From Clavelina lepadiformis (Eukaryota; Chordata; Ascidiacea; Aplousobranchia; Clavelinidae): DNA of 64,000 nt. The position numbers and the translations under genes were made by a program. The first letter of the stretch is position 1; the number at the start of each line of letters is the position of its first letter. Shown piece after piece: positions 1 to 64,000 of this stretch. The stretch is from contig NC_135242.1 in NCBI RefSeq assembly GCF_947623445.1, forward strand, positions 1,984,001-2,048,000. Direction: 5' to 3'. A model generated the notes under the pieces. The model was given only the letters and a program-made list of their open reading frames with translations, searched no databases and was not told the origin of the DNA.

Positions 1-570
1 TTTCCATAAAAAAATATGTACTTGGCGAGATATTAGTGTTTGCCGAAATATTAATCAGCAAACAAATCAAACTTTGGGTTAAAAATCATAGAAAAAGAAT
101 AGAAAAATGAATGAGGTTTTAAGAAGAAAATAAAGTGATTTGGTACCTTAACCCGTGTTTGTTTTATCAAAGTATGTGAAGATTTAACAATTCAGCAACA
201 AGTCACAATGGCAATGGTAAGACAGTGCCACTTGATGGTGTGAATGACATTCATCGATTAACTGGCATTGATTGATTGATTGATTGACATTGATTAATTA
301 TAAACTACATGAAAAACACAAATACCATGCAAAACGCAGTTAGAACATTAACAAAGTTAAAGAAGTCAATAATTTTGTTTATTCCTAGACTTTAAAAATA
401 CAAATACAATACAAGTGAATGCATAAACTGATGTAATGCTACAACTAGTCTTGTCAAGCAATCACTGAAGACAATTATTCTTGCTGTTTCAAAATATTTA
501 CATTGCCCTAATTTGAGTTTTAATATGTTTTAATAATTATCACTTCAACATAAATGAATTTTGACAAAAA
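1..570. other. AT-rich intergenic sequence
   Basis: I see no gene, RNA or transposon end here. It is AT-rich, with a short ATTG-repeat-like stretch near 265-290. It lies just 3' of the zinc-finger relic that ends at 583 on the minus strand and may include its 3' untranslated region. Confidence 0.5.
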
Positions 571-582
571 AAACAAACAATG

Positions 583-2873
583 TCAAGGTAGCTTTCCTGT
601 GTGAACAGTTTCATGAATTCGCAAAGTGCTCTTTTGGGAAAATGACTTTTGACATATATGGCATTGATAAGGTCGCTCTCCAGTGTGCGTTCTCATATGA
701 TCTTTTAAATGGTGGCTAAGGGTAAATGACTTGTGACACACCTGGCATTGATAAGGTCGCTCTCCAGAGTGGATTTTCATATGAGTTTTTATATTACTGC
801 TATATGAAAATGACTTGTGGCACACCTGGCATTGATAAGGTCGCTCTCCAGTGTGAGTTCTAATATGAGCTTTTAAACTGCTGCTTCTGAAAAATGACTT
901 GTGGCACATATCGCATTGATAAGGTCGCTCTCCAGTGTGAGTTCTAATATGATTTTGCAAACTGCCATTTTGGATAAATGACTTGTGACAAACTTGGCAT
1001 TGATAAGGTCGCTCTCCGGTGTGGACTCTCATATGAGTTTTCAAATTGCAGCTTTGAGTAAATGACTTGTGACACACCTGGCATTGATAATTACGTTCTC
1101 CAGTATGAGTTCTCATATGAGTTTTTAAACTACTCCTAATGGAAAATTTATGGTGACACACCTGACATTGATAAGGTCGCTCTACAGCAGGGGTGTCAAA
1201 CTCAATCGCACCAAGGGCCAAAACTGAAAACTTATTTAACCCCGCGGGCCGAAAGGACAAAACTTGATTAAACGTTTCGTGACACGAGTACAAGAATTGG
1301 AACAGGCAGCGAAACAACACCAAATTTTTGATGTTTTTGACTATTTTTGACTGGGCTATTTTTGATTATTCTTCTCTTACATCATTATGTTTCATTCCTC
1401 TCCTTGCAAAAGCATTAAAAAATTAACAAATAATAATGAAAAAAGCAGCCGAGATTACTAGTGTTAGAATAAATCGATTTATTCTATCGTATGATGGGGC
1501 AACTGCTGTGATGCTGTTGTGATGATTTTATAAAATTGTTTGCAAATCGAATGCCGCATAGACTACGGAAATCGGCAAAGCAAAGCATTGCGTTACGTGT
1601 CGCCTATGCATGACTTCCGGTGTATAGTTATAATTCGTGACGTGAGTTATTCTTTCATTTACAGCTATTCGTTGCGTCACAGTCTACGAAGTTAACCATA
1701 GAAAGTGGTCGACTTTATTATGTAGCTGTCCCAATGTCTTATTTAATGTAATCGTTTAAACAAGAAACAATATAAACACTTTAAATAGTTGTCGAGGTGT
1801 ACAATTGATTCTAAGATTAAGAGAAGCGAAACAACGACCTGAGACTCATTTCACTTCGAGGACAGACAACAATTCTACAGACAAACTTTGTAATTGAAGT
1901 GATCGTCCTTACAGGCTAAGGAACGATAAACAATCATTTCATTACACTGTATTGTGAGATTTGTTAAAATCATGTTTCTTGCTTGAATAAAGTAACTTAT
2001 ACTGTAAAATAATCTCGCGGGCCGGAAATAGTTCAATGTATAAAATAACATTGCGGGCCAAATTTTATTGTAAAGTGGGCCGGATGTGGCCCGCGGGCCG
2101 GGAGTTTGACACCTATGCTCTACAGTATGGATTCTCACATGACGCTGCAAATTTCCATTTTGGGTAAATGACTTTTGACAAACATGACATTGATGAGGTC
2201 GCTCACCTGTGTGAGTTCTTAAATGATCTTTCAAGCATGTTTTGTATTTGAATGATTTGTCGCAAAAATTGCAAGAAAAATGCTTTTCTTTGTTATTTCC
2301 AACAGGAAACTGAGCATCTACTTTGCAAGCATTCTTTCTATTATTTGCGGTGGGTTTATCGAGAAACATTTGCACAGAATCGCTGCATTCTTCATCTGAG
2401 TTTATTTTATTACAAATTTGTGGTTTAACAATTTTGACTGTGGCATTTACTTCAATGTCAGATTGGGGAGGAAATTTTTTTAACATGGATATATTTGGGT
2501 CATCAATATCAGTCTGTGAAACCTCATATTCTTCCAACAGCAAAGGTTCTTCTTTGATAGCTTCAAAAAGAGGAAAGACTGGTGCCTTCTCAGAATAAAC
2601 ATCTTCAATATTAAGGCTGATATCTGAGTTTACAACTGTTGTTTGCGATGTTTCTTAAACTGGCATTGCATTGTTCATGGTTTCAGTTTTCTTTATCTCT
2701 GCAAGAAGCGTTGAAATCACATCTTCCATGTTTTCTTGCATTTTTACAAATTCCTTCTTCATATCTTGTCGCATTGATTTAAATTCTTGTGAAATCATAT
2801 CACTGATTGCTTTTAATAAAACGTCAACTTGCATACCAACTGGCTGACAATCCATTGTCTGATTATCATACAA
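583..2873 (-). pseudogene. C2H2 zinc-finger gene split by a hAT-like element
   Basis: Minus-strand member of the local family. The N-terminal helical module starts near 2852 (MDCQPVG), followed by the acidic linker and two fingers down to 2118. Seven more fingers run from 1187 to 583, ending in a complete terminal finger (CHICQKSFSQKSTLRIHE) and HTGKLP. The two halves are separated by an element at 1188-2117. Dropping it with one copy of its 8-bp target duplication rejoins the finger-2/finger-3 linker in frame (HTV-ERPYQC). A second lesion is a TAA at 2655-2657, where paralogues have a Glu codon after NNAMPV, so the gene would still be cut after the N-terminal module. A product would be a DNA-binding nuclear protein by family. 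The lesions argue for a recently dead gene. Confidence 0.85.
1188..2117. mobile_element. non-autonomous hAT-like element
   Basis: 930 bp bounded by inverted ends, CAGGGGTGTCAAACTC on the left and GAGTTTGACACCTATG on the right. It is flanked by a perfect 8-bp duplication CTCTACAG at 1180-1187 and 2118-2125. The 8-bp duplication and CAGGGGTGTCAAACTC-type ends are typical of hAT transposons. No transposase-like frame is visible, so it must have depended on another copy. It sits inside zinc-finger coding sequence. Confidence 0.9.
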
Positions 2874-2879
2874 CTTTAA

Positions 2880-3550
2880 AACCTATTTGCTGAAAAAAAC
2901 TTAAAATATCGGAAGATTTTCTTGATAGAGGAAAAACTGATAACGTGTAACCAAAACCATTGGAATAAAAATAATAAATCTAAATAAACTTTTTCAAAAA
3001 TCACTTCAAAGTACAGAACAGCAGTGATTGTCACATACAAAAATGAAAATCAAAAAGATTCCCTGTTGTTTTAAAAAATAGGTTTCTAAAGACTTCTGCA
3101 TAGTTTCAACATGTAAAACACACGAAATCATCTTAATTGACATTACACACCAGTTTGACCTAAACTAACCCACAATTGGCACACACCATAAACAGTGCTC
3201 AAATCAATTAAAAATTTTAGAGCAACCCTTTTAGGAAAGTTATATATATTCGAAATAAATGTTAAAGTCTGTTTGATGTGTTGTTGAAAATCACTGATCA
3301 ATGACCATTGGTTTGATTGAAACGTTTTGGGTTCACTTCAGATCGTCATATCATAGTATTAGTGAAAACTATTCAAAACCGTTTCAACAGTTTTTCAATT
3401 TTTTAAATAAGTAGTTTTCGTCCACAATGAAATTGGAACACATCTTTTAACTTAATCACTACTAGAAAACTAAACATTTGATAATTATAAAATGTTTTTT
3501 ATGCCAAAAACGACCAATACAGTGCAGTTTTATATTTCATGAAATATAGA
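2880..3550. other. intergenic, part of duplicated flank
   Basis: This is upstream flank of the 583-2873 relic. A pyrimidine-poor acceptor-like site lies shortly upstream of the start. Sequence from about 3000 to 3330 recurs near 6340-6720, 16255-16560 and 19380-19690, including the string around AAACACACGAAATCATC. From about 3390 it enters the block repeated at 13430. I see no gene. Confidence 0.5.
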
Positions 3551-3553
3551 AAG

Positions 3554-4740
3554 TCACCAATAAAACATGTAACAGCGGAAAACTAACATGCAAATAAATT
3601 GAAGCAAAATTTGGATGAATGGTTTGTAATGTTTTTTAAAGTTAAATTTTTGTCCAAACGCCTTTTTACAATATTTGCCTTTGTATGGTCGTGTCCTAGT
3701 GTGAGTTCTAATATGTCTTAACAAATATCCCTTCAACGCAAATGACTGCTGACAAAAAAATCATTGTAAAGGTGGCTTTCAAGTGTGAATAGTGACATGA
3801 CTCCACAAATGACATTTTTGGGAAACCAACTTTGGACGCATCTGGCACATCTTTTCACACACATTGCATTAATAAGGTGTCTCAAGTGTGTGAGTTCTCA
3901 TATCAGTTTTCAAATACATGCTTTGTTTAAATGAATTTCACACACCCAGCATTGATAAGGTTGCTTTTCCGTGTGGGTTCTCGTGTGACGCTGGAGAGGG
4001 TTTAGTTCGGTAAATGACTTGTGATACAACTGGCATTGATAAGGTTGTTCGCCCGTTCCAGATCAAGTTTGTTTTGTGTTGGAATGATTTATCACAAAAC
4101 TTGCAGAAAAAATGTGTTTCTTTGTCACTTCAACCAGACATATGAGCATCGAGCATGTATTGACTTTACTATTTTCGGCAGATTTATCAAGGAACATTTC
4201 TACAGGATCGCTACATTGTTCATTTGAATTTCTTTCAATACAGCTATGTGGCTCAACAACTTTAACTACGGCATTTACTCCATTCTCTGATTAAGGAGGA
4301 AACTTATTTAACATGGATATACTTGGGTCATCAGTCTCAGTCTGTGAAACCTCATATTCTTCCAACTACAAAAGTTCTTCTGTGATAGCTTCAACTTGAG
4401 GAAGAACTGATGCATTCTTAGAATAAACTCCATCAATATAAACACCGAAGTCAGATTCTACAACTGATACTTGCGATGTTTCTTCAGTTGGAATTGCATT
4501 TTTCAGAGTTTCAGCTTTCTTTGTTTCTGCAACAAACTTTGCAACCATATCTTCAATGTTTTCCAGAATTACAATACAACAGAAACCATAACTTTTCTTG
4601 TATTTTAAAAAGCTCAATCTTCATACCTTGTCGCATTAGTTTTAATTCTTGTAAAATTAGATCCTTGATTGCATTCAACAAAACGTTAACGTCAACGTAC
4701 ATTATCTGGATGAAACTTCCTACTACTACAACAATCCATA
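3554..4740 (-). pseudogene. degenerate C2H2 zinc-finger gene (block A)
   Basis: N-terminal module and linker pieces are readable at 4740-4366 (coiled-coil-like, then VYSKNASVLPQVEAITEELL followed by a stop). Degenerate fingers continue to 3554, including LRHIRTHTRTRPYKGKYCKKAF. Several fingers have lost a Cys or His and the frame changes repeatedly. The same relic, independently decayed, is at 13629-14960, so both copies descend from one duplicated block. Confidence 0.75.
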
Positions 4741-5339
4741 CTGATATAGCAGTTATTATTGTACAAGTAGCAACCTATTTCTTGAGAAAAAATAAGGCGA
4801 GAGATTGTAACAAAAGAGAAACATTGTCATAAAAAATCATGTTCAAAAACAAAAAACATGACAAATTTTAACATGCAAATCTCAGCAACGATTACCTTTA
4901 TGACAAACTCCTCTTCCAGTCTTATGTACTTGAGCAATTTGTTATCATTACATAGAAAAGCATAAACCTATATGTTATCCATTATTGTGAAATACTCAAG
5001 ACTAGACTTTGAAACTATTTCCGTATTTCTTTAACGTTCAATTTGAACTCATACCAGAATTTTACTCTATAAATTGCTTTCAATATATACAATGTCTACT
5101 TGCAAATATCCTCAATGACGCCCTGCACATTACAGCAAACTGAACCAAATAAACTAAAACTGCAGAAACGGATAAAATTGAATTCATAGCATATCAATAT
5201 GATTAACAGATAGGATAAAATAGAAAGATGAATAAACTGTTTACAAATAATATTAAGCAAGCAAATTTGCCGTAAGATCTATTAAACTATCTCCATTTGT
5301 ATGGAAATTCTACCAGTATAAATTCTTATATGTTTTACA

Positions 5340-6070
5340 ATTCAAACCAAGTGCAGCCATGCATTTAACCCCGCAATAAGAACAGAAGTTTTCCAGTACA
5401 GGTGTTCAATGCTCATATAAGCGATCAATCTTAAGCTTCGTGAAAAACATTTGTGACAGATCTGGCATGGATAAGGTCACTTTGAGTGCAAGACCAAATG
5501 AGTCTGCAACTTTAAATTGTGTTTGATGTAGTTACTAGTTACCACAAAAAATGCAAAAGAAAAATTTGTTTGTCTTTTTAATCAAAGCGCGAATTATGAT
5601 TTTGTTGGTATTGCTTTTACCACTTGCTGTATATTTATTGAAATGTTATTCATAGTATCGTGGCATTCTTCATTTGATTTTCTGTCAACAAAAGTTTGAA
5701 GAACTGACATTTTTATTTGTGATAAGTTCCTTAATCTATGATTGAGGGTGAGAGTCTACTTTGTATAGCATCCTTAACTACAGAAGTAATTGCATCACTA
5801 GATTTGGTTTGGGAAACCTTCTTCTCAGAACAAGTTTCCTGAAAACAAAACTGCATTGCATTGTTCAAACTGCATTGCATTGTTCATGATTTCAACTTTC
5901 TTTGTTTCTGCAAGAATCTTTGAAACCATATCTTCCATGTTTTCTTGCACTTTTGCAAATTCCATCTTCATATCTTGTCACATTGATTTAAATTCTTGTA
6001 AAATGGCATTAACGTGACAGTTAGTTTTCAATGCAGCATCAACTTGCATTGTACCAAGGTCACGTTCCAT
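5340..6070 (-). pseudogene. short two-finger C2H2 gene relic, MERD type (copy 1)
   Basis: This is the same gene type as 15467-16199 and 18330-19111. It starts with MERD at 6068-6070 and has a helical N-terminal part homologous to the main family. A linker containing EKKVSQTKSSDAITSV follows, then two poorly conserved fingers near 5560-5400 (C-x2-C and H-x3-H pairs). Here the N-terminal part has an in-frame stop near 5985 and part of the linker is duplicated or replaced (CNAVQ-like repeat near 5845-5885). It is non-coding in its present state. Confidence 0.65.
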
Positions 6071-6499
6071 AGTTCACGTTAATAATGAATTAAACTAATT
6101 ACAACCTACTTCCTGAAAAAATTGGTTGCTTTAAAAAACAAGAATGGTACAATTAATGATAGGCGCCGACTTAAAGGGATACAGGATGGCCACATCAGTC
6201 GACGATTGTTGCAACAGGATGGCGACCACCACGTTGTCATGGTCCAATTTTATCACAAACACATCTTGCATAGCATAAAGTAAACTACTCGACATACAAC
6301 TACAACATTTTTAGGACTCAATTTTCAAAATTTACTACAAAGTAAAGAACAGCAGTGACTGTCATATACAAAAACAAAAATCAAAAAGTTTCCATGTTGT
6401 TTTAAAAAAATGTTTTTAAGGATTTCTGATTTAAGGATTTTTAAGGTTCACGATACAAAACACATGAAACCACCTTAAATAAATTTACGCACCATAAAC

Positions 6500-6556
6500 A
6501 GTGGTACACACACACACACAGCTGGCACACACACACACACAGCTGGCACACACCAT
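6500..6556. repeat. (AC)n microsatellite
   Basis: Two short AC tracts separated by AGCTGGCAC. The AGCTGGCAC unit repeats, so replication slippage here copied a unit larger than two bases. Confidence 0.9.
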
Positions 6557-6779
6557 AAACAGCGTTCAAATTACTTAAAAAATCTTAGAGCAACACATTT
6601 AGGAAAGTTATATCCGAATTAATTGTAAAAGTCTCTTTGATGTTTTGTTGAAAATCCCTGATCAATGACGATGGGTTTGATTGAAACGTTTTAGGTTCAC
6701 TTCAGATCATCATATCATACTATTTGTACGATCCAATCCAATCGTTACAACAGTTTTGTTTATGACATCATTGTTCAAT

Positions 6780-7440
6780 TTAATAATGATTAATAACGTT
6801 TCAAATTGCCTTGCTTGCTAGAGTTTTTTCAACTTGGTTAAACAATCGTTTTAATGTAAACAATGCCTCAGCAAGATGCGATAAAATGTCATCACAAACA
6901 ATACTTCTAGACATTACTTTGTCATATTGCTAAGGAATTCAACCAAAAAGACAAACAAAATGCAACGCATAACGGTAATAGGAGTCTTAGGAAAACACAT
7001 ACTTGTGATGTTTCTTTAGTGGGACATTGCATTGTTCATGGTTTCAGTTTCCTTTGTTTCTTCCATCTGCATATCGAATCGCATTGATTTGAATTCTTGT
7101 GATATCATATTACTGATTGCTTTCGATAAAACATCCAGTCGCGTATTATCGGGATGACATTCCATGGTTTGATGGTGCTATAATCGGTAGTCATATGATC
7201 TTGCAAATCGGTTCTTCCGGTTACCGACATGAGACACGCTTGGCATTGATGAGGTTGCTCTTCAGTGTGAGTTATCATATGAGTTTTCAAATTGCTGGTT
7301 TGGGTAAATGAATTTTCACACACCTAGCATTGATCAACTTCCTGAAAAAACAACCTATTTGCCAAAAACAACTACATAGTGCAACTTTATGTTTCATGAA
7401 ACATACAAAGTTTTTAATAAAACATGTGAAAGTGGACAAA
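6780..7440 (-). pseudogene. zinc-finger relic, block D copy 1
   Basis: One of four copies (others at about 8430-9240, 19770-20800 and 36250-37090) that begin with the sequence around TTAATAACGTTTCAAATTGCC. It holds a fragment of the N-terminal helical module (about 7150-7030, SMRFDMQMEET-like) preceded by finger remnants: CENSFTQTSNLKTHMITH and CQACLMSVTGRTDLQDHM. Fingers lie 5' of the N-terminal module, so the order is scrambled relative to a working gene. Confidence 0.65.
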
Positions 7441-7489
7441 TAAAACACAAACAAATAGATGCAGCATCTGGATGAATGGTTTGTAAATG

Positions 7490-8420
7490 TTTTTCAAGGC
7501 TAAGTTTTGGTCCAAAGATCTTTTCAAAATATTTATAGTGCCCCAATGTGAATTTTAATATGTGTTCATAATTATTGATTCAACGTAAACGACTTGTGAC
7601 AAAAAAAAACATTTTCAAGGTCGCTTTCCAGTGTGAATAGTTTCTTGAATTCGCAAATTGCTCTTTTGGGAAATAGAATTTTGACACACTTGGTATTAAT
7701 ATGGTCATTCTCCATTGTGAACACTCATATGATATTTTAAATTGTTGCTTTGAGTAAATGACTTGTGACACACCTGGCATTGACAAGGTCGTTCACCAGT
7801 GTGAACTCTCATATGAGATTGCAAATTACATTTTGGATAAATGACTTGAGACAAATTCGGAATTCTATGAACTTTCAAACTGCTGTTTTCGGAAAATGAC
7901 TTGTGGCACATATTGCATTGATAATGTCGCTCTCCAGTGTGAGTTCTCATATGAGTTCTCAAATTGCTGCTAGCGGAAAAGGACTTGCGGCATACATCGC
8001 ATTGATAAGGTCGCTCTCCAGTGTGTGTTCTTATATGAGCTTTCAAATTGCTGGTATCTGACTATGACTAGTAGCACATATTGCATTGATAAGGTCGTTC
8101 TCCAGTGTGAGTTCTCAAATGATTTTTCAAATTGCTGCTAACGGAAAATGACTTGTGGCAAACATCGCATTGATAAGGTCGCTCTCCGGTGTGGATTACC
8201 ATATAACGCTGCAAACTGCTATTTCGGGTACATGACTCTTGAAAAATTTGGCATTGATAAGGTCGCTCTCCTGCGTGAGTTCTTGGATGATCTTTCAAGT
8301 TTTTTCTGTATTTGAATGATTTATCACTAAAAATTGCAAGAAAAATGCTTTTCATTGTTTTTTCCAACAAACAACTGAGCATCAACTTTGCAAGCATTGA
8401 TTCTTTCACTTGCAGTAGAT
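7490..8420 (-). pseudogene. C2H2 zinc-finger array without N-terminal module
   Basis: About nine fingers run from 8409 (FSDKSFKYRKNLKDH) to about 7620, where a degenerate terminal finger and HTGK-like end are visible. The first finger has lost its first Cys. One finger is interrupted by a stop near 8068. Another has lost a segment of finger plus linker near 7850 (ENSSLKVHRIPNLSQVIYP). The sequence breaks off at about 8420, within the linker, where block D copy 2 begins. No start codon with the family N-terminus remains. Confidence 0.8.
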
Positions 8421-8429
8421 TTATGCAGT

Positions 8430-9240
8430 AGATTTATTTAGTTTTAACGTTTCAAATTGCCTTGCTTGGTTGAGTTTTTAACCTGGTTAAACAATCGGTT
8501 TAATGTAAACAATGCCTTAGCGAGATGTGATAAATTTCCTTACACACAACGTTAGTAGATATTACTTTGTCATCCTGCTAAAGAATTCAAGGGAAAAGAC
8601 AAACAAAATGCAACGCATAACGGTAATGCGAGTCTTGGGAAAACACATACTTGTGATCTAACACTAATGGTAGTGATGTTTCTTCAGTGGGACATTGCAT
8701 TGATCATGGTTTCAGTTTCCTTTGTTTCTTCCATCTGCATATCGAATAGCATTGATTTGAATTTTTGTGATATCATATCACTGATTGCCTTGAATAAAAC
8801 ATCAACTTGCATATTATCTGGATGACATTCCATGGTTTGATCGTGCTATAATAGATAGTCGCATGATCTTGCAAATTGGTGCTTCTGTTTAATGATATGT
8901 GACTTGCCTGGTATTGATAAGGTTGCTCATCAGTGTGAGTTATCGTATGAGTTTTCAATTTGAAGCTTTGAGTAAATGACTTTTCACACACCTGGCAGTG
9001 ATAATTATGCAATACGATGTGGATTCTCATATGATTTTTGAAATAATTACTTTGAGAAAATGTTTTAATAAGTGTTAATAAGCATCGTTTCAACGTAAAC
9101 GTCTTTTGACCATAAAAAAAACAAACATTGTTAACGTTGCTTTCCAGTGTGAATAGTTTCATGAATTCGCAAATTGCTCTTTTGGGAAAAGGAATATTGA
9201 CACACTTGGCAATAATAAGGTCAATCTCCATTGTGGATTC
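8430..9240 (-). pseudogene. zinc-finger relic, block D copy 2
   Basis: It begins with the shared block D sequence and contains the scrambled arrangement of N-terminal helical fragment (about 8800-8700) and fingers (CEKSFTQSFKLKTHTITH, a second finger with C-x2-C changed to Y/S, and a third near 9050). The high-coordinate end abuts and partly overlaps the last finger of the next gene. Frames are open only in pieces. Confidence 0.65.
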
Positions 9241-10573
9241 TCATATGAGCTTTTAAATGGTTGCTTTGGGTAAATGACTTGTGACAAACCTGGCATTGAT
9301 AAGGTCGCTCTCCAGTGTGGATTCTCATATGAGTTTTCAAACTACTGCTATCTGAAAATGACTTGTGGCACACTTGGCATTGATAAGGGCGCTCTCCTGT
9401 ATGGATTCTCATATGAGCTTGCAAACTTCCATTTTTGATAAATGACTTGTGACAAATTTGGCATTGATAAGGTCGTTCACCTGTGTGAGTTCTTTTATGA
9501 GTTTTCAAAATGCTGCTAACGGAAAACGATTTGTGGCACACCTCGCATTGATAAGGTCGCTCTCCAGTGTGGATTCTCATATGATATTTTAAACTGCTGC
9601 TAATAAAAAATGACTTGTGGCACACATCGCATTGATAAGGTCGCTCTCCAGTGTGAGTTCTCATATGAGCTTGCAAATTTCCATTCTGGATAAATGACTT
9701 GTGGCACACATCGCATAGATAAGGTCGCTCACCTGTGTGAGTTCTTAAATGAACTTTCAAGTTTCTTTTGCATTTAAAGGATCTATCACAAAAATTGCAA
9801 GAAAAATGCTTTTCTTTGTTATTTCCAACAAGCAACTGAGCATCAACTTTGCAAGCATTGATTTTTTCACTTGCAGTAGATTTATTGAGAAACATCTCCA
9901 CAGAATCGCTGCATTCTTCATCTGAATTTCTTGCAACACAGCTTTGTGGTTTAACAATTTTGATTGTGGTATTTACTCCAATATCTGATTGAGGAAGAAA
10001 TTTATTTAACATGGATATATTTTGGTCATCAATCTCAGTCTGTGAAACTGCATATTTATGCAACGACAAAGGTTCTTCTTTAATAACATCAAATTGAGGA
10101 TAAAATGATGCCTTTTCAGAATGATCTTCTTCAATACAGGTTTGGGGGTCAACAGTTTTAACTGCGGCATTTACTTCAATCTCCGATTGATGAGAAAACT
10201 TATTTGACATGGACGTACTTGGATCATCCATTTCAGAAACCTCCCAATGCCGCAACAGCAAAGGTTCTTCTTTGATAGCATCAACAGTAGGAAGAACTGA
10301 TGCATTCTGAGAATAAACTTCTTTAATACAAATGCCGATATCAGATTCTACATCTAATGCTTGTGACGTTTTATTAATCGGTATTGCATTGTTTATGGTT
10401 TCAGCTTTCTTTGTTTCTGGCAATATCTTTGAAACCATATCTTCCATATTTTCTTTCAATTTTGAAAATTCTATCTTCATATCTTGTCGCATTGCTTTGA
10501 ATTCTTGTGAAATTAGATCACTGATTGCTTTCAATAAAAAATCAATATGAATATTATCTGGATGACACTCCAT
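9221..10573 (-). CDS. C2H2 zinc-finger protein, 7 fingers
   Basis: I start at the MECHPDN codon (10571-10573), which matches the start of most paralogues, not at a Met 14 codons upstream. The product is 450 residues. Residues 1-65 form the helical N-terminal module. Two tandem acidic linkers follow, each with an IKEEPL core. Seven fingers (C-x2-C-x12-H-x3-H) are joined by TGERPYQC. All metal ligands are present. By family it is a nuclear DNA-binding protein; the target is unknown. The frame ends at TGA right after HNGD. Reading on in the same frame gives a further finger-like stretch (CQVCQYSFSQKSNLRIHE) and HTGK, so the original terminal finger was lost through a CGA-to-TGA type change. Confidence 0.85.
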   Translation of the reverse strand: MECHPDNIHIDFLLKAISDLISQEFKAMRQDMKIEFSKLKENMEDMVSKILPETKKAETINNAIPINKTSQALDVESDIGICIKEVYSQNASVLPTVDAIKEEPLLLRHWEVSEMDDPSTSMSNKFSHQSEIEVNAAVKTVDPQTCIEEDHSEKASFYPQFDVIKEEPLSLHKYAVSQTEIDDQNISMLNKFLPQSDIGVNTTIKIVKPQSCVARNSDEECSDSVEMFLNKSTASEKINACKVDAQLLVGNNKEKHFSCNFCDRSFKCKRNLKVHLRTHTGERPYLCDVCHKSFIQNGNLQAHMRTHTGERPYQCDVCHKSFFISSSLKYHMRIHTGERPYQCEVCHKSFSVSSILKTHKRTHTGERPYQCQICHKSFIKNGSLQAHMRIHTGERPYQCQVCHKSFSDSSSLKTHMRIHTGERPYQCQVCHKSFTQSNHLKAHMRIHNGD

Positions 10574-10619
10574 GGTTTGATTGTGATACAATAAAACTAT
10601 TATAAAACTATACAACTAA

Positions 10620-11060
10620 TGGCTGAAAATGTGAACGGTAAAAAGGTTTAATAAAAAGTAACATTTTAATTTGAATAATAACATGTCAAAACCAAAAAAT
10701 TGAATTAAAATATTAAAAGTAAAAATGCTTGCAGTGACAGAAAATGTAGGATGTGTTTAAAGAGGAACACAAATAACAGGAAATAACCATTTAAATCCCT
10801 ATACATGATGACAGTAATCTATTTCAAAGTCATTTTTTCAAATGTAATTTAGTCAATTACAAAAAAACGTTTTTTCTTAACTCATGACAGCAATTGTTTC
10901 TTAATTAAATAAAACACTTGACTAATGCTTTTTCCACACATAAACATTAATTGTAAAATTAACATTGGACCTACGTGCTCCCAAAAATTGTGAACCAGGT
11001 CAAGTATCATAAACTTTATAGTTTTTCTTAAAAATTAAAAAAAAAAACATCATAATATAT
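10620..11060. other. upstream flank of zinc-finger gene
   Basis: AT-rich, with no gene seen. Parts recur upstream of 25147 and 51079 (for example the CAGTGACAGAAAATG / TGTGACAGTTGGAAG-like stretch), so it is family 5' flank. The 9-bp target duplication of the MULE (GAAATGGGG) is at 11061-11069. Confidence 0.5.
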
Positions 11061-11082
11061 GAAATGGGGGGTGGTTGATCAG

Positions 11083-11162
11083 TTGAGTGACACATTCTTT
11101 TAACGTTCATTTGAGTGACAAATAATTCATGCTCAACTGAATGACAGTTCATTTGAGTGACA
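11083..11162 (+). repeat. left subterminal iterons TTGAGTGACA
   Basis: Exact TTGAGTGACA occurs at 11083-11092, 11111-11120 and 11153-11162, and a variant (CTGAATGACA) lies in between. The complementary array is at the other end of the element. Clustered subterminal motifs in opposite orientation are usual transposase-binding sites in DNA transposons. That function is inferred. Confidence 0.75.
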
Positions 11163-11237
11163 CATTGGTGAGTACTGATCAAACTACTGTAATGGTTGAG
11201 AATTGAATGGCACATACGATATAAATGCAGCCGATAA

Positions 11238-11500
11238 CATGGTTTCCGATGCTCTTCACACAAGTACAACAGAAACCATGTTATCACAACATCGCACCAA
11301 CGCACTAGAAAACATGGTTTCCGTTCCTCTTATCTTGTCCTATCTGTTGCATTTCACACAACATCGCACCGACGCAATAGGCCCTTTACATAAATGCAAC
11401 GGAAATCATGTTATCTGTTGCATTTTGCACAACATTACACCAACGCACAGAAAAAATGGTTTCCGTTGCATTTGTATAAAAAGCAACTGAAACCATATTA
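11238..11500 (+). repeat. dispersed GAAACCATG/CATGGTTTC repeats with TATA-like box
   Basis: Alternating forward and inverted copies of GAAACCATG (or CATGGTTTC) and of CACAACATCGCACC form potential hairpins between the left end and the transposase frame. A TATA-like TATAAAAAG at 11475-11483 lies about 90 bp before the ATG at 11572 and could be the transposase promoter. Confidence 0.5.
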
Positions 11501-11571
11501 GTATAAGTAGAAAGCAGAGCATCTCAGAATAACAGATTAGTTGTGTTACTCCAACTCTACGACTAATAACA

Positions 11572-13150
11572 ATGGATGACTTCAGCTTCGTTCCCTCTAT
11601 CCGTGGAAAGTCAAAGCTCGCCCTCAATGGATTTCTTTATAGACACCAGCGGAGCCGTGGAGAGAATTATTATTTTCGTTGCGAACAGAATGATTGTTCT
11701 GGAACAGCGACACTGATGGCGGTGAACTACAAAGATACCAATGGAAAAGTAGATGTCGGAAAGTCCCATGTCCACGAGGCAGATGATCGAAGGGACCAGG
11801 TGTTACAAATGATTGGAAAAATTCGGAAAGAAGCAGCAACATCCAGTCTCCTGCCGATGACGATTGTACAACAACATCGGCAAAATGTTGACGCTGAAGC
11901 TGCAAAGATTTTGCCTAGTGAATCAGCACTTCGGCAAGTGGCACAACGATCGCGGCGGAAGCATCTGCCGAAGGAACCGGAGAATTTGAAAGAGTTGGTG
12001 ATTCCTGAGTTCCTGCAAAAAACAAGTAGCGGCGAGGACTTTATTTTGGTTGATACCGGTGATACAGATGGGGAAAACAGAATCATTGTAGTCGGATCCA
12101 TCGCGTTGCTCCGGAAGCTCGCTGATTGCGATATGTGGTTCTTGGACGGAACGTTCAAGATATGTCCCACTTTGTTTTACCAAATTTATACCATCAATGC
12201 TCACTTCAAGGGGATACCCTTACCGGTTGTCTATGCGTTGCTGCCACGAAAAACCGAGGAAAATTATTTAATGTTATTTTCGGAATTAAAAACCACAGCT
12301 GAACGTCATAGAGTTCAGCTTAACCCACAGCATCTAATGATAGACTTCGAGAAAGCTGCTGTCAATGCTTTAAAGTTTAAAGGAAGTGTTTCCCAATTCG
12401 TACTGCCATGGATGCCTTTTCCATCTTGGGCAAAGCATATATCGAAGAGTCCAGAAGAAGGGATTGGCAACGGAATTCCGTGATGATGATGATTTCAATT
12501 TAAAGATCAGAACATTGGTTGCGCTAAGCTTCTTAGAGTCTGACGCAATACCATCTGCATTTGCAGTTCTTTCACAAGACGCTTCACCAAATGAGGCAGA
12601 AATTTTCAGATATTTCGAAGAAGTGTACGTTTTAGGCCGCCCAATCCAAACCGCAATGCGCCGAGGAAGACGACCAATCAACCGTCGCCCTACAAATCGA
12701 CACCCACTCCTCTTCCCACCTGATTTTTGGAGTGTCAGCCAACTCCAACAATCGGGTCTTGCACGTACAAATAACATCCAGGACGCTTGGCATCACCGCT
12801 TCAATGCAATTGTCAACAGATACCACCAAAGCATTTTCAAAATAATTGAAGAGTTTCAAAGCGAGCATCATAGAGTTTCCCAAGAACTCTTTCACCTTGA
12901 ATTTGGTGCATCGACACCATTGCGGCGATCGCGTATGACAAGGCAAAAAGAAACCCGCATTAGAAATTTGTTTTCCCAGCAAGAAAACGTTCCACAGGAA
13001 GTATTTCTCCGCCAAATTGCGCGAAATTTGAAGATCGGACCAACTGCGGAGAACTACCAGAGGAATTGGACGAGATGGTTGAGGATTCTTAGTTGTTTTT
13101 TCTCTAAACTTTGTCTTGTGTGTGTTGTCATCTGTGCATTTACTAATTAA
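11572..13150 (+). pseudogene. MULE transposase with FLYWCH domain, frameshifted
   Basis: The first frame (11572-12483, 303 codons) has an N-terminal FLYWCH-type zinc domain (C37, C42, H66, H68 with YFRC and CSGTATL) and then the start of a MULE/transposase_25 catalytic domain: WFLDGTFK with Asp192 and DFEKAA with Asp258. Near 12372-12385 the homology switches to the next frame (12386-13150), which continues with FPNSYCHGCLFHLGQ, a hallmark of these enzymes, and a C-terminal DAWHHRFN region. One indel therefore separates the first two acidic residues from the rest. It would have acted in the nucleus, cutting and joining its own element. The lesion makes this copy non-autonomous. Confidence 0.88.
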
Positions 13151-13183
13151 CAGCAACTGCAACTTAATCAACAAATGTCAATC

Positions 13184-13367
13184 TGTCACTCAAATGTATT
13201 TCACAGTCCTTATCAATCTGTCATTCAAATGAATTACACAGTCCTTATCAATGTGTCACTCAAATGAATTAAACAGTACTTATCAATGTGTCACTCAAAT
13301 GAACTGTAATTATGTCACTCAAATGAACTGTCACTCTAATAAACTGTCACTCAGTTGATATACAACC
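13184..13367 (-). repeat. right subterminal iterons, 35-bp period
   Basis: At least six copies of TGTCACTCAA or one-base variants. The first three to four are embedded in a tandem unit of about 35 bp (CTTATCAATGTGTCACTCAA core). The array ends in the right inverted repeat at 13345-13367 and is the inverted counterpart of the left cluster. Confidence 0.8.
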
Positions 13368-13628
13368 GAATTGGGGACACCAATGCTATACTTATAAATA
13401 CCCAACAAATAAATATATGAAAACACTTCAACATAATTTTTACAATTTTTTAATCAAGTAGTTTTCCTCCACATTGAAATTGGGGCACATCTTTTAAATT
13501 AATTACAACTAGAAAACTGAAAATTTGATAACTATAAAATGTTTGTTTGCTAAATACAACCAATATAGTGCAATTTTATGTTACGTGAAATATAGAAATT
13601 AACCGATAAAACATATAAAAATAAAAAA

Positions 13629-14960
13629 CTAAAACGGAAAACTAAAATGCAAATCACATGGATGCAACATCTGGATGAATGGTTTGTAACATTTTTTAAG
13701 GTTAAATTTTTTTCCGTACAACTTTTTAGAATATTTGCATTTGTATCTTTGTGTGTGTTGTCGTCGTTGTATTTGTATCGTCCCAGTGTGAGTTCTAATA
13801 TGTCTTAACAATTATCTATTTAACGTAAATGATTTCTGACAAAAAAATCCTTGTTAAGGCAGCTTTCCAGTGTGAATAATCACATGACTCAGCAAATAAC
13901 ATTTTTGGGAAACCAACTTTTAACACATCTGGCACATCTTTTCACACACATCGCATTGATTAAAGTGTCTCAATTGTGTGAGTTCTCATATGAGTTTTCA
14001 ATAACATGCTTCGCTTCCATGAAATTTCACACACCCGGCATTGATAAGGTTGCTTTGCTGTTCGGGTTCTCATATGACCATGGAAGGGTTTAATTCGGTA
14101 AATGACCAGTGACACAACTGGCATTGATAAGGTCGCTCGCCTGTGCGAGATCAAGTTTGTTTTTTGTTGGAAAGATTTATCACAAAAATTGCACAAAAAC
14201 TGTTTTTCTTTGTCACTTCGACCAGACATATGAGCATAGAGTATATATTGACTTTACCATTTTCGGAAGATCAATCAAGGAATATTTCTACAAGATCGCT
14301 ACAATGTTCATTTGGATTTCTTGCAAAACAGCTTCGTGGCTCAACAGCTTTAACTGTGGCATTTACTACATCTTTGAGAGAGGAGGAAATTTGTTTAACT
14401 TGGATGGACTTGGGTTATCAGACTCAGTCTGTGAAATATGAAATTCTTCCAATAGCAAAGAATCTTCTTTGATAGCTTCAACAAGAAGAGCTGATGCTTT
14501 CTCAGAATAAACTTCCTCAATACAAATGCCATTATCAGATTCCATATCCAATGGTTGTGATGTTTCTTCAATTGGAATTGCATTTTTCATAGTTCCAGCT
14601 TTCTTTGTTTCTGTAACAAATTTTGAAACCACATTTTCCATGTTTTCCAGCATTAAAATACAACAGAAACCATAACTTTCTTGTTTTCTTGTATTTTAGC
14701 AAGTTCAATCTTCATACCTTGTCGCATTAGTTTTAAATCTTGTAAAATTAGATCCTTGATTGCAATCAAAAAAACGTCAACGTAAACGTACATTATCTGG
14801 ATGACACTCCGTAATACTACAACAATCCATACTGATATAGCAGTTATTATTATACAAGTAGCAACCCATTTCTTGAGAAAAAATAAGGCGAGAGATTGTA
14901 ACAAAAGAGAAACATTATCATAAGACATCATATTCAACAACATAATCCTGACTCAAAAAC
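13629..14960 (-). pseudogene. degenerate C2H2 zinc-finger gene (block B)
   Basis: N-terminal helical module (about 14800-14653, in broken frames), acidic linker with VYSEKAS and EAIKEDSLLLEEF (14653-14366), then fingers beginning [18 protein letters not shown] (14229). Finger linkers are frame-shifted, for example [17 protein letters not shown] in place of a normal linker. The last finger stretch (13811-13700) matches the block A relic but has an extra insertion with THTGTIQIQRRQHTQRYKCK. Confidence 0.75.
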
Positions 14961-15466
14961 CGAAAAATTTTAACATGCAAAGCTCAACAATGTCACCACA
15001 ATTACCTTGGTGACAAACTCCTCTTAAAGTCTTATGTACTTGAGCAATTTGTTATCATTACATAGAAAAGCATAAACCTATATGTTATCCATTATTGTGA
15101 AATCCTCAAGACTAGAGTTTGAAACTATATCCGTATTTCTTTAACGTTCAATTAGAACTCAGACCAGAATTTTACACTATAAATTGCTTTCAATATATAC
15201 AATGTCTACTTGAACACAACCTGAATGAAACCCTGCACATTACAGCGAACTGAACCAAATAAACTAAAACTGCAGAAACGGATAAAATTGAATTCATAGC
15301 ACATCAAGATGATTAACAGATAGGATAAAATAGAAAGATGAATAAACTGTTTACAAATAATATTAAGCAAGCAAATTTGCCGTAAGATCTATTAAACTAT
15401 CTCCATTTGTATGGAAATTCTACCAGTATAAATTCTTATATGTTTTACAATTCAAACCAAGTGCAA

Positions 15467-16199
15467 CTATGCATTTACCCCCGCAATAAGGACAGAAGTT
15501 TTCCAGTACAGGTGTTCAATGCTGATATAAGCGATCAATCTTAAGCTTCGTGAAAAACATTTGTGACAGATCTGGCATGGATAAGGTGACTTTGAGTGCA
15601 AGACCAAATGAGTCTGCAACTTTAAATTGTGTTTGATGTAGTTACCACAAAAAATGCAAAAGAAAAATTTGTTTGTCTTTTCAATCAAAGCGCGAATTAT
15701 GATTTTGTTGGTATTGCTTTTACCACTTGCTGTGTATTTATTGAAATGTTATTCATAGTATCGTGGCATTCTTCATTTGATTTTCTGTCAACAAAAGTTT
15801 GGAGAACTGACATTTTTATTTGTGATAAGTTCCTTAATCTACGATTGAAGGTGAGAGTCTACTTTGTATAGCATCTTTAACTACAGAAGTAATTGCATCA
15901 CTAGATTTGGTTTGGGAAACCTTCTTCTCAGAATAAGATTTCTGAAAACAAATGTTGATACCAGACTCTGCGATTGATGGCTGGGAAATTTCTTCAAACT
16001 GCATTGCATTGTGCATGATTTCAACTTTCTTTGTTTCTGCAAGAATCTTTGAAACCATATCTTCCATATTTTCTTGCACTTTTGCAAATTCCATCTTCAT
16101 ACCTTGTCACATTGACTTAAATTCTTGTAAAATGACATTAACGTGACAGTTAGTTTTCAATGCAGCATCAACTTGCATTGTACCAAGGTCACGTTCCAT
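15467..16199 (-). pseudogene. short two-finger C2H2 gene relic, MERD type (copy 2)
   Basis: The start MERD is at 16197-16199. The helical module has a stop near 16105, where the open piece begins at MKMEFAKVQENMEDMVSK. The linker reads EKKVSQTKSSDAITSV and ends at a stop at 15834. A downstream frame (15688-15467) holds one good finger (CIFCGNYIKHNLKLQTHLVLH) and one partial finger (CQICHKCFSRSLRLIAYISIEH). The linker stop is shared with the copy at 18746, so it may be the normal end of a fingerless protein. Confidence 0.6.
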
Positions 16200-16612
16200 A
16201 GTTCATGTTAATAATTAATGAATGAAACTAATTACAAGCTACTTCCTGAAAAGTCACATACAAAAACGAAAATCAAAAAGATTCCCTGTTGTTTTGAAAG
16301 AATGTTTATAAAAACTTCTGCATAGTTTCAACATGTAAAACACACGAAATCATCTTAAATGACATTACACACCAGTTTGACCTAAACTAACCCAAAATTG
16401 GCACACACCATAAACAGTGCTCAAATCACTTACAAATCTTAGAACAACACATTTAGGAAAGTTTTAGCCGAATTAATTGTTAAAGTCTGTTTGATGTGTT
16501 GTTGAAAATCACTGATCAATGACGATGGGTTTGATTGAAACGTTTTAGGTTCACTTCAGATCATCATATCATACTATTTGTACGATCCAATCCAATCGTT
16601 ACAACAGTTTTG

Positions 16613-16928
16613 TGAGAAGTGAGAAAAACAGATCGCGCTAAAAGAGAACAGTTAATCGAGCTAGGATTGCATGAATGAGTAAAGGAAAACAATACGCTTC
16701 AACGCGGAGAGACACCAAATATTATGACGTAACAATTGACGTATTTCAGAATTAAATTTCAAAAATACAATTGCCATCTTGACACACTTAGTATACACAC
16801 ACACAAATTTTAGTAAAAATGAACCTATAGCGAAAGTCAAGAAAACATGTTTACACATAGCTCATATAATAATAGACAGTTTGTCATCTCTCGCGCCCCC
16901 CTTATGAATGTTACACGCCTCCCAGTTT
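16613..16928 (-). mobile_element. truncated hAT-like element
   Basis: The right edge, read on the minus strand, is CAGTGGTTCTTAAACTGGG, a typical hAT-type end. It abuts GACTAGACTTTGAAAC, which is contiguous with different sequence in the other block copies. No matching left end is seen, and the left boundary at about 16612 is where homology to 6760 stops. It is an end fragment. Confidence 0.65.
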
Positions 16929-17099
16929 AAGAACCACTGGACTAGACTTTGAAACTATTTCCATCTTTCTTAAACGTTCAATTAGAACTCAGACCAAAAA
17001 CTTTACTCTATAAATTGCTTTCAATATATACAATGTCTACTTGTACACAACCTGAATGACACCCTGTACATTACAGCGAACTGAACCAAATAAACTAAA

Positions 17100-17540
17100 A
17101 CTGCAGAAACGTTGGGTGTTTTGGGTTAGAAGATGTCTTATGATGGGCTTGCTTTAGTTTGATAGAGTTTGCTTGGTGTATATAGGGTATGATAACATGT
17201 ATGGCTCAGCTTCAGCACTAAAATTCAGAAAATTGAGGTATGATAACCCTGGTGGTTTATATTCTGACTTAGTCGTTGAGTACAAGCACCAAAGAATGTT
17301 ATCTGCTATTGCTCTTGTTACAAATTCAACATTACTGATATATTCAATTAGTGGAAACACAAACGTCAGTAAATATTGAACTACTTTAGTTTTGGTGCTT
17401 TTGAACTGACGCTAAAGTAGTTATAAAGTGCCATAAAACTGCCAAAATTTCTTTTTTTTTGTTCAAACTGCGTAGGGAGATGTAAGGTTTTTTTAGGTGT
17501 GCTGGTAGGGTTAACTTCTTTTTTTGAGTGGCAACACTGG
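17100..17540. other. unique insert between block copies
   Basis: Sequence not found in the sister blocks. A 68-codon plus-strand frame (17173-17379) is not recognised. Just after it lies a short inverted repeat, AACTACTTTA at 17379-17388 and TAAAGTAGTT at 17413-17422. It could be an unrelated transposon fragment, but I see no matching ends. Confidence 0.4.
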
Positions 17541-17579
17541 TTTGAATTGCTTTTGTCATAGTTTCAGCTTCCTTTGTTT

Positions 17580-17770
17580 CTGCAACAAACTTTGAAACCA
17601 TATTTTCCATGTTTTCCAGCATTAAAATACAACAGAAACCATAACTTTCTTGTTTTCTTGTATTTTAGCAAGTTCAATCTTCATACCTTGTCGCATTAGT
17701 TTTAATTCTTGTAAAATTAGATCCTTGATTGCAATCAAAAAACGTCAACAGAAGCGTACATTATCTCGAT
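17580..17770 (-). pseudogene. N-terminal module fragment of zinc-finger family
   Basis: Only the helical N-terminal part remains (MLENMENMVSKFVAETKEAET and upstream broken frame), equivalent to 14600-14800. Linker and fingers are replaced by the unique insert to its left. It is the left end of the third, incomplete block copy (17580-19850). Confidence 0.65.
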
Positions 17771-18329
17771 GAAACTCCCTACTACTACAACAATCCATAC
17801 TGATATAGCAGTTATTATTGTACAAGTAGCAACCTATTTCTTGAGAAAATATAAGGCGAGAGATTGAAACAAAAGAGAAATATTCATAGGACTTCATATT
17901 CAAAAACAAAAAACATGACTCAAAAAATGAGAAATCTTAACATGCAAAGCTCAACAATGATTATGTTATCCATTATTGTGAAATCCTTAATACTAGAGTT
18001 TGAAACTATTTCCGTATTTCTTTAACGTTATATTTGAACTCATACCAGAATTTTACACTATAAATTGCTTTCAATATATACAATGTCTACTTGCACACAA
18101 CCTGAGTGACACCCTGCACATTACAACAAACTGAACCAAATAAACTAAAACTGCAGAAACGGATAAAAATGAATTCATAGCACATCAAGATGATTAACAG
18201 AAAGCATAAAAGAGAAAGATGAATAAACTGTTTACAAATAATTTTAAGCCAGCAAATTTGCCGTAAGATCTATTAAACTATCTCCATTTGTATGGAAATT
18301 CTACCAGTATAAATTCTTATATGTTTTAC

Positions 18330-19111
18330 AATTCAAACCAAGCGCAGCCATGCATTTAACCCCGCAATAAGGACAGAAGTATTCCAGTACAGGTGTTCAA
18401 TGCTCATATAAGCGATTAATCTTAAGCTTCGTGAAAAACATTTGTGATAGGTCTGGCATGGATAAATGGATGGATTAGGATTAGGTGGATGGATTAGGTC
18501 ACTTTGAGTGCAAGACCAAATGAGTCTGCAACTTTAAATTGTGTTTGATGTAGTTACCACAACAAATGCAAAAGAAAAATTTGTTTGTCTTTTCAATCAA
18601 AACGCGAATTATGATTTTGTTGGTATTGCTTTTACCACTTGCTGTGTATTTATTGAAATGTTATTCATAGTATCGTGGCATTCTTCATTTGATTTTCTGT
18701 CAACAAAAGTTTGGAGAACTGACATTTTTATTTGTGATATTTTCCTTAATCTATGATTGAGGGTGAGAGTCTCCTTTGTATAGCGTCTTTAACTACAGAA
18801 GTAATTGCATCACTAGATTTAGTTTGGGAAACCTTCTTCTCAGAATAAGCTTCCTGAAAACAAATGTTGATACCAGAATCTGCAACTGATGGCTGGAAAG
18901 TTTCTTCAAACTGCATTGCATTGTTCATGATTTCAACTTTCTTTGTTTCTGCAAGAATCTTTGAAGCCATATCGTCCATGTTTTGTTGCACTTTTGCAAT
19001 TTTCATCTTCATACCTTGTCGCATTGATTTAAATTCTTGTAAAATGGCATTAACATGACTGTTAGTTTTCAATGCAGCATCAACTTGCATTGTACCAAGG
19101 TCACGTTCCAT
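18330..19111 (-). pseudogene. short two-finger C2H2 gene relic, MERD type (copy 3)
   Basis: The best-preserved N-terminus of the three: an open frame of 121 codons (19111-18746) starting MERDLGTMQVDAALK. It has a helical region (QEFKSMRQGMKMKIAKVQQN) and the EKKVSQTKSSDAITSV linker, then a stop. The downstream linker and finger frame (18756-18340) is separated and the last finger has a Cys/His pattern broken by a GGATGGATTAGG insertion. The N-terminal frame could still make a fingerless helical protein. Confidence 0.6.
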
Positions 19112-19769
19112 AGTTCACGTTAATAATGAATTAAACTAATTACAAGTTACTTCCTGAAAAAATTGGTTGCTGTAAAATACAAGAATGGTACAATTATTGA
19201 TAGGAGCCGACTTAAAGGGATACAAGACTGCAACATCAGTCGACGATTGTTACAACAGGATGGTGACCACCACGTTGTCATGCTCCATTTTTATCACAAA
19301 CACATCTGGCATAGCATCAAATAAACTACTCGACATACAACTACAACATTTTTAGGACTCAATTTTCAAAATTTACTACAAAGTAAAGAACAGCAGTGAC
19401 TGTCATATACAAAAAAAAAAGATTCCTTGTTGTTTTAAAAAAATGTTTCTAAAGACTTCTTCATAGCTTCAAGATACAAAACACATGAAATCATTTTAAA
19501 TCACATAACACACCATAAACAGTGGTACACACTCACACACCATAAACAGCGCTAAAAATCACTTAAAAAATCTTAGGGCAACACATTTCAGAAAGTTAAA
19601 TCCGAATTAATTGTTAAAGTCGGTTTGATGTGATGTTGAAAATCACTGATCAATGACGATTAATTTGATTGAAAGTTTTAGGTTCACTTCAGATCATCAT
19701 ATCATAGTATTTGTACTAGTGAAAACTATTCCAACCGTTTCAACAATTTCGTTTTTGATATCATTGTTT

Positions 19770-20800
19770 AATTTAATGATGATTAATTACGTTTCAAATT
19801 GCCTTGCTTGGTTGAGTTTTCAACTTGGTTAAACAATCATTCTAATGTAAACAATGCCTCAGCGAGATGCGATAAAATGTCATCACACACAATGCTTCTA
19901 GACATTACTTTGTCATATTGCTAAAGAATTCAAGCAAAAAACAAACAAAATGCAACGCATAACGGTAACAGGAGTCTTGGGAAAACACCTACTTGTGATG
20001 TTTCTTCGGTGGGACATTGCATTGTTCATGGTTTCATATTCCTTTGTTTCTTCCATCTGCATATCCAATCGCATTGATTTGAATTCTTGTGGTATCATAT
20101 CACTGATTGCCTTGAATAAAACATCAACTCTCATATTATCTCGATGACACTACATGGTTTGATGGTGGTATAATAGGTATACGTAGGATCTTGCAAATCG
20201 GTGCTTCTGTTTAATGACATGTGACACGCCAGGCATTGACGAGGTTGCTATTCAGTGTGACTTATCATATGAGTTCTCAAATTGCTAGTTGGGGTGATTG
20301 ACTTTTCACACACCTAGCATTGATAAACCTCCTGAAAAAACCCACATAGTGCAATTTTATGTTTCATGAAACATACAACTTTATTGATAAAACATGTAAA
20401 AGTGGACAAATAAAACATAAATAAATGGATGCAGCATCTGGATGAATGGGTTGTAATTGTTTTTCAAGGCTAGGTCCAAAAACCCTTTCAAAGTATTTGC
20501 ATTGCCCCAACGTGAGTTTTAATATCTATTAATAATTATCGTTTCAACGTAAATGACTTTTGACCAAAAAACAGACATTTTCAAGGTCACTTTCCAATTT
20601 GAATAGTTTCATGAGTCCGCAAATTGCTCTTATGGGAAAATGACTTTTGACATATATGACATTGGTAAGGTTGCTCTCCAGTGTGAGTCCTCAAATGATC
20701 TTTTAAGCGGTTGCTTTGGATAAATGACTTGTGGCACACATCGCATTAAAAACGTCGTTCTCCAGTGTGGGTCCTCATGAGCTTGCAAGTTTCCATTCGC
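19770..20800 (-). pseudogene. zinc-finger relic, block D copy 3
   Basis: N-terminal helical fragment at 20134-19913 (MRVDVLFKAISDMIPQEF, then a shortened helix and stop), with finger remnants to its right (about 20200-20320) and at 20570-20800 (CHICQKSFSHKSNLRTHETI-like and two more with CDVCHKSF). Same scrambled layout as the other block D copies. The right end meets the 20.8-kb duplicon. Confidence 0.65.
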
Positions 20801-21135
20801 GAAAAATGTTTTATCACAAGTGCATGCTGCTCCATAGTTTTCTCTTCAAAGGCTAGTTTTTTATTGAAAATGCATTTATGGTAATCTGTCATTACATGAT
20901 TTTATGCAAATCCTCGAAAACACATTTCTGCATGCACCACTGCTGGTATAGTTTTCAGTCAAAATTTACAGACAAGTCCAATTAAATAACCTATTATATC
21001 AATAAATGTGTTTACAATAGCCTACAAATCCTACTTCACAATAGTCACATTTTGTTAGAAACATTTTCGCTTGCTTACTGAACCATTGGTATGAAGCGCT
21101 GAACTATAGACAGTTAGATACCGAATGGTCATGAC

Positions 21136-22023
21136 TAGGGCGATTATTTTTTGACCTAAAAATTGAAATTTTTGACATTAAAAAACTCTTTTTGACAAAT
21201 TTTGACAATTGAAGATTTCAAGTAGTTAAATTACCCATTATTGTACAAAAAGTTAAAATTTATTATAGTAAAGAAGGGCAAAAATCTGAACACAAACCTA
21301 ACCCATTCTGAAAAGGGAAGTGAGCTAATTACAAATCACTGCCAAAAAAACTGCAACTAAAACACAATAAAAACTGTTCAATACATTTGTCTAAACCAGT
21401 GATTCCCAACCGCGGCTCTTAGAGCCACATGCGGTACCAAGCTAAACTTCTTGCGGCTCTCATTGACCACTGAAAATCCCTCAAAAAATATAAAAAATCG
21501 ATTTATAATAATTAGGGTGATTATTTTTTTGACAGGTCAGTTGGAGTTGGAGTCAAGTTGGACATTAAATTGATTTGTGTTGATTTTCTTGTTAGTGTTG
21601 CTATTCGTTGGTACATGCTTTCATGCTTTAAAATTTTCGTTTTAATTACTTGAGTGTTTTCATGTGGCTCCATACGTACTCTGAAGTTTGAAATTCGGCC
21701 CGACACCAAAAAAGGTTGGGAACCACTAGTCTAAACTAAAGACACATGAAGTATCTAAAGCAAACCCAAAGCAAAAGCTGATTCACAATAAGTAGACAAT
21801 GAGCCATTTACAACAGTATAAAGTAGGCTGCAAGGTGTACAATGTAAAATGACAAGTTCACCTACAGTACAACCTCTACGACACCTCGACAATGTAGTTT
21901 GTAAGCAATTTTGACTTGGTAAAAAATTTTGACTTTTTAAACAATTTTGACAATTTTTGACCTAACGCTGTAAATTTGACAAACTTTTGACTTTTTTTGA
22001 CAAGTCAAAAAATAATCGCCCTA
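21136..22023. mobile_element. hAT-like element with TTTTTGAC-rich body
   Basis: Ends TAGGGCGATTATTTTTTGAC and the complementary GTCAAAAAATAATCGCCCTA form perfect 20-bp inverted repeats. Flanks GTCATGAC (21128-21135) and ATCATGAC (22024-22031) form an 8-bp duplication with one mismatch. The ends are extended by many TTTTGAC repeats. No transposase is visible. A second element is nested at 21397-21728. An older, inverted relative without the nested element is at 39745-40375. Confidence 0.87.
21397..21728. mobile_element. nested hAT-like element
   Basis: 332 bp with ends CAGTGATTCCCAACC and GGTTGGGAACCACTA and a perfect 8-bp duplication GTCTAAAC at 21389-21396 and 21729-21736. It contains the phrase GCGGCTCTTAGAGCC common in such elements. 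It inserted into the larger element before that region was duplicated, because the 27336-27666 copy has the same site and duplication. Confidence 0.9.
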
Positions 22024-22100
22024 ATCATGACCATTGCAATCTCCTTGTTCTTCACTTAGGAGCTGTGGATAGGTTGATTTAACGCAAACTCAGACACAAC

Positions 22101-22280
22101 TCACATTTTTATTTTTCCACAGCAAAGGCAGTTGATTAAGATGGGTGCATTGTTCACAACTTCAGACCCAGCGATTTCATTGAATTGCCGATTATGGCAA
22201 TCATTATCTCTATTTTCAAACAAAACACTCAATAAATCTAATTCATTTCTGCATCCACCTGTACATACAAAAATACAAGG
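22101..22280 (-). other. possible terminal exon, unrecognised
   Basis: A minus-strand frame runs from an acceptor-like site (TTTTTGTATGTACAG, then GTGG, near 22258) to a stop at 22101. It reads GGCRNELDLLSVLFENRD, then CHNRQFNEIAGSEVVNNA and CLCCGKIKM. The duplicate at 27964-28149 keeps the frame with only a few changes. I do not recognise the family and no upstream exon is identified. It may be chance conservation through recent duplication. Confidence 0.3.
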
Positions 22281-22499
22281 GTTAACTTGAATTATGATCA
22301 TTTACAAATTTTGTGCATGTAATTTAAAAACCATTACAGCACATCACATAAAAAGAAAAACCCATAACGGTACGTTAATTGCCGCAAGGTCAAAACACAA
22401 CTTGACTGAGGAAAAACAGCGACAAAACATCAAAATTGTCAAATTTAGAAATCATGCCTTGGACACTTCGCAACTAATCGAAATTCGAATTTGAATTAT

Positions 22500-23420
22500 A
22501 GCCTGGTTGGCGATTACGGACATCATGTTAAATTTACAAAGTGCTTTCAGGGTCCTCATAAAGTCATATACACCAGCCCTTACAAGTTAAACATTCTCAC
22601 AACAGACTTAACGCCAAGCAAAAGAGAAGCACACTTTCCAATCTATACAAATTACAGCCATTGATAGCAACTTGCTTAAACATTCAGGTGTCAAGTCACG
22701 CTATTTCACTTAACCTATGCCATGCGAATTGCAGGTAAGCATAGCAGCCATAATTTTAATGTTAGGTTGAACCAACCTAAAAACATGGTTGGAATCATAA
22801 TACTGTATCACTTTGTTTAGATTTGATTTACTAAGGGTGTAAAGTATTCTTCAGTAAAACTATTACAAAATGATTTCGTCAAATACGACTTTCAAGTCAG
22901 TCCAAAGTAGGCTATTAATGAATATTAGAATGTCTATTGTTAACGATTGACTACTCTCAGCACAATTGAAACATTTCATACGATCACCTGATATGATAAT
23001 CAGAAACAATCCTAACTATGGAAAAAGAACGAGCTAGCACACACCATGCAAAATCATCATTCCAACAAAATCTAATAGTTTTTCCGTTAATTCCTATAAA
23101 ATCAGCTTTTAATTATTTTTAATTACAATTCTATGTTTTATGAAACGTAAAAAGTTATCGATAAATCATGTAAAAGTGGACAAATAAAACACAAACAAAT
23201 GGATGCAGCATTTGGATGAATGTTTTGTAAATGTATTTCAAGGCTAAGTTTTTGTCCGAACACCTTATGAAAAAAATTACATTATTCCAATGTGAGTTTT
23301 AATATGTGTTGATATTAATAATCGCTTCAATGTAAATTACTTTTGACAAAAAATAAACCTTGTTAAGGTCGCTTTCCAGTGTGAATAGTTTCATGAGTCC
23401 GCAAATTGCTCCTTTGAGAA
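22500..23420. other. intergenic within duplicon
   Basis: No gene seen. From about 23130 the sequence resembles the 3' flank of other family members (GGATGCAGCATTTGGATGAATG at 23201, also near 7450, 13665, 20425 and 36935). From 23420 back into the next gene the same-frame remnant of a lost terminal finger is readable. Confidence 0.5.
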
Positions 23421-23443
23421 AAGGGATGTTGACATATACGGCA

Positions 23444-25147
23444 TTAATAAGGTCGTTCTCCAGTGTGGATTTTCATATGAACTTTTAAATTGTAGCCTTT
23501 GGTAAATGACTTGTGACACACCTGGCATTGATAAGGTCGCTCTCCAGTGTGAGTTCTCATATGATCTTTCAAATGGCTGCTATTGAAAAATGACTTGTGG
23601 CACATTTCGCATTGATAAGGACGCTCTCCAGTGTGACTTCTCATATGATTTTTTAAATGGCAGCTTTGGGAAAATGACTTGTGGCACACATCGCACTGAT
23701 AAGGTCGCTCTCCAGTGTGGGTTCTCATGTGAGTTTTCAAATCAATGTCAGCGGAAAAGGACTTGTGGCACACATTGCATTGATAAGGTCGTTCACCAGT
23801 GTGGGTTCTCATATGTATTTTCAAATAGCTGCTTTGGGAAAATGACTTGTGGCACACATCACATTGATAAGGTCGCTCTCCAGTGTGGGTTCTCAAATGA
23901 GTTTTCAAACTGCTGCTACTGAAAAATGACTTGTGGCACACATCGCATTGATAAGGTCGTTCACCAGTGTGGGTTCTCAAATGATTTTTCAAACTGCTGC
24001 TATTGATAAATGACTTGTGGCACACATCACATTGATAAGGTCGCTCTCCAGTGTGAGTTCTCATGTGAGTTTTCAAATCACTGTTAGCGGAAAATGACTT
24101 GTGGCACACATCGCATTGATAAGGTCGCTCTCCAGTGTGAGTTCTCATGTGAGTTTTCAAATTGCTGCTAGCGGAAAAGGACTTGTGGCATACATCGCAT
24201 TGATAAGGTCGCTCTCCAGTGTGAATTCTCATATGACTTTTCAAACTGCTGTTAATGGAAAATGACTTGTGGCACACATCGCATTGATAAGGTCGCTCAC
24301 CTGTGTGAGTTCTTATATGAACTTTCAAGTTTCTTTTGCATTTCAATGATTTATCACAAAAATTGCAAGAAAAATGCTTTTCTTTGTTATTTCTAACAAG
24401 CAACTGAGCATCAACTTTGCAAGCATTGATTCTTTCATTTGCAGTAGATTTATTGAGAAACATCTCCACAGAATCGCTGCATTTTTCATCTGAGTTTCTT
24501 GCAACACAGTTTTGTGGATCAACCATTTTTACGGTGGAATTTACTGCAATATCCGATTGAGAAGTTAATTTATTTGATATTGATATACTTGGGTCATCCA
24601 TCTCAGTCTGTGAAACTGTATATTTTTGCAACGACAAAGGTTCCTCTTTAATAACATCAAATTGAGGATAAGTTGATGTTTTTTCAGAATGATCTTCTTC
24701 AATGCAGGTTTGTGGCTCAACAATTTTAACTGTGGCATTTACTCCAATATCTGATTGAGGAGGATATTTATTTAACATGGATATACTTGGGTCATAAGAA
24801 TCAAGCTGTGAAACCTCATATTCTTCCAACAAAAAAGGTTCTTCTTTGACAGCTTCAACAAGAGGTAGAACTGATGCCTTTTCAGAATAAACTCCATCAA
24901 TGCAAATACCGAAGCCAGATTCTACAACTAATGTTTGCGTTGTTTCTTCAGTTGGAATTGCATTGTTCATGGTTTCAGCTTTCTTTGTTTTTGCAAGAAT
25001 CTTTGAAACCATATCTTCCAGGTTTACTTGCAATTGTGCAAATTCCATTTTGAAATCTTGTCGCATTGAATTAAATTCTTGTAAAATAATATCATTGATG
25101 GCTTTTAAAGAAACATCAACTTGAATCATGGCTGGATCACACTCCAT
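23444..25147 (-). CDS. C2H2 zinc-finger protein, 11 fingers
   Basis: The largest intact member: 567 residues, starting MECDPAMIQVDVSLKAI at 25147. Residues 1-70 are the helical module. Two acidic linkers follow ([15 protein letters not shown] and VIKEEPLSLQKYTVSQ), then a NCVARNSDEKCSDSVEMF segment. Eleven fingers run to the end, all with intact C2H2 ligands and TGERPYQC linkers. The specificity residues vary between fingers. The frame stops at TAA directly after TGERPY, where family members have CAA. A terminal finger-like stretch (CRICQHPFSQRSNLRTHE) follows out of use. It is a nuclear DNA-binding protein by family. The Lys in IKEE fits a SUMO-attachment consensus. Confidence 0.9.
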   Translation of the reverse strand: MECDPAMIQVDVSLKAINDIILQEFNSMRQDFKMEFAQLQVNLEDMVSKILAKTKKAETMNNAIPTEETTQTLVVESGFGICIDGVYSEKASVLPLVEAVKEEPFLLEEYEVSQLDSYDPSISMLNKYPPQSDIGVNATVKIVEPQTCIEEDHSEKTSTYPQFDVIKEEPLSLQKYTVSQTEMDDPSISISNKLTSQSDIAVNSTVKMVDPQNCVARNSDEKCSDSVEMFLNKSTANERINACKVDAQLLVRNNKEKHFSCNFCDKSLKCKRNLKVHIRTHTGERPYQCDVCHKSFSINSSLKSHMRIHTGERPYQCDVCHKSFSASSNLKTHMRTHTGERPYQCDVCHKSFSANSDLKTHMRTHTGERPYQCDVCHKSFINSSSLKNHLRTHTGERPYQCDVCHKSFFSSSSLKTHLRTHTGERPYQCDVCHKSFSQSSYLKIHMRTHTGERPYQCNVCHKSFSADIDLKTHMRTHTGERPYQCDVCHKSFSQSCHLKNHMRSHTGERPYQCEMCHKSFFNSSHLKDHMRTHTGERPYQCQVCHKSFTKGYNLKVHMKIHTGERPY

Positions 25148-25149
25148 GG

Positions 25150-25650
25150 TTTGATTGTTATAAAAACCTACTGTGTATTTGCTGAATAAAACAAAAGCTA
25201 AAACAATTTAACAAAAAACTAACACAATAGCACCTAATCTACAATAGAGTAATAATATGAAACATTATATTTGAAAAAACTAAACAAAACAAAATTGCAA
25301 CAAAACTTTCTGCTGTGACAGTTGGAAGAATTTATGGGCTTCATGTAAATGGTTGAAAACATAAGTTTACGTATGGAAAATATTAATTGTGCAAAACCTA
25401 ACATTGGATTAGTTTAAGGACAATTACTTAAAGCAATTTTACAATATTTACCAGCAGTATATCAACAGGAGTCATTTAATACGTCAATGAACCAATATTT
25501 CAACAAATAAAAGTGGATTAAAGTTAATTTTAACCAGAACTGGGTACAAGGTTTTTTGCGACCAAACATACCAGTTACGCTCATTTGTTAAAGTCAAACA
25601 CGCTGACAGTGTTTTTGTTTTCAATTGTTTAGTTGGCAGAAAATATGTTG
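25150..25650. other. upstream flank of zinc-finger gene
   Basis: AT-rich, resembling the 5' flank of the genes at 10573 and 51079 (for example AAATGGTTGAAAAC... near 25345). An acceptor-like TTCAG lies upstream of the start. A 65-codon minus frame at 25484-25681 is not recognised and probably chance. Confidence 0.45.
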
Positions 25651-25659
25651 TAAATGTCC

Positions 25660-26470
25660 TTTTGCAGTTTAAAGAAAGCAAGTTTTGCTATGTCGAACAA
25701 ACCATTTTGCATCAACTTCTACCACTTGCTGCGGGTTTATCAAGAAAGTTTTCCACAGAATCAATGCATTCTCCATCTGAGTTTCTTTTTACACAGCTTT
25801 GGCGCTCAAGAGTTTTAACTGTGGCATTTACTCCAATATCTGATTGGGAAAGAAAAACTAATTTAATATGGATATACAGACTAAATCGGTTAATCATATA
25901 ACCTATTTGCCAGACGTTTTAAAACGAATATCCGATAGATCTGTTTAACCAAAAATGTTTATCTGAAAAAACTTATCCTTGCTATTGCACATATTGCATT
26001 GATAAGGTCGTTCACCAGTGTTAGTTCTCATATGAGTTTTCAAATTGCTGCTAAAGCGAAATGACTTGTGGCACACATCGCATTGATAAGGTTGCTCACC
26101 TGTGTGAGTTCTCATATGGATTTTCAAACGGCTGTTAGCGGAAAAATACTTGTGACACACATCGCATTGATAAAGGGGCTCTCCAGTGTAAGTTCTTACA
26201 TGAGTTTTTAAATGGTTCCTTTTGGTAAATGACTTGTGACACATCTGGCATTGATAAGGTCGTTCACCAGTGTGGATTCTCATATCATTATTCAAACTGC
26301 CGCTATCGGTAAATGACTTGTGACACACATCGCATTGATAAGGTCGCTCTCCAGTGTGAAATCTCATATGAGCTTTTAAATGGTTGTTTTGGGTAAATGA
26401 CTTGTGACACACCTGGCATTGATAAGGTCGCTCTCCGGTGTGGATATTCATATGAGTTTGCATTTGCTAA
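25660..26470 (-). pseudogene. zinc-finger gene fragments
   Basis: Two pieces in unnatural order. At 26463-25945 there are six fingers beginning in mid-array ([16 protein letters not shown]) and breaking off after CNMC. One finger has His changed to Asp (SLNNDMRIH) and one linker is altered ([10 protein letters not shown]). At 25900-25660 there is a linker piece with SDIGVNATVKTLERQSC and SVENFLDKPAA. No N-terminal module is present. It looks like the product of a deletion or unequal exchange inside a gene. Confidence 0.75.
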
Positions 26471-27074
26471 GAGAACAAGAAAAAAAGTTAGGTTACAATT
26501 TTGAATTAAAAATTAGATCTAGTGAAATTTTGTGCCAGTTCAGGTCTTCTCAAGTTTTAAGCAGTTATAATTATTAGCAAATTGCAATACTTAACCCGAT
26601 TTTTATAGTTTTATAGCTAATCTCGTATCTAGATTCACTGCCCACAAATCTATCATTGGTAGGCTACATAGCTGAACTCCAGTTGATCTAATACTAGCGC
26701 CGTCAGCCAAACAAATCGAAAGCATTCAAGTGATGGGAAAAGTTAAGTTTTATCACATGTGCATGCTGCTCTATAGTTTTCTCTTCATAGGCTAGTTTTT
26801 TATTGAAACTGCGTTTATGGTAATCTGTCATTACATGATTTTATGCAAATCCTCGAAAACACATTTCTGCATGCACCACTGCTGATATAGTTTTCAGTCA
26901 AAATTTACAGACAAGTCCAATTAAATAACCTATTTTATCAATAAATGTGTTTACAATAGCCTACAAATCCTACTTCACAACTGTCACATTTTGTTAGAAA
27001 CATTTTGACTTGCTTACTGACCCTTTGGTATGAAGCGCTGAACTATAGACAGTTAGATACCGAATGGTCATGAC

Positions 27075-27892
27075 TAGGGCGATTATTTTTTGACCTAAAA
27101 ATTGAAATTTTTGACATTAAAAAACTCTTTTTGACAAATTTTGACGATTGAAGATTTCAAGTAGTTAAATTACTCATTATTGTACAAAAAGTTAAAATTT
27201 ATTGTAGTAAAGAAGGACAAAAATCTGAACACAAACCTAACCCATTCTGAAAAGGGAAGTGAGCTAATTACAAATCACTGCCAAAAAAACAGCAACTAAA
27301 ACACAATAAAAACTGTTCAATACATTTGTCTAAACCAGTGACTCCCAACCGCGGCTCTTAGAGCCACATGCGGTACCAAGCTAACCTTCTTGCGGCTCTC
27401 ATTGACCCATGAAAATCCCTCAAAAAATATAAAAAATCGATTTATAATAATTAGGGTGATTATTTTTTGACGTGTCAGTTGGAGTTGGAGTCAAGTTGGA
27501 CATTAAATTGATTTGTGTTGTTTTTCTTGTTAGTGTTGCTATTCGTTGGTACATGCTTTCATGCTTTAAAATTTTCGTTCTAATTACTTAAGTGTTTTCA
27601 TGCGGCTCCATACGTACTCTGAAGTTTGAAATTCGGCTCGACACCAAAAAAGGTTGGGAACCACTAGTCTAAACTAAAGATACATGAAGTATCTAAAGCA
27701 AACCCAAAGCAAAAGCTGTTTCACAATAAGTAGACAATGGGCCATTTACAACAGTATAAAGTAGGCTGCAAGGTGTACAATGTAAAATGACAATTTGACG
27801 TACAGTACAACCTCTACGACACCACGACAATGCAGTTTGTAAGCAATTTTGACTTGGTAAACAATTTTGACAACTTTTGACCTAACGCTGTA
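27075..27892. mobile_element. outer hAT-like element, right end deleted
   Basis: Left end TAGGGCGATTATTTTTTGAC as at 21136. The sequence then runs collinearly but jumps from CCTAACGCTGTAA straight to CCATTGCAATC, omitting the right inverted repeat and its flanking duplication. The deletion came after the segmental duplication and makes this copy immobile. Confidence 0.85.
27336..27666. mobile_element. nested hAT-like element, duplicate copy
   Basis: Duplicate of 21397-21728 with the same GTCTAAAC flanks at 27328-27335 and 27667-27674. It moved here with the duplicon, not by transposition. Confidence 0.88.
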
Positions 27893-27963
27893 ACCATTGC
27901 AATCTCCTTGTTCTTCACTTAGGAGCTGTGGATAGGTTGATTTAACGCAAACTCAGACACAAC

Positions 27964-28142
27964 TCACATTTTTATTTTTCCACAGCAAAGGCAGTTGATT
28001 AAGATGGGTGCATTGTTCACAACTTCAGACATAGCGATTTCATTGAATTGCCGATTATGGCAAACATTATCTCTATTTTCAAACAAAACACTCAATAAAT
28101 CTAATTCATTTTTGCATCCACCTGTACATACAAAAATACAAG
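27964..28142 (-). other. duplicate of possible terminal exon
   Basis: Counterpart of 22101-22280: GGCKNELDLLSVLFENRD, CHNRQFNEIAMSEVVNNA and CLCCGKIKM are retained with few substitutions and no stop. Not recognised. Confidence 0.3.
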
Positions 28143-29309
28143 GGTTCACTTGATTTATGATGATTTACAAATTTTGTGCATGTAATTTAAAAAACATTAC
28201 AGCACATCACATAAAAAGAAAAACCCATAACGGCATGTTAATTGCCGCAAGGTCAAAACACAACTTGACTGAGGAAAAACAGCGACAAAACATCAAAATT
28301 GTCAAATTTAGAAATCATGCCTTGGACACTTTGCAACTAATCCAAATTCGAATTTGAATTATAGCCTGGTTGGCGATTACGGATATCATGTTAAATTTAC
28401 AAAGTGCTTTCAGGGTCCTCATAAAGTCACATACACCAGCCCTTACAAGTTAAACATTCTCACGACAGACTTAACGCCAAGCAAAAGAGAAGCACACTTT
28501 CCAATCTATACAAATTACAGTCATTGATAGCAACTTGCTTAAACAATCAGGTGTCATGTCACGCTATTTCACTTAACCTATGCCATGCGAATTGCAGGTA
28601 AGCATAGCAGCCATAATTTTAATGTTAGGTTTATCCAAGCTAAAAACATGGTTGGAATCGTAATACTGTATCACTTTGTTTAGATTTGATTTACTAAGGG
28701 TGCAAAGTATTCTTCAGTAAAACTATTACAAAATGATTTCGTCATATATGAGTACGACTTTCCTATCAGCCCAAAGTAGGCTATTAATGAATATTAGAAC
28801 GTCTATTGTTAACGATTGACTACTCTCAGCACAATTGAAACATTTCATACGATCACCTGATATGATAATCAGAAACAATCCTAACTATGGAAAAAGAACG
28901 AGCTAGCACACACCATGCAAAATCATCATTCCAACAAAATCTAATAGTTTTTCCGTTAATTCCTATAAAATCAGCTTTTAATTATTTTTAATTACAATTC
29001 TATGTTTTATGAAGCGTAAAAAGTTATCGATAAATCATGTAAAAGTGGACAAATAAAACACAAACAAATGGATGCAGCATCTGGATGAATGTTTTGTAAA
29101 TGTATTTCGAGGCTAAGTTTTTGTCCGAACACCTTATGAAAAAAATTACATTATTCCAATGTGAGTTTTAATATGTGTTGATAATAATCGCTTCAATGTA
29201 AATTACTTTTGACAAAAAATAAACCTTGTTAAGGTCGCTTTCCAGTGTGAATAGTTTCACGAGTCCGCAAATTGCTCCTTTGATAAAATGGATGTTGACA
29301 TATACGGCA

Positions 29310-30587
29310 TTAATAAGGTCGTTCTCCAGTGTGGATTTTCATATGAACTTTTAAATTGTAGCCTTTGGTAAATGACTTGTGACACACCTGGCATTGATAA
29401 GGTCGCTCTCCAGTGTGAGTTCTCATATGATTTTTCAAATGGTTGCTTCTGATAAATGACTTGTGGCACATTTCGCATTGATAAGGTCGTTCTCCAGTGT
29501 GGGTTCTCACATGAGTTTTTAAACTGTTGCTTTGGGAAAATGACTTGTGGCACATTTCGCATTGATAAGGTCGTTCACCAGTGTGGGTTCTCATATGAGT
29601 TTTTAAACTGTTGCTTTGGGAAAACGACTTGTAGCACACATCGCATTGATATGGTCGCTCTCCAGTGTGAGTTCTCATGTGAGCTTTCAAATCCTTGTTA
29701 GCAGAAAATGACTTGTGGCACACATCACATTGATAAGGCCGCTCTCCAGTGTGGGTTCTTATGTGAGTATTCAAGTTTGATTTATGTTGGAATAATTTAT
29801 TACAAAACTTGCAGAAAAATCGTTTTTCTTTGTTGTTTCCAACAAACACCTGAGTCTGGATTTTGCAAGCATTGTTTCTATCATTTGTTGCAGAATTATC
29901 AAAGAACATTTCCACAGAATCGTCGCATTCTTCATCGGAACTTCTTTCAATACAGTTTTTGGTATCAATCGTTTTAACTATGGCTTTTACTGCAATATCT
30001 GATTGACAAGATAATTTATTTGATATGGATATAGTTGGGTCATCAGTCTCAGTTGGCAAATCTGCATATTGTTGCAACAACAAAGGTTCGTCTTGAATAA
30101 CATCAAATTGAGCATAAATTGATGCTTTTTCAGAATGATTTTCTTCAATACAGGTTTGGGGCTTAACAGTTTTAACTACGGCACTTAATTCAATCTCTGA
30201 TTGATGAGAAAATTTATTTGACATGGACATACTTGGGTCATCCATTTCAGAAACCTCCCAATGCTGCAACAGCAAAGGTTCTTCTTTGATAGCATCAACA
30301 GGAGGAAGAACTAATGCATTCTGAGAATACACTTCTTTAATACAAATGCCGATATCAGATGCTACATCTAATGCTTGTGACGTTTTATTAATCGGTATTT
30401 CGTTGTTTATGGTTTCAGCTTTCTTTGTTTCAGCCAGAATCTTTGAAACCATATCTTCCATATTTTCTTGTACTTTAGCAAATTCTATCTTCATATCCTG
30501 TCGCATTGATTTGAATTCTTGTGAAACCATATCACTGATTGCTTTCAATAAAAAATCAACTTGCATACCAGCTGGATGACAATCCAT
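29310..30587 (-). CDS. C2H2 zinc-finger protein, 6 fingers
   Basis: 425 residues from MDCHPAGMQVDFLLKAI. Helical module at residues 1-65, two acidic linkers ([16 protein letters not shown] and VIQDEPLLLQQYADLP, the second with Lys changed to Gln), and a bridging NCIERSSDEECDDSVEMF. Six fingers follow, starting RFFCKFCNKLFQHKSNL, two of which are almost identical (SQSNSLKTH). It ends TGERPY then TAA, the same terminal-finger truncation as the gene at 23444. Because the last finger and 3' flank are duplicon sequence while the body matches 33400-34860, it is a mosaic of two duplications. Confidence 0.88.
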   Translation of the reverse strand: MDCHPAGMQVDFLLKAISDMVSQEFKSMRQDMKIEFAKVQENMEDMVSKILAETKKAETINNEIPINKTSQALDVASDIGICIKEVYSQNALVLPPVDAIKEEPLLLQHWEVSEMDDPSMSMSNKFSHQSEIELSAVVKTVKPQTCIEENHSEKASIYAQFDVIQDEPLLLQQYADLPTETDDPTISISNKLSCQSDIAVKAIVKTIDTKNCIERSSDEECDDSVEMFFDNSATNDRNNACKIQTQVFVGNNKEKRFFCKFCNKLFQHKSNLNTHIRTHTGERPYQCDVCHKSFSANKDLKAHMRTHTGERPYQCDVCYKSFSQSNSLKTHMRTHTGERPYQCEMCHKSFSQSNSLKTHVRTHTGERPYQCEMCHKSFIRSNHLKNHMRTHTGERPYQCQVCHKSFTKGYNLKVHMKIHTGERPY

Positions 30588-30844
30588 TGCCTATTTATCA
30601 TATAACTTTATAACCTATTTGCTGATAAGAACTTCAAATATTTGAAGATTTTCTTGATAGCGGAAAACTGATAATGTGTAACCAAAACCGTTGGAATAAA
30701 AACATAAATCTAAATTAATCTTTTCATAATTACCATAAAGTAAAGAACAGCAGTGACAGTCAAATACAAAAACGAAAATCAAAAGATTATCTGTTGTTTT
30801 GAAAAAAAGCTTCTAAAGAATTCTGCATAGTTTGAAGATGCAAA

Positions 30845-31290
30845 GCATAGACGAACTTGGCAGGATTTCGCGGGTGTACAAAGACATGGTCGATTTCTTG
30901 GTCATCTACATCGACGAAATACCTTGATGGCTGGTCATTCGAGCAGAACAAGTCACTGCAATTCTTTTCCAATAAGTTAGTGATAAACTATGTCATTCAG
31001 CAAATAACCAAAATGTTGACTAAAATAAATGTGCGATAAATTTGATGTTTATGTCACCTTCATATGAAAAATTTCCTGGTAAAAGTGCGCCCCAAGATTT
31101 GTTTAAAAATAATAATTTTTCTTGGCAGGTTTAAAATAAAGACGCATCGTGCAATTGAAGATCGCTTGTCGGCGGCTGAAACTTTGCAGACCTTGGATGA
31201 CTTTTCTCTCCCGCTTGTGGTGGACACGATGAAGAACGAAGCAAACCTCAACTATGGAGGGTTACCAGAGCGGATGTGCTTGCTTCCTGT
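30845..31290 (+). pseudogene. iodothyronine deiodinase relic, two exons
   Basis: Exon A (about 30845-30975) encodes RVYKDMVDFLVIYIDE, then after a small frameshift DGWSFEQNKSLQFFSN. Exon B (31129 to about 31290) encodes FKIKTHRAIEDRLSAAETL and VVDTMKNEANLNYGGLPER. These match the second half of the thioredoxin-fold domain of deiodinases, the selenoenzymes that remove iodine from thyroid hormones. The intron 30976-31128 has a GT donor, a TTCTTGGCAG acceptor and compatible phase. The first half with the selenocysteine active site is missing: homology begins exactly where the neighbouring zinc-finger duplication ends. After GGLPER no normal C-terminus follows. It is a broken gene. Confidence 0.75.
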
Positions 31291-31499
31291 GTTATTCAAT
31301 GTGATGAGTGTTTCGATTTTATATTCCAGTCTCTGAATGGCTGCTTAATTTGTGAAAGAGAATCCATCAGTGAAATTAAACGCAATTCTTTTAAAACTAA
31401 CACTTCCATGAGATTATCCATAACAGTAAACACTAGGAACTCTCAATCAACAGCAAAACTGTTCTGTCTACAAAAATACTGCCTATAAAAAAAGTAAAT

Positions 31500-31850
31500 T
31501 TCGTTACAGAATGTTGTTCAAAAATTGTCAAGAATAACAAACAAAGCCAGTCACTGCAGCAGATTCTATGGACTTACTGTTTGCAGAATAAGGATTCCTT
31601 GAGCTTAATTACGCCTATTAACTCTTCTAAAACATTTATCACTGAACCTTGTGCAAAGAAAAGAAAATGTGTAAAGCACAGTCTTAACCATAAAATAAAA
31701 ATACATAAAACTGATCATCATAATCATCAAACTGTCAAGCATTAGGGATGAAGTTGAACAGTCGTACAACTACAAATTTTGACATTTGAAAATGAATGTT
31801 TGCATTGTTTATTACATTTATTAAATATGGTTCACAATTCATGTCAATGA
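31500..31850. other. intergenic
   Basis: AT-rich. I see no gene. It lies between the deiodinase relic on the plus strand and the 3' end of a divergent zinc-finger relic on the minus strand. Confidence 0.45.
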
Positions 31851-31852
31851 TG

Positions 31853-33160
31853 TTATGTGTGTACAAATGTTCCATCTAACCACTCCGTTGTTTCACCAGT
31901 GTGCGTCACTTGGTGCCTGGCAAGAGAAAACTTTGACCGAAATCTCATTTCACAGATTTCGCAAATCCATGGTTTTTCTCCGTTGTGGCATGTCATATGG
32001 GTTTTTAAGCAGGTTCCAGAAGACAGCCTTCTAGGAAATATTGGGCATTGGATTGGCATTTCTTTAGTATGTATACGAAGATGGCGCATTAATTTGTATT
32101 TTTCTCAAAAGCGTTGTCCGCAAGTCACACACGACAAAGGTTTATCTCCAGTGTGCGTAAGCAGATGTCTATTGAGTCTGTATTTATGCTGAAAAGATTT
32201 TTCGCAATATTTGCATGTGTATGGCTTGATAGTGCTGTGTAGTTGCTTGTGTATAGATAGATTATCTTCTTTTGAGAAATGATTTATCACAAATGACTTC
32301 ATAACCGACGCCGACCGAAACCCACCGGGAATGTCCCTCGCAAGAACTGCTTGGGTCAGGCTCAACCGCTTGCGCACCGGAGTCGGACGCTTTCGTTCAG
32401 ACATGCACAAATGGGGACTGGCTCCCTCACCAGGATGCGAGTGTGGTGCCACAGAGCAGACAGCAGACCATGTGATCAATGCCTGCCCAATCCATCGGCC
32501 CCCACGTGGTGTGCTTGGTCTGAAAAGACTAGACGAGGATACAATCGCATGGCTGATGACCTCATGCCCGGAGATCTAGTCTGGAAAGAAGAAACGCTCA
32601 AACGAAGAATATTTATCACAAACATCACAATTAAACTTTTCATCATTCAGTGTCTCATCGTATTTCAGTGGCGTCTCGCTTTCCTCAAGCAACTTGCATT
32701 GCATTTCAGCAACAAGATCAGCTTTACCAAAAGAAATTCTTAAGTGTTTTTTTGCAGATTCTTTCTTGTCTTGATCGCTTTTTGACTTTGTTTGACATGA
32801 GTCAGTGGAAACTTTCTGCTTTTTAGTCACACTTCTAGTTGTGACTGCATCAATGGCAAGTTTATGATTTTTGGGGACACTTTTGGTTGTAGCGTTTTCG
32901 AAAAAGTTTTGTTTTGTTTTTCTATCAGATTTCTGTGATGGTTCTGATGGTTGTTGTTCCAAAACTAATGAAGGCTCTTCTTCAACGATAACAACACGAG
33001 ATGAAAACGATCCAGATCTGGAGGAGCACTGTTTGGCCGAGATGCTGGGATCCAACTCAGTGTGTGGGGGATCTGGCATCACAGGATGCTGTTGATTCCC
33101 ATGAGATAAACATAGAAGGTCTTGACTTGGTTCATCCGTGATTTTAGATTTTAGAAAATG
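31853..33160 (-). pseudogene. divergent C2H2 zinc-finger gene with retrotransposon insertion
   Basis: A different subfamily from its neighbours. From 33160 a Ser/Lys-rich region (FENATTKSVPKNHK, KKQKVSTDSC, SAKKHLRISF) leads to a finger starting FNCDVCDKYSS. That finger is cut by a non-LTR tail at 32294-32610 and resumes after it (FSKEDNLSIHKQLH). Four further fingers follow. The third is broken by an in-frame TGA (CGQRF, stop, EKYKLMRH), and the fourth has lost its second Cys (CPIF). Finger linkers (THTGDKPLSC, CHNGEKPWIC) differ from the TGERPYQC type. The 5' end is missing where a finger array of the next gene starts at 33150-33170. Confidence 0.8.
32294..32610 (+). mobile_element. 5'-truncated non-LTR retrotransposon
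   Basis: The plus-strand frame (32331-32579) encodes the C-terminal end of a non-LTR reverse transcriptase: LNRLRTGVGRFRSDMHKWGL, then CECGATEQTADHVINACP, a Cys/His motif typical of these elements, and a stop after CPEI. A 12-bp duplication ATTTATCACAAA flanks it at 32282-32293 and 32611-32622. The remaining 3' tail is only about 30 bp and ends in GAAGAAT-like sequence without a long A tract. It inserted antisense to the zinc-finger gene. Confidence 0.87.
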
Positions 33161-34860
33161 ACTTGTGGCACACATCGCATTGATAAGGTCGTTCACCAGT
33201 GTGGGTTTTCATATGAGTTTTCAAACTGCTGCTATTGATAAATGACTTGTGGCACACATCGCATTGATAAGGTCGTTCACCAGTGTGGGTTCTCATATGT
33301 ATTTTCAAATGGCTGCTTTTGATGAATGACTTGTGGCACACATCACATTGATAACGTCGCTCTCCACTGTGGGTTCTCATGTGAGTTTTCAAATCACTGT
33401 CAGTGGAAAATGACTTGTGGCACACATCGCATTGATAAGGTCGTTCTCATATGTATTTTTAAATGGCTGCTAATGAAAAATGACTTGTGGCACACATCGC
33501 ATTGATAAGGTCGTTCACCAGTGTGGGTTCTCATATGAGTTTTCAAATGGCTGCTTTCGGAAAATGACTTGTGGCACACATTGCATTGATAAGGTCGCTC
33601 TCCAGTGTGGGTTCTCATATGAGTTTTCAAATCACTGTCAGTGGAAAATGACTTGTGGCACACATCGCATTGATAAGGTCGTTCACCAGTGTGAGTTCTC
33701 ATATGTATTTTTAAATGGCTGCTATTGAAAAATGACTTGTGGCACACATCGCATTGATAAGGTCGTTCACCAGTGTGGGTTCTCATATGAGTTTTCAAAT
33801 GGCTGCTTTGGGAAAATGACTTGTGGCACACATCGCATTGATAAGGTCGCTCTCCAGTGTGGGTTCTCATGTGAGTTTTCAAATCACTGTCAGTGGAAAA
33901 TGACTTGTGGCACACATCGCATTGATATGGTCGCTCTCCAGTGTGAGTTCTCATGTGAGCTTTCAAATCCTTGTTAGCAGAAAATGACTTGTGGCACACA
34001 TCGCATTGATAAGGTCGCTCTCCAGTGTGGGTTCTTATGTGAGTATTCAAGTTTGCTTTATGTTGGAATAATTTATTACAAAACTTGCAGAAAAAACGTT
34101 TTTCTTTGTTGTTTCCAACAAACATCTGAGTCTGGATTTTGCAAGCATTGTTTCTATCATTTGTTGCAGAATTATCAAAGAACAATTCCACAGAATCGCC
34201 GCATTCTTCATCGGAACTTCTTTCAATACAGTTTCTGGTATCGATCGTTTTAACTATGGCTTTTACTCCAATATCTGATTGAGAAGGTAATTTATTTGAT
34301 ATGGATATAGTTGGGTCATCAGCCTCAGTTGGCAAATCTGCATATTGTTGCAACAACAAAGGTTCGTCTTGAATAACATCAAATTAAGGATAAATTGATG
34401 CCTTTTCAGAATGATCTTCAATACAGGTTTGGGGCTTAACAGTTTTAACTACGGCATTTAATTCAATCTCTGATTGATGAGAAAATTTATTTGACATGGA
34501 CATACTTGGTTCATCCATTTCAGAAACCTCCCAATGCTGCAACAGCAAAGGTTCTTCTTTGATAGCATCAACAGGAGGAAGAACTGATGCATTCTGAGAA
34601 TAAACTTCTTTAATACAAATGCCGATATCAGATGCTACATCTAATGCTTGTGACGTTTTATTAATCGGTATTGGATTGTTTATGATTTCAGCTTTCTTTG
34701 TTTCTGCCAGAATCTTTGAAACTATATCTTCCATATTTTCTTGCACTTTAGCAAATTCTATCTTCATATCTTGTCGCATTGATTTGAATTCTTTTGAAAC
34801 CATATCACTGATTGCTTTCAATAAAAAATCAACTTGCATACCAGCTGGATGACAATCCAT
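33144..34860 (-). pseudogene. C2H2 zinc-finger gene with 3-finger repeat expansion
   Basis: Close paralogue of 29310-30587 from MDCHPAGMQVDFLLKAI. A TAA near 34384 (after KASIYP, where the paralogue has a sense codon) ends the first frame, and the second starts in the linker at 34359. At least eleven full fingers follow. About 14 bp lost near 33440 shifts the frame in finger 8. The array then continues at 33425-33144 and stops in the middle of a finger ([11 protein letters not shown]). Fingers 3-5, 6-8 and 9-11 repeat the pattern STDSDLK, (S/K)SSHLK, (F/I)xSS(H/S)LK, so a unit of three fingers (about 252 bp) was amplified. Confidence 0.85.
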
Positions 34861-35148
34861 TTCCTATTTATCATACAACTTTATAACCTATTTGCTGAAA
34901 AGAACTTAAAATATTTGAAGATTTTCTTGATAGCGGAAAACTGATAATGTGTAACCAAAACCATTGGAATAAAAACATAAATCTAAATTAATCTTTTCAT
35001 AATTTACTACAAAGTAAAGAACAGCAGTGACTGTCAAATACAAAAACGAAAATCAAAAGATTATCTGTTGTTTTGAAAAAAGCTTCTAAAGAATTCTGCA
35101 TAGTTTGAAGATGCAAATCAAGCATTAAACTAGAGATACTCATCATGA

Positions 35149-35986
35149 TTAAGACAAAGATATCGCAATGTCAACACAGCAAGGCTCGCAGTAATCGTAA
35201 TGGGTGAAGACAACGCTTATACCTGTTAAGATTGAATCTTTTTCCAAATTTCTTACCGCAGATTTGACAGGTATACTGGCCTCTAGTGGTTTTAGATTAC
35301 ATATGTAAGGGTTTTCGTAAATGCGCCTTACCCATGCAGCCAACTTTAGTCACGGCTTCACGGCAACATATCCCAGTTAAACCTTTTTGATTAATGGGCC
35401 CTTGAAATTTTTCTAAAGCACTACTTGCACAAGGTTCTTTGTTTGTTGCGTTTTCAAAACTTTTCGATTCCTGCTCTGACATTCACAGAATAATCGTCAA
35501 TTCCAGAAGCATTACTTGAAACGTCTGATACACCACTACGACTCAGATTAGTGTAGAAGTTGTTTTCAAAGTTTTCAGACAAATTCTCAGCTACATGTTT
35601 AAGAAATGTTTCAAATTGTTTAAAGTATAACCGTTGCAAACCTTCTTGTTCTTCATCTAACAAAAATTCCTCTTTAATCTTTTCAAAATGAGCAAAAATT
35701 GATGAGTTTTCACAATAAGCTTCTTGATCACAAACATCAGATTGTATAGATGATAGTATTGTGAACCTGATGCTTGCTGATATGATAACGTGTTGCTCAC
35801 AACTTTAGCTCTATCAGTTTCTTCCAGAAAATGCTTTAAAATCAATTCTTCAATTCTTTCTTCCAATTTTACAAATTCTTTCTCCACATTCATCCTGACT
35901 GATTTTATTTCTTGCAAGAACAAGTGTCGGATTGTCATTGTTGCACCATTACCATCAACCTGATTCTGGATCAGGTCAGTTTCCAT
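35149..35986 (-). pseudogene. relic of the divergent zinc-finger subfamily
   Basis: Starts METDLIQNQVDGNGATM at 35986 with a helical module (QEIKSVRMNVEKEFVKLEER) recognisably related to the main family. The frame then breaks at least three times. A Ser-rich part contains KSFENATNKEP, echoing FENATTK in the 31853-33160 relic, and one finger is readable near 35270-35190 (YTCQICGKKFGKRFNLNR). It probably shows what the missing N-terminus of that relic looked like. No single reading frame survives. Confidence 0.65.
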
Positions 35987-35989
35987 TCT

Positions 35990-36240
35990 TTCTGTGTTTA
36001 TATAAACTCAACATAAATATTTTTATTTGAAGCTGAAATAAACACATCAGCAAAACTGAATCAAAAAGACAACAATAACACACACAGGGACATAATAATA
36101 CAAAACATGAAAAATGTAAACTCTCTGTCCACTAGGCTATTATAAAATAAAAAGTACATATTGTAGACACGAAATCATCTAAAATGACTTCACACAACCA
36201 GTTTGACCTAAACTAACCCACAATAAACAGTGCTGAAATC
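35990..36240. other. intergenic
   Basis: AT-rich flank, no gene seen. It includes the AAAACACACGAAATCATC-like family flank near 36165-36230. Confidence 0.4.
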
Positions 36241-36249
36241 ACATCATCA

Positions 36250-37100
36250 TTGTTTAATTTAATGATGATTAATAACGTTTCGGATTGCCTTGCCTGGTTG
36301 AGTTTTCAACCTGGTTAAACAATCGCTTTAATGTAAACAATGCCTCCGCGGGATGGGATGAAATTTCCTCACACACAATGCTTCTAGACATTACTTCACC
36401 ATACTGCTAAAGATTTCAAGGTTAAAGACAAAAAAAATGCAACGCATAAGCATAATAGTAAAACGAGTCTTGTGAAAACACGTACTTGTGATCTGACACA
36501 AATGGTAGTGATGTTTCTTCGGTGGGAAATTGCAATGTTCATGGTTTCAGTTTTCTTTGTTTCTTCCATCTGCATATCCAATCGCATTGATTTGAATTCT
36601 TGTGGTATCATGTCACTGATTGCCTTGAATAAAAAAGCAACTCGCATATTATCTGGATGAAACTCCATGACGTTGCTATAATAAGTACTCATATGATGTT
36701 GCAAATCGGTGCTTCTCGTTAATGACAAGTCACACGCTTGACATTGATAAGGTTGCTCTTCAGTGTGAGTTATCATATGAGTTTTATCATACAACTTTTC
36801 ACACACATAGCATTGATAAACTTCCTGAAAAAACAACTTATTTGCCAAAAACACATAGTGCAATTTTATGTTTCATGAAACATACAAAGTTATTGCTAAA
36901 ACATGTAAAAGTGGACAAATAAAACACAAAAAAATGGATGCAGCATCTGGATGAAAGTTTTGTAAATGTATTTCAAGGCTAAGTTTTCGTCCAAAGACCA
37001 CTTCAAAATATTTAGATTTCCCCAACAGGAAGAAATCTTTGAAATTATATCTTCCATATTTTCTTGTACTTAAGCAAATTTCATCTTCATATCTTGTCGC
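36250..37100 (-). pseudogene. zinc-finger relic, block D copy 4
   Basis: Fourth copy of the block starting near TTAATAACGTTTCGGATTGCC. A frame at 36863-36396 carries a truncated finger (CYVCEKLYDKTHMITH), a second (CQACDLSLTRSTDLQHHM), then the N-terminal helical fragment (FKAISDMIPQEFKSMRLDMQ). The fingers precede the N-terminal module as in the other copies. An extra helical fragment lies at 37125-37030. Confidence 0.65.
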
Positions 37101-37160
37101 ATTGATTTTAATTCAGATTGTGATATCATATAAATGACTTTTGACAAAAAATAAACTACG

Positions 37161-38333
37161 TTAAGGTTGCTCTCCTGTGTGATTTGTCATATGAGTTTTC
37201 AATTTGCTGCTAACGGAAAATGACTTTTGGCACAAATCGCATTGATAAGGTCGCTCTCCAGTGTGGATTCTCATATGAGATTTTAAATTGCCGTATTGGG
37301 CAAATGACTTGTGGCACACATCGCATTGATAAGGTCGCTCTCCAGTGTGAATTCTCAAATGTCTGTTCGAACTGCTGCTATCTGAAAACGACTTGTGGCA
37401 CAAATCGCATTGATAAGGTCGCTCTCCAGTGTGGATTCTCATATGAGTTCGCAAACTTGCATTTCGGATAAATGACTTGTGACAAATTTGGCATTGATAA
37501 GGTCGCTCTCCAGTGTGAGTTCTCAAATGTATGGTCAAATTGCTGCTATCGGAATATGACTTGTGGCACACATTGCATTGATAAGGTCGCTCTCCAGTGT
37601 GAGTTCTCATATGATTTAGCAAATTTACATTTCGGATAAATGACTTGTCACAAATTTGGCATTGATAAGGTCGCTCACCTGTGTGAGTTCTTACATGTTC
37701 TTTCAAGTTTGTTTTGCATTTGAATGATTTTTCACAAAAATTGCAAGAAAAATGCTTTTCTTTGTTATTTTTATTTCCAACAAGCAACTGAGCATCAATT
37801 TTGCAAGCATTAATTGTTTCACTTGCAGTAGATTTATTGAGAAACATCTCCACAGAATCGCTGCATTCTTTATCTGAGTTTCTTGCAACACAGCTTTGTG
37901 GTTTAAGAATTTCGACTGTGGCATTTACTCCAATATCTGGTTGAGAAGGATATTTATCTAACATGGATATATTCCGGTCATCATTCTCAGGCTGAGAAAC
38001 CTCATATTCTTCCAACAGCAAAGGTTCTTCTTTGATAAGTTCAACAAAAGGAAACACTGGTGCCTTCTCGGAATAAACTTCCTCAATATTAAGGCTGATA
38101 TCAGAGTTTACAACTGTTGTTTGTGATGTTTCTTCAACTGGCATTGCATTGTTCATGGTTTCAGTTTTCTTTATCTCTGCAAGATGCGTTGAAATCACAT
38201 CTTCCATGCTTTCTTGCATTTTTACAAATTCCTTTCTCATATCTTGTTGCATTGATTTAAATTCTTGTGAAATCATATCACTGATTGCTTTTAACAAATC
38301 ATCAACTTGCATTCCAACAAGGTGATACTCCAT
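37161..38333 (-). CDS. C2H2 zinc-finger protein, 7 fingers
   Basis: 390 residues from the MEYHLVGMQVDDLLKAI start (a Met seven codons upstream is less likely). Helical module, one acidic linker ([18 protein letters not shown]), SVARNSDKECSD-type bridge, then seven intact fingers. The first is HFSCNFCEKSFKCKTNLKEH and the last is CDLCQKSFSVSSKLKTHMTNH, ending TGEQP. Fingers 5-7 and this unusual ending are shared with 42731-44399, so the two form a pair. An acceptor-like TTTTCAG lies about 45 nt upstream of the start. Confidence 0.87.
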   Translation of the reverse strand: MEYHLVGMQVDDLLKAISDMISQEFKSMQQDMRKEFVKMQESMEDVISTHLAEIKKTETMNNAMPVEETSQTTVVNSDISLNIEEVYSEKAPVFPFVELIKEEPLLLEEYEVSQPENDDRNISMLDKYPSQPDIGVNATVEILKPQSCVARNSDKECSDSVEMFLNKSTASETINACKIDAQLLVGNKNNKEKHFSCNFCEKSFKCKTNLKEHVRTHTGERPYQCQICDKSFIRNVNLLNHMRTHTGERPYQCNVCHKSYSDSSNLTIHLRTHTGERPYQCQICHKSFIRNASLRTHMRIHTGERPYQCDLCHKSFSDSSSSNRHLRIHTGERPYQCDVCHKSFAQYGNLKSHMRIHTGERPYQCDLCQKSFSVSSKLKTHMTNHTGEQP

Positions 38334-38339
38334 TGTCTG

Positions 38340-39720
38340 ATAATTATCATACAACTTTATAAACTATTTGCTGAAAAGAACTTAAAATATTTGAAGATTT
38401 TGTTGATAGCGGAAAACTGATAATATTTAACCAAAACTGTTGGAATAAAATAACAAATCTAAATAATTTTTTTCAAAATTCACTACAAAGTAAAGAACAG
38501 CATTGGCTGTCTCATACAAGAATGTTTATAAAGACTTCTGCATAGTTTCACGATTTCAAAACACACAAAATCATCTTAAATGACATTACACACCAGTTTG
38601 ACCTAAACTAACCCACAACTGGCACAAACCATAAAAAATGCTCAAATCATTTAAAAATATTAGAACAACACATTTAGCAAAGTTATATCCAAATTATATG
38701 TTAAATTCTGTTTGATGTGAAGTTGAAAATCACTTATAAATAGTTGAACAGTTTTAACTTTGACAATAAAAAAATTAAAACCCTAAACAAAAATATGAAA
38801 TATGAATACATGTAACGCCTACTTGAACACAACCTGAATGACAATTCATCAACTAAAGCTAGCTGAACCAAATAATCTAAAACTATACAAACAAAAAAAA
38901 AAAAATTGATAACTATGAATTCAAGATGAATAACATATAGAATACAACATCATATTATACAATATATCCTATTACGTATATATATATCCTATCCTATATA
39001 TCCTAATTATAATAGTAATGTATCCTATTCTATCTGATATTGTATCCTATCTTTAACAGATAGTATACAATATCAATATAAATGACTTATAGTTCATTTT
39101 AAGTGAGCAAAATTGTCAAAATATTAATTACAATACCACCAGACCATTTTGGTTATAATATCCGAATGTTCACAATAACTGAAACTGTTACAGTTCTATT
39201 TAACTACACCAGGATCGATAAAGTTAGGCTGAAAATGACACAAAACATTCTGTCACCTCTTTAATTTCATAAGGTCTTATAAAAATAATTGTAGTAAAAT
39301 TAAACACGACTTGAGGGTTTGTTTTGCCACTATTTTTACGAGTGCATATATTATTACAAGAATTGTTTTCACAAGTCACAACACTATCAAATGTGAACTT
39401 TAACCCACTAGATTTGTTTGACGTTTAAATATAGCGAAAAACAGTTCTTTCATATAATGCATATCACACAAAACTAATGCAAGAATACAAACCTGAGGTC
39501 GTTAATACACCAGAAATGTAAATCTATGCTTAATGCCAAGATTGTCGAAAATTCTCATAATCCAAATAATATGCAACAAATTCAAAACTAAAAGAAAATG
39601 TAGTCATTATAACTTTTCTTAATAATTATTCGAAAAAAGATACTGAATAATCACGTTTAAACTTTTCTTGAAAGTTTTTTTGCGTTGATGACAGTAGATG
39701 GCCAAAGCCATCTTGTCATC
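38340..39720. repeat. intergenic segment shared with 44400-45225
   Basis: 5' flank of the preceding gene and unique sequence. From 39180 to 39700 it closely matches 44760-45220 (landmarks ACACCAGGATCGAT and ATTCTGTCACCTCTTTA). At 38975-39065 it contains an impure TATCCTA/TATA simple repeat. No gene seen. Confidence 0.7.
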
Positions 39721-39744
39721 TTTGCAAAATTTTTTGCAAAGTCA

Positions 39745-40375
39745 AATTACTTACCAAGTCAAAATTGTTTACAAACTGCATTTTCGTAGTCGGAGGTCAC
39801 CAGAATATATGGCGAAGGTTAACGTCTAGTGCGTTGTTGTTGTTGTCACGATGCTGCGTTGTTGATCTGTTGCTGACTCCTGCTTCAGAAGGCTGCTACT
39901 CAGTTGTTTGTTACCTTCGCTCATATATTAAAAGAAAAACAAGTACGACCTTCTTACTTCAAGTCCCTAATCGAACTGATGTCCTGCGCGCAGGCAGTGC
40001 AAAACGAAAAAGAGATCGGTAAACGAATTAACAGTGCTTAAATAGACATGTGCTGCGAGCATTGTGAGAGCGCCAGCCAGCGACAAACAAACGAAACACC
40101 CAACGGCCGCTACAGTGTCTTAGAGGTTGCACTGTAGTTGAACTTGTCATTTTACATTGTACACCTTGTAGCCTACTTTATACTGTTGTAAATGGCCCAT
40201 GGTCTACTTATTGTAAATCAGCTTTTGCTTCGATTTTGCTTTAGATAGTTCAATAACTTCATGAATCATGTATCTTTAGTGTAGACAAATGTATTGAACA
40301 GTTTGTGTTGCGTCTTAGTTGCATTTTTTTGGCAGTGATTTGTACAGTAATTAGCCCATTTCCATTTTCATACCT
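39745..40375. mobile_element. inverted relative of the 21136-22023 element, nested copy absent
   Basis: In reverse orientation to 21260-21920. 40110-40375 matches 21890-21720 and 21390-21310, and 39750-39795 matches the part near 21910. At the place where the nested 332-bp element sits in the other copies, this one reads through (CATTTGTCTACACTAAAG in reverse) with a single target copy. About 320 bp (39797-40115) not present in the other copies lies in between. No inverted-repeat ends are seen. Confidence 0.7.
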
Positions 40376-40490
40376 TTTGCACGACCAAAGTTTAAGATGA
40401 CTTGATTTCATGATGGAAAAGGGACCTCCCCGTACTGAGTAGAAATCTCTCTACACTATAGACACAAAATAAACGTTTTTCTCAATGTAA
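40376..40490 (+). repeat. dispersed repeat (partner 47355-47480)
   Basis: Matches 47355-47480: TTTTGCACGACCAAAGTTTA, then GATGACTTGATTT, CTACACTATAGACACAAAAT and CTCAATGTAAAG. Not identified. Confidence 0.7.
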
Positions 40491-40499
40491 AGGACGATT

Positions 40500-41390
40500 C
40501 AAAGCGCGAACGTTAGACCCAACATAATGAAGCCAGTATTCGATATCTATTATCTAGTAACGCTCTATTGTTGTAATGCCTTTGTATTCCTGTTCAGAAG
40601 ACCTGGTGTGTAACGTACAAATTAACATGTTGTTCCTCCAAATTATATGATTTGTGATAAGGACTTATATGAACTAAAATTCCAATTGCCTCGGTAATCA
40701 AAATTCCGGACAACTTGATGATTGTGTGTTTGGCCTCGCGTTCTTGTCTTAAATTGCTGTAATTATAGTCGAGGCCGCGTTGTGAGGCCCAGTATTGTGT
40801 TAGCCTAACCATGAGGGTTGCATGCAGTACGTTTGAGTAGTTGTCAGTGAACATGTTGTAAATTCATAAACTGATTAACCATGTGATTGAGACCTACTTT
40901 ATTGGTATCTACGACTATTGTTTGTACTGTACTTTCAGATGCTAAGTAACCACCTGGGTTCAGTATTTGTAGAAATCACATGTACGTTACCATATGCTAT
41001 ATCGTTACAACTGGTCAATATAACAGCTGCAAGATTACGTGTGCATTTCTATTTGAATAAGGTGGAATTCAGGCCTTGTTGGCCCAATCAACTATAGGTG
41101 ATCGGCTTCTGTAAATTTGCCGGTTACATGGTGTACCATAGTGGGAATTGTTGGAACTTGCATGATGAACAAAATCTATCATTGTGCACTTTTAAATTTT
41201 TATGGTACCTGAATAAAATACGGTACGACTGCAATTGGTACCATAACCGTTGACCCTAATGTACATGCATATTCAGGATGGCCAAACTGTAGAGCCTAGA
41301 GTCCTAGACTGTTCAAAATGGCAATTTTTTTGCTTACAATTGGCTACAAAGTAACTTGGTAATAAACTGATAACATAAGCCGAAAGAATC
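40500..41390. other. intergenic, no gene recognised
   Basis: An 86-codon minus frame at 40594-40854 has no recognisable motif. Otherwise no gene, RNA or transposon end is apparent. The sequence is not shared with the zinc-finger blocks. Confidence 0.4.
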
Positions 41391-41397
41391 GCCCGTA

Positions 41398-41530
41398 GGT
41401 TGAAGCGTCTGCGGGTTAAATCATCCGTTCTTTCAATCGCCCTAGCCTAGGTTGAATGGTATTGGATTGAATCGTCCGCAGGTTGAAACGTCCGCGGGAT
41501 GAAACGTCCACGAGTTGAATCGTCCGACCA
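41398..41530 (+). repeat. 16-bp minisatellite
   Basis: Units such as GGTTGAAACGTCCGCG and GATTGAATCGTCCGCA repeat with a 16-bp period in 41465-41528. Two more divergent units lie at 41398-41430 after a short interruption. GC-rich compared with the surroundings. Confidence 0.8.
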
Positions 41531-41534
41531 CCAT

Positions 41535-42310
41535 TGCCAGCGATTATTAATTATTGATTCGCAACAGTTATTGTCCTGTCTTAATGTGATAACTAGCCTT
41601 TCAACACTTTTTAACAAAGCCTGAGTAACATTGAACTGGAAATTAACATTGCAGCTAACTTTATTGGTATTGCAATATTTATGGTTTTCACTTTCTTTGT
41701 TTTTGCAGGAAGCGTTGAAAGTATATCTTTCATTGTTTTCTTGCATTAGTGCAAATTCATATCTTGTCGCATATGTTTTACTTGCTTTTAACAAAACATC
41801 CCCTTGCATACCACCTCAATGACACTCCACAGTTTACAATTAATACTGTCCTGAAAACTTTGCTAATAAATAAAAAGTACAGTATGTAATTGTGAAAGAA
41901 AGATCAAGAAATGAAGTCAGAGACATTGTATTCCAAAAACACCAAACAAAATGATAGCCTAAATCAAGGTAGTAAAATAGCCACACAAAACAATGTAATA
42001 ATATTAACAAAATTTATGCATTTCATTCAACTGATTAGAAAAGTAATACATGTAAGAGCACCTTCAATAACCAACACCTTAACTTCTTTATATTACAGAT
42101 CACTAACGCAGGTTTGTTTAAGAGCAAACTAAAATCTGTACAATAGCACATCAAATGAACAAACATATCTTTAAAAATACCAATGTTTTAGCTTCACTTT
42201 AATTGCCTGTATATACCAGTTTTTAATGAACTTTCACACAGGCAAAACATATTTAAAAGTTAGTTAGTTTTAAGGGTAGACGCAAAAGAGCGAAAAATAA
42301 TTGTCTTTCA
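41535..42310 (-). pseudogene. solo N-terminal module relic (copy 1)
   Basis: Contains only the helical N-terminal exon of the zinc-finger family, with start near 41809 (MQGDVLLKAS) and degenerate helix, in a block that is repeated at 47638-48430. No linker or fingers follow. Frame lesions and lost residues (for example the missing SDLILQEF segment) argue for a relic. Confidence 0.65.
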
Positions 42311-42720
42311 TGACAACAATTTTAACTGCGGCATTTACTCCAATCTTCGATTGATGAAAAAACATGTTTGGCATGGAAATACTTGGCTCATCCGTTTCAG
42401 AAACCTCCCAATGCTGCAACAGCAAAGGTTCTTCTTTGATAGCATCAACAAGAGGAAAAACTGATGCATTCTGAGAATAAACTTCTTTAATACAAATACC
42501 CGTGTCAGATTCTACATCTAATGCTTGTGACGTTTTATTAATCTGTATTGTATTGTTTATGGTTTCAGCTTTCTTTGTTTCTGCAAAAATATTTCAAGCT
42601 ATTTCTTCCATATTTTCTTGCACTTAAGCAAACTTTATCTTCACATCTTGTCAACTTGATTTTAATTCTTGTGATATCATGTAAATGACTTTTGACAACG
42701 TAAATGACTTTTGACAAAAA
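42310..42720 (-). pseudogene. N-terminal half of a zinc-finger gene
   Basis: Reads, with stops, from the helical module near 42690 through the acidic linker ([15 protein letters not shown]-type, near 42440-42380) and breaks off at about 42310 where the flank of the solo N-terminal block begins. It lies directly 3' of the array at 42731 and resembles 34860-34480. Several stops (TTTCAAGC..., CTTAAGC...) disable it. Confidence 0.65.
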
Positions 42721-42730
42721 ATAAACTTCG

Positions 42731-44399
42731 TTAAAGTTGCTCTCCTGTGTGATTTGTCATATGAGTTTTCAATTGGCTGCTAAGAGAAAAGGACTTGTGA
42801 CACACTTCGCATTGATAAGGTCGCTCTCCAGTGTGGATTCTCATATGAGCTTTTAAATTGCCACATTGGGCAAATGACTTGTGGCACACATTGCATTGAT
42901 AGGGTCTTTCTCCACTGTGATTTCTCAAATGTCTGTTCAAACTGCTGCCATCTGAAAATGACTTGTGGCACACATCGCATTGATAAGGTCGCTCTCCAGT
43001 GTGAGTTCTGATATGATTTCGTAATTTTCCATTTCGGATAAATGACTTGTGACAAATTTGGCATTGATAAGGTCGCTCTCCAGTGTGAGTTCTCAAATGT
43101 ATGGTCAAACTGCTGCTATTGGAAAATGACTTGTGGCACACGTTGCATTGATAAGGTCGTTCTTTAGTGTGAATTCTTTTATGAGTTTTCAAAGTGCTGT
43201 TAATGGAAAATGACTTGTGGCACACATTGCATTGATAAGGTCTCTCTCCTGTGTGAGTTCTTATATGAAATTTCAAGTTTCTTTTGCATTTGAATGATTT
43301 GAGACAAAAATTGCAAGAAAAATGCTTTTCTTTGTTATTTTTATTTCCAACAAGCAACTGAGCATCAACTTTGCAAGCATTGATTCTTTCACTTGCAGTA
43401 GATTTATTGAGAAACATCTTCACAGAATCGCTGCATTTTATATCTGAGTTTCTTGCAACACAGTTTTGTGGATCAACCATTTTTACTGTGGAATTTACTG
43501 CAATATCAGATTGAGAAGTTAATTTCTTTGATATTGATGTACTTGGGTCATCAGTCTCAGTCTGAGAAACTGTATATTTTTGCAACGACAAAGGTTCCTC
43601 TTTAATAACATCAAATTGAGGATAAGTTGATGTCTTTTCAGAATTATCTTCTTCAATACAGGTTTGTGGCTCAACCATTTTAACTGTGGCATTTACTCCA
43701 ATATCTGATTGAGGAGGATATTTATTTAACATGGATATACTTGGGTCATAAGAATCATGCTGTGAAACCTCATATTCTTCCAACAAAATAGGTTCTTCTT
43801 TGATAGTGTCAATAAGAGGTAGAACTGATGCTTTCTCAGAATAAAGAATAAACAAAATAAAGCAACTGAGCATCAACTTTGCAAGCATTAATTCTTTCAA
43901 TTGCAGTAGATTTATTGAGAAACATCTCCATAGAATCGCTGCTTTCTTCATCTGAGTTTCTTGCAACACAGTTTTGTGGTTTAACAATGTTGACTGTGGC
44001 ATTCACTCCAATATCTGATTGAGGAAGAATTTCTTCTGACATTGATATATTTAAGTCATCAACATCAGGCTGTGAAACCTCATATTCTTCCAACAGCAAA
44101 GGTTCTTCTTTGATAACTTCAACAAGAGGAAAGACTGGTGCCTTCTCAGAATAAACTTCCTCAATATTAAGGCTGATATCTGAGTTTACAACTGTTGTTT
44201 GTGATGTTTCTTCAACTGGCATTGCATTGTTCATGGTTTCAGTTTTCTTTATCATCGAAATCACATCTTTCATGCTTTCTTGCATTTTTACAAATTCCTT
44301 TCTCATATCTTCTCGCATTGATTTAAATTCTTGTGAAATCATATCACTGATTGCTTTTAACAAAACATCAACTTGCACACCAACTAGTTGACGACCCAT
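42731..44399 (-). pseudogene. chimeric C2H2 zinc-finger gene, 7 fingers
   Basis: The first frame starts MGRQLVGVQVDVLLKAI at 44399. It carries the helical module and a complete linker ([16 protein letters not shown] to [10 protein letters not shown]), then runs into a junction near 43845 and stops. The second frame resumes with YSEKASVLPLIDTIKEEP, a further two linker copies, and seven intact fingers, ending TGEQL. Three linker copies plus the AT-rich junction (AATAAAGAATAAACAAAATAAAG) show that two genes were joined by recombination inside the linker, with a frame change. Unless an intron removes the junction, it cannot give one protein. Confidence 0.7.
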
Positions 44400-45230
44400 T
44401 GTCTGACTAATTAAATTATACAATCTTATAACCTATTTGCTGAAAAGAAGTTGAAATACTTGAAGGTTTTGTTGATAGCGAGAAACTCATATAATGCGTA
44501 TGACTGATGATGTGTATGACTGTGCACAAAACTGATAATATGTAACCAAAACTGTTGTAGAAAAATTAAATAATCAGTCTAAATAAATTTTTTCAAAATT
44601 AATTACAAAGTAAAAAAATAGCAGTAACTGTCACATACAAAAACGAAAATCAAAAAGATTCCTTGCTGTTTTGAAAAAAGGTTTATAAAGACTTCTGGAT
44701 AGTTTCAACATGTAAAACACACAAAATCATCTTAAATGACAGTACACACCAGTTTGAATATTGTTTAACTACACCAGGATCGATTAAGTTAAGCTGAAAA
44801 ATGACACAAAACATTCTGTCACCTCTTTAGTTTCATGAGGTCTTATAAAAATAATTGTAGTAAAATTAAACACGACTTGAGCATTTGTTTTGCCACTATT
44901 TTTACGGGTGCATTTATTATTACAAGAACTGTTTTCACAACACTAACAAACATGAAATTGAACTCACAAGATTTGTATGAATTAAAGTATAGCGAAAAAC
45001 AGTCATTTCGTATAATGTATATGACACAACACTTTTAACGCAAGAATACAAACCTGAGATGCCTAATACGCCAGAAATGTGAATCTATTCTTAACGCCAA
45101 GGTTGTTGAAAATTCTCATAATCCAAATAATATGCAACAAATTGAAAACTAAATGAAAAATCACGTTTAAACTTGGCTCGAAAGTTTTTTTTGCGTTGAT
45201 GACAGTAGCTAGCCATAGCCACTCTGTACT
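44400..45230. repeat. segment shared with 38340-39700
   Basis: Upstream flank of the chimeric gene, then the same intergenic sequence as 39180-39700. About 900 bp of the 38-39 kb segment, including the TATCCTA tract, is missing here. No gene seen. Confidence 0.7.
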
Positions 45231-47630
45231 AAACTAAACATCAACACCTATGACATCAACTCAATATCTCTTAAGAGATCGCTATTTAGAAACATAAACA
45301 TTCTTGTGGTACTTTGCTTGGAACGACAATCGAACATTAGAACGGCAATTGTTTTTCGTTTTTCATTGGAAGGAAACTCATCAATTCTGCCTGAACTAAA
45401 AAACAGAAAAATTTTCTTAACAAACTTGCAAGATTGTCAGACTAGGCAAAATAACATATGACCAACAACAAATAGGAAAAAAACGGAATAACCATTTACA
45501 AAACCAACAGAATCTGCATGAAAAGCATGCAGAAGGTATTTAAGGGTGGACTAATGTCCAAATACCTTTTCCCGAAATTGCACATCATGGTTACACATCA
45601 TAGAAAGTTTGCTAAATGAGTACGCCTCAAAGATAAAAATTAATTGCGCGTATCGGCAAACTTTTCAATGCGGGTGACAACTATGAGCGTCACAGCTAGG
45701 GGGCATTTCGTGCAATGAATGCAAACGCCGAAGGTCAATTTGCCATACATTACAATTGCACCAAAGACGTTATGCCAACTTCAATATTTAAAAAATTAGA
45801 CACAGTGTGATTTTTCGGCTATACAACAGTAAAACGAAAGAGCAAAGTGAATTTTGACTTGCCCTGGTTGCCCCAAGACATGAACTGGATTCGTGTCGTT
45901 CTGAGTTTATGTCACCTCAACTCAAGCCATAAAATATACTTTCAGCATCACTCATATCGATCACAGCCTGGCATTGATGGCTTTATTCTCTGAACAAAAA
46001 ATTCAGCATAATAATACGTAATCTAGTTAACGAAATCGTAACAAAAGTTTCTGTTGTGACGATGGTTAGCATTTAGGTATTCCATGTAAATGATCCTCAG
46101 CGTCACTCACATGGAAAGCAACCTTGAACACAACAATCAATGGCTTCATTCACTGACATGATGGATTTGTACTCAGAGAAAGGACCAGTGCATGGCACAG
46201 TAAGGAGGCCGGGAACCATGAAAGCTTGAGAACCACTGCCTTGGGGCATTTTTGTTTCAAACCTGTTGTGTTTGGGTGGGAAATCCCCGGGCAACAAGAT
46301 AAAAAAATAGCCTTTGTACGCGCAATGAACTATAATTTCACATGCACTTAGTATCTTGCTATGGCGATTATAAATAATTTATGAATTGTAATAATTTATA
46401 TAATTGGCAGTTTAATAAGCATGTATGTTCTCCAGCTTGATAAAATGTATTATTAAGAAAGCTGTACTGTCCTTGGTTAAGCATTTTCAAACATTCAAAC
46501 ATATTGAAACATTTAATTCCTGAACCGACATATTTGACACAGTATACGAGTGTTTTTATGTAGCGTCATAAACTTAGAAGTTAGATGGCATCTGTAGTAA
46601 AGAACCTCAGTGACTTGGAATATGTTAGATTAATTAATTATTAATCAATTACCGTGGATTATTTGGTACACGTAACATGACGTAAATAGCGATGTCTTTC
46701 GCTGATTGGCTCATATAACAATATAAAGGCTGAGGCTTTGTTCGAAGCGACTCTCTTTTCCCTTATTCATCATTCAATTCAAGTGATTAGCTCTATTCAG
46801 ATTTTGAAATGGAAATGAAGTTGCTTCTAACTACTAATTACGACTATATTTTGAAATATAAGAATTTGTACTTTATGAACGTTGTGCTGACTTAAAGAAA
46901 AAAATCAGAGATGGCACATGCAACGGAGTCAAAGACAAAACAGTCAAGGAGTTCTACATGAAACACCTAAACCTTTGGCTTTAGGCCAACTTAAAACAAT
47001 CACCATCGCTATCCCAATACTGCAGTCTCAATCTGCAATGGCAATTCGACTGAATTTAAAAACAGAATTTTAGAGTCCATCAAACAATTTAAAACAAAAA
47101 CTGAAACAAAGCTTAGCAATGAAATAACGAGGGTTTCTACTTTCAAACCTATCAAACCCAAGAAATTGAGAGTCTATCAAACTGTTTTTTAAAAAAAAAA
47201 CAGAAATAAAGCTTGGCCACAAAATACTAAGGGTTTCTACTTTTTAGTGCCAATATCCAGACCTTTCAATCACTGCGATTGGGGCTTGTGTCATACCTGG
47301 CTTCTTATTTTCCTGTTCGTCTTATGTTGAGCAGTCACAAACAAAACGGTAATTACCCTTTTGCACGACCAAAGTTTAGGATGACTTGATTTGATGATAG
47401 AAAGGGGACTTGACCGAGGTGAGTAGAAATTACTCTACACTATAGACACAAAATAAACGCTTTTCTCAATGTAAAGAGATAATCTATATCTTGCCGCGTA
47501 TGCTTTTATTTAACTTTCATTATTATTAATTATTTGCTAATAAATGCTGAGACTATAAAGGACAAAGTTTAAACAGATTCATAACTTTATAAAATACGAT
47601 ACTATGCAGACGTATGGGTTTAGTGGCCGT
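45230..47630. other. long intergenic stretch with element fragments
   Basis: No gene recognised. Points of note: a zinc-finger remnant and family flank at about 45960-46090; an orphan hAT-type end (TTGAGAACCACTG, 46220-46233) with no partner; a TATA-like ATATAAAGGCTGAGGC at 46720-46738 followed by pyrimidine-rich sequence, which could be a retroelement promoter; and the repeat at 47355-47480 shared with 40376-40490. Confidence 0.4.
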
Positions 47631-47637
47631 GCTAGTT

Positions 47638-48430
47638 GTTGCCAGCGATTATTATTGATTTGCGACAGTTATTGTCCTGTCTTTATTTGATAACTAGCCC
47701 TTCAACACATTTTAACAAAGCCTGAGTAACATTGAACTGGAAATTAACATTGCAGCTAACTTTATTGGTATTGCATTGTTCATGGTTTCAACTTTCTTTG
47801 TTTTTGCAAGAAGCGTTGAAACCATATCTTTCATTGTTTTCTTGCATTTGTGCAAATTCATATCTTGTCGCATATGTTTTACTTCTTCTAAAATCAGATC
47901 ACTGCTTGCTTTTAACAAAACATCCACTTTCATACCACCTCCATGACACTCCATAGTTTACAATTAATACTGTCCTGAAAACTTTGCTAATAAATAAAAG
48001 TATGCAATTGTGATGAGACAAAGAAAGATTAGACATGAAGTAGGAGACATTGTATTCCAAAAACACCAACGAAAATGATAAATCAAGGTCGTAAAATAGC
48101 CACACACCACAATGTAATAAAATTTACAAAATGTATGCATTTCATTCAACTGATTAGAAAAGTAATACATGTAAGAACACTTTCAATAACCAACACCTTA
48201 ACTTCTTTATATAACAGATCACTAACGCAGGTTTGTTTACTAACAAACTAAAATCTGTATAGAAGCACATCAAATGAACAAACATATTTTCAAAAAATAC
48301 CGATGTTTTAGCTTAAATTTAACTGCCTGTATATACCAGTTTTTATTGAACTTTCATTTAGGCAAAACACATTTAAAAGTTAGTTAGTGTTAAGGGTAGA
48401 CGCAAAAGAGCGAAAAATTATTGTTTTCCA
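47638..48430 (-). pseudogene. solo N-terminal module relic (copy 2)
   Basis: Duplicate of 41535-42310. Here the N-terminal exon is open for 80 codons from MECHGGGMKVDVLLKASSDL at 47954, including KTMKDMVSTLLAKTKKVET and NNAIP, then diverges and stops. No linker or fingers follow. If expressed it would make a short helical protein. A decayed gene is more likely. Confidence 0.6.
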
Positions 48431-48879
48431 TGACAACAACGACTTAAAACACAGCATCTAAACATTCTGAAACAATAGAATACGCCCATTGTTGTTAGGT
48501 ACAACATAATGCACAATACTTACCATTGGGTCTGATTTTTCGTTCTTATCTTAACATGTTGTGTACAGACTGTTCCATACTATTGACCGTATTATACAAA
48601 AAAACAAAATGAAAACATTTAAGAATTAAACAAGTTGAAAGCATGGTATCTGGGTAGGTGTTACAGCAGCAGGTGGGAAACCATCATTCTATAGCGAAAC
48701 AGAAAAAAAATAATGAACCAGCATCAACAGAAAAAACAAAAACATACTTTAATTTCCAACAAATGCTATGCAAAACCACTATTCCATTTTAATATAAAAA
48801 TCGATAATGTTTATCTAAATACTCCAACAGAATTCACATAAATGTAACATCACAATTATTAACACATAAATAATTTCCA

Positions 48880-49390
48880 AGGGTTCTATTTTCTTTAAAT
48901 GCCGTTTCACAAAATTCACATTTGTAGGGTCGTGTCCCAGTGTGAACTTTCATATGTGTTGACAAATACTTTTGATTTTTGACAAAATGAACATTCATAC
49001 TGGCGCACCCAGTGGTGTTACCGTTGAAATAGAATAGGGCGAGGTATTAACAGTACCTGCTTTTGTTCGGGCTAGCTTAGTAACCAGCGCCCGACTTATA
49101 AAGTCTCATTGCCGGATTCAAATCAACAAATGACTTTTCTCAGTCTGAGAATAAAGAGTTTTATACAATACCAATCCAATAAAATAAACAATAATAAGAA
49201 AACTGAGGAAGAGAAAAGACAAAAACCTTTCACAGAGATACGGGATCAGGATAAATGGCTCACACATGCCTTTTAAATTACAAATTTAATCTGAAAGACT
49301 TTTCACAATATTCACATTTGTATGGTCATGCTTCAGTGTGAACTGTCAATTGCTGTGACAAATAACCTTTTACCTTCAAGGACTTCCAAC
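48880..49390 (-). pseudogene. degenerate zinc-finger remnants
   Basis: Reverse-strand traces of fingers near 48990-48890 (HTGTRPYKCEFCETAF) and 49350-49270 (PYKCEYCEKSF), preceded by stops. They are most like the last fingers of 3554-3736 and 13629-13811. A gap of unrelated sequence lies in between. Confidence 0.5.
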
Positions 49391-49567
49391 AAAAAGAAAT
49401 TTCATAATGCTTTTATAAATTATAGTAGCCTTGTCCTTGTTGTTTATGCTTCATTCGTCGCTGTTCTTGCTTTTCTTGATTATTACTATATTTTAGATGT
49501 GATTGTTAAGCGCTTAAGAGTAATTTCTTTTATCTGAAATAGTGTTATATGAATGTTATTATTATTT

Positions 49568-51079
49568 TCATTCATTATAATGTTGCCTTTCACTGTGGAT
49601 AGCCATGTGACGTTGCAAAGAGAATTTATGGGTAAATGACTTTTGACACTCCTGGCATTGATAAAGTCGCTCTCCAGTATGAGTATTCATATGAGTTTGC
49701 AAATTGCTCTTAATGGTAAATGACTTGTGACAAACCTCACATTGATAAGGTCGTTCTCCAGTGTGGACTCTCTTATGAGTTAGGAAATTGCTGTTAGAGG
49801 CAAATGACTTTTGACAAACCTCGCATAGATAAGGTTGCTCTCCAGTGTGAATATTCATGTGAGTTTGCAAATTGCTGTTACTGGCAAATGACTTGTGACA
49901 AACCTCGCATTGATAAGGTCGCTCTCCATTGTGGATTCTGATATGAGTTTGCAAACTGCTATTTTGGGTAAAAGATTTTTGACAAACTTCGCATTGATAA
50001 GGTCGTTCTCCAGTGTGTATTCTCATATGAATTTGTAGATTGCTACTTCTAGTAAATGACTTGTGACACAATTTGCATTGATAAGGTCGCTCTCCAGTGT
50101 GTATTCTCATATGAATTTGTAGATTGCTACTTCTAGTAAAAGACTTGTGACACATTTTGCATTGATAAGGTTGCTCTCCAGTGTGGATTCTCATATGAGT
50201 TTGCAAACTACTATTTTGGGTAAAGGGCTTTTCACAAACCTCACATTGATAACGTCGCTCTCCAGTGTGGATTCTCATATGAATTTGTAGATTGTCAGTC
50301 CTAGTAAATGACTTGTGACACATTTTGCATTGATAAGGACGCTCTTCATTGTGGGTAGTCGTATGAATACGCAAATGGCACTTTTGGATAAATGACTTTT
50401 CACACACCTGGCATTGATAAGGTCGCTCTCCTGTGTGAGTTCTTCTATGATATTTCAAGTGTGATTTTTGTTTGAATGATTTATCACAAAACTTGCAAGT
50501 AAAATGTTTTTCTTTGTTATTTCCAACAAAAACCTGAGCATTGACATTGCAAGCATTGATTCCATCGCTTGCTGCAGGTTTATCAAGAAACATTTCAAAA
50601 AAATTGCTATATTCTTCATCTGAACTTCTTTCAACACAGCTTTGTGGCGCAATAGTTTTAACCGTGGCATTTACTCCGATATCTGATTGAGTAGGAAATT
50701 TGTTTAACATGGATATACTTGGGTCATTAGTTTCGGTCTGTGAAACCTCATATTCTTCGAACAAGAAAGGTTCTTTTTTGACAGCTTCAACAACAGGAAG
50801 AACTGATGCCTTCTCAGAATAAACTCTCTCAATAGAAATGCCGATATCAGATTCTATATCTAATGGTTGTGGTGTTTCTTCAATTGGAATTGTATTGGCC
50901 ATTGTTTTAGATTCCTTTGTGTCTGAAAACAATTTTGATACCATATCTTCCATGTTTTCTTGCACTTTTCCAAATTCCTTCATCATATCTTGTCGAATTA
51001 ATTTAAATTCTTGTAAAATCAAATCACTGATTGCTTTCAATAAAACATCAAGTTGAGTTATACCTGGATGACACTCCAT
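49568..51079 (-). CDS. C2H2 zinc-finger protein, 11 fingers
   Basis: 503 residues from MECHPGITQLDVLLKAI. Helical module with QENMEDMVSKLF, one acidic linker ([18 protein letters not shown]), bridge with SCVERSSDEEYSNFFEMFLD, and eleven fingers, the first HFTCKFCDKSFKQKSHLKYH. Fingers 3-7 alternate two types (FTRSSNLQIH and FTQNSSLQTH), and 5 and 6 are nearly identical, which shows recent internal duplication. The terminal finger (CQECQKSFTHKFSLQRH) is complete and the protein ends naturally in HSERQHYNE, unlike several paralogues. A T-rich tract and CAG lie 35 nt upstream of the start. It is a nuclear DNA-binding protein by family; the target is unknown. Confidence 0.92.
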   Translation of the reverse strand: MECHPGITQLDVLLKAISDLILQEFKLIRQDMMKEFGKVQENMEDMVSKLFSDTKESKTMANTIPIEETPQPLDIESDIGISIERVYSEKASVLPVVEAVKKEPFLFEEYEVSQTETNDPSISMLNKFPTQSDIGVNATVKTIAPQSCVERSSDEEYSNFFEMFLDKPAASDGINACNVNAQVFVGNNKEKHFTCKFCDKSFKQKSHLKYHRRTHTGERPYQCQVCEKSFIQKCHLRIHTTTHNEERPYQCKMCHKSFTRTDNLQIHMRIHTGERRYQCEVCEKPFTQNSSLQTHMRIHTGEQPYQCKMCHKSFTRSSNLQIHMRIHTGERPYQCKLCHKSFTRSSNLQIHMRIHTGERPYQCEVCQKSFTQNSSLQTHIRIHNGERPYQCEVCHKSFASNSNLQTHMNIHTGEQPYLCEVCQKSFASNSNFLTHKRVHTGERPYQCEVCHKSFTIKSNLQTHMNTHTGERLYQCQECQKSFTHKFSLQRHMAIHSERQHYNE

Positions 51080-51089
51080 GGTTTGATTG

Positions 51090-51350
51090 TTATAAGAAAC
51101 TTAAAATGTAATTGCTGAAAAAAAAACAAAAGCTAAAATATTCTAACAAAAAACTAAAACAAAAATACGTAACCTACAATATGAGTAATAATATGAAACA
51201 TTAAATTCGAAAAACTTAAAACAAAACAAAAATGAAACAAAAGTTTCTGCTATGACAATTTGTGGCATTTATGTGTTTCATGTAAATGGTTGACATTGTG
51301 AGATTACATATGGAAAATAATAATTGTGCGAAACTTAACATTGGTTTAAT
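51090..51350. other. 5' flank of zinc-finger gene
   Basis: Shared in part with flanks at 25150-25440 and 52740-52960. On the minus strand it holds the T tract and CAG acceptor-like site (51115-51117) for the gene starting at 51079. Confidence 0.5.
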
Positions 51351-51389
51351 TTTGAAGAAGTTCCTTAAAGCAGTTTTACAACATGTGCT

Positions 51390-51760
51390 AGCAGTATGCT
51401 AATGCTTTTCTTTGTTATTTCCAACAAACAACTGAGCATCAACTTTGCAAGCATTGATTCCATCACTTGCAGTGGATTTAACGAGACATATCTCCACAGA
51501 ATCGCTTCATTCTTCATCTGAATTTCTTTCAACATAACTTTGTGGCTCAACAGTTTTAACTGTGGCATTTACTTCAATATCTGATCGAAGAAGAATTGTT
51601 TTTAACATGAATATACTTGAGTCATCAGACTCAGTGTGTGAAACCTCATATTCGTCCAACAATGAAGGAACTCCTTTCGTAGCTTTAACAACAGGGCTAA
51701 CTGATGCACTCTCAGAATGATCTTCTTCAATACAAATGCCAAGGTTAGATGTGACCTATA
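51390..51760 (-). pseudogene. fingerless linker fragment
   Basis: Minus-strand reading gives SVSPVVKATKGVPSLLDEYE, then NATVKTVEPQSYVERNSDEE, a stop, and [19 protein letters not shown], which is the linker of a family member. It ends where the first finger should start. The IKEE core is lost (KATKGVP). It lies directly 3' of the gene at 51895-52731 and has no start. Confidence 0.7.
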
Positions 51761-51894
51761 ATGTGACATTGCAGATTGCTATTTTAGGTAAATGACTTTT
51801 AACATTCCTGCAATTGATAACGGTGCTCTGCATTGTAAATTCTCATATGACTTTGTAAACTACTATTTTGAACCAATGACTTTTCACACAACTC

Positions 51895-52731
51895 TTATAG
51901 ATAAGGTCGCTTTCCAGTGTGGATTCTCATATGAGTTTGCAAAGTGCTATTACGTAAAAAGGACTTGTGACAAACCTTACATTGATAAGGACGCTCTTCA
52001 TTGTGTATTTTCATGTGAGTTTGCACATTACTACTTTGGGTAAAAGACTTTTGACAAACCTCACATTGATAAGGTCGCTCTCCTGTGTGAGTTCTTCTAT
52101 GATATTTCAAGTGTGATTTTTGTTTGAATGATTTATCGCAAAACTTGCAAGTAAAATGCTTTTCTCTGTTATTTCCAACAAACACCTGAGCATTGACATT
52201 GTAAGCATTGATTCCATCACATGCTGCAGGTTTATCGAGAAACATTTCTAAAAAATTACTGCATTCTTCATCTGAATTTCTTTCAACACAGCTTTGTGGC
52301 TCAACAGTTTTATCAATAGCATTTACTCCATTCTCTGATTGAGTAGAAAATTTGTTTAACATGGACATACTTCGGTTATCAGTTTCGGTCTGTGAAACCT
52401 CATATTCTTCGAACAAAAATGATTCTTCTGTGACAGCTTTAACAACAGGAACAACTGATGCATTCTGAGAATAAACTTTCTCAACACAAATGCCGATATC
52501 AGAACAAACATCAAATAATTTTGATGTTTTTTCAATTGAAACTGCATTGTTCTTGGTTTGAACTTTCTTTGTTTCTGCAAGGAAATTTGAAACCATATCT
52601 TTCATGCCTTCTTGCGATTTTGCAAATTCCATTTTCATATCTTGTCGCATTGATATAAATTCTTGTGAAATCATATCACGGATTCCTTTTAACAAAATAT
52701 CAACTTGCATTATGCCTGGATGACACTCCAT
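51895..52731 (-). CDS. C2H2 zinc-finger protein, shortened to 3 fingers
   Basis: 278 residues from MECHPGIMQVDILLKGI. Helical module, one acidic linker whose SUMO-like Lys is replaced (AVTEESFLFEEYEVSQ), bridge SCVERNSDEECSNFLEMF, then three intact fingers closely like the start of the 49568 gene. It ends TGKRPYL followed by TAA. Beyond the stop, to about 51770, two to three further finger-like stretches with lost Cys/His and more stops are visible. The array was therefore longer once. The truncated protein could still bind DNA with three fingers. It could equally be an early pseudogene. Confidence 0.65.
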   Translation of the reverse strand: MECHPGIMQVDILLKGIRDMISQEFISMRQDMKMEFAKSQEGMKDMVSNFLAETKKVQTKNNAVSIEKTSKLFDVCSDIGICVEKVYSQNASVVPVVKAVTEESFLFEEYEVSQTETDNRSMSMLNKFSTQSENGVNAIDKTVEPQSCVERNSDEECSNFLEMFLDKPAACDGINAYNVNAQVFVGNNREKHFTCKFCDKSFKQKSHLKYHRRTHTGERPYQCEVCQKSFTQSSNVQTHMKIHNEERPYQCKVCHKSFLRNSTLQTHMRIHTGKRPYL

Positions 52732-52739
52732 AGTTTGAT

Positions 52740-53260
52740 TATTGTAAGAATCTTAAAATGTATTCGCTGAAAAAAAATTTAAAACATTTTAACAACAAAC
52801 TAACAAAAAAATACGTAATCTACAATACGAGTAATACTATAAAACAGCAAATTCAAAAATATAAAAAAAATAATATGTAATGTAGTTAACTAAATCATAA
52901 CAAAAGTTTTGCTCTGATGATGATTTTCATTTAAGTAGACTATGTAAATGGTTGTAAACAGATGAAATAACGTCAGTTAAAACCAAAATAAAATTTTCGT
53001 TTCAACTCTTCACAAGTAACAACAACGAAAGCCAAAGAACAAACAGATTTAAGGCAGCTTTGTAGGGTCATATTGTTATGGTACAGGCTATGAAAAATAT
53101 AAAAAAAAATAATTTGAAAACTTAGACATTAGATATTGTCGGTAAAAATGTTGTGTATAACAATTATGAGCAACACATTTAGCTGATGTCTATGTCAACT
53201 TAGTAAAATGTAAACAACATGAAACTAGCAAAATATGACAAATAAAAACAAAACATGGTA
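52740..53260. other. intergenic
   Basis: 5' flank of the gene at 52731 (T tract and CAG about 35-40 nt upstream of the start) and AT-rich sequence with no gene seen. Confidence 0.45.
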
Positions 53261-53272
53261 TTATATGAATAC

Positions 53273-53700
53273 TAGGGATGTGCCGCGAGGAAGATTATTC
53301 GGGTTCGTGCGAACCCGAATATCATGAAGGTCGACACGAACGAATCCCGAATCTATTCGCATTAGAACCAAACAATAAAATTTCCTCGAAAAGTTATCAA
53401 GTCTTGCTTCTAAAATGACGTAATCGATAAACAAATCGCTTTCTTTCGAAAAATAGCGTTTAAAAAACGATCGAAGAAGCAAAATCATTACGAAAACGTT
53501 GTAAGTTCATTGTAAGTACTGCTGACTCTAGTTTAGCATTGTTGGGAAACTAGATCATCATTTTTTACGAAAGTCAGTAAATTTATAAGTACTATTGTGT
53601 TCGGATTCGCCATTGTTGGTATTCGTGTTCGCCCGAATCTTCCATAAAGGTGATATTCGGCGAATCTATTCGGGTTTGGGTTCGTATCGGCCCTTCCCTA
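53273..53700. mobile_element. short hAT-like element
   Basis: 428 bp. Ends TAGGGATGTGCCG and CGGCCCTTCCCTA are imperfect inverted repeats, flanked by a perfect 8-bp duplication ATGAATAC at 53265-53272 and 53701-53708. The interior has repeated ATTCGGG and CGAATCTATTCG motifs near both ends, in opposite orientation. No transposase. Confidence 0.9.
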
Positions 53701-53709
53701 ATGAATACT

Positions 53710-54370
53710 ATAAATGTATGATGACAATCTATGTCAAAATCAATTTTAACAAATTCAATTCATTTAACTACATAGAGCAGATGTTTCCATACTTGTGACA
53801 GCAAATGTTTTGTCACTAAAACAAAAAATTGCTGATCTACATTCAAGCCTCACTATTGAAGTTGAACCTGACAATGGACCTACTAAAAGTTATAAACCAA
53901 CGCCAACAAAACTTACAAAGTAGATGATAATGTCAATAAACCATATAAATAGTTTAAATAAATATTTAACCTGAAATGGATGACAAGATGATAATGTCAA
54001 TTCTAGAATAATAATGAATGCATGAAAAACGAGATAAATTTTTATAAAACCTAGAAACCAATTTTCTTTCATAAAGATACTTTAATCGACACAAGATGTT
54101 GTTTATTTTACTTTAGATTACAAAACAATGAGCGGTACGCAATATCGGTCATGAAATAACATGCACAATGTTGATTAAACAATTATCAACTCACTATCGC
54201 ATTCAAAACTAAAAATTCCGAATGCTAATTGCCAACTACAATCATGCAGTGGATGCTTTTGGTTTATTGGAATAAACATTGTTGAAACTATTGAAATGGA
54301 AAGTCAAAAAACCAACCACAAAGTTTCAAAAACAAGATAAAAGATAAAGAAATGTTTTTAATACTGGAAT
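53710..54370. other. intergenic
   Basis: AT-rich. I see no gene. Short frames here lack recognisable motifs. Confidence 0.4.
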
Positions 54371-54379
54371 TATGCACAA

Positions 54380-55210
54380 ATGCTTTTTAAAAGAATTTAC
54401 ATTTCCATGTTCGTTTCCCGATGTGGGCTTTAATACGCACTGACATTTTGCTTTTGAGCTAAACAACTTTTCGCCATGTGAACACTTGTATGGCTGTTCT
54501 CATGTGTTTTTTCATATGATTTCGCAAACGGTTGCTATGAAAAATGATTTATGACACACCGGGCATTAATAAAGACTCTCGCCAGTGTGGATTTTGACAT
54601 GATTATGCAAATTGATATTATTGGGAAATGATTTATGGCACAACTGATATTGATAAGGACACTCTCCAATGTGCATATTCATATGAACTTGCAAATTGCA
54701 GCTTTGAGTAAATGATTTCAAACACACCTGGCTTTATTAAGGTCACTCACTTGTGTGAGTTCTTATGAGGCTGCAAATATAAATTTTGGGTAAATGACTT
54801 TATTATATATCTGGCATTGGTAACGGTGCTCTGCAGTATGGATTGCCATATGAGATTGTAAACTGCTATTTTGGAAAAATTTTTTGTGACAAACCTGACA
54901 TTACATACCTCCAGTATGGATAATCAAATAAGCTTTTAAACTTCTATTTTGGGTAAATGACTTGTCACACAAATTGCATTGATAAGGGCACTCTCCAGTG
55001 TGGGTTCTTATATGATTGTTGAAGGGAGTTTTGTTGTTGAATGATTTATCACAAAAATTGCAAAAAAAATGCTTTTCTTTGTTTTTTCCAACAAGCAAGT
55101 GAGCATCAACTTTGCAAGCATTAATTCTATCACTTACGCTGGGTTCATCGAGAAACATTTCTACAGAATCGCTGCATTCTTCATCTGAGTTTCTTGCAAC
55201 ATTGTGCCTA
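54380..55210 (-). pseudogene. 5'-truncated C2H2 zinc-finger gene
   Basis: Opens in the linker bridge ([18 protein letters not shown], near 55195-55130) without N-terminal module. It then has one good finger ([20 protein letters not shown]) and a second with a changed linker (TGECPYQC), and stops at 54901. Six or more decayed fingers follow to about 54400, with frame changes and missing ligands. The upstream break at about 55210 lies just before a hAT-like element. Confidence 0.75.
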
Positions 55211-55240
55211 CTAAGTACTTAACGCATATTTCATCTAGAC

Positions 55241-55560
55241 CAGTTATTCTCAACCTTTTCAGTTCCAGAGCCAAATTTTAAACCTAAGGTTTGCAAGGAG
55301 CCACAGGAAAAATGACGTCACGATTATGACATCAAAAAGCACAAAATGATTTTACACAGCAGGACGGTAGTAACCTGGTAAGGATCCTTGCTGAGACCTT
55401 GGGATCCTTGCTGAGACAATTTTCTAATTCTTGATTTCTTTTACTTCCTTTGTTGCAATTCTGGTTACAACTAATTAATTTTTCACTAAGTTAGTGAGAG
55501 CCGCAAAATGTACAGTTGAAAGCTGCATGTGGCTCTGAGATCCGCGGTTGAAAATCACAG
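55241..55560. mobile_element. short hAT-like element
   Basis: 320 bp with ends CAGTTATTCTCAACC and GGTTGAAAATCACAG (12 of 15 bases pair as inverted repeats). Flanks ATCTAGAC (55233-55240) and ATCTAGAG (55561-55568) match in 7 of 8 positions. No coding frame. Its right flank touches the left target duplication of the next element. Confidence 0.85.
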
Positions 55561-55993
55561 ATCTAGAGTCTAGACCAGGGGTGTCCTACTGTGGCCCGCG
55601 CAGTATTTGTCGAAATGACTTATATTATCAACCGAATCGCCTGCGTAATTTATGGCAAACTTACATTCCGAGAAATTGGCATTAATTGTGTTTTTACTAA
55701 TTTCTGACAGCCATATGGAAAACTCGCTTCGCATTGCTACATCGTCCATCTCACCGAATATTGCCAAACTTGTTAGAGAAAAACAGTGCCAAACTTCACA
55801 TTAAAATGTCGACGTGTAGGCCTAGTAAAAACTTTGTTGAATTTACTATAACTTGGTATGTTTATTGTTCTTATAATTGTAAAAGAAGGTTATATTGTTT
55901 CTGAGGTTAGAATTTTGGCATGAGGGTTTTAATTAGAAATTAGCAGTAAATATTCAAGTGGCCCGCGCACTCATTCATAAATTGTATGTGGTC

Positions 55994-57545
55994 GAGTTTT
56001 TGTTTATTAAACGTTTCTCAAACAATTAAGACACGCTTAATAATGATGATTAAAAAAAATGCTCGTAAAAAAGGAAAAACACAGGTTTTTATCGGAAATG
56101 GAAAAACACAGTATAGATCAGAAAATTGTGTGATTGAGTTCGCTAGGGTTCGGTTTATATGTCATGTCACAGCATTTGAAATAACATTGATGGTATCTAT
56201 TGTTTACGAAATGGAACGAAAATTCGGTACAGTTGCATCGTATTAAAGCTCCATTACATTCCTCGCAGTACACCGGTTCTTCGAGTTGTGGGGTTTCTTT
56301 CGTTGGGTCGTTGCTTCTCCTGACTTGAACATAATTTTTGCACCCACATCGGAAATCTGTAAGTTCGTCTATTGGCAACTCGGCAAAGTCATATGCCATA
56401 TGATCTACCTTACTTCTTTGTGTTTCCTGTTTTTCTTGGTTTTCTGTTGAGTCCTCGCTGATATCCTTTCTTTTGTTCCCTCGGTTCACATTAGAGTTGA
56501 GCTCCGGGCTCTCTTCCCGTGAAGTCCTTGTTTTTGCTCGGCTCCTATCCCAGGCGCTCCTCTCCTTTGCTCCACGTCGCGGCTCATGTATTTTTCGTTG
56601 TGTTTCCTGTTTCTTCTGGTTTTCTGTTGCGTCCACGTTCATGTCGTTTCTTTTGTTTTTTCGTGTTTTCTGCTGTTCTGGGGTTGGTTCGTTTGGGTCG
56701 TGGCTGGGGCTCGTCTTTGGTGGATTCTCCTCTGTTGGCCGGCTGGTCTCTGCATTGTGGGCACTTTTTTCCTCGACCATTTCCAATATCTCTTTTCTTT
56801 TGGGGCATTCTTTAAACTTATGGCCCTGTTCGGAACAATAAGAACATGTTTGAACCTGTCCGTCGTAACTCACCGCACATCGAATCTTTCCCAAGTACAA
56901 GTATGAGGGGAGTTGAAGTTGTTCCGTCATTTGTTTGTGTACTTTATAGATCCTTCTGCCATCTTTGATTCCGTGTTTGTCCTTTCCCAGCTGGGCTGGG
57001 CCTTTGATTTCATATTTCGCAAGGATTTTGTCCAGATGTCGTTGCGGGTAATCGATTGGCACCCATCTGATGGTGAGATCTGTTCTGTCATCGCCATGAG
57101 CTGTGGCAGATTTCACTTCTGGTAGCTTCCGAAAAATATCTGCTAAGCGTATTGCATTTTTCTTGCTTTCTATCGTTATATTTACCACGTTTCCTGGTTT
57201 TTGGATGATCCCTTCAATGTAACTAAGCGGTATTTGGGTTTCCTTTATCAGTTTGTAGATATCTTCCCTCTTACTGTCGTTTGCTAACTGGATTGTCACC
57301 TCTCGATGGTTGTTGTACTCAGCCGCGATGTCGTTGTGCCATTGTCGCTTCACTCGGTCTGCATATGTGAAATGCGTGGCCATTCTTCACTTATATTTTC
57401 TGGCGTTAGTTCTCCGCACTTCGCTTCTTCTCTTCTTTACTTCTTCGCTTCTTCACTTCTTCATAATTGGGTTCTTGTATTGCTTTGAAAGATACGAAAT
57501 CTCCGAAGCTTCGATCGATGCTGAGTTTGTTTTTTTAAATATACG
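55994..57545 (-). mobile_element. ORF1-only retroelement inserted in the hAT-like element
   Basis: 1552 bp between two copies of a 14-bp duplication AATTGTATGTGGTC (55980-55993 and 57546-57559). The 5' part (right side) has a purine-rich GAAGAAG leader, then one long ORF (57383-56118), then a 3' region with an AATAAA-like motif near its end but no long A tail. The target length and ORF type fit reverse-transcription-based insertion. No reverse transcriptase is encoded, so it used machinery in trans or is a processed copy. Confidence 0.75.
56118..57383 (-). CDS. intact RNA-binding ORF1-like protein with CCHC knuckle
   Basis: 421 residues, uninterrupted, starting MATHFTYADRVKRQW. Residues about 28-110 and 140-175 resemble the RNA-binding region of LINE ORF1 or ZCCHC3-like proteins (RRIYKVHK and LPSYLYLGKIRCAVSYDGQ before the knuckle). 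A perfect zinc knuckle C-x2-C-x4-H-x4-C lies at 180-193. The middle is charged and low-complexity, with an internally repeated segment (DATENQKKQETQR and DSTENQEKQETQR). The last 80 residues are rich in Cys and His (FRCGC, CEECNG, RCNC, HQCYFKC), suggesting a second zinc-binding domain. Likely role: binding retroelement RNA in a ribonucleoprotein. The open frame suggests a young insertion. Confidence 0.8.
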   Translation of the reverse strand: MATHFTYADRVKRQWHNDIAAEYNNHREVTIQLANDSKREDIYKLIKETQIPLSYIEGIIQKPGNVVNITIESKKNAIRLADIFRKLPEVKSATAHGDDRTDLTIRWVPIDYPQRHLDKILAKYEIKGPAQLGKDKHGIKDGRRIYKVHKQMTEQLQLPSYLYLGKIRCAVSYDGQVQTCSYCSEQGHKFKECPKRKEILEMVEEKSAHNAETSRPTEENPPKTSPSHDPNEPTPEQQKTRKNKRNDMNVDATENQKKQETQRKIHEPRRGAKERSAWDRSRAKTRTSREESPELNSNVNRGNKRKDISEDSTENQEKQETQRSKVDHMAYDFAELPIDELTDFRCGCKNYVQVRRSNDPTKETPQLEEPVYCEECNGALIRCNCTEFSFHFVNNRYHQCYFKCCDMTYKPNPSELNHTIF

Positions 57546-57599
57546 AATTGTATGTGGTCCTTTGGCGAAAAAGGTTGGACACCCCTGGTCTAGACTGTC

Positions 57600-59430
57600 C
57601 ACTCCGACACGAATTAAGCCCACTGTGTTGACTTCAGCTGAGACAGCTAAACAAGGAAAGAGTGGCGAATTTGGAGGGGAATACCCATTTGCGTGGCAAT
57701 GTTTTATAAAATAAAATATGGGATTTTTCCATTTTAGTGTAAGATTTTTTTGACTTTGATGATTATATTAAATCTTTATAAACTAATGCAATACAGATAA
57801 ATAAAAAATTTTCGTTTTAAGATGTGGTTGTATTTTTTTAATATTTTTAACGTACCACAACGCATTCAACCTTGCTTTAGTGTATGTGTCTCCTTGTCTT
57901 AAAAACAAGTGATACATGAAACGTATTGGGATGTGTACTGCACTACTGGACATATTACAATAACGTCCTTCTATGTTACCTGCGGGTTTATGTCATTTCT
58001 ATAGTCGAGCGAGATGAACGACAAAGTTCGATGGCGTCTATGGCTATTCCTCAATACTAACGAATCTCATCCAATTAATTATTGCTGATAAGTTGTTGTC
58101 CTAGGAATGACTTGTATACGGACACACGAACTTGTGTTAATTTTCCAGTTGTTATATGAGTTAGTTATTCTGAGCTAATAACCAAGCATTTTAAACGTGG
58201 TCAATGCCAGTACTACATCCTGCGTTACAACTGTTAAAAATAGGTACAGATAAGGCCCTTTTTCATATAGGCTATCTCGTGGAAATAGTAATTAATGCAA
58301 AAAAGGCTTGTAAAACCGGTTTTAAACACAATTGGCTCGATGGTAAACATTATGTAAGTAACAAAATTTGCAACCAAATACGGAGCTTCTTGTACTGCAG
58401 TTAAAGCAATCACTGCGAGGGTTACCTCACATACGAAATACAGTTTGTGAAAAATGAAAAACATAGAGCGTTAAGTGGATTCTTCGTGTATCTTACTCTG
58501 ACCTCATGTGACTTCATAGCCATAAACAACTCAAGCAATACAAATTTTCAAAAAATTGTTAGTTACTTGTTAAAATTGTCCACACACAACCCATAAAATC
58601 GTTCAAGAATGACTTCAAACGAAACCAGTTTATCGAGTTGCGTTCAACAAAGTTTTAAGAACTACAGTCTTAGTCATTCTAGTTGCAGGTTTTACGTCAT
58701 GAGTGGTAAATAGGCAAGCTCGGTTCGATTGCCAGTTGCACTATACTCGACGAACGCTGATTTTTTATGGTTTTCTGTTCTTTCGGTTTCCAGGTCAAGT
58801 AACTCCGTAACGATTGAAATTGGTTGACTCTCACTGTATAGTTTTTCGTTCTATTCACAGAGCATTGGCTAAATAAAATTGAATTGTGCTTTGCAAAATA
58901 GTTTTATCTCATCAAATACATCTGATGATATACAGATCGCGAAACTTTATTGCGATAAAACTTACAAGTTAGTTGATTAACACAGTTGATCGCAAAACAG
59001 AAGAGTTACAAAGCAAACAAATGGATTGAACTTGATTAAAGAGACAAAACTTCCACAAACCATAGATTTCTCTAAAACGCCAATAAATGAAAAAGAATTG
59101 TGCAAATTACAAAAGTAACACCAAATTTCGTGTCGAAACATTTCATCAAAATATTTTAGGTAATTTCATAAATTAACACCTAACACACATCAATCTAAGC
59201 CTAAGTCTTTCGTAAATAATGATCATGCTAATTTAATGCGAAACAATGGTTACCAAAAATTAAAACACTTGACAGTTGCATAAAAATTTGTTAGTAAGAT
59301 AATAATTGCATAAAGTCTACTAATACAAACAATCGTAAAAAAGTATATCAATTAAAAAGAAAACAAAAATTACAGTGATCATAATTTGAAGAATGCATAT
59401 AAAATTAAAACGTTACAGCTGTTTCAGAAA
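57600..59430. other. intergenic, no gene recognised
   Basis: The sequence between the hAT-like element and the esterase 3' end holds only short frames without motifs. It includes the esterase 3' untranslated region next to 59436. A tRNA-promoter-like pair near 58697-58732 is weak (see rejected items). Confidence 0.4.
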
Positions 59431-59435
59431 TTGCG

Positions 59436-62400
59436 TCAGAAATTATCTCGGACAACTTTAAACAAATCCTTATTCTGCTGCCCGTAGTGGCTTCCCTTGA
59501 ACACTGCACCAAGAGAAACAGAGGCATGCAAGGTGTCAGGAAGGTGCTGAAAGGTGACGTTCTTATTCAGCTTCTTCAGTCTTTCGTAAAGTAGCACCTA
59601 CGTCATCAATAAACCTTGAATAGGTTACCTGGCAAGCACAGAAACTTAGCTCCGTTGAAAGCTACTTTTTATCAGAGCTGAGCAACCACCGCTCGAGAAC
59701 TTGCTCGTGCTCCTTTATATAGAAAAGCTCGTTTCGCCACTCACGCTCCTGCTCTTTTTAGCAATCATACAATATTTTCACTTTTCACATTTTTCAAAAC
59801 CAATCGCATTCGTATGTTGCAAATTTGCTTCATAGGCTTTTAAAATTGTAAATGCCGACGTTCAACAATTAATCTTTCTTCACTTTCAAAGTATATAGCG
59901 GTAAAGTTATAAAAAAGCGACAACATGAAGCAAGTTCTGAGTTCTGACACTATGATGACAACTTAGCTCATCTGTGAGATCTTCTTTATCATCTCATCAG
60001 TCACCAGTCTCATTGGTTACCAGCTTAAAAACAAAGCATTTATATTGAACCATCACATGGTTCTGACATGCTTAGTGTTGCGTATTGTATTCCTTGTGTT
60101 TCGCCATTAACTTTGCAATTAACTGTCTTAATTCTTGTTAACTTTCTTAATTAACTATCAATTAATTTATTAATTAACTATTAAGAATTAACATTAACTG
60201 TGAAATTAGTCTCAAACAGTCAATTTTTATTCACTACATAAAATTATGATCTTCTTATCTAAAAAATGTTTTTACAAGAATCGTATATTTCCATTTTGCG
60301 CGATCGCAGCGTTGTTTATGCAGGAAAAAGAGTGACGAGCGAATAACCTTTAAAAATGAATGAATAACCGGGACGAGTGAAAAAAAATTCAAAAGAAAAC
60401 AATTTTCCTTAAAAAGGAGCGTAGAAAAGAGTGATCTTATTTTGAACGCATATGTGCCAAGCTCTGCTTTTTCTACATCACAAGACACTAAAAACCTTTT
60501 AAAAACATAACTTACCCCATCATCACGTAAAGTATCATACTCGCAAACTAGAATGTGAGTGCGTGGCATTTTGGCAAGAATATCGTCAGAGGCCATCAAA
60601 GGAGCAACCCTGACATCAAGGTAATGTTTCTCAAAATGAGACAATACCTCATCTGTAAGCATTGCTTTTTCATCTTCCGTGAAAGTGGCCATTGTATTGT
60701 TGTAGCCTCTAGATTTGTACCTGAAAGAAAGAAGTTATATGAGTTGCTATGTTACAATGGTCTCCGCTGTATAAGCTCACCTCGCAAGTGGGTTCATAAA
60801 GTGGAAAGTGTATTTTTATCCCTATACATGACCAATTTCTCCGTACATAATACCCATAGACAACAGGCAAGTTTGTTGCTTAAATCAGCAGTAGGTGTTT
60901 AGATGCTACTGTACTTCACATTTTACTTCATAAAATCACCCAACCAGTCGTAACTGAGCTTGTGCAGGGACTGGATTGAAAGCTAAGTTTGCAGGACAGA
61001 AAAAATATGGAAAGAGGTTGTGATAAAACGGCTTGTTTGCTGCATTTGACATGAAGCATATTGTGTGCTCATAGACTTATAAAGTGAGTTTTCAGGCATT
61101 TTTGTGAGTTTATAAAGTGGGATATTTCGCTACAGGAACAAATCGGATAAATTGAGACCAAACTGATTTGGGCTTTATAAGTTGGTCAATTGATAATTAA
61201 TTTAAATAACATTTAAATGTCTTTGCATATACATTACAATATGTATTACATATCACAATGCAACCACTGCATCGAAACTAAGCACTGCTATCAGCAAGTG
61301 AAAAATACAGCAACTAAAGAAAAAACTGGTAACCAATGTTCCCTCTAAGCTGCGCAAATGTGTACTGACACGGTCTCCGCTCACAGAAAATCTGTGCTAC
61401 GCACAAGAAAAAAATCCAACCTGAATTGAAAATAAAATAAACGCATAATAATGGCCAAAGTGCGCACGTCTGATGTTGCTCACAGTGGTCCAAGGGACCG
61501 CTCAGGGAGTTAGTGTGTTTGCTCAGACTCGTGAAAAATTAGAAGGAACATTGCTGGTAACATTGAGTGAAGTTTGATTTACAGGTAATTACCAGGTCTA
61601 CCGCAATTCACCTTTCTGGTACCAAGTCAGCATTGACCAAAGCTTTGAAGTTTTGCACTGTTTCATTCTTGGAATTGACATGGCCATTTTCAGCAATAAT
61701 ATGAGACAACCCCAATTTATCATTGTACCTAATCAAGAAAAACTGCTTGACGGCGGCTGAATATGATTGTATTATGTTAAAATATAGGTACGTTGAATTA
61801 GTTAAGAATCGGCTTACCCAATATAAGTCAGCCAAAATTTTGGTATGAGACTTTTTGAGAAGATAAATTGCAAATTTTGTTGATAGCTTGGAAGGCAGAA
61901 GTTGATCATTTGCAGGACAGGATAGATCAAAGTCGTCATGGCTGGCAACGGGAGGGTTGGATCCTCCTTGTTCATTTCAATAAGTGTCACTGTGATTGAC
62001 ATCGCGAGGTTCCCGCCTGTGTGATATGAAAGCAACTGCAGGCTATGAGATGTTTTTGAGAAATAATTTTCTTAACATCGCTACTCTCGTGATATTATTT
62101 GTTGATCTAAGTCGATAAGACGTTCGGCAGAATCTTTTGTATTTTAGACAGTCTTGAACATGAACGTGATACTGTACATGAACGATATACTACTACATAC
62201 GAATCACAATGCATAACCAAGAAAGCACATGGCGGTAGCATGGCCAACATAGAAATCTTAACAAGTACTTCATACCTATCAACAAATTTAAAAACCATGT
62301 TACACCAAATTAATGAATCATTTTCAGCTCTACTCACATTATAAAATAATTAAAAATTATTTTAAGCGTCTTTGTTAAATGATATTTGTCCAGTATTTTA

Positions 62401-63890
62401 ACAAACACCAAATTATTTTTAACAGTTAAATAAAAGAATCACATACTTCTCATTACCTGCACTGTCTCCAATCAACACTAGTTTGTTCGGGTCGACGTTG
62501 AAATTTTCCGAAATCTTCATGAAGTTTAAGGTGACATTGAGGCAATCTTCATATGGAATGGGGAATGGGAACTGTGGGGCGCGACGATATCTTAGATTGA
62601 AAATTAACGTTGAACAATACTTATAAAATGAAATCAATGTAAAAGTTGATTTGTCATATTTTTCACCACTTACTCAGGTGAAATCACAACAAATCCTGTT
62701 TCCTCGGCAGCCATTGCAAGAAGTTCCATGTATGTCCCTAAACCATAAACAAGATAATTGCACAAAACGAAATTACTAATTAAGAACATTAATTTTTCAC
62801 TTAATGCTAATTTCTTTGTCCAGTTGCACTGTATACCGCAACAGCCTGACACATTGAAATATTGCAACAAACCAACAGACATCACATTAACTTACGTAAA
62901 CTTCCGAATACCCATCCTCCACCATGGTAAAACACCAATGCAGGACCGGGACTGGTTCGAGATTTAAAAGCTTAAAATATATTTATCATCAAAAATATTG
63001 ATCATGTAATCACGCAAATCATCATCATTCAGTCATTCAAACCGAAACAGAGCTTTCACCTTTCGGAGTTATAATGACAGTGTTGATACCAGAAAGCTCA
63101 ACGTACTCCACAGTTATATCAGGTGGTAGTCCAACAGGAAGCGCAATATCTAGGTTTCCAGGATAAAACCACCATCTATTTTGATATCCTAGCCAGTCTG
63201 TAATGTTAGCCTGTAAAGACAAATTGAAACAGTTAAGTTCAAATGGTATTTTTGCACATTTTGATAAAATTAGTTGTGGGTTAATATATGACATCAACAA
63301 AATATAATGGCGATAAAATTATTACTTGCAGCTTACTGGCAAAGGCCTAACCTTGATCGAAAAGTAGGCCAATGTTGAAAGTAGGGCGTACAAAAATACA
63401 ACATTTTGATAAGATGGCTTTCACTAGAGCCGCAATCATTTGTTTATGTATTAATTAGTGTAAATTAATATTCAAACAACCAGTTTTTGGCTTTCTATTT
63501 GAAAATGGACCAAAAAGAAAAACTTTCGTAACCTTGTTTTATGGAATGTAACCTTGTTTTATGGCATAAGATACAGAAAATAATTGAGCATGTACATGCA
63601 AAATTCAATTAGGTCAGAAGGGTTTCAACATTTCTACTTCAAAATTACATCAATTCGCAGAAGTGGCACCAAACGGCATCCAAAAGTTCGTAACCTACCA
63701 CAGTTTCTGCGGTTGAAAGTATATTAACCAACACTTGGAACTTCCATTGATCAGGAATATCTGCTGGTATGGGCCGATGTGTAATATAACCGAGTAGCAC
63801 AGAGAACAATCCCATAAAAATAGTTATTTTCCCGAAACTCCCCATTGCTGTAAAGATATTACCACGATTTGCTGCAATGGACACAGTCAT
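59436..63890 (-). CDS. arylacetamide deacetylase-like serine esterase, 9 exons
   Basis: Exons by GT-AG rule, high to low: 63890-63699, 63210-63060, 62970-62896, 62737-62674, 62590-62457, 62016-61818, 61728-61612, 60720-60516, 59597-59436. All junction phases agree and the total is 1299 nt, or 432 residues, the usual size for this family. The N-terminus has a hydrophobic anchor (about residues 20-36, ITIFMGLFSVLLGYI), expected to hold the enzyme on the endoplasmic reticulum with a lumenal catalytic domain. Motifs: oxyanion-hole HGGGW (130-134), nucleophile elbow GDSAGG (Ser204), EYDTLRDDG (Asp373) and His403 in DTLHAS. The family hydrolyses esters and amides such as acylated lipids or drugs. 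The substrate here is unknown. A later Met (residue 16) is an alternative start. Confidence 0.9.
59600..60510 (-). other. last intron of the esterase gene
   Basis: Intron 60515-59598 between the exon ending RDDG and the exon starting VLLYERL, with GTAAGT-type donor and GACGTAG acceptor. It contains AT-rich sequence, including a TTAATTAACT-rich stretch near 60120-60195. No inserted gene seen. Confidence 0.7.
61334..61553. mobile_element. short hAT-like element in esterase intron
   Basis: 220 bp with ends CAATGTTCCCTCTAA and TTAGAAGGAACATTG (14 of 15 paired) and a perfect 8-bp duplication CTGGTAAC at 61326-61333 and 61554-61561. The start CAATGTTCCCTCTAAGCTGC is a widespread hAT-type end. It lies in the intron between the exons at 61612 and 60720, so it need not disturb the protein. 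Confidence 0.9.
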
Positions 63891-64000
63891 TCTGGTGCTA
63901 GAAGATCATAAAACCCAAAATAACATAGATTGAGTAAGTGCAAAGCTAATGCAACTATAGGTATTATATAAACACGTTTATATGATATAAGTACGTGTTT

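Follow-up and report, generated by a model that had tools for sequence, protein, structure and literature searches.

Genes and Remnants in the Window

The window (the whole 64-kb stretch of DNA analyzed here, from chromosome 3 of Clavelina lepadiformis) contains a family of zinc-finger genes with an undescribed N-terminal head, confirming the observation made in the preliminary description. All copies of the N-terminal module, as well as the genes and remnants listed below, are found on the minus strand, with the modules spread between ~2.7 and 52.8 kb. The left limit is marked by a finger-only remnant (583..1365), whereas the right limit is marked by a remnant consisting of a linker and two fingers (54901..55218). 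According to the ORF list, 583–1365 and several other stretches are finger-only or linker-only remnants. Neither inverted repeats of at least 300 bases nor tRNA genes are present in the 64-kb window.

Five ORFs in the window combine the module, the linker, and four or more strict C2H2 fingers within a single frame; each of them starts with the module, as had been proposed for every complete member. They are located at 9221..10573 (450 residues, seven fingers), 23444..25147 (567 residues, 11 fingers), 29310..30587 (425 residues, six fingers), 37161..38333 (390 residues, seven fingers), and 49568..51079 (503 residues, 11 fingers). The last two have a one-unit linker, whereas the linker of 23444..25147, a gene that parental comparison identifies as a chimera, consists of two units. 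In the latter gene, the helical module occupies 24953..25147 (HMM, alignment A1), followed by two tandem copies of the 66-residue linker unit with the K-E-E-P motif (24507..24904, 198 bp × 2), detected with Tandem Repeats Finder, which reports a linker-unit duplication also at 43450–43842. The module of 29310..30587 (30393..30587, alignment A1) served as the source of the AlphaFold model and of the genome query. In the 5′ flank of this gene (30588..30645), TTCTTATCAG is a 3′ splice acceptor candidate predicted from sequence, 34 nt upstream of the ATG, and a similar candidate is found by a script 30–50 nt 5′ of the ATG in the genes of 40 of the 43 distinct proteins described below. The sixth ORF (51895..52731; ORF, HMM) is short, with the module, the linker, and few fingers.

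An HMM trained on six of the modules in the window identifies eight full-length copies at E ≤ 5e-37, including the six of the training set itself, together with four further full-span copies that are diverged or shortened and ~12 broken ones, the last number resulting from grouping of fragments at E < 0.001. ORFs, HMM matches, and alignment define a full-length module with a frame broken ahead of the linker (2661..2855), another one with its fingers in a different frame (34666..34860, fingers at 33400–34383), a diverged module lacking in-frame fingers (18911..19111), and a module with a deletion, in which a 198-residue frame stops short of any finger (44217..44393). The copy at 47766..47954 is degenerate (HMM, alignment). 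Two more loci belong to diverged types. A type 2 module with a linker (35454..36007; ORF, alignment) shares 33% identity with the first type 1 module of alignment A1 and has its fingers out of frame, while three fingers are present in another type 2 copy of the cluster. The ORF at 32576..33208 is a type 3 linker remnant from which the module part is gone.

Spread of the Family in the Genome

A protein search of the whole genome with the module 30393..30587 scored the best 150 of 346 candidates, the weakest of which (E 5.7e-11) is far from chance. With the 21 extra places provided by a second module query, the matches listed amount to 171 or more places, distributed over four contigs (contig, strand, and open-frame counts for the 150 matches and the extra places were made by hand). 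The main cluster, extending over ~0.6 Mb, consists of two convergent arms and points to mostly local duplication, bearing out its earlier characterization as a duplicating cluster. It includes near-identical copies at spacings of ~52, 26, and 25 kb, some of which may be retained haplotypes. In some C7 and C1 copies the match begins only at residue 29–33, and their layout may differ.

After the removal of identical and truncated duplicates, 71 ORFs with the module and fingers yielded 43 distinct proteins, selected for the presence of the module and at least four strict fingers within one frame; the fetched loci L058, L065, and L081 contributed no protein to this set, and L074 is the same as L075. 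The plan of these proteins, encoded in a single open frame, is a helix, a disordered linker bearing a SUMO-type motif (I/V-K-E-E-P), and a C2H2 array. The same plan is found in the diverged type 2 and in one C4 gene, and type 3 has the head and the motif in common with them. The family is thus composed of many clustered paralogues with one common N-terminal module and diversified fingers.

Among the 150 matches of the first query, 75 lie in stop-free frames of at least 250 codons and the other 75 outside them, and 5–6 of the ~24 module copies in the window are intact. Both counts, as well as a dN/dS of 0.92 (CI 0.80–1.10) in the linker, would agree with mostly non-functional tandem duplication, in which unequal exchange between finger repeats is followed by decay and few members work. 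We consider this improbable, since it is already weakened by the dN/dS results: the backbone value of 0.37 in the intact genes needs purifying selection, and a value near 2 at the contacts needs positive selection.

The N-Terminal Module

The ~65-residue consensus given in the preliminary description, M(E/D)CHP followed by VDxLLKAISDxIxQEFKSMRQDM and QENMEDMVSKxLAxTKKAETMNNAIP, agrees with the alignment, in which the conserved region exceeds 65 residues and continues into the linker. The module has no convincing match in either Pfam or the PDB, and the weak matches of single modules (best E 0.012 and 0.08, respectively) were judged to be due to chance or to a generic coiled coil. No match to the module was found in the PDB with Foldseek, a result of little weight because a lone helix holds little fold information.

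In the AlphaFold model the module forms a single helix (residues 5–63, pLDDT 91); in a model of a 260-residue construct the helix comprises residues 5–60, with pLDDT of 52–79 per block, while residues 58–260 score below 50. The hydrophobic periodicity of the module (period 3.71, P = 0.009) and the predicted helix are in accord with the proposed helical structure with heptad-like spacing. Sixteen positions of the core are occupied by hydrophobic residues (V, I, L, M, F) in 84–100% of type 1 copies, as are 14 of these 16 in each of types 2 and 3. The module is therefore predicted to be one long, amphipathic, coiled-coil-like helix with hydrophobic core spacing.

The dN/dS of the module is weakly below 1 (0.73, 95% CI 0.54–0.98), and a value of 0.84 (ratio of medians) is obtained when 41 genes, omitting L068 and L084 (start Met missing or an indel), are compared with one chromosome 1 copy. 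In the latter comparison the core and non-core positions change at similar rates (0.132 vs. 0.127). Core replacements stay hydrophobic in 32 of 40 cases, compared to an expected fraction of 0.60 (p = 0.005). These ratios and the equal rates represent weak constraint for a dedicated effector, and part of the sameness of the module thus reflects youth. The designation "constant effector module" overstates its constancy.

The Linker and Its SUMO-Type Motif

The 66-residue linker unit is present once or twice per gene, possibly three times in two linkers that are 249 and 257 residues long. The motif [VIL]K[ED]EP occurs in 39 of the 43 linkers, with 46 sites compared to a shuffle mean of 0.2, although the independence implied by this test is overstated since the linkers are homologous. 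Residues Lys101, Glu103, and Pro104 are invariant across the 43-sequence alignment, gaps ignored. Equivalents of the motif are IKEEF in type 2 (including the window copy), VKDEP in type 3 of L086, and VKQEP, VKQEA, and VKEEC in the C4 gene. The lysine is absent in the chromosome 1 copy L085 (IEETS) and has been lost in the type 3 remnant of the window (VEEEP), and some second linker units contain VIEEEP or VIQDEP. The sequence P-x-V-E-x ahead of K-E-E-P was considered as an HP1-type PxVxL motif and rejected, as its final position is mostly Ala or Val rather than Leu; it is retained only as a lead.

Evolution of the Finger Arrays

In 21 disjoint pairs of the 43 proteins, dN/dS is 1.92 (CI 1.47–2.65) for the DNA-contact residues and 0.37 for the finger backbone, indicating positive selection of the former and purifying selection of the latter. 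For 106 strict finger pairs, the contact dN of 0.269 is given relative to its own dS (0.125), since such pairs were picked by identity outside the contacts, which biases the remaining positions low. The 315 fingers include 195 distinct contact quadruplets, in agreement with the postulated variability of the arrays. PRDM9 is also characterized by rapid turnover of DNA-contact residues, and this similarity might suggest a meiotic or recombination-related role. Such a role is very improbable, however, as no SET/PR domain was found in five full members (Pfam, best 25 of 29–34 families each) and many paralogues are present rather than one gene.

Comparison of the gene sequences demonstrates that some members swapped their finger arrays by recombination inside the finger repeats. 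In the chimera at 23444..25147, the 5′ part resembles the gene at C3:1787493 (L072), whereas the 3′ fingers and the 3′ flank resemble the neighboring gene 29310..30587. When identity is measured in steps along the tested region, the curves for the two parents intersect between positions 1561 and 2161, placing the breakpoint within the finger array (23586..24186). The array-swap test included pairs with N-terminal divergence ≤6% (51 rows; the tail of L023/L024 was too short), and a systematic rule for mismatch between array and head flagged only two of the 43 genes.

The earlier description of the surroundings of the genes as rich in transposons goes beyond the two transposon-like ORFs recognized among the non-finger ORFs scanned in the 64-kb window. 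A repeat following some genes was considered as a dispersed element and dropped (one match in the window vs. 0.23 expected). The small number of transposon-like ORFs is consistent with ordinary transcription factors that bind promoters or enhancers and are diversified for species-specific traits of development or of the colony, with the helix as a generic dimerization tail and no special link to transposons. The C4 gene, in which the same plan is combined with conventional fingers, also fits this explanation, but positively selected contacts, and genes in which the entire array has been replaced, would be unusual for conserved developmental regulators, making it rather unlikely.

Comparison with Other Zinc-Finger Families

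As anticipated in the preliminary description, Pfam searches with five full proteins and 12 modules alone list no KRAB, SCAN, ZAD, or BTB domain. KRAB is absent from the 24 Pfam families matched by the 12 modules and from the 13 PDB matches of the module, both at E ≤ 5, while SCAN, ZAD, and BTB are absent among the best 25 of 29–34 families for each of the full proteins. A genome-wide search with PF01352 (KRAB) gave no matches, but carries no weight by itself, the control likewise being without signal.

The KRAB zinc-finger proteins of tetrapods are similar in having clustered, duplicating C2H2 arrays with a short N-terminal module, positively selected contact residues, and birth-and-death evolution. 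The Clavelina module differs in being a single coiled-coil-like helix with no match to KRAB, and the proteins carry a SUMO-type site in their own linker. Moreover, the KRAB effector exon is separate from the fingers, whereas in the 43 Clavelina proteins (selected for both parts) module, linker, and fingers share one frame. SCAN, a multi-helix Pfam domain, is likewise helical and N-terminal and has a possible role in pairing proteins, although the Clavelina module has no Pfam match and only one predicted helix. ZADs of insects, found in a similarly large and dynamic family, are N-terminal pairing domains that coordinate zinc, whereas the module, again with no Pfam match, has one Cys in its consensus.

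In cyprinid fish, the hundreds of clustered FiNZ genes share a lineage-restricted N-terminal module unlike known domains, two of their clades show an enrichment of dN/dS > 1 at base contacts, and their knock-down de-represses transposons (PMC10547256). Positive selection at base contacts is common to the Clavelina family (1.92, CI 1.47–2.65). By the published description, the FiNZ motif is a glutamate-rich segment of 28 residues in its own upstream exon (PMC10547256), compared to a helix of ~65 residues and a linker in the frame of the fingers. Among tunicate transcription factor families, C2H2 proteins are the most variable in number, with 154 zf-C2H2 in Styela clava and 59 fewer in Ciona robusta; the part of that survey considered here names ZBTB and plain zf-C2H2 and describes no N-terminal module (PMC8122590).

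Proposed Mechanism and Implications

The earlier interpretation of the family as a whole is partly supported. By likeness, the family may work as the KRAB and FiNZ families do, although it is not assigned to either, and by the same analogy it may control transposons. Our main reading, to which we assign a probability of about one half, is that of a greatly expanded set of chromatin regulators that recognize specific sequences, with a pairing helix, a SUMO site, retunable arrays, and repeat targets. The predicted N-terminal helix would pair the proteins as a coiled coil, and the SUMOylated linker site (I/V-K-E-E-P) would draw repressive chromatin enzymes. The finger array would pick the DNA target. 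As the sequences show, it is retuned by positive selection at base-contacting residues and sometimes replaced through recombination inside the finger repeats, a single event that gives an established head a different array. By analogy to KRAB and FiNZ, repeats such as transposons would be the most likely targets.

Tunicates are the sister group of vertebrates. We can speculate, with considerably more reserve, that they independently built a KRAB-like genome surveillance system, with a fast-evolving coiled-coil pairing head, a built-in SUMO site replacing a TRIM28-type adaptor, and recombination-driven exchange of arrays. If so, the head would specify which paralogues pair with one another, with a core that changes yet remains mostly hydrophobic.

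The extent to which clustered zinc-finger families act on repeats across animals, and whether they serve mainly in silencing, are open questions (PMC10547256). The ascidian family adds an invertebrate chordate in which the head is of another kind, the layout is compact with a single frame, and arrays have been exchanged very recently. Its chimeras show that a new DNA specificity can arise in one recombination step with the head retained, and in the Clavelina family the head, the SUMO site, and the array are separable for study one at a time.

Architecture of the Family and Predicted Structure of the Module

The window (C3:1984001–2048000 in the 209-Mb, 95-contig genome) contains eight full-length copies of the N-terminal module, six of which were used to build an HMM. 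With this HMM, four diverged or shortened copies and ~12 broken ones were also located, and all copies in the window lie on the minus strand. In five of its ORFs, the module, the linker, and at least four fingers follow each other in a single frame. Among the best 25 Pfam families for each full protein, zinc-finger types alone score convincingly, while the 12 window modules (alignment A1) searched by themselves have no convincing match in Pfam (best E 0.012), nor has the module among PDB sequences (best E 0.08), in agreement with the preliminary description, where the module was set apart from KRAB, SCAN, ZAD, and BTB. The helical character and regular hydrophobic spacing proposed there are also supported: AlphaFold, with 12 window sequences as input, predicts one helix spanning residues 5–63 (pLDDT 91), and the averaged hydrophobicity has a period of 3.71 (P = 0.009 against shuffles), slightly above the values for a hendecad (3.67) and a plain helix (3.6). 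In a 260-residue construct (eight window sequences), the only predicted structure is the helix comprising residues 5–60, in blocks at pLDDT 52–79, with residues 58–260 below 50.

Among the genes read, 43 distinct proteins carry the module and at least four strict fingers in one frame. A pyrimidine tract with CAG at its end was located by script 30–50 nt 5′ of the ATG in 40 of their genes (the exceptions are L068, L071, and L083), and therefore, with this candidate acceptor, the entire coding region appears to reside in one exon; the upstream splice partner would be either an exon or a spliced leader. The linkers of 39 of the 43 proteins include the motif [VIL]K[ED]EP, with 46 sites compared to a shuffle mean of 0.2, and Lys101, Glu103, and Pro104 are invariant across the 43-protein alignment, gaps set aside. 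The linker unit bearing this motif is duplicated as 198 bp in some genes; conservation is not uniform, the motif lysine being lost in a chromosome 1 copy, L085.

The finger arrays end with TGA in 24 of the 43 intact genes, and a script places the stop exactly at a TGERP linker in six. Many arrays are directly followed by readable finger remnants (for example, 9221–10573 in the window and loci L077, L080, and L045), and the arrays seem to shorten through nonsense changes.

Copy Number and Genomic Organization

A genome search with one module yielded 346 candidates, the best 150 of which were scored (weakest E 5.7e-11) and are found on C3 (107), C1 (29), C7 (9), and C8 (5); 75 of these 150 are contained in frames that run for 250 or more codons without a stop. 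When a module from chromosome 1 served as the second query, its list likewise limited to 150, another 21 places were added, bringing the count to at least 171 on C1, C3, C7, and C8, with the main cluster on C3, in line with the duplicating cluster initially described. Among the matches listed, those on C3, a contig that starts with CCCTAA telomere repeats, span 1.47–2.08 Mb; the plus strand carries all 49 below 1.70 Mb and the minus strand all 58 above it, and the cluster is composed of two convergent arms. The nearest N-terminal relative of 35 of the 41 intact C3 genes is in the same arm (20.1 expected from label shuffling). Overall divergence in these genes is nearly independent of distance (rho 0.10), with means of 0.161 within and 0.173 between arms. 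Some near-identical copies recur at fixed offsets of ~52, 26, and 25 kb, and may be retained haplotypes.

Members at C7:18.43–18.61 Mb and C1:27.3 Mb have a long frame in which the module match begins at residue 29–33; the first half of the module may have been lost or may be encoded by a separate exon. Further C2H2 arrays at C1:0.2–4 Mb and C5:21.97 Mb, matched by the query from residue 113–122 on and without most of the family linker, are possibly a separate zinc-finger family.

Other elements are also present in the area. FLYWCH and MULE transposon ORFs in two frames (11533–13150, plus strand) are immediately followed by a 35-bp tandem repeat (13178–13303, 3.6 copies); this element has seven other genomic copies at ≥78% identity, one of them within the C3 cluster (1566444), and short pieces at C3:1540242 and 1589385. 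A 422-codon ORF with a CCHC-like motif (56118–57386, minus strand; weak ZCCHC3-type match below the cut-off) may be a LINE ORF1. An α/β hydrolase exon (PF07859; 60258–60734, minus strand) marks an ordinary gene on the right-hand side of the zinc-finger stretch, and members of the zinc-finger family reappear past the window, at C3:2057390 and 2078475.

Selection on Fingers, Linker, and Module

Estimates of dN/dS from 21 disjoint close pairs are 1.92 (1.47–2.65) for contact positions −1, 2, 3, and 6, 0.37 (0.33–0.42) for the finger backbone, 0.73 (0.54–0.98) for the module, and 0.92 (0.80–1.10) for the linker. For 106 disjoint pairs of fingers, matched at their non-contact positions, contact dN is 0.269 compared to its own dS of 0.125, and dN and dS for the rest of the finger, depressed by this choice of pairs, are 0.029 and 0.065. 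Entropy peaks at −1 (3.48) and +6 (2.89); at +2 and +3 it is ~2.6, the same as at the non-contact position −2 (2.58). The 315 fingers include 195 distinct contact quadruplets and 42 of the 43 contact strings are distinct, which confirms the variability of the arrays.

The notion of a constant effector module holds only in part. Core positions of the module change as often as the others (0.132 and 0.127 per site), although 32 of 40 core changes remain in the hydrophobic class (0.60 expected, p = 0.005), compared to 62 of 92 non-core changes remaining in class, below the expected 0.82. The head is therefore conserved more in character than in sequence, which weakens its description as constant and leaves room for pairing specificity.

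Exchange of Finger Arrays

Loci L047 and L048, 52 kb apart, differ by 0.3% in their N-termini and are identical in 600 nt of upstream DNA, whereas their fingers are mostly different and their 3′ flanks unrelated. L047 is similar instead to the window gene at 29310–30587 (minus strand), from end to end (92–100% in 150-nt windows). Among 50 close pairs with usable tails, six had 500 or more of the 600 upstream bases matched at ≥90% and no 3′ match in either direction, and represent approximately three independent events (L048; L072 compared to the window gene 23444–25147; L052 compared to L054/L055); most other close pairs retain some 3′ match. A stricter rule, requiring that at least half of the fingers be shared with a gene other than the closest relative by head, flagged two of the 43.

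Judged from its sequence, the window gene 23444–25147 (minus strand) is a chimera. Its ~0.5 kb upstream region, module, linker, and first fingers are 88–99% like those of L072, located 221 kb away, and its last fingers and ~1.4 kb of 3′ flank are 91–100% like those of the neighbor at 29310–30587. The change-over is located within the finger array, indicating that an existing head can acquire another array when the 84-bp finger repeats recombine.

Diverged Relatives

A type 2 module (33% identical) occupies 35660–36007 in the window and is found in 13 places at ≥75% identity, all within the C3 cluster, as are the ~15 places of type 3 (represented by L086) at ≥71% identity. Type 2 shares the helix, a ψ-K-x-E motif (IKEEF), and C2H2 fingers, its three fingers being of another kind. 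Type 3, read as far as the linker, has the motif VKDEP, with VEEEP in the remnant found in the window. One of the matches listed falls outside C1, C3, C7, and C8, at C4:658155–658322 (E 6.9e-4), in a zinc-finger gene (L087, C4:658050–659750) with a 494-codon ORF, which aligns with the central part of the module HMM (22.0 bits, compared to 12.1 for the best of 2000 shuffles) and has three ψ-K-x-E motifs (VKQEP, VKQEA, and VKEEC) and five to six conventional fingers. This gene may resemble the ancestor of the family closely.

Proposed Mechanism and Relation to Known Families

Alongside the observed architecture, copy number, selection pattern, and array swapping, and the predicted helix of the module, the most likely scheme is that the heads would pair with one another, the finger arrays would target repeats, the linker motif would be SUMOylated, and the protein modified in this manner would repress its target. 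K-E-E-like motifs are present in FiNZ sequences too, a lead only. A precedent for the SUMO step is provided by Drosophila Bonus, in which SUMOylation is required for repression and affects the interaction with SetDB1 (PMC10672805). For the scheme as a whole, the cyprinid FiNZ family offers a precedent: its contact positions are under positive selection, and transposons are de-repressed upon its knock-down (PMC10547256). TRIM33 is a proposed FiNZ partner, although the expression of FiNZ and that of transposons were not significantly correlated in that study (PMC11603059).

C2H2 numbers are the most variable among tunicate transcription factors; Styela clava has 154, and Ciona robusta has 59 fewer (PMC8122590). 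In the titles and abstract starts listed for open-licence literature on Clavelina, ascidian or tunicate C2H2 expansion, zinc fingers and transposons, N-terminal domains, spliced leaders, and IKEEP/VKEEP sumoylation, the family is undescribed. Families of this kind are already known, and what sets this one apart is its module, its layout in a single frame, and the array swaps documented above.
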